From Hericium rajendrae (taxonomy: Eukaryota; Basidiomycota; Agaricomycetes; Russulales; Hericiaceae), in the NCBI GenBank assembly GCA_033439255.1, contig CM065886.1:1426001-1490000 (forward strand): 64,000 bases of DNA. Direction: 5' to 3'. The notes beneath the pieces were generated by a model. That model was not told the DNA's origin and did no database searches. It saw only the letters and a list, made by a program, of their open reading frames with translations. Position 1 is the stretch's first letter; every line of letters starts with the position of its first letter. Of the stretch, positions 1 to 64,000 are shown in pieces. The position numbers and the translations under genes are program-made.

Positions 1-815
1 TTGTTGTAAAGGCCTAACGGCGACATGCATCCGCGCATTCATGTAAGCGCAGCACTTGCAGTGTCATTTCGAACGCGTTCATTTTGGTGCAGGGCTCAGC
101 CTGCAGACATTGAGATGATCCTTATCATACTCATGCATCCACCGGCTCCAAGTTGAACCTACGTAGGCAATTAACCACCGATCCACGATCTAACATATCG
201 ATGCTTGAATGCTTCAACGCCATGGTAAGAAGTGCGAAGATCGACTACCAGCTGGCCTCCTTTGGCAGCGCGTGGGTTGATGTGCGCGATCCGTGCAAGC
301 GTACGATGAGCTGGACGTGCAGAAAGCTGAGACCGCAGGGGATAAGATTGTCGCCGGGTGGGTGAAGCCTGTTCGACTCTGCTTCCAGTGATGCTCGGGT
401 GGATATGTCTGCTAATATTAAGGTTGAGTTTGTTTGGGACGTCGAAATTCAGCGTTGACAAGTTATCCATGTATATCATGAGGATTTCCATCTCCATGCA
501 TCTTTCCACTTTCCACTTTCCACTGGAGGAGCAATTCTAATTTATCGAATTGAAAATCGGGCTCGAAATCTTGTGTACATATGTTAGGATCAGAAGCTGA
601 TGGTAAACAGATGACAACAACCGCTTTGCACCGAAGTGTTACGTCATGGCATGATCTCAGTGCGTTCCTGCCTTGTTGTCGACGCTGAAGTACTGACCAG
701 TAGTACTGACCACTGGTAGTCAGAAGTTTCAATTGTGCGTATTTATTTCCTCTGATTTCATAGCTATGGTTCCATTCAGACAAATCGCCCAGCATTGCGA
801 TAATCCATCAACATC
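1..815. other. Intergenic, no gene recognised
   Basis: Only short, overlapping open frames without recognisable motifs are present. The last part is the upstream region of the SET/MYND gene. I see no RNA gene or repeat. Confidence 0.5.
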
Positions 816-3008
816 ATGTCCTTCTCGGACGTAAAAGCCCAAAGGCAATCCAAGCAGTCGAAATCCTTCATCAACGCAAAGGCTGGGGAGGCATCTAAGG
901 CGAACGCTTCCAATGCTTCCATCGTAGAACACGGGAGCGCACAAATAGAAGCCGTGCCAGATGAGGCCGGTCTTTACAATGTTTTGCCGTCGTACTTGGA
1001 GGTCCGAAGTTCCCCAGAGAGAGGTCGTGGAATATACGTCAAAGAAAGGATCAAGAGAGGTGAGTCTTGATATTTTTGCACGGTGATAGCCAACTTAAAG
1101 TTTTGCGTCATAGGAGCGATATTGTTCGCAACGAAGCCCCACGTTCATGTCTTGTCCACGCGAAATCTAGAACATTTTTGCTCAGCATGTGCCGCACCTG
1201 CGCCAGAGACAGGCCTGAAGCGCTGTACGCGTTGTCGTGTCATATTCTATTGCAATGCCGTATGTGTATTCATGCTTATGGTGTGTCGCGGGTCCCTTAA
1301 GTTTACGAATCCGATAGGCATGTCAAAACGGTGATTGGGCACTCCACAAGCAAGAGTGCGCAGCTATCCAAAGATGGGCCGCCGGCGCACCGTCTCCCGA
1401 CGTGGCTATCCCAGCCGAGCCCATACGGTGTCTTGGTCGTGTTCTCTGGAAGAAGCAGAAAGAGGGCAAGAACAGCGTGTGGGTACGTCCTGAGAATGCG
1501 TTCTCATCTGCTCACCTGATTGTTTATACTTTCCAAAGGTACGCGAGATCGACGCGATGCAGTCAAGTATGTCGGATAGGTAGTGAAAGACGGAAGTAAA
1601 GCTGACATTGGATAAGACAGAAGATCATTGGACCCATCCGTCGCTGAGGCACACACCCATTTCGCCCACTCCGTCATTCGCTACCTCGGACTCACTGCTC
1701 CCGAAGAGCTCGGTGCATATGGCATCTCCAGCGCCGCCGAAATCGTCGATCTTACGTCGCGGGTACGTCGTCCCCAACCTGCATATCACGCATTCGGACA
1801 CTGACGAGAACTGCGAAGTTCACGACAAACTCCATAACATTGACGGCTCCGTCGCTGACCCCGATAGGCGTGACGGTCTCGCCGCCGGTAGCCTTGATCA
1901 ATCACTCTTGCGACCCGAATGCTGTCGTCGTTTTTCCGCGCGCCTCAGGCATTCCCTCGGCGCAGGAGCCTTTGATGCATGTCGTTGCAATTCGAGATAT
2001 TCCCGAGGGCGAGGAGGTATGTTATAGTCGCCTTTGATGGCTCTATTTTCCGGACGGTTGACGACATATGGCAGGTGTACACGGCATATATCGATACGAC
2101 AGTCCCACGTGCGCTGCGACGGCATGCGTTGCAGACCCAGTATAGCTTTAATTGTCATTGCACTCTATGCGGGGCGACGGACTCTGAGGATCTGAGGGAA
2201 TCTATGCTATGCCCGAAGAACTGTGGTGGAACATGTCCCTTGCCGACTGAAGGTTCGTTCTCTCTTGGATGTTATTCCTACCTAGTTTCAATGGTCTGCA
2301 GAGGATCCTCTGGTTCGGTGCAGAAAATGCAAGGCGGCTGTCTCGAAGACAGATGAAGTGCTCGATGCTCTGCGTATCGGCCAGGAGGCCCTCGACAAAG
2401 CAACTTCGCTTCAGTTCTCAGGTGCGTCCACCTCATTTCTCGCTATGAGAGCATTTCTCAACCAGTACTACGCCCCAACAGACCTGCCTAAAGCCCTCCA
2501 GCTCACAACGAACATCCTCCCCATTCTCTCCTCCGCCAGCCTCCATCCGTCCTCGCACCCCTACCTTGCCCTCACGCGTCTGCACCAGTCCCTCCTCCTC
2601 GCGTCCTTCCCGCCCACGATCACGCAGGACGCGCTGGACACCGTCATCCGCGCGACCTCTGCATCCGTCACGGGCCTTTCCGCGCTGCTCGTTCCAGGCC
2701 ATCCGATCCGCGCACTCGCGCTTGCGGAGCTCGGCAAGCTGCTCGCGGTTGATGAGCCCGTGCCGAACCCCACCGTCACGACGTTCCCGCCCTCGGGCCC
2801 GCAGCGCCTGCAGCTCGCGTACGAGACGCTCGTGCGCGCGCGCGAGGAGCTGTGCGTCGGGTTTGGGGAGCGGAACGATGGCGGCGAAGTCGGGCGCGAG
2901 GTGCGGGAGATGGTGGTCCGCGTGGAGAGGGAGCTCAGCGCATGGAAGCAGGGTGTGAGGAATGTGATCGAGGACACGCCAGCCATGAGGGGCGGTGCGC
3001 GGAAGTAG
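816..3008 (+). CDS. SET and MYND domain protein (SMYD-type lysine methyltransferase)
   Basis: This is a multi-exon gene. Exon 1 (816-1059) holds the first part of the SET domain, including a GRGIYV motif. A 54-bp intron (1060-1113) follows. Exon 2 starts a MYND zinc finger (paired cysteines around FCSACAAP and LKRCTRC, then YCNA), completed after the intron 1260-1317 by ACQNGDWALHKQEC. Further short exons lead to the SET core: INHSCDPNAVVVF near 1899-1937, the S-adenosylmethionine/substrate signature. A cysteine-rich post-SET motif (FNCHCTLCG) is near 2150. The C-terminal part (2358-3008) looks like the helical TPR-like tail of SMYD proteins. The family methylates lysines on histones or other proteins. 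All key motifs are present, so the gene looks intact. The exact substrate cannot be read from sequence. The start is the first ATG before the SET part. Confidence 0.85.
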
Positions 3009-3507
3009 ATGCGGTCAGTAGAGCCATGCAACGTGATGTGGCGGTCTTGGTTTCCGCTCTGTGCAGATGGATGTGAGGTGTTCGTCCCGCTCGGCTTATA
3101 ATAAGATCCGAGATGGCATCGATGCGGTCAATGGGATCGTGGGCCTGAAGGCTATTACCCTGGCTTCGCCTATGTGGAACAGATTTCCTCTGCTGAAACA
3201 GAGACCTCACATCTCTGGTGTCTTCGGATCGTTCACCCCCTGTTGCTATCCCGTCAGACTCACCGTATCTATCTTGACCATGCATACGTTGACCGCGCAT
3301 AGCCTAAAAACCGATCCTGGATATGGAAATCGGTCACGAATCGTGTTCTGGATAAGTCCACTCAGAAAACTATAATCATGAATTGAGAAAGGCGAGAGGA
3401 CAGGGAAAGGTATCTTGAAGTCGTCAGACGGTCGTAGAGAGTAGCTCCCTAGAGAGTAGCAAAACAATTAGACAAATACAAAGAGCACAACTACGAGCTC
3501 GTTAATG
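3009..3507. other. Convergent intergenic region
   Basis: This is the 3' region shared by the SET/MYND gene (+) and the Mob gene (-). No coding potential is recognised. Confidence 0.5.
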
Positions 3508-5505
3508 TCAGCCAGTAGCTTCTGCTTCCTGGGGCTCCACTGGTTTTTCTTCGGTGCTGGTGACCTCCTCTGCCTTAGGGACCTCGACTGCACCTTCCGA
3601 CTCTGTCATTTTCTGTTCCTTCTCGTCACCCGCCGCAATATCGTCGGCGCCAGGTTCTGCACTCGACTCACTGGGTGCAGGCTTGGGAGCTGCAGCAGGG
3701 GTGTCCGGAACGTCCGAAGCGTCTGTCATATCGACTGCCTTGACTTCGTCAGCCGCCTCAAGCTTCTCCTCAACTGCCTCATGCTTCTCCTCAACTGCCT
3801 CATGCTTCTCCTCAGTTGCCTCATGCTTCTTCTCAGCTGCCTCACGCTTCTCCTCAACAGCTGGTATCTCATGCACAACGGGGGCCGTCTCCGCCTTTGA
3901 AGGTTCGTCCAGAGGCACCTCGTCCACAGCATCATGCGAGTCCTTGCCTAGCTCTGTCTGCGTTTCATCCTCCTCCTCAGCAGCCTCCTCGTGGTGCTCT
4001 TCCTCGTGCTCCTCATGCTGCTCCTGTTCGTGAGCTGGTTCAGCATCATAAGGCGGTGCCTGAACCGCTTGCGGCTCAGGCTGGGAGGTAACCGCGGCGG
4101 CCGTTTGCCTCGGTGGCTCCTCGCGCTCGCGTGCCAACGCTGGATCGACACACGAGAAATCGTCGTCCAGCGTCCGTTCCGGAATAGCAGCCGTCTGGAC
4201 CTCCGGCTCCGGCCGCGTCTCCTCCTCGAACGCAGGGGGGGCATGTGCCGTATCCGGCGCAGGCGCTGGGATGGAGAGCGATATCTCCTCCGGCTCGGGC
4301 GCGGACTCCCTCGCCATAGACGTCACGCGCGGCCGGAAGGGCGAGTGCCTGCTGGGATCGTGGATGTCCTCCTCGGGTTCGCCGCGCGCGAGCTCCTCCG
4401 CGACATTCCACGCCTCACTGAACACCATCGTGTCCGTGCGGCTGCGGCCCTTGCGCGGGCTGGGGTTGCGCTCGACGGGCGCGGACTGCGGCTGCCCGAG
4501 GCCGAGGCCGCCGTCGAAGCGGCCCTCGGTGCCGCGCCCGCGGTCGTCGTCTCCCGGCCGCGACGCGAGCTTCGGGTCGAGCGCAGCGCCGAGCAGGCGC
4601 GGGGGCTCCGCGTCCTCGGTGGAGCGGCTCGGGATGACGAGGAACTCGGTCGGCACGAGATCGAATTTGGAGGTGAGCGCGAGGAAGCGCGCGTAGAGCG
4701 AGGATTCGGCCTCGCACTGCTCGAAGATCTCGCGGTGGTGGAAGTATGCATGCGCGAAGATGCGGCCGAGGCGCCGAGCGAGGGAGTTAAAGTGGCGTAG
4801 GGATGTCTGGGGAATGCTAATGCTGCACAAATGGTCAGGTATTGATGGGTAGACGCATATCCAGCGACTAACCGCGATGGAAAGGCTCTCGGGGAGTTCA
4901 GGAGAGCTGTCGCGCTATCGACGGTGTGAAGAATGTAATCAATGGCGCAGCATGACTGTGTGGTACCATTAGACCAGTAGTGCAGGTGGATATAACATAT
5001 ATTTATACCTCCATGTTGCTGTCATTTCCGTGAGCGACGCAAAGATACTGCCATTCGCCCGCTTTCATCTCCGGACATGTCTGTCGTGTACATTCCTGCT
5101 GCAGACTCGTTATAAGAGGATGCGAAAGATCCTGGGCGAGCCGTCTGAACAAGATATATCATGACCTTATCCATAGGAAAAGCGTTCTGATACTGACCGT
5201 AGTTGTTCATATGCCCAGCAAGCTGGATCCACTACGACGTCGCCTTTGCCTTCTTCTCCGCTCTCCTTGTCCTCCGTGGACGTCGTTTCACTCTGGTTTG
5301 AATCTGACAAACTCTCTTTTTCGCCCCGTCGACCCGGTATTGACACGATCTTCTCCACGTCGTGGACGTCGAGTCGTACGAGGAGCGAAATGTACTCCTG
5401 CAACTGGAACGCGCTGTCCAAAGATGAAAGTGGCGGGAGCTCTTTGACCGGATAGAAGGTCGAGATTCGCGATCCCTTGCGCGGCCGCTGGATTGTCGCC
5501 GACAT
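3508..5505 (-). CDS. Mob4/phocein-like protein with long acidic C-terminal tail
   Basis: The start is ATG at 5505. Exons joined by eye give a Mob1/phocein domain: N-terminal ELPPLSSLDSAFQLQEYIS, then VDPACWAYEQLR, a zinc-ligand stretch (QQECTRQTCPEMKAGEW, LCVAHG), CCAIDYILHT, LLNSPRAFPSR, and the HAYFHHREIF block that supplies the histidine ligands. The order and motifs match Mob4/phocein, a subunit of STRIPAK phosphatase-kinase complexes, better than Mob1. Introns include one of about 50 bp beginning GTATAAAT near 5010 and one beginning GTTAGTCG near 4880. After the domain the last exon (3508 to about 4830) encodes roughly 350 extra residues rich in Glu, Pro and Ala, with seven-residue repeats. 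Typical Mob proteins are about 220 residues, so this tail is unusual. Its function is unknown. Confidence 0.83.
3760..3861. repeat. 21-bp tandem repeat in the Mob tail
   Basis: About five units of the type ATGCTTCTCCTCAACTGCCT(C) follow one another. On the minus strand they encode repeats of the form EEKHEAV, likely a short charged helix or coiled coil. The unit length is a multiple of three, so copy-number change would keep the frame. Confidence 0.8.
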
Positions 5506-5901
5506 GATTCCCGTGAGTCGTTAGTAGCGCTGTCAGTCGTCACCGTCGTCGCCAGCGTTCTCCACGACGTGTGAGCGTTGACGCGGACGAGCGAGCGCGT
5601 AAGGCGGTTCAATTCGCGTGAACGCCGTACCGAAGTTGCCTAATTGGTAACCTTCACCCGACGCAATTTGAATCCGTCCATTTGCTTCGAATCTCCCGTC
5701 CATGACACGGCAGATAATGTCGGGGATGACATAGTTTCCAACGTAGCGGCATAGCTGTTCTATGCTGCCGATTCTTATCATAGCATTTCTTATCTGGCGA
5801 CATGTTTCTCAGCGCTGGAAGGAAGACCGGTGGCCAGGTGCTCCATGACCATGGGATGCTAATCTGTTATCAAATGATCCCAGGGTTCGCAACAGACCAC
5901 C
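5506..5901. promoter_or_regulatory. Divergent upstream region (Mob gene / amidase gene)
   Basis: These 396 bp separate two genes that run away from each other, so they should hold both promoters. No clear TATA box was picked out. Confidence 0.4.
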
Positions 5902-7891
5902 ATGTTGTCCTACCTTGCCCATCGGCGTGCGTGGTGAGTGCTGTTACTTTTGCTTACTGTCAACTGACACGGTCAAGCCGCACGAAGCAGGAGGAGCGTG
6001 AGATCAGGATTAAGAGCCTGAAGTCGTACTATCGCGTTCCAATAACAGCTCGGGAGAAGAATATCTTGGGACAGCCCGTTTCTAAGGTCGTTGCGAATGT
6101 GCAATCGGGAAAGCTTGAGCCTCAGGATATCCTTCGCGCTTATGGCAAGAAGGCGCTGAAAGCCCATGAAGAGACAAACTGCTTGACCGAGGTCATGATC
6201 GCAGAGGAATGGGCGGAAAACTGCAATAAGCAAGGCCCTCTGGCGGGAATGCCTGTTAGCCTAAAGGACACGGTCGGCGTGGTCGGCTTTGATTCCTGCA
6301 TTGGCTACTCCTCGTGGGTGGGCAAGCCGTTCACAAAAGATGCAGCTTTGATCAGACTGTTGCGCGATGCTGGCGCAGTTCCCTTCGTCAAGACGAATGT
6401 TCCGATTACGCTTATGTCCTTCGAGTCGTCTTCTGATGTCTGGGGACGGACTTCGAACCCGCACGCGAAGGGCTACACTCCCGGAGGCTCCACTGGAGGC
6501 GAAGCTGCTCTGCTCGCATACGGAGGTTCTCGCCTGGGCATAGGAACAGATGTTGCTGGATCTGTTCGTACTCCCGCACATTACAGCGGCATCTACACAA
6601 TAAAGGCATCTATGTCCCGTTTTCCGAAGGCGGGCAATGCCTCTGCGATGGTTGGACAAGAAGGCATTCCGCCCGTCTACTCGCCGATGACGAGGACACT
6701 GGATGATCTCGAGTATTTCTGGAAGGCAATAGTCAGCATGAAGCCGTGGGAGTACGATCCATATGTGAGTTTTTTCATCCTCGGCTCTTGACCAGCATAG
6801 ATATCCATGCATGTGTCCGCAGTGCGCACCAATTCCATGGCGGGAAGTGGACCTTTCCAAGAGAGCTATCAGATGGGGTGTTATCTGGGATGACGGTCAG
6901 TGTCTGCGTGTCGCTCACACTGTCTCCTTACCCTGAGCGTGCTTCAGGCGTCGTAGCGCCATCGCCGGCATGCAGTCGCGCTCTTCAAGAAGTTGTGTCA
7001 ACATTGAAGGCGAATGGTCATGATGTGATCACTATGTACGTCGATACTTTAGCAAGCCGCTAAACCCGCAAAGCAGAATCACGCTGATGTCCGGCCATAG
7101 AAACCCGCCGAGTCCATTCGAGGCTTTGAAAGTAGGCTCACAATTGGTGGCGAACGCAAGTATGTGACAAGATACTCTCATTTTACCATCTGGCTGATAT
7201 TTCCGATCAGTCGTCACTGCAACCTCCCACATCGGCTTCTGGGAGAGCAACGATCCCGGCGTGGCGATGGCGGTGCTGCCCCTTCGCCTTCCACGCTTCA
7301 TCAACAAGCTTCATGCGTGGTTCAGACGCTACATCCTGCGCGACCCCTTATACGCCGATCTGATCGAAGGCTGGAGCGTTAAGGACGGCCAGGAGTTCTA
7401 CGCACTCATTGGGAAGCGTGAAGCCTATCGTCAGGAATGGCACGAGTTCTGGAAAGAGCAGGACCTCGACTTCGTGTTGACCGTGCCGAACGCGATGCCC
7501 GCGATGAAGCATGGAGGCGGGAAGCTCGGGTGGAAGTCCTGCGGATACACGTTTTTGTTTAATGTCGTGCGTATCATCATCAGTGTTCTGCTGGATTGCC
7601 GCGCGAGGGCGTGACGCTGACACCTTCGCGAAGCTTGATTACAGCGCTGGCGTGCTGCCCATTACGCACGTCGACCGCGCACTCGACGCGCTTCTGCCTG
7701 GCTTTCGGCCGAGGAATGGCATCGAATCACACGCATATGGACTGTATGACGCCGACGACATGCATGGACTGCCTGTAGGCGTTCAAGTGGTGGGCCGACG
7801 CCTTGAGGAAGAGAAGGTGCTCGAGGGGATGAAGATCGTTCACAGCTTGATGGAGAAGGAGGGCAAAGCATATCAGTTGCTCGAGAAATAA
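5902..7891 (+). CDS. Amidase-signature family hydrolase (fungal fatty-acid-amide/acetamidase type)
   Basis: The start is ATG at 5902. Exon 1 (5902-5933) joins exon 2 at 5978 after a 44-bp intron and reads into RTKQEEREIRIKSLK. The amidase signature is complete by eye: the catalytic lysine in MPVSLKDTVG, the glycine/serine loop YTPGGSTGGEAALLA, and the nucleophile serine in GTDVAGSVRTPAHYSG. The middle (about 6765-7260) is cut by several short introns. The C-terminal exon carries LDYSAGVLPITHVD and DDMHGLPVGVQVVGRRLEEE, typical of this family, and ends at 7891. Such enzymes hydrolyse carboxamides to acid and ammonia or amine with a Ser-Ser-Lys triad. Substrate is unknown. No signal peptide is evident, so it is probably intracellular. 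Confidence 0.87.
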
Positions 7892-8304
7892 GTACATATG
7901 ATATCCAGACTTGGACCGGGCAGTAAGAAAAGTGGATACGCAGGTGCATCGGACGAAATATGTGTTGTAGTTTGGAAGAGAAATAAACGAATGGAGGTAT
8001 GCTAATCAACGTTGCCAAAAGTCTACGCGTGTCCACAGCGAAATGTCTTTCAAAACGTGAATGAGTGGACCGTTCTTCCAGGGATTTGTACACGCAAATG
8101 CGAGATACGTAAAATACAACAACCAGTTCTCTGGTCCGAAAGAGCCAACGTTCGGAAAGCGAGAGTAGGATCCAAAACCACTGAGTAAACATATTGGCTT
8201 TAGGGATACGTCATTCGAAAATGAGGAGGTACTCACGAAAGCGATAGTGTGACTAAACCATGATGATAGATACTCCGATAGATGTGCAGATTAGCGGCGA
8301 AATG
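7892..8304. other. Convergent intergenic region
   Basis: This is the 3' region of the amidase gene and of the next gene on the minus strand. No coding feature is seen. Confidence 0.5.
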
Positions 8305-10086
8305 CTATTTCAACTTCATCCCCCTCAATTGCGGGATGACCTCCTCCAGCTTCTCCACGTGGTTTCGGCGACCGCGAGCGACCACGATCAGCTCCGCTGA
8401 GCTATCCGTCGCGGGATCAGGCGAGGGCGATGCGCTGCGACCCACCTTGCGTGGTGCGCGGTAGCCATCAACGCGTCCACCTGGGCGAGGCGGTCCCCAG
8501 ACCGAGGGCCTGGAGATGCCCGCGGACAGCACGTCCATAGTGGCCTCTCGTCCCCCTCTATATGAGGAAGACGACGGGCCAGCTTGTGAAGGTGCCTGGG
8601 ATGGTGTAGGAATGGCGGGTAGCTGACGACGAGGCGTAGTAGCCTCGCTGGGCTGACGCAGGTATGCCGGGTTTGTGTTTAGGGTTAATGGGATTGGCGA
8701 TTGCACGAGCGTCGTATGGCTGGGGATAGGCGCGGTCGGAAGCGGGCGCTCCAGCTCGGGTAAATCAAAACTCTTTTTCGGCGGCGTCGTGGGCGCCGAT
8801 ATGGGCGTCTTGGAGAGACGCTTGGAGGACTGCGACTGCGAAGCCACGGGGATGCGCGATGGGCCCGACTTGTTCTCCGAAGTCGCACGGCGCAGATCCG
8901 ATTCTGAGGTGGGCGTTGGCGTTGATCTGGATGAGGATGGCAGCGACTGTGATGGGAGGGGAGGAACTGGTGGATGCTTGGGATTGGGGGTACCAAGAGC
9001 TTTCGCTTTGCCTTTGCCCTTGTCTGATGCATTCGACGGAGTTCGCGAGCGATGACCTGGCTCCGAGGCTGCCGGAGACTTCGCCTTTTTGCTCTTGTCT
9101 GATGAGTTGGACAGCGTCCGTGAACGATGGTGACGCGTCGAGGGTGCGGAGGGTATGGCAATCATAGCAGGTCGGTTCTTCACTCGGCCCTTATCCGAGG
9201 ATACTGACTGCGAGCGCAAGCGCATGGCGTCTGCGCCTGTAAGTTGCGCAGGAGAAGAGGCCGTCGTCACCGCCGACCTCTCTGAAAAGGGTTTGCTCGC
9301 GACAGATGCGTCGCTCCCTGTCCTCGCCCTTGTCGCTACGGACCCATTCCTTGACCTATACGAAATCGGCGACATGGCCGACGTCGCAGATGATGGCGGC
9401 CAGTACATCGATGATGACCGTGACTCGGGGGCTGACCCTGTCGATGGACGAGTAAACCGGGAGAGTGCGGACCATGCGCTCGTCGGTGTAGTCGCATCAC
9501 TTGACCCTTCCCTGTCATTGTCCCGCTCGGTATGCGGATCGTGTTCCGGTTTTGCAAAGGAGGCGATGACTCCGTGTGACGCCCATGGGGGTAGAGATTC
9601 ATCTTCAGGCTTGCGCCCACAGTCGATGGGGCGATGAATTCGGGACAGTCGAAGAGCTCGGATACTCTCCTTCATGGGATTGAATTCGATATGCACGGCG
9701 GTGGGTGTGGGCGGGAAGTTGAAGCTATCATGATGGGGCTCCTTGGTCGACGTCGGGTGTAATGGGGATTCGACGCGGAGACTTGTCTTAGATCCATGAG
9801 GTGACGGCAGGTCGACGACAGTGGTTAGATGGTCCTCCTCAGGACAAATCGCTAGGACTGGAAAGTTGGCGCTTTCATCTAAGCTCTCGCCTAACGAATG
9901 CGCAGGCGGGTGCGTGGAGCGACGACGACGAGATCCCCCAAAGACAGCCGAGCCCGAGCCACTGAAAAGGCCAGAAAACATTCGCCTGCGCTTCCCATGT
10001 GATGAGCTTTGTGCTGGGGCTTCATGCTCAGTGTCAAGTGGTGGAATATATATGGGCTCGGGAAATGAGGATACGGAGAGGGCCAT
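8305..10086 (-). CDS. Ser/Pro-rich protein of unknown function
   Basis: A single long open frame of about 593 residues is read from ATG 10086. The same frame is open to an earlier ATG at 10224. I prefer 10086 because the extra 46 residues look like translated leader. The protein is low-complexity: rich in Ser, Pro, Arg and Thr, with a basic stretch (GKRRRMFSGL; SRRRR) near the N-terminus that could be a nuclear signal. There are many SP/TP and RSRT motifs, and a more ordered C-terminal end (ELIVVARGRRNHVEKLEE, IPQLRGMKLK). No enzymatic domain, signal peptide or membrane segment is visible. Proteins like this in basidiomycetes are usually annotated as hypothetical. Length and unbroken frame support a real gene. 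Confidence 0.7.
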   Translation of the reverse strand: MALSVSSFPEPIYIPPLDTEHEAPAQSSSHGKRRRMFSGLFSGSGSAVFGGSRRRRSTHPPAHSLGESLDESANFPVLAICPEEDHLTTVVDLPSPHGSKTSLRVESPLHPTSTKEPHHDSFNFPPTPTAVHIEFNPMKESIRALRLSRIHRPIDCGRKPEDESLPPWASHGVIASFAKPEHDPHTERDNDREGSSDATTPTSAWSALSRFTRPSTGSAPESRSSSMYWPPSSATSAMSPISYRSRNGSVATRARTGSDASVASKPFSERSAVTTASSPAQLTGADAMRLRSQSVSSDKGRVKNRPAMIAIPSAPSTRHHRSRTLSNSSDKSKKAKSPAASEPGHRSRTPSNASDKGKGKAKALGTPNPKHPPVPPLPSQSLPSSSRSTPTPTSESDLRRATSENKSGPSRIPVASQSQSSKRLSKTPISAPTTPPKKSFDLPELERPLPTAPIPSHTTLVQSPIPLTLNTNPAYLRQPSEATTPRRQLPAIPTPSQAPSQAGPSSSSYRGGREATMDVLSAGISRPSVWGPPRPGGRVDGYRAPRKVGRSASPSPDPATDSSAELIVVARGRRNHVEKLEEVIPQLRGMKLK

Positions 10087-10224
10087 AGTGACTGACTGGT
10101 AGGAACAGAAGGTCTTGGGAGAATGTGAGAAACAATGAGCGACAGAAGTGAGACTGAAAGAGCGGAGGATAGGCTCGAGGCCCAAGGACGAGACCGCCGG
10201 GAAAGAGACGCGGCTAGAATCCAA

Positions 10225-13200
10225 GGCTAAGGACTGCCAGGGCAGGAATCAAAGACTCCTGCCATAACGAAGTATAGCAAGGGGGTGATAAAGGCTCGAA
10301 CTGAAGGATACGCACCAATACCAGAGCGAGATGGTTGTCCTCACTGCCTCGAGCGTGTTCAAATCTCCTTGCCTGCCCACTCGACGATCAATATGATCTC
10401 ACAGATGTATGGGAGCTACGAAACGCCCAGTGATAAGATTATCGCTGCGAGAAACATTAATGGAATCTGAATAGCATGAATGATATGATCTTCGATGAGA
10501 ACGCACCGGTGTCCTGACGTGTGACAGATCCTGGAACGAGGAGACCGTACTGCGGAGGACATAGTACATCCAATTCAAAAATTTCCGGATGTTCATGGGA
10601 CACTGTCCACACACCTCGAATATGACGATCAGACTTGCCACGCAAGCTATAGTTCAGACCGCTACGCGTGCCCTATGTGTGATGGTCAGCACGGAAAGAT
10701 CCTGCGGTATATTAGCTGTGAATGTGACATACCACAGATCCTGAGCTCAACGTCTCTGTCTGGCTTTCCTGCTACCAAGCGCACACCAGGTGGTGGGAGG
10801 TGCAAGAGGTCGAACAAAATACAAGCGAGGAGTGCAGTATAGGATCTGCCGACCCTGAACTGAAATGCCGTCAGCGCCTGAACAGGTGCGACAACATCAC
10901 GAACGGGCATATAACAAATACAGTAGCAACCGTCAAGCTGGTCATCACCGTACTGGCATAGCATCAATCGTGGCCTGCAGAGCTGAGAAAACGCCGGTTC
11001 CTGATGCTCTGATGTCTCCCACGTGTAGACCTTGAGGGAGAGATTTCCGATCGATCTCCTAGTAGATCAATATTTCAATAGTCGCATAAACTCTCATTAA
11101 ACGGGTCGTTGTTCATGCGAAAAGGATTCATTCACAAGCTCTCGCAGTTGTGCAAGTCAAAGCAGCGTAGCTATGATCTGGAGCCCAACGCTATCGAATC
11201 GAGACAGAATTCCAACGCGCGAAGTCGGAGCGCTCGCTGGGCTGATCTTATGGAAACATTACGGGTCCTGTAGAGCGCCGTACACCAAAACCTCTGGTGT
11301 ATGCCCATGCGGGGGTGGATTGAGGTAGAATGGGCGCTGGACCAAAACTTCATTGGCAAGATCATTTCTGATGTACGGACATTTTCACTGAAGATTGAAA
11401 CTCTAGATGACTAGATGATCAGCCCGCATGTATTTTTCGCCGCAGAATCAAGTTGATAATCTTACTTTCAGGAAACATTGCGGGCCCGCGAAAGGGATGT
11501 ACACAGGTAGAAGAAGGAACGCATCATCAGTTCAAGTCTTGTTCTGTGTAAAGACGTTACTTTCAAAGCTACGAGGACGCTGTCGTTGCTCATAGCAGGA
11601 AGGCCTTGTGCAGTGTATCTGCAGTCTCTTGAGATCTGAAAACCCGAGATCATTCTCGGAAATATCGGTTTGATACTATTGCGATCGCAAGAAGACGCAA
11701 TCCGGAGGCTGCAGACATGGCGACCCCGCAGATCCGCGGCTCTGGCACGAAATATTGTGCAACGCCCACCTAAAATCGCCGATGACGTCTATAGGACGCC
11801 GAGCCCAACTGAATCAGAATAGATAGCAAGATAAAGTCAAGCCCAGCGATGATCGCCTCATCCGCGACGGATCAGAAGCATTACAGGTGTGGACCACACG
11901 CTGCGTGCGGCACCTCGCTCAATATGCGCCCTTTCAGTCTGTAGATCAGCATCCATCACAAATATGAGCGGGTGGAGGTGGTAGGTGGGCGATATAAGAG
12001 TGCTGACAAACGATTAACAGCTGCCTCTTGTCAATCCTACAGACCATCATCGCCATGGGCGAGCTTACGCTGTCGAGAAGCGCGTTTTTGGCGGCGTGAG
12101 CGACCGCTCACATCGACGTCAAGCTGCGGTTTTGTCAGCACGGAATGTGTCGGAGGAGAAGCAGAGAACGACAGATGCGATGATCCGACTGAGCGCAGGC
12201 TCGAAGGCTGTTGCTGAGGGAGACGTCAGCGCTTCGACGAGCAAAAGGGGTCTTCCTTGGCCTACCTAGGGAGCAGCCTCAGCTCGATGGGTAATCGTTC
12301 AGTAGATAATGTTGTTTCTGATGGGGATACATGATGAGGATGAGTATACACCATCAGGTGATGGCCAGGAGAGAAGGGCGCACCGTGAATAGCTTCTGAT
12401 CATTCAGAGAGATGGGGACTGCTCAGTTCTGATATTCTTCGCGAAGGACGGCCTTCGGATTGGAGCATAAGATACTCGCATTTGAATGAAGGAGGACCAT
12501 AGGCAGGATCATTGTCATGGTAGTCTTCGACACGGTCGTCCAGCGAATGACTGTTCGCGAGTGGGATGGAGACTGAAAGTTACCCATAGCAACGATGGAC
12601 GGCATGATTTTTGCAGTGCTGTCACTGACCAGACCACGCCCGATCTGCATACAAATTTCGAGGCCATATCGACAGTTTAGGCCAGCAGGATACAGCGACG
12701 CCGCCCGACCCCTGCAAGCCCCTGCATCACGGCTGTTAGTCGAAAGACGATATCGTATCAGCCTGTGCCTTACTTTCTCGCCTTCAGGGGGCAGCGTAGA
12801 CCATCTCAGAAAGAGTTTAACCTCTCCATCGCGACAGAGGGTTCTATCAGCCTCCCCTCACCGTCGTAAGGGCCGAGTTAATCGTGGTCAGGGAAGCAGC
12901 GCCTCGATTGTGCAGGGGTACATGTTCAGGTTGTTCGTCCATATATGCATGAAAAAAGGAGAACCAACCTTCGATCGATAGGTATACAATGCCAAGTGAA
13001 GCTTATCGTTGCTTTGCCCTGGCGCTACGGTAGACGTCGGCTTTCTGAGGACCCTTGTACTGTCTCTCGCAAGGGAGAATCTGAAGTGCGCGAAAAATCT
13101 TTGACGATCGGCATTCTCATGTGATTAAACGTGCCCTCGAGACGTCAATGGAGTTGCATGGTACTTAAGTACTTGCTCACGTATGTGAATCGCCAGCTGG

Positions 13201-14594
13201 AGGAAATGATCACGAGGAGCACGTCAGTACGAGGCGGCAGCATGAGCTCCCTCGTGTAACGGTCGAATCGTCTCAACTAGCTGTCATCTACTCTGTCCAA
13301 TGAACTTTTCCCGCCAAAAACGCCAGTCTTGAGATGTCGCTTAGCCTGCAAGCCGGAGCAATTAGATGGCCCGAGCAGGTAACTCACCTGTGCCGCAACC
13401 GCTCCCGCGGATAACAGCTATCTTTTGAAACATTGTGCCATAACTTCCATATACTTGATGCTTTCTGCGGAAAAATTCTGTTGGCAGCGATATCGAAGGG
13501 GCAAGCTGTTACCAAGTCCTGCGTCAGTGAGCGTGTTTCTACGCAGAATTCTGCGGCCCGTGCAGCTTGCAGCGCGATGCAATCAGACCGGCCCTAAAGT
13601 TCCCACGACCCCCATTTCGTAGTCGACTACACTTTCGTTTGTAGACTTTTCCAGGTTCACTTCAGTTGCTCATCACGTCCTTATCAATTGGCAGCTTCCT
13701 CCGTCGGGGTGGGCGGCCACTTCTCGCTTCAAATTTATTTTCTGGCGTGTCTCTCGTGCTGGCCCTCATGCTCCAATAAAGCTTTAGGCTCGTGGATAGT
13801 GTTAGGTACGAGTCGTGCTCAAGTTATATGTTCTAGTTTCTGTTCTAGTTTCCTATGCAAAGTGATAATCGTTGACCGTGTCTGGGCTGGTACCTTACGT
13901 GTCGTGGAGCGTGAGCGGCTTAAGGCGAATGATACCGTCGGGGACTGTAGTACAGTAATGATCCCTACCGCACCAGGTGCTCTCGAATCTGTACCACAAG
14001 AAGCCTCAAGATAAGTATCTCTGCAACCTTCAAGCTTCAAAAATACGATATTCTGTCTAATCCATGTTAGCGTGGGGTGACACTTACTTTCTGGAGTCGT
14101 CGGTGTGCACGGAACAATAGTATTTACTAATGGGCTACATCGGTATGTTCATAACATTTCTCTCGCTTTCGTTCTGCTGAACTTCATGATTTTCAGGTCT
14201 TTCACGCGCAGACAGACTTGTCTCAACTGTAACGACTGGTAATATTCAAGAGACCTAGGTACGTGTTGAATGCCAAACTCGCCTCGCAGATGACGGGGTC
14301 AGAAGGTGAGCTGCGTATGTCTGTAGACATATCAAGCCGAAGATCGCCGAGCTCACCTTCTATAAGGACGAAACCGCTTCTAGTCGCAAGCGCTACACTG
14401 CATCGGTGGTAAGGAATTTCAAGGAAGTAATGCCAGGTGCCTATCCTACGTGCTTACAATATTGTGCCCAACGGTATGCAGTCCAATGGCTATGCCGACT
14501 GCCCATGTGGCTATCTCACCAGTCAATTTCCTCGCTCCCAGCAGCTGATATATAAACACAGAAATTTGAGGTCCTTTGCCTAGCACCGGCAGAT
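10225..14594. other. Gene-poor stretch, nothing recognised
   Basis: In 4.4 kb on both strands only short open frames (under about 130 codons) occur and none has motifs I recognise. It is neither strongly AT-rich nor obviously repetitive. It may be decayed sequence, given the pseudogene that follows it. Confidence 0.5.
14549..14556 (+). promoter_or_regulatory. TATA box of the DUF6534-type gene
   Basis: TATATAAA lies 46 bp before the ATG at 14595, a good distance for a fungal core promoter. Confidence 0.55.
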
Positions 14595-16807
14595 ATGTCT
14601 TTTACCCAGGATCTCCCGTCGCTGCCTCTCGATAGGGCCACCCCGGTGGCAGACGACTTTTTCCGCGAGCCTTACGGTGTGTTTATTAACATGGGTCTTT
14701 GATGCTATGTTCATAGCGGCGACGTGTTGATTGGTAGGCGGCGGGTTAGTATCCTCCATGGTCGTGAACGTCCTGTATGGATTATCGGTCTTGCAGGCAA
14801 GTGATAATCTTTAGATCCATGCATCGATGCGTCGTGAGGATGACCCTAAAGCAAAGATGTATTTGTATTACTTGAATTAGCCAAACGATCGCCGCATGAT
14901 GAAATTCCTAGTAAGTACTGACCAGCGCTTTTGTGCAAATGTTTGTTGAACATCGAATCAGGTCGCGGCATTATTGTGAGTCCAACTTCTCCCAATTCTC
15001 CGCCTGTTCTGACGACGTGCCAAATAGTTGCATATCAACTGTCCATACAATCTTCCGTACGCACGCTCCCATTTCAATCAAACTTCGTACTGACCGACCG
15101 GACGGACAATATGCTACACGATTTATCACTACCTTGTGCGTCTGGTCTCAGGCCTAGATTTCCATGTAGTCTCCGAGCAGACCTTACACAGAAGAAAGTC
15201 GTTCTGTGTTTAAGATTTCCATAAACATGCTTTTATTCGTCTTCAGATCGTCCCTCTGGTATGTATCTGTCGCCGTTGCGCTATACTAGCCCTCGCTGAA
15301 TGACCGTGATATAAAATAGGTCGCTACATGCACGTACCTTTTGTTCCTACTGTTTTATTTCAATTTACTTAAAGTTCGGATCTGACAGATGGTTCCTGGC
15401 ACTGGGATGAGTCCAGCCTTAGCGAAGCACGTCCGATCCAATAGTGACATTCTTTGGCAGGTTATTGTTTGTTTCTTGGTCCAGCTGTAAGCCTCTGCTA
15501 TCGCCTTCAGTCGCACGACGACTGAATCATGACACTTCCTAGGGTTTACACGCGGATGGTTTACCAGTGTCAGTGCATCTATAGGGTTTAGCATGATGCG
15601 ATCCTGACATCTGATTACAGTGACGAGAGCCCAATGGCGGTAGTTCTTGACCATCTCACTTGTATGTCGGACAGGCCTTACGTGCTAGGGTGTCGAAACT
15701 GATTCATTTGTGAGGCAGGTGCTGTTGATCTTGGTCCAAGTCGGTAAGACTCGCATCTTCACCGACGGTGACTCGGACTACAGTTGAATGGGTGAAAACT
15801 GTGATCTAGCGTTTGGAGTTGGTATGTGACCAGACTGAAACTTTGTCGACGCGCGTTTATTAAGGTGATTGCTACAGATGCTCGTAGAAGAGCAAGTCCT
15901 CTCCATTGAACCTATCCAGTTTTTCACTGAGCGTAAACGGCAGCTTCCGCAAACAGGGTCCTTCGAAGCTCACCACTGCCGCTGTATGGTCCCATCAATC
16001 CTTTTCTGAATTTGAGAGTCCTTACCCGCGTACTACCTCACCTCCTTCGTGCCCATGTGCGCCGCAAGGGTCATATCGGATTCGATGACTGCGCTCTCAC
16101 CTTGCATGCCAGTGAAACGCTCCAGTCCAAACCTTGTCGGGTGGGTTCTGTGGTGTTGTTAGCTTGGCGGTGCAATCTTTGACGTGAATTCTCCAAGTGG
16201 ATCAGGGAAACTGATTCATTCCCTGCTCATTTTCTCTATCAATAGATTTCTTCTGACTACGTGCGTCCTTGATTTTGTCTGTCGGACGCCACGTCTGACA
16301 TCGCCCAGGTAATTGTCATTGTTCAAATGATAGTGGTGCGCTTCCCCGCAAAGTCGGAGGCAGAAATTTGCTGACGGAACAGCATGATGACCAGCTCATC
16401 TGTGTTCCCAGCAGCATATGGGCGAGGTGCTAAGATATCGTCAGCACCCATCGTAAGTTACCTTCAGTCGTAAAGCATTTCCTATCTCGTTTCTCGGACC
16501 AGTGTACGTCAACAGCTGCTTGGCGACGCTCAATTCGCGCAATTACATGCGCAAGGTCAGCAAAACTGGTCTGGAGCCCTCCGACTTCCTGAGCACGGGC
16601 CATGTCATCCAGTCCGAACACTGTCCCAGCAATCGCACCATAAACAGGGATGCATCTTCGGTGAACATCGACCTGAGCACTATCAGGACGTCGGACGTCA
16701 TGTCGATCGAGATCGGTGGGTCCATCAAGGATCAGAAGGCTGACGAGGTAGGGTGCCCATTTTGTTCTCATGATATGCCGGCTCACGTCGACATTGTGCC
16801 GCTTTAG
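14595..16807 (+). pseudogene. Decayed DUF6534-type multi-span membrane protein gene
   Basis: Exon 1 (14595-14676) and exon 2 join across a GTGTGT intron to give REPYGGGLVSSMVV followed by NVLYGLSVLQ, the usual first helix of this basidiomycete family. Exon 3 reads MYLYYLN, then TAG, then PNDRRMMKFL: an in-frame stop where the family has an aromatic residue. Downstream, IYHYLV near 15119-15136 is recognisable only in a shifted frame. KLIHSLLIFSINRFLLTT (about 16207-16260) and VYVNSCLATLNSRNYMRK (about 16502-16555) match the conserved late helices, the latter being the hallmark YVNSLLATLN motif. The order is right and the promoter is present, but the stop and frame loss indicate a pseudogene. 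A functional model using different introns is less likely. The family's function is unknown. Confidence 0.62.
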
Positions 16808-18033
16808 ACATCGCCCGTGTGAGCTTTATCAACAGGCCACGAAACTATCTGTGCCATGAGATGAAACACGGTATGATCAGTGCGGTGCGTCACATAGATG
16901 CCGCTTGCAAGACTATCACATCTCGTACTTGCACATTCTTATCATACCTAATGAAGGGTTATTTTGAAGTCCAGAGCGCAATGAACTTACTTGCTAGGTC
17001 TGACTCGAAAAGTCTAACATGATGTTCTCGTCCTTCGAGGCACCTCAAAACACGGCAGATCACCATCCTGGTGTACATGTAGCGCGGGGAATACGGCTCC
17101 GCTTGTGCCGCGCAGACGCAAAATCCAAGCGATGCGATCTACAGCTCCTCGATTTGGTGGTCACGGGCGAAAGGGCATCTTCGATGGACCATGCTGCGTT
17201 ACGGACCGAAAACAAGCAGATCCGGCCTAGAACGGAAAAGACAAATTTCAGATACGAAACTGGTAACAAGTCATGTCAGATTCGTCCCCATACCGTTCAT
17301 GATCCTCCACCTGTAGAGGAGATTTTGGGACATGGATGGTCTTGAAGGACGTAATCTGCAATCGCTGCCCGTTCCCGGGACTAAATGATGCGCGTTTCTA
17401 TGTCACTTTCGCCGTTAGAAGCACTGCATTGCGGGCAAGAACTTGTCCGCTTCACAGATAGACCTGTCTATCAGGGGATATCAATAGAAGGCCGAAGATC
17501 CGAGAGTCACCGGTCAGGTCTAGAAGCGAGAAATCAGCCTGAACGAAGACATGATAGTGGAGGGAGACGTACACGCATCCTTCCGCCAACTCCAACACGG
17601 AAAGAGTATCACTAGATATTACCTGTGTAGAAAAGATGTGATCATGCAACGCCTGATACAACCATAAGGACTCCAATTGTCGATGCAACGAATGGAAACC
17701 CAACAGTAACTACTAAAAGTCATTCATAAGATAATCGATGTGATCAGCTAAAACAAGGTCCATGTACGTGCGTAGCAATGTCAGATACGACAAAGCGAAG
17801 AAGTAAAGAAGGGATGACCGTCAAGGATTGCGGAGGGGAGAGTGTGCGTAAAATGTCATGTCCTGTGAGCGCTGCATAGGTCACCGCCAGGTATCAAGCT
17901 TATCAAGCGGGGTACTCGGTAAACCATTGTCCAGTCCAGACCAAACCCTAATCAAACCAACAAAATCCGGAGGTAAATGCCATCGTAGCGTACGGCAGCC
18001 TTCTATGTGGCTGCACAACCCGCTGTGCGAAGC
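16808..18033. other. Intergenic, nothing recognised
   Basis: No gene is supported. Short open frames on both strands lack motifs. The right end is the 3' flank of the DUF7137-like gene. Confidence 0.45.
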
Positions 18034-18888
18034 CTAGTGCATGCCGTTGCGGATGACGGCGATGCCGGAGAGGAACATGACGAGGATGGTGGCCATGATG
18101 CTGACGAAGGCGGGATGGACCGCGTACTGGGAAACGACACTGTTGATATTGCAGGCGTTACATTGCCAGCCTAAAATATAACGCATGCGGTCAGCACTCT
18201 CCAAGGGTTGCGGGCATAGACTCAGAAACTGACCAGAGGCAATGGGTGTATATGCCTGCGGCGAGTACAGTGCGAACCTCAGCGCGCTGTTGGCTTGCAA
18301 CAGACCGGGTGACCTCGCAGCTCCTGGCCCTCGCTCGTCGAAGATATTCAGAGTGTACGTCGCCTGCGGAAGTGGCGAATTCGGATTCGCCTGCTGGAAT
18401 GAATATGGATCCCACACCACGCTCGTCGCTGTCCCGGGTATAACACCGTCCGTTGGCCCTACAGGGAATGTGATCCCGTTTTCGCATACGGCAGAAACCG
18501 TCAAGGCTTTAGGTGTCGATAGGACATCAGAGAATGTCCAGGCAAAAGTGATGGGTTGGTTCGACGCTAGTTTAAAGAATGCGATGGTCGTCTGGGGTGG
18601 TTGGGTGATAGATAGCACGCCGACAGGCGCTGTCTGCGGGATATTAAGCGAAGAAGAGTTGCTGGCTGCGCTCCCCGACTGGGAGGCGCTCTGAGTCTGC
18701 GAGCCCTGGGAGGCGGTGGCGCTTATGGTGCCGCTGTTGGACTGCGTGTTCGTCTGTGAAGGCTGCGACTGTTGCGCCATGGAGGATGAGAGGGCCGGAA
18801 GACGACGGAGGCGGCGAGAAAGAGGGGGTTGAGGACGACGACGGCGACGAACAACGAGGCTGGGAGTTATGCTGAGCGAAACGGTCAC
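18034..18888 (-). CDS. DUF7137-like surface protein, C-terminally anchored
   Basis: One open frame of 284 codons is present. After a basic N-terminus there is a Ser/Gln/Thr-rich linker (about residues 36-78). Then comes a folded domain beginning APVGVLSITQPPQTTIAFFK and continuing with ITFAWTFSD, VVWDPYSFQQANP and ATYTLNIFDERG, which resembles the fungal DUF7137 domain. A C-terminal hydrophobic helix (about 20 residues, VSIMATILVMFLSGIAVI) precedes a short tail. Family members are thought to be cell-surface or secretory-pathway proteins. The start is uncertain: neither ATG 18888 nor the internal ATG near 18780 gives a clean signal peptide, so an unseen upstream exon may supply it. Confidence 0.6.
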   Translation of the reverse strand: MTVSLSITPSLVVRRRRRPQPPLSRRLRRLPALSSSMAQQSQPSQTNTQSNSGTISATASQGSQTQSASQSGSAASNSSSLNIPQTAPVGVLSITQPPQTTIAFFKLASNQPITFAWTFSDVLSTPKALTVSAVCENGITFPVGPTDGVIPGTATSVVWDPYSFQQANPNSPLPQATYTLNIFDERGPGAARSPGLLQANSALRFALYSPQAYTPIASGQFLSLCPQPLESADRMRYILGWQCNACNINSVVSQYAVHPAFVSIMATILVMFLSGIAVIRNGMH

Positions 18889-19692
18889 GCCTCGGTCACG
18901 GCGAAGGACACAGAGGCGTTGATGTCACGCAGAAGTTCTTCCTCTTGTTCCTTCGGGCAGTCACGCCGGTGGTCAGTGAGCAGCGCTTTTTTTTTGCTCC
19001 TGAAGGCCTGACGTGTCACGCTGAATGAGGTGAGTAAGGCTCTCCGTAAGGAGGTATGTTGGCCTGGCCAAAACTCACCCGAGCGGGACCTAAGAACGCG
19101 ACTAGATGGAGTCCTTATGGACATGTGCGCTTTTGTCCTGACCAAAGTGTTTTTAGGTGTATCAAGATTTTTGTGGAGACAAAAGGACAAAGTTTGTAAG
19201 AGTCAATTCTGCGTCGGGAATAAGGTTGAAAGAGCATAAGCAGTGTGAGTTATGATGCGTCTACCCATTCCCATGATCGAGCTAACGATTTGTGAAGTGT
19301 AGCGCAATTTCATGGGCCGTGCACATATACATTCAAAGTGAATAAATGTGTCGCCCTGAAAGTTGTTCTTGTCGCCTCTTTCAAGAGCAGTAGACTCAAT
19401 GAATCACTCATTTCATGCGTTGATATCCGCGGCAAATTTTGCAGCCCATAATTCTGAAAGACCTGACCGGGGTAAGAACCATCCTGGGGCTCATCTGGTA
19501 GGCACTATCATCTAGGATTTTCTGGTTCCACTGATTTCCTTGGGCGTATCAGAAGTCTACTGCATTTTATAAACGTGGACAAATATTCTATTCGCGGCAG
19601 AACAACACGCTTCGCGTTGAAATGTTACACTTGAAATTTGGAACTCTGGTATTCATGTCGTATATGCGCCTCACGATTCAGCGTATGAGGTC
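18889..19692. other. Intergenic, nothing recognised
   Basis: This contains the upstream region of the DUF7137-like gene and the 3' flank of the first dienelactone-hydrolase gene. It could hold the missing first exon of the former. Confidence 0.4.
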
Positions 19693-20780
19693 TCATACGC
19701 TGAATCTGTCGAACCAGTCGATGACACTCGCTGCGCACTTCTCCTTGGCCCATCCTAAGTATCGATCATTACGAGATTTACCTGCACTCAAGGACAAAGG
19801 ACGCACTTTCATGAGGCACATCAAGGTCGCATCTGATCGCGAAGCCGTGCGAGACTTTCGCGAACACTTCGATGCGGTATTCAGCCTTATTGGCAACCAG
19901 GATATCCTCTGCTTTGCGCCGCGACTCGATGGGAAATGTGAAGTCCACCTCTGATTACGCTGGTGGTGAGTCTCCTCGCAATCGTCTAGTCGCAAGATAC
20001 ATACCAGCGCATGACAACAGCAGGGGCTCTAGGATTCTTGTCAGTAAATTCGTCGACATTATAAACAGTTTCATTTACTGACTCTTGGCCTTCTCGAAGT
20101 GTTCCTCATTCAAGAACGCGGGATGAGCGAAGGCACCTAGAAGTGCAAGGGCACGTTCAAATTTATACCACCCTGTGGGAATTGCTCTTACCTGCAGCCA
20201 GCCAGTCTGTCGCGCACAAGTCCAGGACATCGGGTCCTCCGAAGCAATGCCCCACCGCGAAGTATTTCGTACCCGCATTGCCTCGAATGGATCTCAGCAC
20301 CCAGATGAAGGGCACAGAATTCGCAAACAATACCGTATTTTGCCTTGGCGGCTTCCAACCAGGGCGGCACAAGGCCGTTGGCACGATCTCTCTTCGGCTG
20401 GACCCACTCCATGAGATTGAAACCGGGTTTCTCGCGATCGCGATGGAGGTGAATCGGATCTCCTTCCATGTAATCCGGGGCCAGAACTAAGTAGCCTGTC
20501 GCAGAGCATCTGTCATAGCTCGACCCGCGAATCGAGGGGGTAACACACCTCTCGACGCATACCAGTCTGAAATGAGCTGGTTGTTGATGTACGCCGTGCT
20601 GAAGACGTCTGTGAAGAAGAGGACGATGCGGTTGTAGGTCTCGCTCTTCTGCGGCGGGTAGGAGACGTATGTTTTCAGCGAGCTGATCTCATCCCACACG
20701 CCGACGGCGTCGCCGGCGTGCTGCACCGTTTTCGTGCAGCACTCACCGGGAGGAGCAGCGAGGACGCGTTCGGAGGCCAT
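19693..20780 (-). CDS. Dienelactone-hydrolase family protein, copy 1
   Basis: The start is ATG 20780 (MASERVLAAPPGECCTKTV). This matches the start of the paralogue at 25074 and lies below a TATA box. The frame is open upstream to 20870, but that leader would begin before the likely transcript start. By-eye exon joins give ISDWYASRGYLVLAPDYMEG, PPWLEAAKAKYG, then the nucleophile motif TKYFAVGHCFGGPDV (Cys in G-x-C-x-G), AHPAFLNEEHFEKAK, LLLSCAEVDFTFP (acid residue) and KVSHGF (histidine). It ends WAKEKCAASVIDWFDRF-SV. The triad Cys-Asp-His of the alpha/beta-hydrolase DLH family is complete. The fungal proteins hydrolyse lactones or related esters; the true substrate is unknown. The product is about 250 residues and looks cytosolic. 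Confidence 0.85.
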
Positions 20781-20835
20781 GTCAGCGCGGAAATGTCTGA
20801 GGGTATGAGGTGTGCTGATTGGAAAGCCTTGACGA

Positions 20836-20843
20836 TATATATA
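20836..20843 (-). promoter_or_regulatory. TATA box of dienelactone-hydrolase copy 1
   Basis: TATATATA sits about 56-63 bp upstream of ATG 20780, inside a CATGCTATATA context shared with copy 2. Confidence 0.5.
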
Positions 20844-20870
20844 GCATGGCGTGGACTTGGTCTCACTCAT

Positions 20871-21453
20871 TATGATTTCTGACCCGCCAGATGACTAAAT
20901 GATAAGAAGACATTGGCCGCAATTTTAATCAGGCCGCAGCAAGTTACTAAGTACATGGCGTCCCACAGCTATTCGCAATATGGTTGTTCGGTGATGCACA
21001 ACCGGTCATCGGGCAGCAGTCAACACGCGTGAGTGGGAGCGCGCCCAGCTCAATTCATTTACATGAGGCGTTATGGTAATTTGAACTCCATCAACCGAGT
21101 CAGAGTTTGTAAGGTCAGCGCTTCAGCGACTGACTCTAGCTATTAGTGTTACAGGAGCAAGACTGGAAGGTCAAGCAGATTTGCGATGGCGCTCCGAATC
21201 GTATCACTGACTGAAGCGGCCAACGTCTGCCGTAGTTGGAAAACGCCATCCGTAGTTAGAACACACCATCGCTCTTGCTACCGATGTGTGTAGGCTAGCA
21301 AGAAAGTAAGATTCATTAGCGTAGTATGCGGAACTTTGAGACTACACTTCTATTGTTAACAAGTGAGACCCGTGAGCTCACAGAGAACTCGACATAGAAC
21401 TCGACAAATATTTTTCGAAAGGCTAAAGGAAGAGATCAATGCCCCAAACCATA
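20871..21453. other. Intergenic, nothing recognised
   Basis: This lies between the upstream side of the first DLH gene and the 3' end of the F-box/LRR-like gene. No feature is seen. Confidence 0.45.
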
Positions 21454-23190
21454 TCACCAGTCCAAAGAGTCGTCGGGCCACGGGAATTTGATGAACAGCT
21501 CATCAAATAAGTCATCAGCTGGCAGTTGTAGGTAGTCCTGCTCCGTCATGGAACGATACTTGGGCCACTCCATGCGTATCCAGAATTCGACTCGCCGGCT
21601 GGACACCGCACTGATATTTGGAAAGATTTTCTTTAGAATAACTGCAATCGTGCGCTCCGAACAGTCGCCATCCAGATGACTCTGGCCGATAGCAATTTTG
21701 AGTTTCGGGCGCCGCCCAGAGGCTGGCTGGCCGCTGGTCTTGGTGGGCAACGCAGGATCCGCCTCGTCAATGTTGTCGAACAGGATGTCCAGCCAGATCG
21801 CGCGGAGGGACGGACAGTACTGCGCGAGGGCTTCAAGTGTGGATATCGTGAACGTCGAGTGCATCGACGAGCTGCCGATTTCGGCGACGCGTAGGTCGGG
21901 CCAGGCTGGTGCGAGAGACTGGAGCGCAGTGTCGTCCCATGCGATGGCACACGACACAATCGACAGCTCCTTCAGATGCGAATGTCGTTTGAGCCATGCA
22001 ATGCAGTTGTGATCGATGGCCCTTTCATCGTCGTGGATCCTTGTACAGCTGTCGGGGTCGTTGTATGGGCATGTATGAAAAGAGAGTCTTGTCAAAGTGT
22101 CCGGGTCGCATGTCGCATCCAAGCGGTGAAAAAACGCTGTAACCAGATCGCCATTCGGACAAGATCCACCCTCAGTGGAAATGGCTGCAGTTCTGAGGGC
22201 GCGACTCCCAAGCAAGGTGATAAACGCGTTGACCACAGCTAGCGAGGCGGCGCTGATGTTCAATTCTTGGAGGAATGGAAAGAAGGGCTTGTCAATTGAC
22301 TGAAGAAATGAAGTGTCCGAAACGCCATGTATGGTCAGCGAGTGCAGCGTCGTCATAGAAGCAAGCTGCTTGAAGGCGGGACTCGTTAGAGAGGACGCGC
22401 AGGTGAAAGATTCCAACGAGGGCGAGGCTTCCACCAGGCAAGACGCCTCGTCTTGCATTTCATTGTCAATGGTGGCCAATTCCATAAGGCGATCGCGTAC
22501 AATTCTGAGTTTCTTGAGATGTGGAGAAGTGGCCTCCAAGGAGGCAAGCGCACAGTACAGAGCACTTCGATCTCGTGGCCAGGGATCAGTGCGAAGGCCA
22601 GGATAGACTGTAATTTCCTCCAGTGACGGACCGCCGAAGAGTCGAAGATATAGGAATTTTGTCCTGTCGCTGTGGTACCACGTAAGATTTCGTAGCCGTC
22701 GGAGAAGAGGGCGTGCCCGGCCTGCTCTAGCAAGGTCGAAAAATATAGCTTCGCTGACATCGTCGTCGTCATCCGTCCACAAATATTGTATTCTTTGGGC
22801 ATAAAAGTCGAATCTGTCCCAATTCTTGATGACTAAATTTTGTGGTTCCCTCTGGTGGATTGAGTTGAGTGTCATGGTAGAACGAGACCAAATAACTTAA
22901 GGACTCACAAACCGAGTGGGACTCGGCCTTGGACCGTATTCACCCGGCTGAAGGGGTTCGTCAGTCTCGTAAAGGCAGTGTAGGAGGGGTCCCAAAGCAG
23001 GGAGATGTTTCCACAGGGTATTTAAGCAGGCCTCGAGAAAAAGTTCTTTGGAGGTCTGAGCCAGGGCAGCGAGCGAGTTACGCGCTCCTGTATCATCGTG
23101 TTCCGCGTAATAGGGCTGGCTCGAGTCGATATGGTCGATAATATTGTAAACAACATCCCAGTTTCTGAAGCATCTCTGGACGGTGGCCAT
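21454..23190 (-). CDS. F-box/LRR-like protein
   Basis: There are two exons: 22909-23190 and 21454-22851, joined in frame across a 57-bp intron (GTGAGT...CCAG). The protein has 559 residues. The N-terminus (NWDVVYNIIDHIDSS, LAALAQTSKELFLEACLNTLW) has the helix pattern of the truncated F-box common in mushrooms. The rest is irregular leucine-rich repeats (for example LRNLTWYHSDRTKFLYLRLF, HLKELSIVSCAIAWDD, LRAIWLDILFDN). Such proteins are candidate substrate receptors of SCF ubiquitin ligases and form very large families in Agaricomycetes. It lies between the two DLH paralogues on the same strand, which suggests a local duplication around it. No defect is seen. Confidence 0.75.
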
Positions 23191-23990
23191 GAAGCTGTCC
23201 GTAAGTAAGTGATCGTTAGCATACCATTGATGATTGAAGCAGCCCGACAGCCGACTTACACCGGTGCAAGTTCTAAAGCTCGGTTCAAAAGCTTGAAAAT
23301 TTTCGACTGGTGACCTACGTTGAATGGGCCGCGAGGTCTTCTCGTCTTGACTGCCGTTGAATGCGATTTTCGAATTTGTGAATCGCGACGTGATGAGGGA
23401 CGACGAGAGTCAGTGGCATGTGACGGTGTGACGGCACAGCACAAAGCACCGAACAACTCTCGTAACGCCCTGGGGTCTCCAAATATTCCGATTCTATTCC
23501 TTCCGACGTGTTTCCTTGTGCTGCTATTTTTCGTCTCTGCTATTGACATTCTGGACATGCCTGAAGAACAAGTACGGTTCGCTGCAGATGTGATAATCTC
23601 TTGAGACATAAACCATAGCAGGTGCGAAGTACTGTAAAGCGCTTGGTAAAGCGGGCCACTTCATCCATCGGGCGCAAATCCTGAAGATTGCACTTCGTGA
23701 AAGGGCACCAGTGGCAATTTACATTGGCAGGAAACTGTCCTGCGATGATTGCCCATCGTTGATCAGTGATTCTGCAAGACAGTGCGGCATCCGCGCACGA
23801 ATACATTGGCAAGTGAGCTTAGTTGTTGCATGTCTTACAGATGTCGAAACCAATTCTCTGCATGCTCACCCGATAATGCATAACTTCCATGACAGCGATT
23901 GAAAATACCCCAGCATCTGTGATCTACTTGCCGTACTTAGCCTGAACCTTCTGGACCGCGTACTTTCTGAATCAATGTCGATCACGCTCC
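23191..23990. other. Intergenic, nothing recognised
   Basis: This is the upstream region of the F-box/LRR-like gene and the 3' flank of DLH copy 2. No recognisable coding segment. Confidence 0.45.
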
Positions 23991-25074
23991 TCACTTGCTG
24001 AATCTGTCAAACCATCCAATGACGGTCGCCGCGCTCTGCTCCTTGGCCCACTCTATAAATTTAGTTACTCCGGGATCTCCCTATACCCAATGACAAAGGA
24101 CGTACTTTCACGAGGCACGTCGAGATTGCATCGTACAGCGAAGCCGTGCGAGACTTTCGCAAACACCTGGATATGATACTCAGCTTTCAAGCCAACCAAG
24201 ATGTCCTCTGCTTTGCGCCGAGATTCAACGGGAAACGTGAAGTCCACCTCTGATTCGAGCCTTCAGCAAACGTCATGATTGTCCCATTGCAAGATGCATA
24301 CCAGCGCATGACAGAAGAAGCGGCTCTGGATAATCCGGTCAGCAAATTGTTCGGAAAATTGTGTGAATAACCAAATCTTACGTTTGGCCTTCTCGAAATG
24401 TTCTTCGTTTAGGAATGCAGGATGGGCGATGGCTCCTAGTAGTATAAGGTCATTCAAGACTTTTCTCCAGACCTCCATGAAATTGCTCTCACCTGCAGCC
24501 AACCAGTCCGACGCGCAGTAGTTCAAGACGTCGGGCGCACCGAAGCAGTATCCCACGGCAAAGTATCTCGTGTTCTCATTGCCTCAAAACAATCTCAGCG
24601 TTTAGAAGGAAGATGAATCAAACACAGATAATACCGTATTTCGCTTTGGCTGCCTCCAACCAAGGCGGCACCGTGCCATCAGCGCGCGCGCGCTTCTGAT
24701 AGGCCCATGCATGCATATCAAAGTTTGGCTGCTCGAGATGATGGAAAGCTGCGTCTCCTTCCATATAATCCGGGCCCAGGACTAAGTAGCCTGTCACGGA
24801 GTTCATCGTCGACTATAACGACTAATGCATGAGACCACGTACCATTCGATGCAAACCAGTCCATTATGAGCTGATTATTGATGTACAGCGGGCTGAAGAC
24901 ATCGGAGAAAAAGAGGATGATACGATCGTAGGTCTTATTCTTCTGCGGCGGGTAGGAGATGTATGTCTTCAGCGAGCTGATCACGTCCCACACACCGATA
25001 GCATCGCCGCTGTGCTGCACCGTCTTCGTGCAGCATTCACCGGGAGGAGCAGCGAGCATGCGTTCGGAGGTCAT
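23991..25074 (-). CDS. Dienelactone-hydrolase family protein, copy 2
   Basis: This is a paralogue of the gene at 19693-20780, with the same exon pattern and strand. It starts at ATG 25074 (MTSERMLAAPPGECCTKTV) and continues DVFSPLYINNQLIMDWFASNG, YLVLGPDYMEGDAAF and PPWLEAAKAKYG. The nucleophile motif is VGYCFGAPDVLNYCASDWL, followed by AHPAFLNEEHFEKAK, EVDFTFPVESRRKAEDIL and KVSHGFAVRC, ending in EQSAATVIGWFDRFSK. The Cys-Asp-His triad is complete. The two proteins are close but clearly diverged (for example GHCFGG versus GYCFGA; a different hydrophobic insert after YMEG), so the duplication is not very recent. Substrate unknown. Confidence 0.85.
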
Positions 25075-25835
25075 GTCGACGAGGAAGTACTATCCAAGGA
25101 TGCAGGATGAGCTGATAGGACCTACTTGACAGTTATATAGCATGGTGAGAACCTCACGCATACGAGTCTGACTAACGAGCCAGAAGAAGATGGACGCCAT
25201 TGGGCCCCACGGTGGGCATCCCGCGTCTGTCCACAACATCTGCTGGATGATCATCTGGTTACCGGTGGAATTCGCGAATACTTCGCTAGATGCTATCATA
25301 GCCCGTGAGCCCAAGAACGGGCAGTCTTGCACTCATCGGATTCATGCCATGGTCATGAATATGGGTTGGCAAAGCCGTCGGGCATGCGTCACTTTACCAC
25401 AGGAGGAGTAGGCCGAGGATGATAAGGTACGAGTGGGAACGCCGCTGGATATCTTTGTCTCTGTGCGGCGTTTAGGCGACAGCTCGGACCAAAGCTCCAT
25501 GAAGTCATGGACGAGAATAGCTAAGGCCTACGGCCTGAACGCTAAGCACTGACTTCCGTCGGAAAGAATCCTGGCTTTACTGCAGACCGTCGGGCATGGC
25601 TTGTTTTCCGCATGACATCGAGAGGCAGAGCGCGATCGACTCGTTACAGCGAGAGATCCTCGATCTCATAAACGCGAGATGTAAAGTGTCCTGAGCATGA
25701 GTCTGATATCATAATGTGGAAGTATTGTACAAATGAAATGCGATGAACACGACTTAATGCTTGTGCGAATCTTGAACGCCCTCCATATGGAATGTCCTCC
25801 TTGAAACATGGGTCACCCGCGCGTGAATGCAGGGG
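25075..25835. other. Intergenic with TATA box of DLH copy 2
   Basis: CTATATAACT on the minus strand (25131-25140) lies about 60 bp above ATG 25074, in the same CATGCTATATA setting as copy 1. Nothing else is recognised. Confidence 0.45.
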
Positions 25836-28624
25836 CTACGTCTCGATCATTGCGGTGAGCTTCAGAATAGCGATGTGGGCCAAGGCGAGCACCGCAGAGA
25901 GGCGCAGACTGTCGAACAGCGTGTCGGCGACTGCCAAAACGAACAGGATGCCGAGAATGATGGGGCGTAGGCGGGTATCGAAGCGGACGTAGGATAGCGA
26001 GGATACCTATCGAGGTCGACAGTATAAGCAAAATCGTTGCATCGTGATCAAAAGCAGACATACTTTTGCCACCAATACACATGATTTCAGCAATTTCCTA
26101 ACCACGCTCGGTCTGCCCATCGGAGGCTTCCCATATTTCCCAGTGCGAAACACGTTCGGCCGGGCTACCTTCACACCAACCGTCCCCAGAATCAATGCAC
26201 CCCAGGTTGCAACTCGGCTCCAATGGCCCCTCCAGCTGTGTCCATTTCCACGACCAGGAGGCGGCGGGCCAAATAACAATGCGCGTTCCTCTTCCCACAA
26301 CCGCATTGCCGCCTCCGACTTCTCAGAGGGCTCTGGCGAAAGTTCGTGCTCGACTTCGGAGAGGCCAGATACACCCCCCCGTTGACGTTCCGGTTGAGTA
26401 TCCAATTGAGGGCTCGTTTGGGTGGGTAGCACCATGCGAGCATGAACTGGAGAAGCGGCGCGTTGGGCAGTCCTTCTTGACAATGGGCCAAGCAACGATG
26501 ATATGCCAAGATCCGTCGGTCTGCTGGTTGCTGAAACGGGATCAAACTGGTCGGACGCATGAGGTCAGAATCGAAGATCGAGAACAGGGCGGTGCAACCT
26601 CACTTTGCCATTGTGGAGTGCCACCAGTACACGTTCGCAAGACGGACGCGATGCAGGGACTACGTTGAGAAGACTTTCAAGAAGGATAAGGAATGAGCGC
26701 GGAAGCCGTCTTGACGCAAACACATTCTCCAGCTCGACGCTGCTCTTGAATCTAGAGACGAAGATAGGAAGAATCAATACCAGCCGATAGATAAGCATAT
26801 GTGTTCCCGCAGACCAACCCTTTGTAAGCGAGGACTTCCCTCTCCAGACGATCTAACTCAGTGCCACCCGGGATACCACCATCTGCCTTATCCTTGGCCT
26901 GCAGCGTTTCATCTCTATCTCCGTACGCTGCCCAGCGATAGGGAAGACGGAAGAACAGTAGCTTGTGCAGGACCATGCCCAGTGACCACATGTCCGACTT
27001 CGAGTCAATTTGTTGCAAGAGGCCTGTTGACGGGGAGCGCAATGACTCAGGAGAGGTATACTCCAGTCTGTACAATAATATTGATAAGATAATATAGAAT
27101 TAAATTCGAAATACAGCATACGTTCCAGTGTTTCCGGACCGATCACGCGAATTGTTCACCATGTCCCGCGACGTTCCGAAATCGGACAACATTGCTCGTG
27201 GACTATACGCAGGGGTTCAGAAGGCGAGAACAGTGCGCACATAGACACAAGGGACACGCACATAAGCCTACCCTCATCCCAAGTCAACAATACATTCCCA
27301 GGCTTTAGGTCCAGATGTAAGATAGACTTGTCGTGCTATCATTGTTCTAGTCAGCATTCCTATAAGCAGCGAGTGGTAGAGGAAACATACCAGAAAGCCG
27401 AGGCCCTCGACGACGTCCGAAAATAACGACTTCACTTCCTCGGCGCTGAGGAGATGCACGGCCTTCCAATCCGCCTTGTTCCGACTCGCGTTGCTTCCGC
27501 TGCTCATGCCTAACTGCTCTCGGATTCGTTCCCTCTCTTCAGGGGCCGCGTGCTGCAGGGCGCGAAATGCCCGAATGCGTGCAGAACGCGAATGCAGGTC
27601 ACCCGTTGAAGGCGAGGGTGAGGGTGAGGATGATGGGCCAGGATGAGGAGGCGGCGTTGGTGTCACAGAGTGGATATGTGGGAGGTGGATTTGTCGGCCG
27701 AGCCTGGTATCAATGTAGTCGTCCAGCGAGCCGCCCTCAGCCCATTGCATCAAAACACTACAAATGGCAGCATGTCAGTATATGCGCATCACCATTCGCA
27801 TGTGCGCCGACGCAACTGCAACGTTGGAATTTTGGGGCCAAACGACGAGAACTGCGCCGTCTCCAGCCAGGCGTGGTGGTATGTTATTATGTTCGGATGG
27901 CGCAGTGTCTCCAGCAGCCTGACCTCACGCAGGATCTTGAGCAGATATGAGCGCGAATCGCCGATAGCTATTTTCTTGACGGCGAAGTGACCTAGTGATA
28001 ATGTGAGATGGGAGGCGGCCTGATAGTAGGAAATGGTGCAAACCCAGTGGATTTCCGTTCAAGACGTGCTGCAGCACCAATCGTATGTGACCGATTCATG
28101 TGAGCATTTCTATGGAACGGAGAGGGGGAGGTGGGTAAGCGCACCTGACATAGGTAAACGGTCCCGTTGGCACCCATACCTAGCCTGGCCTCCTCCTGAA
28201 AGAATGCTGCGAAATAGCCCTCTGCCATGTTCTCTGGCCTGAAGGCGTTTGATCCTCGGCTGCTTCCGGAACTCATTCCCTCGTCTCCTAACATCGGCGG
28301 TGAGCTGGGCCTGCTTGCGCTCTCGTTCGCAACCTGCAGCAGCTGGAAGTAGTTCGCCGCTCTGTGTGCGCCGTCCTCGAATGCGTCATAATTGTGTACG
28401 TCGTCCGAGTCGTCTGCGTCCGCGGGCAGCGGCCGCGAACAGTAAGGACATAGACGCGGTGAATGTGGTGAGCTGGATTTTTCGTGGATAGCGAGAGCAT
28501 GCGAAGTCGGATTGTAGAGGACGACTTGGTTCGACACATGTAGGATGGGGTGCCAGTCCGGTTCGAGAGGTGCGACCTGCACAAGAGCGTTCTCGGGCAG
28601 ATATTCGTCAAGGACACCAGCCAT
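25836..28624 (-). CDS. IKS1: IKS-family serine/threonine protein kinase
   Basis: The N-terminus (MAGVLDEYLPENALVQVAPL, NQVVLYNPTSHALAI, CPYCSRPLP, NYFQLL) and the kinase start (FFQEEARLGMGANGTVYLCQ) are characteristic of fungal IKS kinases. The catalytic lysine is in HFAVKKIAIGDSRSYLLKIL. MQWAEGGSLDDYID follows, then the catalytic loop HLDLKPGN near 27300, LSDFGTSRDMV (Mg-binding DFG) and LEYTSPESL. After the kinase domain there is a hydrophobic segment (ATWGALILGTVGVKV) and a last exon with more helices (ATILLILSTSIGIL, RLRPIILGILFVLAVADTLF). The product is therefore probably membrane-anchored at its C-terminus. A proline/serine insert (about 27600-27660) lies between kinase subdomains. IKS1 in yeast is a kinase of poorly known role. 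At least six introns are present, and all catalytic residues seen are intact. Confidence 0.85.
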
Positions 28625-29029
28625 TAGGGGAGTTCTGTCAGAACGACGTCTTGTCTAGCATGTGGTTTGATAGAAACGAGATGGCCTTCGACTGGTGATC
28701 AGTCTATACACTAGGGGGGAAGTTGTGTAAAGGCCCTGCGTGAGCCGTGGAATGAAGTAAATCAACCGACCTTCTGCTTGCGTTTGAAGTCAAAACTGGG
28801 TTGGAGTTGAACTATATGTTGTAGATATGTTGAGAACGTTGACAATACGTTGACCCAGATAATGGACGGTTGATGAAATGAGAGTAGCAGAATGAAGTTG
28901 TAAGCCTCGAGGCAGAGGAGGCGGCACGCGCGTCATGCTCCGGCTTGCTTCACACGGCCACCACGACTTGTGTCCGATGTCATAAGTATACTATATACTG
29001 AACCTTCGTAGTGGATCAGCCAAATTCTC
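28625..29029. promoter_or_regulatory. Divergent upstream region (IKS kinase / glomulin-like gene)
   Basis: These 405 bp lie between two divergent genes. A TATA-like run (TATACTATATA, 28987-28997) precedes the plus-strand gene by about 35 bp. Confidence 0.45.
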
Positions 29030-31007
29030 ATGATGGTCGGCGAGGTGAGAATTTTCAATAGTATGTGGCTGGTTATCATAATGTTTTTGTTTTCTCCAGG
29101 ATAATGGTCTTGCATTGACGGCCCTGATCACATCGGCCGCGCACGACGAGAAACCTGAGAGGAACCTCAGGGAAATCTACCAGACTATCATTACAGATGG
29201 ACGCGAAGCCGACCTGGTATGTTGGATGATTTTGCGCGTCTGTATGCGCATCATCGATCCCCCCCTAGGATGCTCTAGATGTCCTGCTGCGTCTTTTGCC
29301 ATGTCACCTCGATGGTGCAGAAGATCTCCTGTTATTGATAGGAGAACGCGGGAGTGCGAAGGAAATTCTGATTGCGGGGCAGGAAGCGGCGGAGCGTATG
29401 GAGGCGGCCTTGGGCCAAGAAGAAGAGCCTGAGGCAGGACAGGTTCCATTCTCGTCGCAACTCTCCCGACTGATGAGCCTGTACACTTCAGGTATGTTCT
29501 TTCAATTCAGTAGGTCATAATAATATCATGAATAGAACAGCTGTCCCGCGCCTCAAGCTGCGAAAATCTGTGTCTGAAACCATACAACCAATCCTTTCAG
29601 AATTAGAACAGCTTCTTTCGTCTGTGGCACCACACGCAAAGATTGCAGAAGCTCGTGTTTTGATAACATGCACTGCGAACCTGGTCAAGATACTGGAACA
29701 ATGGGCGGGATTGAACGCAGGAGACGACGTTCATGAAGTTCCACGCTATACTGTGTGTATTGGATTTGCTTGCCTTCGTTATTCAAACGCACTGCATGCT
29801 GAATCTGTCCAGGCCATCTTGTCCTCCTTGTTAGATACAAGTTTAGAAGCTTGTGCCGACAAAATTGCTAGTTCGTTAGCACAGAGAATTTTTGAAGCTC
29901 ATTTCCCGCGTCTCGTGTTACGCTCGGCTGTCCGCAAGGATTGGAGAGAGGGAGAACAAGCTGTTGAAACTGCCTTAGTGAATATAATTCTACCTTCATT
30001 GCTTCACGTCTAGAGTTCATAGCCATATCTCAGGAAGCATCCGAAGCCTTGGGTCGGACATCGAATGTCCTCCAATCACATCCAACACTCGCATCGCTCA
30101 TCCTACTTGCGCATGCGCATCAGAGCAAGGCTCCAAGTCCCGCACTATTCGACACCATCTTTCCGGTTATTTTAAGCTGTCTCCAAGCTGACACTGCGCT
30201 CGACGAAGTCCTTGCCTTCCTGCTGGAAGCATTTTTCCCGACTCCTTCAACTGCCTCACCATCAGAAACATCACCAGACATCATCGTACCGCTGTCGACA
30301 CTCTTGCCTGCGCTCTGCAGTGCCCATCCAGATCCACCTACGCGCCACCTCACGTTCCGCCTCTTCGCCCAGGTGCTCCGTACGAGCCCCTCGCCCCTTC
30401 GCCTGCAGATACTGCGAGATCTAGTTTCACCCTCTGAGGACTCATTTCCCCAGATGCGCAGCTCGGCCATCGGACTCATCAAGGAGGCCGTACTCGAGGC
30501 GCTCGGGGACGTGAATAGTACGAGTGTGTTCGCCTCGCCGCCCCTGCTGCAGACGATAGGCCCATATGTGTTCCGGCCGGATCCTCCCGACTTGTTCACC
30601 CCACCGTTGTCCCCCTTGAAGGACTTCTTGGAGTCACCAGAGCCGGCGAGGCTAATTGATTGCCTGGGGCTGTATTATGTGGTAGTCATGCGGGACGCGA
30701 ACAACAAAGTGAGTGCTCCATTGCTGAGTGACCATGAAGTTGTGGGTACTGAGCTACTTTGATATTCTCAGACAGGGATTAGGGACACCGGCTCGGTGAA
30801 AAGCGTGGAGAGCTCGCTGCTAGGTCCGCTTCGGTCAGCACTCGACGTCTGGCTTCAGGATAGCAATACTTCAGGTGAGTGTCACTCGTCTTTGCTCAGC
30901 ACGCATTAACGGGAATATGGTCAGCGGAAGGACACGTACCCTGGGCATTGGCGTCCTTGAAAACAAACATAGAAAGGGTTGATGATGCCCTGAAGAATAT
31001 TTCGTGA
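29030..31007 (+). CDS. YAP-binding/ALF4/glomulin-like helical-repeat protein
   Basis: A short first exon (MMVGE, ATG 29030) joins DNGLALTALITSAAHDE after a GTGAGA intron. The reading frame then runs through READLDALDVLLRLLPCHL, AVPRLKLRKSVSETIQPIL, ARVLITCTANLVKILEQWAG, EASEALGRTSNVLQ, PTRHLTFRLFAQVLR, LIDCLGLYYVVVMRD and SSLLGPLRSALDVWL, ending ALKNIS. The helical pattern and order fit the family that includes glomulin and the yeast YAP-binding/kinetochore proteins Ybp1/Ybp2. Members act as adaptors in stress signalling, kinetochores or cullin-ligase control; its role here is unknown. One join near 29970-30010 needs an unusually short intron (about 38 bp, GTGAAT...TAGAG) to stay open and should be verified. 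Confidence 0.72.
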
Positions 31008-31875
31008 ACCATGACGAATCAAGCCGCTGTATACGATTATATGTAGGTGTGCAACCGGAGCCATTTCCTGGTCGGTCATTCCTGAGGAAAATCCAGATCC
31101 GTCGCGGAGATCGAGAGAGCGGAAGTTTCCAATAAATGATGCATCGCGTTACTCGTACCTGCCTGAGTGGAAAATGTAGCGCTGGTGCACTGCTCAAAAC
31201 GTCGACGAGAAAGGCTATATTGATATGTGGGTCCCTCGTTGTACTCCGATAATAGTACTTATGTTCCGTCGTCCTCGTTCCTAAACTCGTCCTAGTAAGA
31301 CCCAGTACCTCCGATTTCAGTCATGAGTTGGAGTCCAGGATTTTCCTAGCAACTGCTGGCGTGCGTGAATAAATGAGGATCTTTGTGGGCACGACGTTCA
31401 AAGGCTTGCTTGCCCAGGTGAGTCATGTTCCGCTCATCACTCGACGGCTAGGTGTGTTCATCTTAAATTGCTCTATTTGTATTCTTCTGATTTCATCATG
31501 GATTTCTAGAATATGTAGGATTATATGAGACGTGGGAATACCTGAAACTGCGTACCAAAAGGTTCGGTACACCGGTTGTACGTCTGCGCTGCACGATCTT
31601 CCTAAATAGGGACTCGATATGTATCGGTCGAAGTCTCGAAGCCAACAAGCGCTGTACAACAGTGACAGCTGTCCTAGGATTTCCGTTGTCCCTGATATCC
31701 ATGGAACTCGTGGGTCCAGCATGAACTGCTCTAGCATTGTTGATACATGGCGTGAGCTCATGCTACTAAACCTCAAGACACCAGTCCTTGTAAGTGGAAG
31801 TTTTGAATATATGCGCGACTCTGGAAGACTAGGGAACTTCAGTCGGTAGCTCTTGTCGACGTTCAACCACGACTA
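31008..31875. other. Intergenic, nothing recognised
   Basis: No coding feature is supported. Several short frames overlap without motifs. The right end is the promoter side of the seven-helix protein gene. Confidence 0.45.
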
Positions 31876-33450
31876 ATGACGACAATGCACAATACACAAC
31901 GCTCGTGGGTTGACCAGGACTTGGCACTCGAGACTGTCAATCTGATGGGTACGATCCTCGCAGGGGTGTCCTACGGTGCGTCGCGCGCGTCCTTCACAGC
32001 ACAGGTGCACGAATCTTATGTACGCAGGTGTGGTCCTCGAGCTCTTCATCCTCGTAATGTCAAGTTCGCCGTTTCCACCACGAAGATCGTGGAAGTTTCT
32101 TGCGATGATTGTATGGCTGTTCGCGCTTGCCACGACCTGCGTTGGATTCCAGATTCGGTGGACGGTGGTCGCTATCATAGACAATTGGAGTTATCCTGGA
32201 GGGCCCAACAAGTTTATTGAACAGAATGTGGGGAATTGGATTGACGTGATGCTAAACGCAATGTGAGTTCGTCGACTTAGATCTCCCTCGTTTCAGTCAT
32301 CACCTTGGCGTTCATCGACATCGACCGTGCTATCAGCTGAATCTCTTTCCTTGTGATTGACAAGCTGACACTGAGCATGCACAGTTATGTGGTTGTAACA
32401 TGGACAGCCGACCTGACGATCGTGAGTTTCCGCCTCCAGTTCCACAACACTCCGTCTCACCCTCGTCCAGTTATATCGGTTCTACATCATCTACGGTTCG
32501 AACCGGCTTTGAGTCTTCCCCTCCCTCGTCTTCCTCGCGACAATTGGTTTGTCTGAGCCATCCTATTTCTCCGTGTACGTCTCATGAGACCCGCATCTGT
32601 AGTAACGGGCTCACTGTCTCTCAGGCAGCTGACTGTCCCGGGGACGACGCAGTCCACGGGCAAGCTCGCGGACTGGTCGATCGCGTACCGCACGCTCTCG
32701 CTCTCGCTCAGCGTGCTCCTGACCACTGCCATCGTCTGGCGTATCCTGCACCTGCGCCGCACATTACGCAAGAGCGGGCTCCGTGCGGACGGTCACTACC
32801 TCTCTGTGGTCACCTTGCTCGTCGAGTCCGCGTCGCTCGAGACGACGACCGCGCTCATATACATCATCTGCGTCGGCGTTAACAGCCCACTGCAGACGAT
32901 GTTTCTACCCGTGCTCGCACAGGTGCAGGTACGCTACGCCCGCCTTCTTCTCGCAGCGCATTTCCTGACAATGCACTTATAGGTTATCTCCCCTCTGCTG
33001 ATCATCTATCGCGTCGCGCGCGGTCGTGCCTGGTCGACGAGCACAACAAACGACCTCAGCCAGAGCCTCCCGTCGCCCGCATCCGCGATCACTTTCAAGG
33101 CGGCGCGGCCGAACCTCAAAGTGAACACAGTCCCGTTCTATGACGAGAACTCGCTCGATGACCGGCGCGACTCGGACTCCCTGTCTTCGGTCTCAATTAT
33201 ACCACTGCCGCGGTACTCACGGATGGCGCATACTCCGAGCTCATCCTGCTCGCAGACGCTCGCGCTACCAACGACGCCGTACCACCACTTACACAATCCG
33301 CCGTCCTACGCGACCTTCAAAGAACCGCTGCTGGCTCACTCATGCCAGTGGGCTCCACCTTCGCCGTCTATTCACTCTATCCATGTGTCCGAGTTCGAGG
33401 TGGAGCTCGAGGAGCCGCCCCCAGCGGCGTGCAGGGCGGAGCGATGTTAG
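31876..33450 (+). CDS. Basidiomycete-type seven-helix membrane protein
   Basis: The start is ATG 31876. Exons join to LALETVNLMGTILAGVSYG, then VVLELFILV, FLAMIVWLFALATTC, the conserved loop IIDNWSYPGGPNKFIEQNVG, and YVVVTWTADLTI. Further on are WSIAYRTLSLSLSVLLTTAI, TLLVESASLETTTALIYIIC, FLPVLAQVQVISPLLIIYRV and RGRAWS, followed by a hydrophilic tail ending at 33450. About seven hydrophobic helices are seen. The pattern matches a large family of uncharacterised membrane proteins specific to Agaricomycetes (a short extracellular loop with DN...PGG, and VARGRAW before the tail). It resembles receptors in topology only; no ligand or G protein coupling can be inferred. Introns are short, and the first join is TACG|GTGCGT...GCAG|GTGTG. 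Confidence 0.75.
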
Positions 33451-33935
33451 TGCATGTGGTGTCGTGTTGAAGGACAGCGGTAATTTAGACTGGTACCCAA
33501 CTTCTTTCTCTTTGCAACCCACGCAACATTTCATGGGACAGAGCTCGCTGCCGACCCAGGACGGCGTATGGCGCTGGAACGCGTTGCGCCCGGCTCAAGC
33601 GATTGCTCACATTTCACCAACACTTATTTCTTGCTGCGCTTATCCGAACGCTTTTGTTGAGCTTTCGTTCCACTGCCCGTGACAGACAAGCCATCGCATC
33701 CTTTGCATATAACTTAGCTTCGACCTACCATTGATTTGCTATTGAATCTTGCATCCACCACGTTCGGTTGTACTTCTTATTACCTTCCTACCGGCGTGTG
33801 TAAATACATACTGTATCATTATCGCGCTACTGTATTTCCTTGACTTCTTGCCGCTCTCTGCTTCCCTGCCAAATGATTCACCATGCACCCATCCAATAAT
33901 TTACGGCCATAAGTTCATCGCACGCCCATCGAAGC
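33451..33935. other. Convergent intergenic region
   Basis: 3' flanks of the seven-helix gene (+) and the Cys/His-repeat gene (-). Nothing recognised. Confidence 0.5.
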
Positions 33936-36267
33936 TCAGCCCACAACGCTCACGCCCCGCGCACTCCCGCCCGCGCGGCGCTTCTCCAGCCGCAGCCGCA
34001 CCTTCACGCGCTCCTGCCGGCGCTTGAGCCGCGCGCGGCAGCGCTCGCACAGCACCCCGCCCACGACGGCGCGCGTGCACCCCGCGGCGCCGCACGGCTT
34101 CGCAACTGGAGCAGGCGAGGGCGAGGGCGTGAGTGCGGACTCGCGGCGGCGCGCAGGGTCCACCATTACGATCTGCAGCCCGCGCTCCGCGCGCTTGCGG
34201 TCCCGCCGCTCCTTCGCCCGTTCGCGCGCCTTCTCCTTCGTGCGCTCTTTGTCCTTCTCGCGCGCCTCCTTCTCTCGCTCCTCGTCTTTGGCCTTGTCGG
34301 CGGCGGTGGGGACGGGTGGAGGATACGCGACGCCTGGGATGCCCCAAGGGACGAACGACGGGAACGGGCCGCCGAAGGGCGGGTAGGGTAGTGCATGCGC
34401 GTGCGGCGCGTAGAATGGTGGCGCGCCGGGCGGGTAGGACATGCTGTACGGCGGGGGCATGTAGTACGGCACCTGGAAGTGCGGGTGCGTCTGCGGCGCT
34501 GGCGTAGGCGTGGTTGTAGTCGTCGCCGTCGCTGTCGCCGTCGTTGCCGTCTTGCGCTTCTTCGTCGGTGGTGGCTCTGTACTGGCCGTGATCGTACTGA
34601 CAATTTCTTGAACGGCCGCATGGTCAGAGCTAGAAGACGATGCGGAAGAGGGGGCAGCGGGGGAAACGTCGGTGTGTGCTGGAGCGGAGGCAGGATCCGC
34701 ATAGTCGTCCGGAGGGAGAAGGGGTTCCATGAAGGCTTCCTCTTCCTCTTCCTCTTCAATCGGCATTTCCATCGGCATATCCGAGGGCTGCGGCTCCGCA
34801 CTACCGCCTTCGTCCTCTGGCACCGGTACAGCGCTCGGTTCGCCCGATGGAGCCTCGACACCTGCAGCAGGCGCCAAGGCCATCGCGGCCTTGACAGCGC
34901 GGTCTCGTTCGGCTTTGCGCCGCCGCTGTTCTCGGTCTTTCTCGCGATGCATGTCGCACATCTTCCAAGGCGTGTGCGGCGGGAGGAGGTTCGCACAGTG
35001 CTTAAGCGTGCAGGTATGGCTCGTGCGCGCGCTGTGGAACGTACTCGTCAGGCCCGCTGGGATCTGCGGCTCGCTTGGCTCGTGCGGTTCTGCAGGAGGA
35101 TCGGGCAACTCGGGCGCAGGTGGCGCGACGGCTTTGTGCTCTTTGTCCCGTACGCGCTTCAGCTTCGAGTGGTGCCGATTCTGCAGGCGATGCTGCTCGC
35201 AGCGGCGGAACTCATAAGTCGAGGGGAGGATAGCGTGGCAGTGGGAGACGGTGCACATGCGGAGGGGAAGTGCGGAGGTGGACGACACAGCGGGAGAGGC
35301 AGATCCCGACGCCGAAGTGGATGCGGCACGTTCGGGAGGCGCGACTTGAGATGTCTCAACAGTGGTGGATGCGATGACACTGTCTTCCCAGGCCCGGCGC
35401 TCCGAGTCTGCAGGGGAGAGAGTTGACATGGGCTGTGCGATGTCAGTACATGGTGATGCTGATCAGACGGTGAAGGGAAGACTGACTGGAAGCCCAATCT
35501 CTTCACGTCGCTGATCTTGATGGTCGCGAATACGCTCGAGAGTGGCGGAGGCAACCTCCCGCTCGCGTTTCCACTTGTTACGCTTGGTGTTACCATAAAC
35601 GCGATAGCGGTCGCGACAGGATTGACACATCTTAAAGAGATAGTCGCCAGACATGATAGCCTTGCAGCCTTTGACGGAACAATAGCGTGGGGGAAGACCT
35701 GAGGAGGAAGATTCTATGGGATGGACAGCGGTGGAGGGAGCTGGAGACGGCGCGGGCTCCGGTGTGGGGGAACGCTGGGGGTCGATGGGCGGAAGAGTGA
35801 GTGCCCCGGCAAGCTCAGAAGAAGTGGGATTGAAGAGACGGGGGTCGATCTGGGACCAAGAAGCTGGGGGGAAATATGCAGAAACCTGGAATGAACTGAG
35901 CAGGCGATGGCGGGAGCGAATAATGTGCACGCACCTCTGATTCAGGAAGGGGTCCCTCTGAGATGGTATCGTGCTGTGGAGGCGGCGGCGGGGATGGCTC
36001 ATCGGGTGGCATCCAGCCTACAGTTTGTGCTGGTCCCTCCTCGCCGCCGCTGATCGTACTATGAATGACGGCGAGCTTCTCTAGCTTGCGCTTTGCGCGC
36101 TTCGTGGACGCGTAGACGCGATGACGGCCGCGACAGGCTTCGCACATCTTGAGCATGTATCCATTTGGAAGAGGCTTTGAGCAACCTTTAACGGAACAGT
36201 TCCGTGGCTGGGGTAGGTCATCGTGGTCGTGTTGGAAGAAGACGTGGTCGGGATAGTACGTGCTCAT
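33936..36267 (-). CDS. Protein with five Cys/His knuckle repeats, function unknown
   Basis: The start is ATG 36267 (MSTYYPDHVFFQHDHDD). Exon 1 (35935-36267) ends LPESE and joins VSAYFPPASW in phase. Exon 2 ends EEIGLP and joins PMSTLSPADSERRA. The last exon runs to 33936. The product carries five copies of a motif C-x4-C-x12-C-x2-[C/H] followed by basic residues: RNCSVKGC..MCEACR, RYCSVKGC..MCQSCR, RMCTVSHC..RCEQHR, HTCTLKHC..MCDMHR and, more diverged, KPCGAAGC..LCERCR. The first two continue RxRVYxxTKR. Between motifs 4 and 5 lie acidic and Pro/Ala-rich stretches and a strongly charged helix of E/K/R residues. Four conserved ligands suggest one zinc per repeat, and the basic tails suggest nucleic-acid or protein binding. 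I know no named domain for it. Confidence 0.75.
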
Positions 36268-38356
36268 GGAGGGCAATACCAGACGTCGTCGCCAGAGTCG
36301 CACCAGTCGCTGCGTCTGCAGCGTCGGAGCTTCAAATTTCACCGCCCCAGGCGCCTGGCGATGCATCACTCCGCACATCCTAAGCGCTCATACCATATGA
36401 TGCCGTATCCCGACAGAATCGCGCCTGATCTCACCAAGTCGAGGATGTTGTAGGATTGTCTTTCAACCACTTTTCCGAAGACCTACGCCCGTTTTCCACC
36501 GTTCAGTTTTCGCCTATGGCCAGCTCGCATTGAATAAGTTGTATCTCAATCCTGTGATGAGATCGGTATTGCTTGTTAGATTGCAAATGAAGTCAGCGAA
36601 AACAGTCCTCACATAAACGAGGAGGGATCGCTAATCACAATCAGTGCAAAATTACTCCGATTTGCGCAGTAGTCCTAGCACGCATTTAGTAATTACTAGT
36701 CTGACTTAATATGCCATCACAGCGTCAGAGGGATCTGCCATTGAAGAGAGTGGACGAACACATGTCATGAACTTCGCGCGAGATGTTACGCAAAGAAGAA
36801 CGAAAAGTGGTCCGCGTTGGCGTTCTCGGAACGAGCATCTTGATTGACGCACCGCACCATTCCGTCTTGCGCTGGAAGGGCCGGCGCCGCACGTAACAAG
36901 CATCCGTCTCGAAGTCGTTTCTGAAATTCTACATTGACGGACATTTGATGGGACGGCCAAAGGGTGAAACTGAAAGTGACTTGATCAGAAAATTAGAGAC
37001 GGAGAATGAATGCTGATTCGATGTGTTACGCGCCTGAGGAACACGACCCGTGCACGAAGGTCCTGCATGTATGCATCCAAGCATATAATTGGACAAAGGT
37101 CAAGGACAAGCTGAATGGCCTCGAGACACCATATCAGTGAAAATACAGCTCTATAGCACTTGAGATTAGCGCGCATTTAAAGAAGACGGAAGTTGAGTAG
37201 GCCGAACCTCCCACCGGACCATGTACACAAAGTTAAGAAAGCTCATACTGGCGCGGTTATCATTCCCCCCCCTCCCCACAGCTATCAGTTGTGCCAAGCT
37301 TGCTTATTCCTTTATCAATTTTAAGCTCAAAGAAGATGGCTATATGCACCCAAGCTGACAGTTTCGAGCTGCAAATGTTGTCAACTGCTAAGTTTGACGA
37401 GCACAGTTATATTGCGCGTACCTTAGTGTATGAGCCTCGCCCAGCTTTCTGCAAGGTAATTATTGCAGTGGAGTAAAAGCGATTAATTTTATTCAGACCT
37501 CCCGCGCATACATCGCGGCGCTGGCCCAAATGTTGCAGAGACGGTGTTGAGCACGTAACCATCCGAATCGTCGAGACAAGGGGTGTTGAACTGTAAGCAA
37601 GCGATAACGCCTGAAGTCGACAGATAGTAAGTGCTCCGAGGTTAAAGACATGCTAGAAGAGAGATATAGCTGAGACCCGAGGATGGTAGGTGATGGGAAG
37701 ATACGCGCGAGGACTCCTTAAAAGCAGGAATCGAGGACGCGACGCGACGCGTTTACATCACGTGCTCAGAGGAAGTTTCTACGTTTCTCGTGTCGGAATT
37801 AATGCTCTATTTCTGCTGAACAAATACGAAAGATTCTGGAATGTTGCTCCGAAGTCTCCCAATAGTTGCGTGGAGGGGATTATCTAGTCGTTTGACAGAC
37901 GTCGTCGCCAGAGCTAGAACCAGATTTCCAGTGGCGTTAGTCGCCCTGGCGTCTGCCGTCGGGCTTTGAATGTCTTCCCACTTCGATGTCAGACATGTTC
38001 ATCTCTTCGTTCTTGCACTTGTTATACTACCCCGTAGTAGAGATAGTAGTCCTAGTGCATCCATCTAGTGTTGATCAGTTTTGGTTTGTTGTTTCCAGGC
38101 GAAGCACTAACTGTTTAGCGATTACAAAGTCCCGACTGCATCTTATCTCGATGCGTAGACGGAGCCCCGTCCAATCAGGTCCGATCAGTGTCCAATCAGT
38201 CGTCTGCGGCAGCACGCGACGATCTCACAACCTCTGTTTCGCGTTTGGCGCGTTTTGGCGCACGATGATATCACTGGTAGAAAGAATTCCATGACTCGTC
38301 GCAGCTAGAGTGCCCTCTCCTTCTTCCCCCCATCGCTCACCCCCCTCGGTGTGATC
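36268..38356. other. Intergenic, nothing recognised
   Basis: In 2.1 kb only short frames are present. The last part is the promoter side of the permease gene. No repeat or RNA gene is recognised. Confidence 0.45.
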
Positions 38357-40394
38357 ATGCAGAAGGACGGCGACGAAAAATTGCAGTCACCCGTGCTGGA
38401 CGAGGTGGACTACGCTGTATCTGTTAGCAATGGCAGCCAGGTGAAACTATCCCGCTCGCGGTGGGCGAAGAAGCTGCTCAGCTGGGGTATTGAAGCCAGA
38501 GGTTGGTCAATCACGGACATGCGCCTTCCTGACGCTATAGAGACCATGGTCGTGCAGGCATAGACCCCATACCCCTAGAAGAACGCGTTGACACCCAGTT
38601 CCACAAGATCTTCTTCATCTGGATGTCAAGCAATGCAAATATCCTGTCGTACGTCTCGCTATGCACCTGATTTTCACTGGTTCACTTACAATAGCGGCGC
38701 AGATTCTCGGCCGGAACGTTGGGACCCGTCGGCTTTGGCCTCTCCCTCCGGGCTTCATGTCTGGTCATATTCTTCTTCAATCTCCTTTGCACGATTCCAC
38801 CCGCATACCTGTGAGTTTTCATAATTCATACCCACAAACACGCCTTAAGATCTTCACAGCTCCACATGGGGCCCAAAACTTGGAATGCGGCAGATGTGCT
38901 CCTCCCGGTACACATTCGGGTACCTATACCTCTTCCGTGCAGGTTTACTTGGTGAAATAACAGCATTTCCCCTATAGGTACTACCTTGTCAGCATCCCCA
39001 GTCTGCTCGCGCTCATCGGCGGCTGCGGCTTTTGTGTCCTCAACTCCATCCTCGGAGGGCAGACCCTGTCGAGCGTATCGGGTGGCAGCCTGAGCTGGAC
39101 GTGCGTGATTCTTCCTGCCTTCGTCAGCGATCTCGCTAAAATTGGCACTTCAAGAGTTGGAATCGTGATCATTGCAGTCGTCTCGCTCATTGTGCGCCTC
39201 CATACCCACAATAACAGCCTCCGCCAGACTCTTATCGCTCTCTAGATATCCTTCTTTGGCTACACCGTCCTTGGCTGGTACGTGCCTGCTCTCGCTTCCT
39301 CTCACCGTAATCTCAATTCTGAGATAGGTACGAGCGCTTCGCATGGTTCCCGATGCTCATCGTCTTCGCGGTCGCGGCCGGACTCGGTGGGAAGCACTTC
39401 GTCGACGCGCCTGCCGCGGAGCCCGTCACCGCGCGCTCCGTCCTCAGCTTCGGCGCGTCGATTGCGGGCTTCGTGATCACCTGGTCCGGCTTCGCGTCAG
39501 ACTACACCGCGTACTACCACCCGCGCGTGTCCAGGTGCGTACACACTATGTCCCATACACGCGTTTCCCCCTGACCTGCCCGATAGCTGGCGCATCTTCA
39601 CGTACTCCTACCTTGGGCTGTTTCTCCCCACCGTACGCGCCTTCGTTCCGCGCATATGCAGCACGGCTGACCCACCCACCCGCAGGTATCCCTGCAGACC
39701 CTCGGTGCGGCGGCGGCGGCGTCCGCGCCATACGTGCCCGCATGGGAGGCGGGCTACACAGGCGGCAACGTCGGCGGGCTGATGGGCGCACTGCTCCAGC
39801 CCGTCGGCGGCTTCGGCAAGTTCCTGACCGTCCTCCTCGCGCTCAGCGTCATGGGCAACAACGCGCCCACGATCTACTCCCTCTGCCTCTCCTGCCAGAC
39901 GTGCGTGCCGCCACTCGTGCGCGTCCCCCGCTACGTCTTCTCGCTTCTCGCGACAGCCATGTAAGCCCTCGTCCCTGTTCCTCGCGCCGCGCCTTCTTGC
40001 TGATAAGGCCTGGCCGCGCAGCATCATCCCGCTCGCGATCGCGGGCCAGCACAAGTTCTACGACGCGCTGTCGAACTTCCTTGGACTCATCGGATACTGG
40101 GCGACCGCGTGGATCGCCGCCATCCTCGTCGAGCACCTGCTGTTCCGCCATGGCTCCTTCGCCGAGTACGACACGCGTGTGTGGGACAAGCCGCGCCGCC
40201 TCCCGACCGGGATCGCGGCGCTCGGCGCGGCGGCGCTGTCGTTCGCGCTCATCGTGCCGTGCATGGACCAGGTATGGTGGGTCGGCCCCATCGCGAAGCA
40301 TACGGGGGACATTGGGTTCGAGGTTGCGTTTGCGGTGACGGTGCTGCTGTATCCTGGATTTAGATGGGTAGAGAGGAGGTATTGGGGCGCATGA
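38357..40394 (+). CDS. Purine-cytosine permease family (NCS1) transporter
   Basis: The start is ATG 38357 (MQKDGDEKLQSPVLDE). Joined exons read IDPIPLEERVDTQFHKIFF, then ILSFSAGTLGPVGFGLSLR (the conserved first-helix region), LVIFFFNLLCTIPPAYLSTW and GPKLGMRQMCSSRYTFGYY. These continue as IGGCGFCVLNSILGGQTL, WYERFAWFPMLIVFAVAAG, FVITWSGFASDYTAYYHP, LALSVMGNNAPTIYSLCL and WVERRYWGA. All splice joins I tried (for example LTIAA-type acceptor choice near 38702, and GGCTG|GTACGT) keep the frame, so the gene looks intact. Around twelve membrane helices are expected. Family members import cytosine, purines or related bases with protons across the plasma membrane. The exact base cannot be told from sequence alone. 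Confidence 0.87.
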
Positions 40395-43300
40395 GCGGGA
40401 ATAGAAAGTAAAGAAGAATTATTGACGATATCTTGCTTATGATGCGCGTCGCACAGAGTTCGAGATGATATAGACGATAGATAGATATTGCTCGTTCGCT
40501 GCTATACCAAGACAATCTGACTGCGCTGCTCGTGCGCTTCCAACTTCCCTGTAGTCTGCGGACATGCAGGGACATCAGTTCCGTGATAATGAAGACACGA
40601 CGGCATTGCTTACCAGGCCAAGGCTCTAGAGTAGATAGTAGAGCGCAGCAGATGGACAGTGCATGAGAGTGTAAGCGAGCGCAGAGCGCGAACGTCGAGA
40701 AGTCGAGCAGGAATGGGACGAGAGATCGAACTTAAGTCAGACGACGGGGATGAAAGTCGAAATCAGAGAATGATTAAAGGCCTCGAATGTATTTAAATAC
40801 ATTCATGACTGCGTTTGAGATAGACAATAAGCGACAAAACTTTGAGCTTGAAGCTCGTAAAGTAAGTCATCGTAACAAGAACGAAACATGCGAAGACAAA
40901 AGAGATAAAAACATGTAGAGCCCGGCACATGCGAACACGCAAATAATGCGGCTCTCTTCGTGCTCGGACACCGCGCGATGCGCTTGATCTGAGTAAAACG
41001 GCTCTTGTGCGGTGGACTCCGCACAAGGCAAACAAGGACGAAGAAAAAACTAACAAGACCGAGACGAAACAAACAAGGCATGAAGTATGAACGAATCCGA
41101 GATTCCAACAGGCCCGACCATTGCTGGGGCCCGACCCCCGATTATAAGACTGCGAAAGTATAGGCTCGTTAGTTCTGGATGAAACAGTTAGATGATGGAA
41201 GGACTCACGGGGGGTCTTGCGGCCCCCCTCGTCAAGGGCTTGCTACCTTGAAGTTGAGGCGTCGAAAGTCGGGAAGTTGGTGAAGGACCTTGAGCGTGAT
41301 CGAGGGCGAGAAAGCAACCTGTGAAATCAGACATTAGTAGAATGAGGTCCCTTGATGTCGAACTGATGGTCTTGGAGGCGAAGCACACGCAGGTAGGACT
41401 CAGACGGCACACGAGTAAGCTAGGCGATCGGTTGAAGCACACCAGATCACAGTCGCGAGCAGAGTCAGACCCTTGAAGCACGCGCAGAGCTCACAAGACT
41501 AAGCCGAGATCACGTCGCGCAGGCAATATCATGCCGAGTAACCGAGTTGGGTCCTTGCGTCAGTTGCACACGTCTTGCACGAAAGTCTTGCGTCTTGCAT
41601 AGATCTTGCGCCTTGCGTAGAATGTTTTCGCCTTGAGTAGAGGTCTTGCGTCAAGCCTCCCACAGCAGCGCAGCGCACGACCGCGAACCCGGCCAGGCGT
41701 ACCAGACGACCGTGGACACAAGCAGCATTGACGGCAACCGCGACTTACGCATGCCGGTGCGCGCCCAGATACGGATCCGCGGCCCCGGTGCTGACGTCCG
41801 AGCCCCGCCTGGGATTTTGCTGGCCTTGGGTGCCCAGGGTGCTTGTGGGGTAGACCGCTGTCCGCGGGCGCGCGGCGGTCCCACCGTGAGGGGGAGAGGG
41901 ACGAGTGCAACGGCCCCAAAAAAGAAGGGCGCGTGCGCGTCAGCAGGCGTATGATAGCGGCGGTGGGTGTGGTTTGTGAGGCTGCTTGAGGGCGTTGCGT
42001 GTTGAGAGGCTGTTTGAGCCAAGTGGGTTGCTTGCGGGGGTGTTGGTAGCTCTTGTTCGAGTGGCGGGAGCGCTTCGCTGCTTGAAATTGAGGACGACGA
42101 GCAGACGGCGAGCAAGTGCAGCGGAGATCCTAGAACCAGTAAGCGAGCGAGCGGCGAGCGAGGACGCACGTAAGACCAGGGCGGCCATGAGACCCAAGAC
42201 CGGCAGCGACGACCTGCAAACGGTGAAGTCAGAATAAGCTCGACGAGGAAGTAATGAGAGAGCGTACGAGTGGGGGGAAGGAAGGAGGGAGATGGTCTTC
42301 ATTGGCCCTTTCAGAGGCCCTTAAATACGCAGAAAGAACAATAGGACGGACCTGTGGCTTTCGCATCATTCCGCACGGGACCCCTCGCTTAGAACAAGAG
42401 AGATGCGCAAGCCGCTAGAAGCATCACTGTCAAAGCGTAGTGGCTTCTGCGCGCGTGCGCGCCGCAAGGCAGTGCCGGGGCCTCGCGATCCAAAACGGAA
42501 CAATACAGAAGGCCAAAGCAAAAGCGATCAGATCAGCAGAAGATCACAATGGCGTGCCTAGTCGTGCTGTGTTGGGGACAACGGTGTTGGGCCATGGGTC
42601 CCATGGCGATAACGCTGTAAAACATTCACCAAAGGTGCCGTTCGGCGTAAATAATACCTTGTATAATCACATCGATACGCCGCGACTGTTGTTGTGGCCT
42701 TGTATATTTGCGCACTGTTTTGTGAAAGGGTACATGCTTTGAGGCGGCCGAGAGACCACGCTGGAACCATCAGGAAGGATGCTATACGTTTGCCTCACCT
42801 TGCTGCATGACTCCAGTGCGAACATAGGGCTGGGACCGTTAATTGCGCCCAATTGCACAGATTTGGGCTCATCAGATATGAGCAGTGATACGTACTATGA
42901 AAGCGTTCCATCTGGACATTCTTTGAGACATAAAGGGGGCGAGTCACCTGGGAAACTGAATCTGCAGAGGGATGGAGGAGTTTATGACGCGGGTACTCAC
43001 CGACTATGGGTAAAACCACATGCGGAAAGGAAGTCTCTTCTAATCAGCTCAGGGTTTGATGAGCTGGACGGTGGAAGAAAGACTGCACAGCGTTGCACGC
43101 TCGATGAACAACCTGCGCATGGTTTTCGACCGTTGTTGACCTTGGTACGGAGGGCATCAGCAAAAACGTTTTACTCTGTTATTCCTCGGTGACATTTGTC
43201 ACGCGCCACCGAGATGGCGCCGGTATGTAAGGCACTACAAGGGTATACAAGGGCAATACATATGGTGGATTTTAGGAAACGGTTCAGAATTGATCAATGT

Positions 43301-43782
43301 TGGCCCGTGGCCGCTGATGTTTGGTCGCATGCCGATGCCGGCGATCAGTCATCAGGTATGGGACCCTGAGAACCGTAGTGCAGAGGAATTGCGCGAATAG
43401 GATAAGTCTTTCATTGGAACAAGAGATCTACCGAGTGCTTCAAGTTCTGGCTCGCCGTAACTAGCATACACCGTTCTACGCATGAGGTAGTATACGTTTG
43501 CACGAAACTGGTAACGGTCGGTAAGTTGTGTTCAGTCACCTTAGTACGTCCATGTGCTGAAATTAAATGTAGACCACAGTCCCCATCGACTGTGCAAATT
43601 CGCCCCGAGCCAAGCCTCGAACGTGCTGCCTCTGTGTGCATCGTCACAGTCTGCTTATCACAGGGTATGGGACTTATAACCTAGATAGCGGCACTATTGG
43701 TTTGTTATGCATGCATCTCTTTATTTTAGATCCGGGCAACGTCGTGATTTGTGCGAGCTGCTTCACGATTGCAGCCATACTC
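40395..43782. other. Intergenic, mostly unclassified
   Basis: These 3.4 kb lie between the permease and the copia element. A run of variations on TCTTGCG (about 41565-41660) is a degenerate simple repeat. The rest has only short frames. A piece near 43264-43330 resembles the right end of the window. Confidence 0.45.
43264..43330 (+). repeat. Dispersed repeat, copy a
   Basis: TATGGTGGATTTTAGGAAAC followed by GGTTCA and, about 35 bp on, GCTGATGTTTGGTCG recurs near 63870-63951. The middle differs. Two short blocks in the same order suggest fragments of one dispersed element or gene copy. Confidence 0.55.
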
Positions 43783-43787
43783 GAACG
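43783..43787 (+). repeat. Target-site duplication GAACG, left
   Basis: GAACG directly precedes the left LTR and is repeated at 53683-53687 directly after the right LTR. Five base pairs is the usual copia target duplication. Confidence 0.9.
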
Positions 43788-44232
43788 TGTTGAAATCGGT
43801 TGATGACGCTAGTCTCGATGACAACAATTATGGAAAGATCTGGAACGATCTGGACTTTGGTGATTGCAGAATCACATGGAACATTTACATAGCCTTACTG
43901 TACAGGTTAGTAATACGCTCTGACATACGCTTACTGATACCTTAGTGAGCTGACTGATGCTGTTCCCATGCGATGAGCAATCCATTATGCTATGCTGTAC
44001 GATTACTGTACAATTTCTGATTGGTAGATATGCAGAGCCCTCAGTACTATATAAGGGCTCCCTCGTTCGCTCAGATACCTCAGTCTTTCACATCACAGAC
44101 TGAGGTGAGCATATCCTGCATTACTTATGAGTTTCATCTTTACTGACTCTACTTGTAGTATAGACTAACGTCTCTCTAAGGTACTGCAATATAGTCTTTC
44201 ACATCACAGACTGAGTATAGACTAACGTCTCT
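43788..44232 (+). repeat. 5' LTR, first part
   Basis: These 445 bp match the start of the right LTR with one substitution. The LTR continues at 48311-48328 (18 bp) after the foldback insertion; 445 + 18 = 463, exactly the right LTR length. A 26-bp stem-loop (44079-44104, arms CTCAGTCT/AGACTGAG) and a partial duplication of that region lie in its last third. Confidence 0.92.
44048..44054 (+). promoter_or_regulatory. LTR TATA box
   Basis: TATATAA lies in the LTR, with the identical box at 53480-53486 in the right LTR. It is the likely core promoter of the retrotransposon. Confidence 0.6.
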
Positions 44233-44579
44233 CATCAGGAAAAAGTGTTTTTTGATTGATAGCCAGGATGATGTTACGTCAAGCTATGGTGTCAGTGCCT
44301 GTGCTACAAATAGATAACCGGTTGAATATGATAGCCGGTATTGAGATACTGATTGCGACTCAGTGTTACGTGTATTAGGGAGTGATCTACTGTAGCTTCT
44401 GTAGTTGACAGGATTTGCGTATTCCAAAGGCCACTCACATACCAAGTTATCAAGTCCGATGATTCATATTTTTTGTATTGTGGCTCATACTATAGTCAGG
44501 TCTTCTTGTATTATCTGAATCTTATTCACAAGGGTACAATTAAATCATATATCTCTCTGCACCGCAGCATTCAACACCC

Positions 44580-44615
44580 GTGGGAAGTCTTTTGCTACAG
44601 CAAAAAAGTTCCCAC
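44580..44615. repeat. 36-bp palindrome, outer, copy 1 left
   Basis: An imperfect palindrome with arms GTGGGAA...TTCCCAC. It marks the border of the AT-rich end and the GC-rich arm. Confidence 0.8.
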
Positions 44616-45014
44616 ATGCCACATCCACAGGGATTTGGCGGCACATGCATGCATGGGTAAATGGAGATGTGTGCGCAGGCCAGGGATGCAGGCTAGGGGT
44701 GCGTACATGAATTGGCAGTAGCGCACACAGATCAGTGTTTACGAACGCAGATTGGCGGTGCGGGCACAGGTTGGCAGGGGTGTGCGAGAGTCGACAGAAG
44801 CGTATGTGAGTCGGCAGGGGCTTGCGTGAGTTGATACACTGGATGGTGGTGATATGCATAGGTTGATGGAGGGAGGGACAGGTTGGTGAGGATATGCACG
44901 GTTCGACAGGCACCCACGCAGGTTGATGGTGACATGAAGGGGACAGCGGGAGTGCGCACTGGTCGGCACGTGCATGCGCAAGTCGACGGGGGCGTATGCA
45001 GGTCGCTGGTGCTG

Positions 45015-45170
45015 CACGCGGATTGGTGGAGATGCGCGCGGATTGGTGGAGATGCGCGCGGATCGGCGGGGACGTGCGCGGATCGGCGGGGACACGAGCA
45101 GATCGGCGGGGACACACACGGATGACGTGCGCAGATCGGCGGGGACGCGAGCAGATTGGCAGGGACATGC
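45015..45170. repeat. 20-bp GC-rich tandem repeat, copy 1
   Basis: Imperfect units of the type GCGCGCGGATCGGCGGGGAC repeat about eight times within a longer, more degenerate G-rich arm (about 44640-45740). Confidence 0.8.
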
Positions 45171-45968
45171 ATGGGTCGATGTTGATGCGTCGAGTCGACA
45201 AATGTGCAGTGGTCGGTGTGGGCATGCGCAAGTCGGCGGAGACGTGCACCGTCGATGGCGATACAGGCAGATCGACGGTCCACGAGGTGTGATGGGCATG
45301 CGCGAGGCACCGAGCCCGTGCACGGCGCAGCAGGCCCATGCAACGAGGTGCGAGGCGCGATGATGGGGCTCACGTGCGAGGCATAGGTGCACCTGCGCAC
45401 AGGCACGCATGTCGTGCGCGTGTGCGTGTCCTGGCTGGCATGCCCGCGCGCAGCTGTGACCATCCGCCGGCCATGCGTACGCTGGCGTGCTCAGCACAGC
45501 GTGGCTGCGCGCAGCGCCTGGGCCCGTGCATGAGACGGCATGCGTCGTCCGGCGGTGCGTGTGGCGGCGATGTCGGGGGTGGATCGGCGAGGGAGAGATG
45601 GCGGCGGGAGGGCATGGGCAGATCGGCGGGGGTGTGCGGTCGGCGGTGTGTGTGCGCGAATCGCCGGGAGCGTGCACAAGTCACTGGGAGCATGCGCGAG
45701 TTGGCAGCGAAGCGCACGGATTACGAGGCGTGCACAGGTAAATGCTTGCGTGTGCGAGTTGGTGCATGCGTGTGCGCAGCAATACCCTCTGTATGAGTAC
45801 CAAATAGAGGCCATAATCTTTTTTTTTACTCACTGTCTGACCCTCTCTTGTATTCCCTGTGGTGAATCCCACCGAAGTTACCTGGAAAAAGGTGTAAGTT
45901 GCAATCTGACGGATGAAAACGCACCTTTTACTGCCGTGAACAGTGACTTTGAGATGCAGAAATGGAGC

Positions 45969-46004
45969 GTGGGACGTGTTTGGCTGTAGCCAAATGTTTC
46001 CCAC
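45969..46004. repeat. 36-bp palindrome, central, copy 1
   Basis: Arms GTGGGA..TTTGGCT and AGCCAAA..TCCCAC. It is related to, but distinct from, the outer palindromes. Confidence 0.8.
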
Positions 46005-46082
46005 GCGCCCCCCGCGTTTTTTTTTGTTGAAGTCGAAATGCACGCAGGCAACGGCCCGCCACGCACCGTGCTGTTTTATTGC

Positions 46083-46092
46083 CCATATATGG
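46083..46092. promoter_or_regulatory. CCATATATGG palindrome in the core, copy 1
   Basis: It matches the CArG consensus CC(A/T)6GG and is followed by an ATAAAA run. It is kept in all three copies. A role as a MADS-factor site is inference only. Confidence 0.4.
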
Positions 46093-46324
46093 TCAATAAA
46101 AATGCATCGGGCCGTGCGGCTCCGTGCGGCGTGTGGTCGACTTGTTTGCCACGTCGTCTTCCACCTCCTTCCACTCACTCCTCCCACCACCACTCCCCTC
46201 CCTATCCTCCTCCCCTCCCTCCGTCGTCTCCCGTCAAACCGAATACCGAAGGACGGTAATAGGGTGACGAGGGCCCGTCAGGTGAGTAAAAAAAACTTTC
46301 CTCTTGCTTCTTCGTGCTAACATA

Positions 46325-46354
46325 GGGAGTATTGCTCGAATGAGCGATACTCTC
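46325..46354. repeat. Palindrome next to the C-rich arm, copy 1
   Basis: Arms GGGAGTATTGCTC and GAGCGATACTCTC. It separates the core from the C-rich arm. Confidence 0.75.
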
Positions 46355-47276
46355 GCCTTCGTTGGCCTCTTCTGTCCACTCTCCTCCTGCCGCCGCCTCT
46401 CCCCCATCAACCCACCCCCGATTCCGCCGCCGCACATACCGCCGCACGATGCACACGGCAGCCTGCCGCTCACTGCCTCCCCGTCTCGCGCACGGGCCCA
46501 GGTGCTGCATGCAACCCCGTCGTGCTGTGCACGCCAGCGCATGCACGGCTGGCAGATGGCCACAGCAGCGCGCGGGTATGCCAGCCGGCATACACACACG
46601 CGCACGTCGTGCGTGCCCATGTGCAGGCATACCGACGTTTCACATGCGAGCCTCGTATGTCACGCCTCGTGCCTCGTTGCTCAGGCCTCAGGCCTGCTGC
46701 GTTGTGCATGGGCTCAGTGCCTCGCACACGCCTGCCGCGCCTCGCCGCAACTGCATGCCTCACGAGCCCGATGTCCCGCAATGCCCCAATGCCCCGCAAC
46801 GTCCGCCTTACCTCGCGCACAGGGCCGTGGCAGCCCAGCACCCCGCGCCCGCTCACCGCACCTCGCTCACGTTCGCCACGCCTTGCCCATGCTCGTTGCG
46901 CCTCTCCCATGCCCGCCGCACCTCGCGCACAAGCCTGCCGCAGCCCCAGGCCCCGCAACGCCCGCCGCACCTCGCGTACATCTGCCGCACCTTGCACGCG
47001 CCTGTCACACCCCGTGCGCGCTCGCCGCACATCGCGCACGGCCTCGGTGCCCCACCGCACCTCGCACATGGGCCCAGTGCCTCGCGCACGCCCGCCGTGC
47101 TCCGCCGCACCTCGCGTATGAATTTGCCGCAGTCCGACGCTGGCGCACACGGCCACCATGCCTTTCGCATGCCCGCCGCACCTGGCACACGGACCCAGCA
47201 CCTTGTGAGTGTGCATGCCATTCGTGCCTCACTTTTCAACCCTGTAGTGACCCCCGTGCCGCCTTCTGCGCCCCCA

Positions 47277-47376
47277 CGCCACCTCTCGCGCCCCGCGCCA
47301 CCTCTCGCGCCCCGCGCCACCTCTCGCGCCCCGCGCCACCTCTCGCGCCCCGCGCCACCTCTCGCGCCCCCGCGCC
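47277..47376. repeat. 19-bp GC-rich tandem repeat, copy 1
   Basis: About five near-perfect units of CCACCTCTCGCGCCCCGCG lie in the C-rich arm. Confidence 0.85.
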
Positions 47377-47848
47377 GACTCGCGCGCCCCCCGCCGATGC
47401 TCCGGCACTCCCATGTGCCCGTGCCACCTCCTGCGCCTCCCCCCCCCCCCGGCCGCCTCCCACGCCCCGCGCGGCCTCCAGTGCACCCGTGCGGCCTCCA
47501 GCACACCAGTGCAGACTCGCACGCATCTGTGCGGATTCGCGCGTGTCCCCGCCGACTCAGCACGCCCCAACACGGACTCGCACACCCCCTTGCCGCCTTC
47601 AGAACACCTGCGCCGTCTCCCCTGTGCCCGCGCCATCTCCAGCATGCCCTTGCCACCTTGCCCGTGCCCGTGCGAACTCGTATGCGCCCGGGCCAGCTTC
47701 TGTGCACCCGCGCCAATGCCCGCGGGCCCATGCTGATGCCGTGCACCTGTGCTGACCCCTGCGCGCCCCTGCCACCTCCCGCACACCCTCACCAACTTCT
47801 CCATGCCCCACACTGACCCCCACATGCCCATGTTGCATTCTATAGTGC

Positions 47849-47884
47849 GTGGGAACTGTTTTGCTGCAGCGAAACAGTTCCCAC
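47849..47884. repeat. 36-bp palindrome, outer, copy 1 right
   Basis: Half-site GTGGGAACTGTTTTGCTG followed by its near-perfect inverse (one mismatch). Confidence 0.85.
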
Positions 47885-48310
47885 GAGGGCTTGGGTGCTG
47901 TGGGTGCAGAAGGATATGGAGGGGGAGATTTTATGTATTAGTACTATTAGTGTACCATTGTAACTGGCCAAATTAAAATGTTTTGCATGATATATTGTTG
48001 AAGAGGTGATATGAAGGACTATTGTGGATTATATATTATACTGAATCTCACATACTACAATATAGCACTCCAGTAGCTAGCATAAGCTACAGTGGCTAAC
48101 ATAAGCTACAGTAGCTAACATAAGCTATAGTAGATATACCATCTATAGACTGCTACCGATCACTACAGATGGCTACAGATGGCTACCTGTAGTTGTAATA
48201 AAGACCCACCTATCAACAGATGCTACAGAAAATATATAATCTATTATAGCTACTGTAGACCATATTTTCTACTGTAGGCTAAAGTAGTGTGGACACTTTT
48301 TCCAGATGCT

Positions 48311-48328
48311 CTAAGTCGTGTTTCTTCA
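48311..48328 (+). repeat. 5' LTR, last 18 bp
   Basis: CTAAGTCGTGTTTCTTCA is identical to the end of the right LTR. The rest of this LTR lies 4.08 kb upstream, beyond the foldback copy. Confidence 0.9.
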
Positions 48329-48340
48329 GGTTATGGGCCC
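48329..48340 (+). promoter_or_regulatory. Candidate primer-binding site
   Basis: GGTTATGGGCCC starts right after the LTR. It is close to the complement of the anticodon-stem region of initiator tRNA-Met (GGTTATGAGCCC), the internal priming used by Drosophila copia. This rests on recalled tRNA sequence and is tentative. Confidence 0.4.
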
Positions 48341-48905
48341 TGCCTGAACACCTGCTACACAAGAAGTTACCTTTGCTGTTTTACCAAGGCGAGTCACCTT
48401 TCCCAACTCGCGCCCCACTTGGAGTTCTTCAATGAACTGCCATCGTGCTCTCGCCCTTCGGGGTTACACGAGCGTCGACGACGGAAGCATGGCGATGCTA
48501 GAAGTCGGCGTGAGTCCACCTATCTGTGCTCCCTCTGTGCGCTTACTATACGTACGATACATGAGGCTCTGTCAAGGCTCGTGTCCTTGCTTCACCCTCT
48601 ACTGTAGTAGGCAAGCGTCGGGAAGCCGGCGTGATGCTATAAGGGATGTGAACGGTTGGCTATTGCCCTTAAGTGGGAATAGTTTTGGTGTCCCAATCCT
48701 GAGGGAGGTAGTCAATCCACCCAGGAGCACCTGTACAACTGCGCATCTCATACCTTACAAGTACTATAAGCGCACATGGACACAGATGGGACAGGATCTT
48801 ATGATCCTGGCTAGAGATACAGCACATGGGGTTGGCGTTGCCTTGAACTTCTTAAAGAACCTGGGTCTGACCGCTCCTCAACCCAGATATTCGCCTACAC
48901 ACACT

Positions 48906-49997
48906 ATGACCGACATACTCCCCCGTGGATTCGTTCATTTGAATGGCTCCAACTACCAGTCCTGGGCTCCGGCTATGACTGACTTCTTCCAGACCAAGCG
49001 TCTGTGGAAGTACGTTGGCAAGACCGTTACTTGTCCTTCACCCAAGGATCCCAAAGCTCCAACTGCCGAGGAGACGACCGCTATAGATGACTTCAATGAG
49101 GATAACGAGCAAGCGCTCGGTTATTTGAAGATGGCTTGTGTCCCTGCCGTCCGTGACCTGATAAAAGACAAGATATATGCTGAGACGGCATGGAATGAGC
49201 TTAAAAAGCTCTACAATAAAACGGACAACCGCCAGGCCTTCACTCTCTTCGACCTCTACCTCTCTCGTCGCTTTACTGAATCGGAGAAGATGCAGGACCA
49301 GATCAACTCCTTTAACCAGGAGTATGATGTCCTCAAGAATGCCGGTTGGAAGATTGACGATCTTCAGCATGGCTACTTCCTCCTTAAAGCACTCCCTCCT
49401 TCCTACAAGAACTTCTTTGAGGTCACCCTTAATTCCTATGCCGACCTCTCCAAAGCTACATCCCAGGACTTCATCACCAGAATCCTTGCTCAGGAGGCTG
49501 GAAAGAAGGCAGATGCAGTTGTCGCTCAGGTTAATTACCAGACTGCCTCTTCGTCTAAGAAACCACAGACGAAGAAGAAAGGCAAGTGTCACTACTGTCA
49601 AAAGTTGGGGCACTTTGAGTCAGACTGTAGGAAGAAGCAGGCGGACCAGAAAAAGAAAGGCGATGGTGGAGGGACTAGTAGTAAACCCTCTGTAAATGCG
49701 ATGGTCTCAGACGTCGCAGCACCTACCAATGCTATCGCTGTTTCCTGGTACCTGGAGTCAGATAAGAGCCGCTGGATGTTGGATAGCGGTTGTTCCCATC
49801 ATATCACACATACCCGTTCAGACTTTGACCATTATGAACCTATGCAAAGTCCCGGCCATATCTCGGTCGGCGACAGCACTGCTAGGAAGATGCCTTACTT
49901 CGGTACTGGCACGGTCAAGGGTTGGACGGATGTGGAGGGGAAGCATGTTGCGGTTACGCTTAGCAATGTGCTTTATGCACCTAAAGCCACACACTGA
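48906..49997 (+). CDS. Copia gag and protease region (gag-PR)
   Basis: The start is ATG 48906 (MTDILPRGFVHLNGSNYQSW), where gag similarity begins. The frame is open further upstream but without gag features. The capsid part includes YVGKTVTCP, AWNELKKLYNKTDNRQAF and FLLKALPPSYKNFF, typical of UBN2/gag-copia domains. A CCHC zinc knuckle (CHYCQKLGHFESDC, C228 to C241) precedes the protease motif WMLDSGCSHHIT with active-site D293. The frame then meets TGA at 49995-49997. The integrase-RT part continues in exactly the same frame, so one stop separates the two. It may be a C-to-T change at a former CGA or, less likely, a read-through stop. Confidence 0.9.
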   Translation: MTDILPRGFVHLNGSNYQSWAPAMTDFFQTKRLWKYVGKTVTCPSPKDPKAPTAEETTAIDDFNEDNEQALGYLKMACVPAVRDLIKDKIYAETAWNELKKLYNKTDNRQAFTLFDLYLSRRFTESEKMQDQINSFNQEYDVLKNAGWKIDDLQHGYFLLKALPPSYKNFFEVTLNSYADLSKATSQDFITRILAQEAGKKADAVVAQVNYQTASSSKKPQTKKKGKCHYCQKLGHFESDCRKKQADQKKKGDGGGTSSKPSVNAMVSDVAAPTNAIAVSWYLESDKSRWMLDSGCSHHITHTRSDFDHYEPMQSPGHISVGDSTARKMPYFGTGTVKGWTDVEGKHVAVTLSNVLYAPKATH

Positions 49998-52900
49998 TAC
50001 ATATCGGTGCCTACACTGTTGAACCAGAAGTTTGATGTACTTCTACGGGGTTCTTCAGGAGTGTGTACAATAGAACGCGATGGCATTACCTACGGGATTG
50101 GCAAAAAGTTAGACAGTTTTCACTGGCTGCTACTTGAGCCTACTCCTACGGTTAACGCGGCAGTTAAGGATGCAGTTTCGGTGGACACTGCTCATGCACG
50201 CTTTGCTCATATGTCATATGGTGCTCTGAAGCGACTCATTCCTGGAGTCGTAAAAGGCATCGTGATTGACCAATCCACAGTGGCTACTACGCCCTGTCAT
50301 GGATGTGAGCTTGGCAAGAGCACTCGCCAGACATACCCTACTTCAGAGAAGCGTGCTACACGGTTGCTAGGCAAAGTTCATTCAGACCTAGTCGGACCGA
50401 TGCGCATTCAATCTATCCAAGGATTTTCATACGTTGCTACGTTCCTCGACGACTTTAGCAGTAGAGGAGTCGTCATGTTCCTCAAACGGAAGTCTGATTT
50501 CACTCAGGCTTTCGAGTCATATTTGGCCAGAGCTGAGAAGGAGACTAGCCAAAAGCTGTTGATCTTTCACTCTGACCGAGGGGGGGAATATATGAACACA
50601 ATCCTGGATAAGCGCTTCAAAGAATTGGGTATCACGCACCATAAAACTATGCCGTATACGCCTCAGCAGAACGGACGTGCAGAGCGCTGGAACCGTACCT
50701 TTATGGAGAAAGCCCTGTCTATGTTACACCATGCAGGCTTGTCTCTCGGTTTCTGGCAGCTAGCGGTTGATACAGCAGTTCACATATACAACCGCACTCC
50801 CACTCGCGTACTAAAATGGAAGACGCCGATGGAGATTTGGGATGCTGGTCACATTCCTGACGTCTCGTACTTCCGCATTTTTGGCTGTAAAGCCTACGTA
50901 CACATTCAGAAGGAGCATCGTCACAAGTTGGAGCCTAACTCCAAGGAAATGACGTTTGTGGGTTATGAGGATGGTTCTAAAGGTTACCGTTTCTGGAACT
51001 CTACAACCCGGTCCATTGTCTTGTCTGGCGAAGCAAGATTCGATGAGACTTCCTTCCCTTCGCGACCAACCCAGAAAGCGCCCCCCAGCGCTCCTACTCC
51101 TCCTTTACCCAACCTGAGTCTCTCTGATTTATTCAATGATGAGGACTTAACTCCACCACGGAGGCCTGTACCCGCTTCAGCTGACGCAGCTGAAGATGAT
51201 GAGGATGATGATCCCCAGCCCCCAGTCCTTAAGAAGGAAGACGATTCTAAGGTTACACCTAATACTACTCCACCTACTACACCGCGCAAGCCACAACCAC
51301 CTCAAACACCACCACCTCGACCTACTAATCAACGGGTTGATGAAAATGCCCTAGCACATATACCACCTACGATTGAACAGTCTCCTCCTGTAGCTGATCC
51401 TGTCACACCGCCAGCTCGTCCACGGCGGGTGAATGCTGGTCAACGGGCTCCCAGGCTCAGAGATCAGTATAGTGGCTTAACTGCCACTCAGATCCAGCAG
51501 TTGGACCTTCGTAGGCACATACCAGAGACGAAGAATCGTCCAGCCAGTCCCGTGCCCCCGACCCAGGGCATGGCGCGACAGTTGGACTTTAACCCTCCTA
51601 ATCTCAATGCGCTGCTAGAAATGGGTGTTACTCGAGATCCCCGTGATTATTCAGAGGCAATGGCTTCATCAGACTCGGCGAAATGGCGTGAAGCGTGTCA
51701 GTATGAAATGGACCAGCTTCATAAGCTCGGTACATGGGAGTTAGTAGATCGACCTCGAGATAGGAAGATCGTAAAGAATCGTTGGGTTTTCAAGGCTAAG
51801 ACCAATGGCATTAATCGTGCACGTCTAGTAGCCAAAGGGTTTACACAGGTTCATGGGGTAGATTACACGGAAACCTTCAGTCCAGTCGCCCGCTTCGAAA
51901 CTATACGTTTCCTTCTTGCGTTAGCTGCGCAGGAAGATTGGGAAATACATGGCATGGATGTCAAGTCGGCATTCTTACATGGCGAGCTGGATGAAGAGAT
52001 CTTCATGGAGCAACCAGAAGGTTTCGTGACCCCAGGAATGGAGGACAAGGTGGCTCGATTGCTAAAAGCTATCTATGGCTTAAAGCAGGCGTCCAGAGTT
52101 TGGAACATTCAAATCGATGCTCTCTTGAAGGAAATTGGATTTACCAGGACCTATTCGGACACCGGTATATACGTCTATCGTCGACAGGAGGGGAATATAG
52201 TGACCATTTTGGTCTTGTATGTCGACGACATGGCGATCATGGGCAATTCGCTTCCAGAAATCAACCGTATTAAGACCTTGCTCAAGACTCGGTACGAGAT
52301 GTCAGACTTGGGAGAGTTGAAAGACTTCCTTGGCATGCGTATCACGAGAGATAGGCACAAGAGGACATTATCAATCGACCAGAAGACATATCTGGAAGAG
52401 GTCCTTGAACGGTTTGGAATGGATGAGGCGAACCCTGCCCGCACCCCTTTGCCTGCTGGCTGCATGTTGATAGCGTCCACTGAGGAAGTGGATAACGCAC
52501 TCCGGACTTATTATCAGTCGCTCATTGGCAGTATGATGTACTTCGCCATTGGCACTCGTCCGGATGTTGCATACGCTGTCGCTCGCTTGGCACAGTACAG
52601 TGCAAATCCCACTGAGAAGCATCTGAATATGGGCAAGTACGTCTTGAGGTACATTAGGGGAACCCTCGACTACTCCATAGTTTATGATGGCTTTGCAGAG
52701 GAAGCTCAACTGTTATGCTACACGGACTCTGACTTTGCTGAGAATCGGGATGACCGTCACTCTATCTCAGCGTTTGTTTTCAACCTGAGTGGTGGCGCTA
52801 TCTCCTGGATGTCTAGGAAGCAGACTAGTTCTGCACAATCCACAGCAGAGGCAGAGTACATAGCAATGGCGGAGGCCGCCAAGCAGTTGCAGTGGTACTA

Positions 52901-53183
52901 TAACTTGCACCTAGAGCTCGGACTACTGGACCCCACTCCCATCGACATGCGTTGTGATAACCGTGCTGCAATTCTTACTGCAGGCAATCCAATGGTCGGG
53001 AGAAACATGAAACATGTGGAGGTCAAATACCACTTCATCCGGGAAGCTGTAGAGAAGGGACTCGTTCACATAGTACCAACCCCATCGGCTGAGAACATCT
53101 CTGACGCATTGACTAAGTCTTTGCCACATGATTTGCTTACTCAGTTCAGTGGGAGTATGGGTCTGATCCGTCGTAGGGATTAG
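49998..53183 (+). CDS. Copia integrase, reverse transcriptase and RNase H region (pol)
   Basis: The frame is continuous with gag-PR after the TGA; the first ATG in it is at 50007 (residue 1 below). A GAG-pre-integrase zinc site (H63, H68, C97, C100) is followed by the integrase core with the DDE triad D127 (HSDLVGP), D190 (HSDRGGEY) and E226 (NGRAERWNRT). A Pro-rich linker (about 355-480) leads to the RT (NRWVFKAKT, KSAFLHGELDEEIFM, catalytic YVDD at 738-741). RNase H follows with D907 (CYTDSDFA), E950 (STAEAEYIAM) and D984 (RCDNRAAI). It ends at 53183, 36 bp before the LTR. All catalytic residues are present and no frameshift is seen. Confidence 0.93.
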   Translation, partial: YISVPTLLNQKFDVLLRGSSGVCTIERDGITYGIGKKLDSFHWLLLEPTPTVNAAVKDAVSVDTAHARFAHMSYGALKRLIPGVVKGIVIDQSTVATTPCHGCELGKSTRQTYPTSEKRATRLLGKVHSDLVGPMRIQSIQGFSYVATFLDDFSSRGVVMFLKRKSDFTQAFESYLARAEKETSQKLLIFHSDRGGEYMNTILDKRFKELGITHHKTMPYTPQQNGRAERWNRTFMEKALSMLHHAGLSLGFWQLAVDTAVHIYNRTPTRVLKWKTPMEIWDAGHIPDVSYFRIFGCKAYVHIQKEHRHKLEPNSKEMTFVGYEDGSKGYRFWNSTTRSIVLSGEARFDETSFPSRPTQKAPPSAPTPPLPNLSLSDLFNDEDLTPPRRPVPASADAAEDDEDDDPQPPVLKKEDDSKVTPNTTPPTTPRKPQPPQTPPPRPTNQRVDENALAHIPPTIEQSPPVADPVTPPARPRRVNAGQRAPRLRDQYSGLTATQIQQLDLRRHIPETKNRPASPVPPTQGMARQLDFNPPNLNALLEMGVTRDPRDYSEAMASSDSAKWREACQYEMDQLHKLGTWELVDRPRDRKIVKNRWVFKAKTNGINRARLVAKGFTQVHGVDYTETFSPVARFETIRFLLALAAQEDWEIHGMDVKSAFLHGELDEEIFMEQPEGFVTPGMEDKVARLLKAIYGLKQASRVWNIQIDALLKEIGFTRTYSDTGIYVYRRQEGNIVTILVLYVDDMAIMGNSLPEINRIKTLLKTRYEMSDLGELKDFLGMRITRDRHKRTLSIDQKTYLEEVLERFGMDEANPARTPLPAGCMLIASTEEVDNALRTYYQSLIGSMMYFAIGTRPDVAYAVARLAQYSANPTEKHLNMGKYVLRYIRGTLDYSIVYDGFAEEAQLLCYTDSDFAENRDDRHSISAFVFNLSGGAISWMSRKQTSSAQSTAEAEYIAMAEAAKQLQWYYNLHLELGLLDPTPIDMRCDNRAAILTAGNPMVGRNMKHVEVKYHFIREAVEKGLVHIVPTPSAENISDALTKSLPHDLLTQFSGSMGLIRRRD

Positions 53184-53210
53184 TGGGAGTCATGGTTCGA
53201 CTAGCCCATC

Positions 53211-53219
53211 AAGTGGGAG
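53211..53219 (+). promoter_or_regulatory. Polypurine tract
   Basis: AAGTGGGAG directly precedes the right LTR, the expected plus-strand priming site. A similar AGTGGGAG occurs about 30 bp earlier. Confidence 0.65.
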
Positions 53220-53682
53220 TGTTGAAATCGGTTGATGACGCTAGTCTCGATGACAACAATTATGGAAAGATCTGGAACGATCTGGACTTTGGTGATTGCA
53301 GAATCACATGGAACATTTACATAGCCTTACTGTACAGGTTAGTAATATGCTCTGACATACGCTTACTGATACCTTAGTGAGCTGACTGATGCTGTTCCCA
53401 TGCGATGAGCAATCCATTATGCTATGCTGTACGATTACTGTACAATTTCTGATTGGTAGATATGCAGAGCCCTCAGTACTATATAAGGGCTCCCTCGTTC
53501 GCTCAGATACCTCAGTCTTTCACATCACAGACTGAGGTGAGCATATCCTGCATTACTTATGAGTTTCATCTTTACTGACTCTACTTGTAGTATAGACTAA
53601 CGTCTCTCTAAGGTACTGCAATATAGTCTTTCACATCACAGACTGAGTATAGACTAACGTCTCTCTAAGTCGTGTTTCTTCA
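53220..53682 (+). repeat. 3' LTR of the copia element
   Basis: 463 bp, TGTTG...TTCA. It differs from the 5' LTR only at 53348 (T for C, at a CpG). Contains the TATA box (53480-53486) and the CTCAGTCT stem-loop (53511-53536), and is followed by the GAACG duplication at 53683-53687. Confidence 0.93.
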
Positions 53683-53687
53683 GAACG

Positions 53688-54375
53688 GGCATCACTCCCT
53701 TTAACGCAGTGGTCTACACTTTATGGTGTGTCTCATTGTCTCTTTAGGATATTGACTAGGATCATATTTTAAACAGCAGACGGGCTATGGTTTTAGGTTC
53801 CATTATCAACCATAGATCGTGTGGAATCTATGTTCCACACTCAAGTAGCCTTCCATGCTGGCCAGGCTGCGGTACGTCTATCGTCAAGTCACATCTCTAT
53901 GCTTCTGGTGTGCCTTTCACCCGCCAACGCTGCAGGAACAAGCATCGATTATTGTTCCCGCAGGTCAGCGCACGAGGTCAGTGCACGGACCCTCATGAAC
54001 GGAGGCAAATCTGTGCCGCGTGAGGCGGCCCAATGGAAATCTCCCCGTACGTGGCCGCACATATCTTTGAGACTACGAACCCTGATTTGCACGTCTTACA
54101 GGAGCAACACCGGGCATGAGTTCAATCAGTACATAGGTATTTCGTGAGTGGGAGATGTGGGGCATAGTGACTATCTTTCGTCCTCACCTCACAATGTACC
54201 ATACAGCTTGCAATTCAAATTCCATGGCCGTGGCATGATTCATCTCCCGTCGGGTCCGAGCTACGGCCTTTGCACCTCCATCCGATGCTCTCATTTGTCG
54301 CGCTCAGACTGAGGACCACTCCCTGTTGTTCTGTCATCCCTTCTTCGAGATCATCTGCTGCAGCCTTCGTTTCTC
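53688..54375. other. Region between the copia element and the broken gene
   Basis: No gene is recognised. Overlapping frames up to 108 codons lack motifs. The end is probably the promoter of the gene starting at 54376. Confidence 0.4.
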
Positions 54376-55604
54376 ATGGAATTCACTCTGCAGACTCCTA
54401 AGGGCCCCTGGCAATGTGATCGATGTGCCCGCCGCTTCTCAGAAAATGTGAAAGCAACCCTTATTCCCAGAAAAGGCACTGCAGGAAGGACTTGTTGTCC
54501 AGATTGTACAGATCACTACGAGCAGAAAAGAGCCAATATGGAACAACCTGGCCGCTTAGGTTCGTAGCTTATTCTCGTTTGTCTTTTTGTGCTGTTTCCT
54601 CACCTAGGTGAATAGCCTTCACCGCGCAGGTCCCAGGACATGGTGCAGGTGCGTGATTACTCGCTTTTTTTGCTGTCTCGATCTCATTATATTCTTCTTT
54701 GTTGAAGGCCTCCATCGTCAGACAGCTCCATCCCGTTCTATCAGGCCTCCATCCCACTCCTACGCCGACCCACGCTCGATGCCACCACCGCTTATGGTCC
54801 CTGCGCAGAGCTCTGGGCACCGCTCCGCCCCCCTTTCAGCAGGGATGGACATCGCACAGCAGACCAGCGCAAAGTATGCAATGCCGCCCCCATTGCCTCC
54901 ACCAGCTCTAGGCTATAATGAAAACCACCTTCACTATTCTCATTATCAAGCCGTCGAGGTCAGAAAGATGCATGCAGAGATCAGCGCACGTTCAGCGAAG
55001 GTTCAGTTTGCCCTGCATCATCTGAAGGACGAGGGCCAATCGGGGACTGCTCTAGTCGGCGTAAGTCATGCTTTCGTTGCATGAATCTGTTCTGACATCA
55101 CGTTCAGAACATCGAGCGCGATTACCATGTCGATGGAGAGATCAGTTGCATGGAGCTACAAGCAACAGCAATTCGGGTTCCATCTGGAAAAAGTGTCCAC
55201 ACTACTTTAGCCTACAGTAGAAAATATGGTCTACAGTAGCTATAATAGATTATATATTTTCTGTAGCATCTGTTGATAGGTGGGTCTTTATTACAACTAC
55301 AGGTAGCCATCTGTAGCCATCTGTAGTGATCGGTAGCAGTCTATAGATGGTATATCTACTATAGCTTATGTTAGCTACTGTAGCTTATGTTAGCCACTGT
55401 AGCTTATGCTAGCTACTGGAGTGCTATATTGTAGTATGTGAGATTCAGTATAATATATAATCCACAATAGTCCTTCATATCACCTCTTCAACAATATATC
55501 ATGCAAAACATTTTAATTTGGCCAGTTACAATGGTACACTAATAGTACTAATACATAAAATCTCCCCCTCCATATCCTTCTGCACCCACAGCACCCAAGC
55601 CCTC

Positions 55605-55640
55605 GTGGGAACTGTTTCGCTGCAGCAAAACAGTTCCCAC
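55605..55640. repeat. 36-bp palindrome, outer, copy 2 left
   Basis: Counterpart of 47849-47884: GTGGGAACTGTTTCGCTG with its inverse. Confidence 0.85.
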
Positions 55641-56114
55641 GCACTATAGAATGCAACATGGGCATGTGGGGGTCAGTGTGGGGCATGGAGAAGTTGGTGA
55701 GGGTGTGCGGGAGGTGGCAGGGGCACGCAGGGGTCAGCACAGGTGCACGGCATCAGCATGGGCCCGCGGGCATTGGCGCGGGTGCACAGAAGCTGGCCCG
55801 GGCGCATACGAGTTCGCACGGGCACGGGCGAGGTGGCAAGGGCATGCTGGAGATGGCGCGGGCACAGGGGAGACGGCGCAGGTGTTCTGAAGGCGGCAAG
55901 GGGGTGTGCGAGTCCGTGTTGGGGCGTGCTGAGTCGGCGGGGACACGCGCGAATCCGCACAGATGCGTGCGAGTCTGCACTGGTGTGCTGGAGGCCGCAC
56001 GGGTGCACTGGAGGCCGCGCGGGGCGTGGGGGCGGCGGGGGGGGGGCGGGGGAGGCGCAGGAGGTGGCACGGGCACATGGGAGTGCCGGAGCATCGGCGG
56101 GGGGCGCGCGAGTC

Positions 56115-56214
56115 GGCGCGGGGGCGCGAGAGGTGGCGCGGGGCGCGAGAGGTGGCGCGGGGCGCGAGAGGTGGCGCGGGGCGCGAGAGGTGGCGCGGGG
56201 CGCGAGAGGTGGCG
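56115..56214. repeat. 19-bp GC-rich tandem repeat, copy 2
   Basis: Counterpart of 47277-47376, here G-rich on the plus strand. Confidence 0.85.
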
Positions 56215-57136
56215 TGGGGGCGCAGAAGGCGGCACGGGGGTCACTACAGGGTTGAAAAGTGAGGCACGAATGGCATGCACACTCACAAGGTGCTGGGTCC
56301 GTGTGCCAGGTGCGGCGGGCATGCGAAAGGCATGGTGGCCGTGTGCGCCAGCGTCGGACTGCGGCAAATTCATACGCGAGGTGCGGCGGAGCACGGCGGG
56401 CGTGCGCGAGGCACTGGGCCCATGTGCGAGGTGCGGCGGGGCACCGAGGCCGTGCGCGATGTGCGGCGAGCGCGCACGGGGTGTGACAGGCGCGTGCAAG
56501 GTGCGGCAGATGTACGCGAGGTGCGGTGGGCGTTGCGGGGCCTGGGGCTGCGGCAGGCTTGTGCGCGAGGTGCGGCGGGCATGGGAGAGGCGCAACGAGC
56601 ATGGGCAAGGCGTGGCGAACGTGAGCGAGGTGCGGTGAGCGGGCGCGGGGTGCTGGGCTGCCACGGCCCTGTGCGCGAGGTAAGGCGGACGTTGTGGGGC
56701 ATTGGGGCATTGCGGGACATCGGGCTCGTGAGGCATGCAGTTGCGGCGAGGCGCGGCAGGCGTGTGCGAGGCACTGAGCCCATGCACAACGCAGCAGGCC
56801 TGAGGCCTGAGCAACGAGGCACGAGGCGTGACATACGAGGCTCGCATGTGAAACGTCGGTATGCCTGCACATGGGCACGCACGACGTGCGCGTGTGTGTA
56901 TGCCGGCTGGCATACCCGCGCGCTGCTGTGGCCATCTGCCAGCCGTGCATGCGCTGGCGTGCACAGCATGACGGGGTTGCATGCAGCACCTGGGCCCGTG
57001 CGCGAGACGGGGAGGCAGTGAGCGGCAGGCTGCCGTGTGCATCGTGCGGCGGTATGTGCGGCGGCGGAATCGGGGGTGGGTTGATGGGGGAGAGGCGGCG
57101 GCAGGAGGAGAGTGGACAGAAGAGGCCAACGAAGGC

Positions 57137-57166
57137 GAGAGTATCGCTCATTCGAGCAATACTCCC
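57137..57166. repeat. Palindrome next to the core, copy 2
   Basis: Counterpart of 46325-46354: GAGAGTATCGCTC with its inverse. Confidence 0.75.
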
Positions 57167-57398
57167 TATGTTAGCACGAAGAAGCAAGAGGAAAGTTTTT
57201 TTTACTCACCTGACGGGCCCTCGTCACCCTATTACCGTCCTTCGGTATTCGGTTTGACGGGAGACGACGGAGGGAGGGGAGGAGGATAGGGAGGGGAGTG
57301 GTGGTGGGAGGAGTGAGTGGAAGGAGGTGGAAGACGACGTGGCAAACAAGTCGACCACACGCCGCACGGAGCCGCACGGCCCGATGCATTTTTATTGA

Positions 57399-57408
57399 CC
57401 ATATATGG
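57399..57408. promoter_or_regulatory. CCATATATGG palindrome in the core, copy 2
   Basis: Same position in the core as in copies 1 and 3. Confidence 0.4.
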
Positions 57409-57486
57409 GCAATAAAACAGCACGGTGCGTGGCGGGCCGTTGCCTGCGCGCATTTCGACTTCAACAAAAAAAAACGCGGGGGGCGC

Positions 57487-57522
57487 GTGGGAAACATTTG
57501 GCTACAGCCAAACACGTCCCAC
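57487..57522. repeat. 36-bp palindrome, central, copy 2
   Basis: Counterpart of 45969-46004: arms GTGGGAAACATTTGGCT and AGCCAAACACGTCCCAC. Confidence 0.8.
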
Positions 57523-58320
57523 GCTCCATTTCTGCATCTCAAAGTCGCTGTTCACGGCAGTAAAAGGTGCGTTTTCATCCGTCAGATTGCAACTTACACC
57601 TTTTTCCAGGTAACTTCGGTGGGATTCACCACAGGGAATACAAGAGAGGGTCAGACAGTGAGTAAAAAAAAAGATTATGGCCTCTATTTGGTACTCATAC
57701 AGAGGGTATTGCTGCGCACACGCATGCACCAACTCGCACACGCAAGCATTTACCTGTGCACGCCTCGTAATCCGTGCGCTTCGCTGCCAACTCGCGCATG
57801 CTCCCAGTGACTTGTGCACGCTCCCGGCGATTCGCGCACACACACCGCCGACCGCACACCCCCGCCGATCTGCCCATGCCCTCCCGCCGCCATCTCTCCC
57901 TCGCCGATCCACCCCCGACATCGCCGCCACACGCACCGCCGGACGACGCACGCCGTCTCATGCACGGGCCCAGGCGCTGCGCGCAGCCACGCTGTGCTGA
58001 GCACGCCAGCGTACGCATGGCCGGCGGATGGTCACAGCTGCACGCAGGCATGCCAGCCAGGACACGCACACGCGCACGACATGCGTGCCTGTGCGCAGGT
58101 GCACCTATGCCTCGCACGTGAGCCCCATCATCGCGCCTCGCACCTCGTTGCATGGGCCTGCTGCGCCGTGCACGGGCTCGGTGCCTCGCGCATGCCCATC
58201 GCACCTCGTGGACCGTCGATCTGCCTGTATCGCCATCGACGGTGCACGTCTCCGCCGACTTGCGCATGCCCACACCGACCACTGCACATTTGTCGACTCG
58301 ACGCATCAACATCGACCCAT

Positions 58321-58476
58321 GCGTGTCCCTGCCAATCTGCTCGCGTCCCCGCCGATCTGCGCACGTCATCCGTGTGTGTCCCCGCCGATCTGCTCGTGTC
58401 CCCGCCGATCCGCGCACGTCCCCGCCGATCCGCGCGCATCTCCACCAATCCGCGCGCATCTCCACCAATCCGCGTG
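58321..58476. repeat. 20-bp GC-rich tandem repeat, copy 2
   Basis: Counterpart of 45015-45170, C-rich on the plus strand. Confidence 0.8.
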
Positions 58477-58875
58477 CAGCACCAGCGACCTGCATACGCC
58501 CCCGTCGACTTGCGCATGCACGTGCCGACCAGTGCGCACTCCCGCTGTCCCCTTCATGTCACCATCAACCTGCGTGGGTGCCTGTCGAACCGTGCATATC
58601 CTCACCAACCTGTCCCTCCCTCCATCAACCTATGCATATCACCACCATCCAGTGTATCAACTCACGCAAGCCCCTGCCGACTCACATACGCTTCTGTCGA
58701 CTCTCGCACACCCCTGCCAACCTGTGCCCGCACCGCCAATCTGCGTTCGTAAACACTGATCTGTGTGCGCTACTGCCAATTCATGTACGCACCCCTAGCC
58801 TGCATCCCTGGCCTGCGCACACATCTCCATTTACCCATGCATGCATGTGCCGCCAAATCCCTGTGGATGTGGCAT

Positions 58876-58911
58876 GTGGGAACTTTTTTGCTGTAGCAAA
58901 AGACTTCCCAC
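58876..58911. repeat. 36-bp palindrome, outer, copy 2 right
   Basis: Counterpart of 44580-44615, imperfect. Confidence 0.8.
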
Positions 58912-60123
58912 GGGTGTTGAATGCTGCGGTGCAGAGAGATATATGATTTAATTGTACCCTTGTGAATAAGATTCAGATAATACAAGAAGACCTGACTATA
59001 GTATGAGCCACAATACAAAAAATATGAATCATCGGACTTGATAACTTGGTATGTGAGTGGCCTTTGGAATACGCAAATCCTGTCAACTACAGAAGCTACA
59101 GTAGATCACTCCCTAATACACGTAACACTGAGTCGCAATCAGTATCTCAATACCGGCTATCATATTCAACCGGTTATCTATTTGTAGCACAGGCACTGAC
59201 ACCATAGCTTGACGTAACATCATCCTGGCTATCAATCAAAAAACACTTTTTCCTGATGTCTGTCTCCTGCCTGGCAACAGTGGGCGCCAACTCAAGTCTT
59301 TGACACAGTGGACTTGGCCAATTTGGAGATGTGTTACCCACCGAGGCTCGTCCTGTTCGACCCCTTGAACCCTGAAAATGACCCCCAGCACCGTGTGCTG
59401 TATGAATGCGGATACAAGCCCTCGGTTGGGAAATCGAAGGGTCGACCGAAGGCCATCAAAATCATCTTGGTGTTAGATTACACCACGTTCGAGCAGGCTC
59501 TTTTTATTCACGAGCAAGTGGCTTTGCTAGGCTCCCAGCCTGCCGACACGGCTTCAGTTTCAGAGGAACCTGTGCGTTGCTAGTCACATTATTGTTCTCG
59601 TACTTACTCGAGCTATTCTGTTGGAACCTTTCAGGACCGCAAACGCACGGCTTTGAAGCATCGCTTTACAGAAGACGAGTTCAATCAACTCCCAGAGAAG
59701 TGCATCTGGAAAAAGTGTCCACACTACTTTAGCCTACAGTAGAAAATATGGTCTACAGTAGCTATAATAGATTATATATTTTCTGTAGCATCTGTTGATA
59801 GGTGGGTCTCTATTACAACTACAGGTAGCTGTCTGTAGCCATCTGTAGTGATCCGTAGCAGTCTGTAGATGGTATATCTACTATAGCTTATGTTAGCTAC
59901 TGTAGCTTATGTTAGCCACTGTAGCTTATGCCGGCTACTGTGGTGCTATACTGCAGTATGTGAGATTCAGTATAATATAGTTTCTTATAATTCATTATAG
60001 TCTCTGATCACATCTCAAACAATATATCATGCAAAATTTTGTATTCTGGCTAGTTACATCTTGTATACTAATAGTACTAGTGCATGATATCTCCCCCTCT
60101 ATATCCACAGCATTCAATGCCTC

Positions 60124-60159
60124 ATGGGAACTGTTTTGCTGCAGCAAAACAGTTCCCAC
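60124..60159. repeat. 36-bp palindrome, outer, copy 3 left
   Basis: Half-site TGGGAACTGTTTTGCTG and perfect inverse. Only the outermost pair is broken (A for G). Confidence 0.85.
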
Positions 60160-61142
60160 GCACTACAGGAGGCAGCATGGGCGTGTAGGAGTCGGCGGAG
60201 GCATGCGGAGGTCGGCGAGGGCATGCGGATATCAGCGGGGACATGCTGGAGGTGGCAGGGGCATGCTGGAGTCGGCGAGGGCACGCGCGAGTCGGCGGGG
60301 GTGCGTGGGCATGGGCATGGGCATGCTAGAGTCGGCATGGGCATGCAGGCATCGGTGCGGGCACATGCGAGTCGGCGGGGACGTGGGGCATCGGCGCATG
60401 TGCGTTCGAGTCGGTGCATGTGCATAGGAGGCAGCATGCGGGAGTCGGCACAGGTGGGTGGGAGGCGGTGGGAGCGCGCGGGAGGCAGCGCGGATGCGGG
60501 GGAGTCGGCGCAGGCGCGCGGGCATCGGCGCGAGGGCGCAGGCATCGGTGCGAGGGCGCAGGCATCGGCGCGAGGGCGCGGGCATCAGCGGGAGTGCGGG
60601 AGGCGGCAGACGCGCGCGGGAGGCGGCGCTGGTGTGCAGAAGTCGGCGTGGACGAGGAGAGGTGGTGGGAGTGCGCGGGAGGCGATGGGAGCACGCAGGA
60701 GGCAGCACGGGTGGGTGGGAGTCGGCGAGAGCATGCGGGAGGCGACAGGGGCGTGCAAGGGGCGACGTGGGTGCATGGGAGTTGGCGAGGGCGCGCGGGC
60801 ACGCGGGAGGCAGTAGGGGCACGTGGGAGTCGGCTGCCACCTCCGCCCACCCCGACCCCCCTCGCGCCCTCGCCAGCTCCCGTGTGCCCATGTCTCCTCT
60901 CGCATGCCCACCCCAACTCCCACTAACTCCCGCGCACCCTCTCCCAACTCCCGCACCCCCACACCGACTCGCTCGCACCCCTGCTGCCTCCCGCACCCCC
61001 GCGCTGCCTTCCACATGTGCTTGCTGACTCACTCACCTCTGCGAGCGTGCAGAAGTCGCGTGGGTCGGCGGGGGCTTGTGTGGGCCGGCAGTGACGCGTG
61101 CAGGTTGACGGGGCATGTGGAGATCGGTGGGTGTGCGCGCGA

Positions 61143-61268
61143 GTCGGCGTGGTGCGAGCGAGTCGGCGGGGTGCGCGCGGGTCGGCGGGGTGCGCGCGGG
61201 TCGGCGGGGTGCGTGCGGGTCGGCGGGGTGCGCGCGAGTTGGCGGGGTGCGAGCAAGTCGGCGGGGTA
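61143..61268. repeat. 19-bp GC-rich tandem repeat, copy 3
   Basis: Units of the type GTGCGCGCGGGTCGGCGGG repeat six to seven times. The unit differs from those in copies 1 and 2 but keeps the same G-rich bias. Confidence 0.8.
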
Positions 61269-61525
61269 CACGTGACTTGGCGTGGGCGGGCGAGAGGCAG
61301 CACGGGCGCGGGGAGTCGATGGGGCGCAAGTGAGTCGGTGGTGGTGCGAGCGACTCGGTAGGAGGTGCACGGGAGTCGGCGTGGCGTGCGGGAAGTGACG
61401 TGGCGTGCGGGAGGCAACGTGGGCCGTGCGGGAGTCAGCGAAGGCATACGGGGAAGGTGGTGGGGATGCACAGGAGGCAGCGCGGGCGTGCAGGCGTTGG
61501 TGGGGCCATGCAGAGTGTACAAAAC

Positions 61526-61559
61526 GAGAGTATCGCTCGACACCACGAGCGATACTCTC
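61526..61559. repeat. Palindrome left of the core, copy 3
   Basis: Arms GAGAGTATCGCTCG and CGAGCGATACTCTC around a six-base loop; perfect stem. Confidence 0.85.
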
Positions 61560-61766
61560 TTGATTAGTACAATAAAGCTACAGCAGAAAGTGTAGCTACT
61601 CACCTTTATTCCCAGCCCAACAAGAATCGAAAAAGATGAAGAGACACTTACAATTAAAATTCCAGCATGAGGAAGGGGTGGGTGGAAGGAAGACGACGTG
61701 GCAGGCAAAGTCAAATCGCGCGCAAGTCGAGCGCACGGAGCCGTGCGGCCCGATTCATTTTAGTGA

Positions 61767-61776
61767 CCATATATGG
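61767..61776. promoter_or_regulatory. CCATATATGG palindrome in the core, copy 3
   Basis: Kept in this copy although the arms have diverged. It is followed by a GATAAAACAGCACGGTG stretch shared with the other copies. Confidence 0.4.
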
Positions 61777-61853
61777 ACGATAAAACAGCACGGTGTGCGG
61801 CGGGCCGTGCCTGCGCGCGTTTCGACTTGAAGAAAAAAAAATGCGGGGGGCGC

Positions 61854-61889
61854 GTGGGAAACGTTTGGCTACAGCCAAACACGTCCCAC
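61854..61889. repeat. 36-bp palindrome, central, copy 3
   Basis: GTGGGAAACGTTTGGCT and its near-perfect inverse AGCCAAACACGTCCCAC. Confidence 0.82.
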
Positions 61890-62045
61890 GGCTGTTTTTT
61901 CAAACCTGCAAGGTACGTTTCTCTCCTTGAATGAATGGTTCACACATCTTTTTCAGGTATCTAGGCAAATTCACTACAGGGAAGAGCCGTAGAGGGCTAC
62001 AAGGTGAGTAAAACAGTTCTATTAACCTCATTTTGCACTAATATA

Positions 62046-62081
62046 GAGAGTATTGCTCGTTTGAATACGGGCAATACTCTC
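62046..62081. repeat. Palindrome right of the core, copy 3
   Basis: Arms GAGAGTATTGC and GCAATACTCTC. It mirrors the palindrome at 61526. Confidence 0.82.
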
Positions 62082-63221
62082 GTTTTTACCCTACACAATG
62101 CCCCCATTGACACCCGCAACCTCCGCATGCCCCTGCCGACTCTCGCACGCCTCTGTCGTCCTCCCCGCATCCCCTGCTGCCTCCCGCGCGCCCCTGCCAT
62201 CTCCCGCGTGCCCGCATCACCTCGCGCCCGCTGCCGTCTCCCACACGCCTGTGTCGCCTCACGCGCCCCTGCATTGCCTTCCCCGCCTGTCCGTGCCGTC
62301 TCCCTCGCGCCCGCGCCGTCTCGCCCATGCTGATGGCGTCTTCCCCGTGCACCTGCCATCTCCCACAAGCCCACACCGTCTCCCGCACATCCACGCAGAC
62401 TCGTGCACCCCCGCACCAGCACCAGCACTCCCGCACTGACTTGCACGCGCCTGCGCGAACTCACACGTGTCCGCGCCACCTCCTGCGTGCCCGCGCCGCC
62501 TCCTGTGCGCCCACACCGTCTCCCGCGCACTCCCTACACATCGCCTCCCCCCACTCACATATCTCCCCCACATCCACGCCATCTCGCGCACATTGGCGCT
62601 GTCTCCCTCCATGCCGCTAACCCCTCCCCAGCTCTTCCTGCTGCCTCCCCCGTGCCCCCACCATCTCCCGTGCCCCCACTCGCCTCGCGCGCATTGGCGC
62701 CGTCTTCCTTGTACATGCCGGCGTCCTTTCCTGTGCACCCGCGCTGCCTTGCGCACGCAGGCGCCGCCTCCCCTGCGTCCATGCCACCTTGCTCGCATCT
62801 GCGCCACCTCGCGCACACCCATGCTGCCTCCCCCATGCCGGCGCCATCTCGCGCGTGTCCGCGCTGCCTCCCCCACATACACGCACCCCTCTTGCACGCG
62901 CATGCCCCTCCGCGCGCCTTTGCCGTCTCCCCATGCCCGCATTGCCTCGTGCGCATCCACACCGTCTCCGCCGCGCCCCTGCCACCGTGCCCCTGCCATC
63001 TCTCCCGCCTCTGCACCACCGCGCGTGCATCCACGCTGTCTCCCCTGCACTGCTGCCGCCTCTCCCCCGCACCGCCGCCTCCCGCACGTTCGTGCTGCCG
63101 CCTTCCGCGCGTCCGCGCCGCTTTGCACATGCTGATGCCACCTTGTTCGCACCCGCATCCAGTCTCTCCTGCCTGTGCCAAGTCACGCATGCTCCCACCA
63201 ACTCCCCTACAGATGCAAAAT

Positions 63222-63257
63222 GTGGGAACTGTTTTGCTGCAGCAAAACAGTTCCCAT
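63222..63257. repeat. 36-bp palindrome, outer, copy 3 right
   Basis: GTGGGAACTGTTTTGCTG followed by its inverse; only the last base deviates. Confidence 0.87.
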
Positions 63258-63606
63258 GCTCAGATAGTTTGAAGGAGACGTATTAGAATCTTGTACATTA
63301 GATTACATTTGTAACTACTGTAGGCCCAATGAGAATCATTGTGAACATCTATAGTGAAATCAAAGGATAATTTGGGCATTTAAGCATGCTTTTGAGAGTG
63401 CAGAATTGCTCAGAGTGAACATTTTATTTTTGTGATCTACCAGTGCTACAAGAAGTACGGTAGCTGTAGTTCTGGCTTTGTAAGATTGCCGGGTCTCCGG
63501 ATATCAAACCAGTGGCTTACGATTACCAAAGCTCGGTTACTATAGCCAAGGCTCGGCTACCGTAGCCATACCTCGGCTTTTACCCAAAAAACCATTTTTC
63601 CTGATG

Positions 63607-64000
63607 CTACTATCATGAAACGAATGAGATTTAGGGCCGGTCGCGATGCACCTTGGAGAAACGTCGTAGCGTTGCTACGGGGTCTCGGAAATATCGAGAC
63701 GTGTACCTGTATTTCGCGAGGGGTACGGCAGGCAGGCGAAGTAACTGCAAATGCGTCAAAAACCTGTCATCTAGACTGAAAGCCATTAGAGATCAGATCG
63801 GAGATTTTGAAAACTCACCATCACAATGTCAAATTTTCAAGTTGTCGACAACCTTTTGTGAGGTATGTATTTATGGTGGATTTTAGGAAACGGTTCAAAA
63901 TCGCCAGATGCCGGTCATGCCGACTATGCCGGGCTGATGTTTGGTCGTCGACCGACTTGTGGGCATATCAGGGCCCCGGACACCTTCGCAATGTGAGAGA
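63607..64000. other. Right flank of copy 3, with dispersed repeat copy b
   Basis: No gene is recognised. A block near 63870-63905 (TATGGTGGATTTTAGGAAAC then GGTTCA) and GCTGATGTTTGGTCG near 63937-63951 match 43264-43330. The sequence does not read as a clear continuation of the broken gene left of copy 3. Confidence 0.5.

Follow-up and report, generated by a model that had tools for sequence, protein, structure and literature searches.

The window analysed here, a 64,000-nucleotide stretch of contig CM065886.1 of Hericium rajendrae, contains three related, hairpin-bearing elements, and these raise the question of what kind of element they represent, what moves them, and what their elaborate interior is.

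Three elements and their ends

The elements have the lengths originally reported for them. Both of the other copies lie in the opposite orientation to copy 1, and copy 2 is 99.56% identical to copy 1 across 4,079 columns. Positions are those of the window.

44233..48308, + strand: copy 1, probable non-autonomous Plavaka-type element, 4,076 bp, with CT as 2-bp target duplication
55181..59258, - strand: copy 2, 4,078 bp, 2-bp target duplication that reads GA on the element strand and TC on the window strand
59703..63606, - strand: copy 3, 3,904 bp, target duplication not found
44233..44248, + strand: left terminal inverted repeat (TIR) of copy 1, CATCAGGAAAAAGTGT
48293..48308, - strand: right TIR of copy 1, CATCTGGAAAAAGTGT as read on the - strand
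53219..53683, + strand: 3' LTR of the Copia element split by copy 1, providing the empty site (right limit approximate)

The short inverted repeats noted as common to the three proved to be 16 bp long; CATCAGGAAAAAGTGT and CATCTGGAAAAAGTGT of copies 1 and 2 are identical at 15 of 16 positions, and the left end of copy 3 is CATCAGGAAAAATGGT. The count of three holds for the window but falls far short of the copy number of the 46.8-Mb genome, in which 23 matches to the left end were found and a right-end search scored 40 of 88 candidates. Elements of this group measure 3.3-7.9 kb. Eighteen were picked and oriented by their ends and tabulated; as L039 and L040 have common flanks, they represent 17 independent target sites. 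Outside this table stand L038 (a single end), L044 (both ends in the same orientation, no pair), the lone end in L029, further right-end matches left unfetched, and L030/L031 (14.3 kb, with its ends at two loci and an AG/AG duplication). All 18 carry CATCAGG as left terminus and CATCTGG as right terminus, ends of the kind by which they were picked, and because of this selection only the target duplications provide an independent test. These are 2 bp long in 15 elements and 3 bp in two, and are lacking in one, copy 3 of the window. Copy 1 splits one LTR of a Copia element, and comparison with the empty site in the other LTR shows that exactly 2 bp were added.

Plavaka-encoding relatives and classification

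The original prediction was of a non-autonomous family served by a transposase encoded elsewhere, to be sought in longer copies with the same ends, and three such elements are present in the same genome. Pairs of the TIR pattern 12,414-12,416 bp apart enclose a PF18759 match at C2:25000, C2:3857472 and C4:1119862 (E 1e-85 for the C4 exon), with the same type of end and with 2-bp target duplications (CA, TC and TG, flanks read by eye). Their termini are CATCT at both ends, and over 420 bp the ends are 99.8-100% identical among the three elements; these near-identical copies are apparently recent. Homology of the window elements to the C4 element reaches beyond the TIR at both ends, the first 172 bp of copy 1 matching one end at 71% identity (E 2e-18) and the terminal ~205 bp the other at 83% (E 2e-57). 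Apart from the ends and a common hairpin motif, no shared interior was found with the C4 element, and none of the genome's PF18759 matches, of which there are 132 with several to a gene, falls in the three window copies. The C4 element, the sole one of the three that was read, also carries a TET/JBP-like fragment. For a second TIR subgroup (AACTG) the nearest Plavaka end is L049, which is unlike L047, L048 and L050 beyond the TIR, and no Plavaka element was found for this subgroup. At L047 no target duplication was seen in the printed flanks, read by eye.

Published PlavakaB elements have the termini CATCA..TGATG and 2- or 3-bp target duplications, and some carry TET/JBP (Kojima 2025, PMC12730594); the C4 relative has a TET/JBP-like fragment. 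The window group, picked by such ends, has CATC-type termini with a different fifth base on the right (CATCT rather than CATCA), and its duplications are of the published lengths; the PF18759 transposase of PlavakaB is found here in the 12.4-kb relatives that share these ends, whereas the window copies encode no transposase. PlavakaB-type elements are placed in the CMCT clade (CACTA/EnSpm-Mirage-Chapaev-Transib and relatives). The original prediction, which had set itself against membership of a known, named superfamily, thus gives way to Plavaka, and its statement that no described element fits is not supported as a classification: termini and target duplications agree with PlavakaB, but no mention of hairpins, mirrored introns or 20-bp CpG arms was found in the accessible portion of that account, nor such an interior layout in the accessible portions of the literature that treats Plavaka together with nonautonomous elements. 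The interior layout looks new. Classification of non-autonomous DNA elements by the TIR and target duplication of their autonomous relatives follows practice in Marasmius oreades, where, as far as the accessible text goes, such elements are mostly shorter than 1,000 bp, unlike the 3.3-7.9 kb and elaborate interior of the present group (PMC8290104, PMC9674265).

Helitrons, with neither target duplication nor TIR, differ from the window group, which has both. Plant CACTA/EnSpm elements combine a short TIR with subterminal arrays of short repeats in both orientations and a GC-rich, methylation-prone interior, and the window elements resemble them in their short TIR, short subterminal repeats and GC-rich interior. 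CACTA/EnSpm elements proper, however, have CACTA/G termini (CAC..GTG) and 3-bp target duplications, as against CATC termini and, in 15 of the 18 elements, 2-bp duplications here, and we know of no mirrored hairpin arms among them.

Subterminal regions and palindromes

44249..44579, + strand: left subterminal region of copy 1, AT-rich, with CTGTAGC-type repeats
47886..48292, + strand: right subterminal region of copy 1, AT-rich and CpG-poor, with CTGTAGC/GCTACAG repeats
44580..44615, no strand: H1 (left) palindrome of copy 1, GTGGGAA..TTCCCAC, RNA fold z -5.2
47848..47885, no strand: H1 (right) palindrome of copy 1, 38 bp, RNA fold z -8.7
45970..46003, no strand: H3 core palindrome of copy 1, TGGGACGTGTTTGGCTGTAGCCAAATGTTTCCCA
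46074..46101, no strand: core palindrome of copy 1 around CCATATATGG; of the 15 aligned cores, 11 have it unaltered and the other four with one change
46326..46353, no strand: H2 palindrome of copy 1 (GAGTATTGCTC..GAGCGATACTC), immediately following the putative 3' splice site

The subterminal DNA is rich in CTGTAGC, as had been noted: the motif or its reverse complement (GCTACAG) occurs 106 times within the terminal 500 bp when all 18 elements are counted, close duplicates among them, whereas mononucleotide shuffles give 1.46. The right end is nearly free of CpG and unchanged between close copies, and the left end, which is only intermediate in CpG, does change. Selection on the right end is not claimed, since its constancy may merely reflect the lack of CpG.

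The 36-bp palindromes described at fixed positions do exist, but they measure 34-38 bp and their places are nearly, rather than strictly, fixed. With a 34-bp pattern and at most 3 mismatches, they were located in the core of all 18 elements, 424-481 bp inside the right end of all 18, and 326-362 bp inside the left end of 15 (not L027, L036 or L041); the core is in addition flanked by palindromes of a third type, GAGAGTAT..ATACTCTC. A search for compensatory changes in the hairpins was negative: by hairpin class, 0, 0 and 1 of 17 positions had two Watson-Crick types, and the paired fraction in the covariation test within classes was about equal to that of shuffled sequences.

Genome-wide, the 34-bp pattern occurs at 59 places, compared with 0 for a control pattern. 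Eight were fetched, seven with no TIR listed nearby and one (C3:1398049) with a TIR. The idea that the hairpins are independent mobile repeats was discarded, as in seven of the eight, all but L057, a right-type end belonging to another TIR subgroup is present at a distance of 432-450 bp. L051 and L052 are copies of one another, flanks included.

GC-rich arms

44633..45710, + strand: left arm of copy 1, GC-rich, CpG-dense, 20-bp period, G-rich on the + strand (limits as scripted)
46420..47847, + strand: right arm of copy 1, GC-rich, CpG-dense, 19-20-bp units, C-rich on the + strand (limits as scripted)

The arms are arrays of a ~20-bp tandem unit that begin ~400 bp inside the element, and their autocorrelation is maximal at 20 bp in all 36 arms, although for L025 and L036 the left-arm peak is weak. 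Strand profiles of copy 1, copy 3 and L032 agree with the opposite bias noted originally, G-rich on the left and C-rich on the right, save for one 200-bp stretch of reversed bias in copy 3. Comparison of four arms from two close pairs gave 235 transitions and 5 transversions, and the changed sites comprise 175 of 870 at CpG, 42 of 708 at CpA and 18 of 1,237 at CpC and CpT together. The arms thus appear to decay mainly through CpG transitions, as methylated DNA does, and they may themselves be methylated. Across four distant pairs, identity is 0.49-0.75 in the arms and 0.72-0.94 in the ends.

That the interior encodes repetitive proteins, the element being autonomous or a gene carrier, is suggested by long stop-free frames in the arms, often open in several frames together and reaching 410 aa in L025. 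Against this stand the 20-bp period, arm indels in four close pairs of which only one in 11 is divisible by three (1, 2, 2, 3, 14, 20, 20, 20, 40, 41 and 430 bases), and the lack of codon-position bias between close copies in the five tests with enough changes (p 0.27-0.68); no conserved reading frame was seen across copies. A coding role for the arms was rejected on these grounds and is extremely improbable, in keeping with the original view that nothing here is convincingly protein-coding. Between L041 and L042 there is also a gap of 285 bases, a multiple of three, at the left H1, and in the distant pair of copy 1 and L043 the codon-position test gave p 0.02 in one of ten blocks.

Core and putative introns

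45789..45833, - strand: putative leftward intron of copy 1, GTGAGT..CTCAT..CAG, 45 nt
46282..46325, + strand: putative rightward intron of copy 1, GTGAGT..GCTAAC..AG, 44 nt
61559..61603, - strand: putative 45-nt intron of copy 3, rightward in the sense of the element, with TACTAAT as branch site
62004..62046, + strand: putative 43-nt intron of copy 3, leftward in the sense of the element

The small conserved core that had been noted contains, besides its palindromes, two mirror-image intron-like stretches of 43-45 nt, both directed outward. In 15 cores, 21 intron signatures were counted, 13 of them rightward and 8 leftward, where first-order Markov shuffles predict 0.08, with a search pattern that misses GTGTGT and CTCAT forms; read by eye, no more than 11 of the 15 aligned cores have a clean leftward intron. 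Splice sites and branch points are conserved and intron middles diverge. The near-identical copy 2, L035 and L040 were left out of this count, of the core alignment and of the hairpin and arm comparison.

Origin, mobility and interior

The elements were originally assigned to a foldback family, and it could be argued that they form a separate, undescribed superfamily of that type in which hairpins and inverted GC-rich arms give mobility with a transposase of their own. The mirror-image layout is in keeping with this, as are the left arm, which in 11 of 12 elements is closer than shuffled sequences are to the right arm in reverse complement (L025, L026 and L027, which have inserts, being also left out), and an interior that, ends and hairpin motif excepted, is unmatched in the C4 Plavaka element. 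In Foldback (FB/TU) transposons, however, inverted arrays of short tandem repeats constitute the terminal inverted repeats, whereas here the arrays are internal and the inverted ends only 16 bp long. The foldback assignment is set aside on this point, and the wider proposal is largely refuted by the ends, target duplications and subterminal repeats common to Plavaka-encoding elements; the faster divergence of arms than ends in the distant pairs also counts against it, and it is highly improbable. The 7.9-kb copy L025, at C2:987048, holds a gene with motifs, recognised by eye, that we take to be hAT-like, which might make this a hAT family with that gene as the transposase source. The target duplications are 2-3 bp and not the 8 bp of hAT elements, four open reading frames of the gene have no Pfam match, and the gene lies in an insert (~L025:634-4423, element positions 434-4223) whose 8-bp overlap relative to L037 makes it look nested. 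If this reading of the overlap holds, a hAT origin is rejected, and its probability is close to nil.

Ends in common with Plavaka elements, CATC-type termini, 2-3-bp duplications and an exact empty site all argue that the three copies are a non-autonomous PlavakaB-type group; very probably they are, and larger relatives would mobilise them in trans with their Plavaka transposase. The Plavaka transposase of the 12.4-kb relatives would have its binding sites in the 16-bp inverted ends and in the subterminal repeats of CTGTAGC type, and would excise and reinsert window-type elements, insertion giving a 2-bp and at times a 3-bp target duplication. Such movement in trans is the most likely mode. 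To judge from the sequence, the core may drive two divergent, spliced and probably non-coding transcripts that would run through a hairpin into the CpG-dense 20-bp arrays, and these arrays would mutate mostly by CpG transitions while the CpG-poor right end hardly changes. Window-type elements and the apparently recent 12.4-kb Plavaka copies would thus make a candidate donor and helper system within one genome.

It may be observed that the Plavaka elements and the window group have only their ends in common, at 71-83% identity, and are not near-identical.

How the interior arose can be considered separately within this non-autonomous PlavakaB-type interpretation. One conceivable but unlikely explanation is an epigenetic design, in which CpG-poor ends stay readable, divergently transcribed, spliced and hairpin-tipped CpG arrays attract or absorb methylation, and a TET/JBP-bearing Plavaka partner supplies both transposase and demethylation. 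Its probability is lowered by the left end, which is only intermediate in CpG and changes between close copies. If true, it would mean that a non-coding transposon has been selected for transcription and CpG partition rather than being a passive deletion derivative. The conserved but frameless mirror-image putative introns, together with CpG-dense arms that contrast with a CpG-poor right end beside a TET/JBP-bearing partner, offer a way to test the role proposed for TET genes that transposons encode. A plausible explanation, with not quite an even chance, is that the CpG-dense arms and the hairpins have grown as satellite DNA of no function between two conserved ends and that the apparent introns are what is left of a captured promoter fragment. 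It is favoured by arms that diverge fastest, often in 20-bp units, by a half-module found one-sided at other loci, and by hairpins without covariation; against it, diverged copies still keep the 20-bp period, the hairpin places and the splice signals.

Copies in the window and across the genome

The original prediction of three similar elements is borne out by sequence comparison within the window, which located each of them, and a Copia-type LTR retrotransposon with nearly identical LTRs surrounds the first.

44233-48308, + strand: copy 1
55181-59258, - strand: copy 2
59703-63606, - strand: copy 3
43787-53683: Copia-type LTR retrotransposon, interrupted in the 5' LTR by copy 1
48432-49997 and 50007-53183: Copia gag and pol ORFs (Pfam: gag, integrase, reverse transcriptase)

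Copies 1 and 2 align over 4,079 columns at 99.56% identity; in the same search copy 3 matches copy 1 at 85% identity across the right terminal 0.5 kb and in short pieces only through the interior. The inverted ends of the copies are CATCAGGAAAAAGTGT / CATCTGGAAAAAGTGT, and the left end of copy 3 is CATCAGGAAAAATGGT. Elsewhere in the window, a direct repeat of about 1.15 kb (19699-20849 and 23997-25145, 74% identity) occurs with a 32-bp palindrome at 19675-19706.

Throughout the genome (46.8 Mb, 19 contigs, with the window at C9:1426001-1490000) the left-end query found 23 places, all 23 candidates being scored, and the right-end query 88 candidates, 40 of which were scored; there are therefore dozens of family copies. 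Eighteen complete elements of 3.3-7.9 kb, chosen where the fetched sequence contained both ends, were tabulated, and in their terminal 500 bp the motif CTGTAGC/GCTACAG occurs 106 times, against 1.46 in shuffles. Target duplications are of 2 bp in 15 of the 18 and of 3 bp in two (loci L032 and L043), and are absent from window copy 3. Loci L039 and L040 represent one insertion that was duplicated, since the flanks are common to both. The 7.9-kb copy, L025, holds a nested hAT-like element (about 634-4423 of the locus, element positions 434-4223) with an 8-bp overlap read as a target duplication, and the copy at L026 has an additional insert of about 3.1 kb.

The Copia element, whose 5' LTR contains copy 1, preserves the corresponding empty site in its other LTR (about 53219-53683), where 445 of 446 bases on the left side are identical. 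Read from the sequences, the filled site GTCTCT[element]CTCTAAG exceeds the empty GTCTCTCTAAG by exactly 2 bp; the target duplication of copy 1 is therefore 2 bp and not 4 bp, either of which the flanks alone would allow.

Plavaka-encoding relatives and classification

A TIR pattern search of the genome (at most one mismatch) gives three pairs with a spacing of 12,414-12,416 bp, located at C2:25000, at C2:3857472 and at C4:1119862. The Plavaka transposase domain PF18759 has 132 genome-wide matches, several per gene, and none in 14 control genomes; matches lie inside all three TIR pairs. The C4 element (loci L045 and L046) carries the Plavaka domain (E 1e-85). L046 also contains fragments of a Ulp1-like protease (best E 6.5e-6), and at L045:3271-3657 there is a TET/JBP-like oxygenase fragment (PF12851) scoring 31.5 bits, below the Pfam cut-off of 34.9. 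Beyond the TIR, the ends of the C4 element match the right end of copy 1 at 83% over 205 bp and the left end at 71% over 172 bp; with the ends set aside, the only match of its interior to the window copies is the palindrome described below, and it has two palindromes of that type. The ends of the three 12.4-kb elements are 99.8-100% identical to one another and are flanked by 2-bp target duplications (TG, TC, CA), which together suggest recent movement.

A further end lies at C7:2318801, with 93% identity to the C4 element's left-type end and a Plavaka match no more than 3 kb away; no partner end was found in the sequence examined. A pair of right-type ends in inverted orientation, separated by about 40 kb (C5:1354284 and C5:1393850), has similar flanks and a Plavaka match in between, and looks like an inverted segmental duplication.

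In the passages on these elements in Kojima (2025; PMC12730594), PlavakaB termini are CATCA..TGATG with 2- or 3-bp duplications, and every TET-positive Plavaka falls in PlavakaB. The family has its ends in common with the Plavaka-encoding 12.4-kb elements, and its target duplications and the CATC start of its termini agree with those published for PlavakaB; we conclude from sequence comparison that it is very probably a non-autonomous PlavakaB-type group. The earlier proposal of a non-autonomous family with its transposase encoded elsewhere gains support from these common ends and the target duplications; the Plavaka transposase would bind the TIR and the CTGTAGC repeats, and the elements would move in trans. 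The passages on Plavaka and non-autonomous elements in PMC12730594, PMC9674265 and PMC8290104 contain no description of the mirrored interior layout, and a literature search for foldback transposons in basidiomycetes found no paper.

Interior organization

From the outside inwards each half consists of the TIR, AT-rich subterminal DNA, the palindrome H1 (GTGGGAA..TTCCCAC), a GC-rich arm, in most copies the palindrome H2 (GAGAGTAT..ATACTCTC), an intron-like stretch and the common core, which contains the palindrome H3 together with CCATATATGG; of the 15 aligned cores, 11 have the latter sequence exactly and four have it with one change. In all 18 elements H1 is found 424-481 bp inside the right end, and in 15 of them also 326-362 bp inside the left. 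A 34-bp palindrome pattern occurs at 59 genomic places, against none for a control pattern; of eight such places examined, seven are ends of the right type in a further TIR subgroup. Arm autocorrelation peaks highest at 20 bp in 36/36 arms, weakly in two, and in 11 of 12 elements the left arm is closer to the reverse-complemented right arm than shuffled sequence is. Single-strand folds are strong (z -5.2 to -8.7, four tried), yet covariation in the hairpins was tested and none found, so that an RNA hairpin explains them no better than a DNA dyad or plain conservation does. Elements of a second TIR subgroup (L047, L048, L050) have ends CATC[AT]GGAAAAACTG, lengths of 3.1-3.9 kb and different palindromes.

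The original judgement that nothing here is convincingly protein-coding is supported. Of 11 arm indels in four close pairs, one has a length divisible by three; three are of 20 bases, one is of 40 and one of 41. Close copies have no codon-position bias in the five comparisons where changes were numerous enough for a test (p 0.27-0.68); in a distant pair one of 10 blocks gives p 0.02.

The intron-like stretches are 43-45 nt long. Rightward, GT[GA]AGT or GTGTGT, a CTAAY branch site and AG stand directly before H2 in 15/15 aligned cores; leftward, by reading of the alignment, the signals are clean in 11/15, with AG displaced by 3 nt in L032 and L033 and missing from L036 and L043. The 15 cores contain 21 matches to a stricter intron pattern, 13 of them rightward and 8 leftward, where 0.08 would be expected; four more matches lie elsewhere in the elements and one in the window's first 43.5 kb. 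Since divergent copies keep the splice signals while their intron middles differ, the core may be read as a divergent, spliced transcription unit, which would drive transcription in both outward directions. The same rightward core module is present in L047 (170 bp, 73.5%). At four other loci, L059-L062, the rightward half-module (exon, intron, hairpin and GC array) occurs one-sided and the usual end pair was not found; these are probably other transposon families.

Decay of the arms is biased to CpG: in the four arms of the pairs L028/L039 and L041/L042 there are 235 transitions and 5 transversions, and changes fall at 175/870 CpG, 42/708 CpA and 18/1,237 CpC and CpT sites together. This pattern fits deamination of methylated CpG, with the arm CpGs putatively methylated. 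In the same pairs the right end has one change in 918 columns, and the left end 9 and 8 in 340 columns each. CpG content in five elements measured is 0.4-0.7 per 100 bp at the right end against 5-14 in the arms, the left end being intermediate (0.3-2.6), and the right end may be constant simply because it lacks CpG. In the 12.4-kb elements CpG density is 1.0 per 100 bp at the right-type ends and 4.0-4.3 at the left-type ends.
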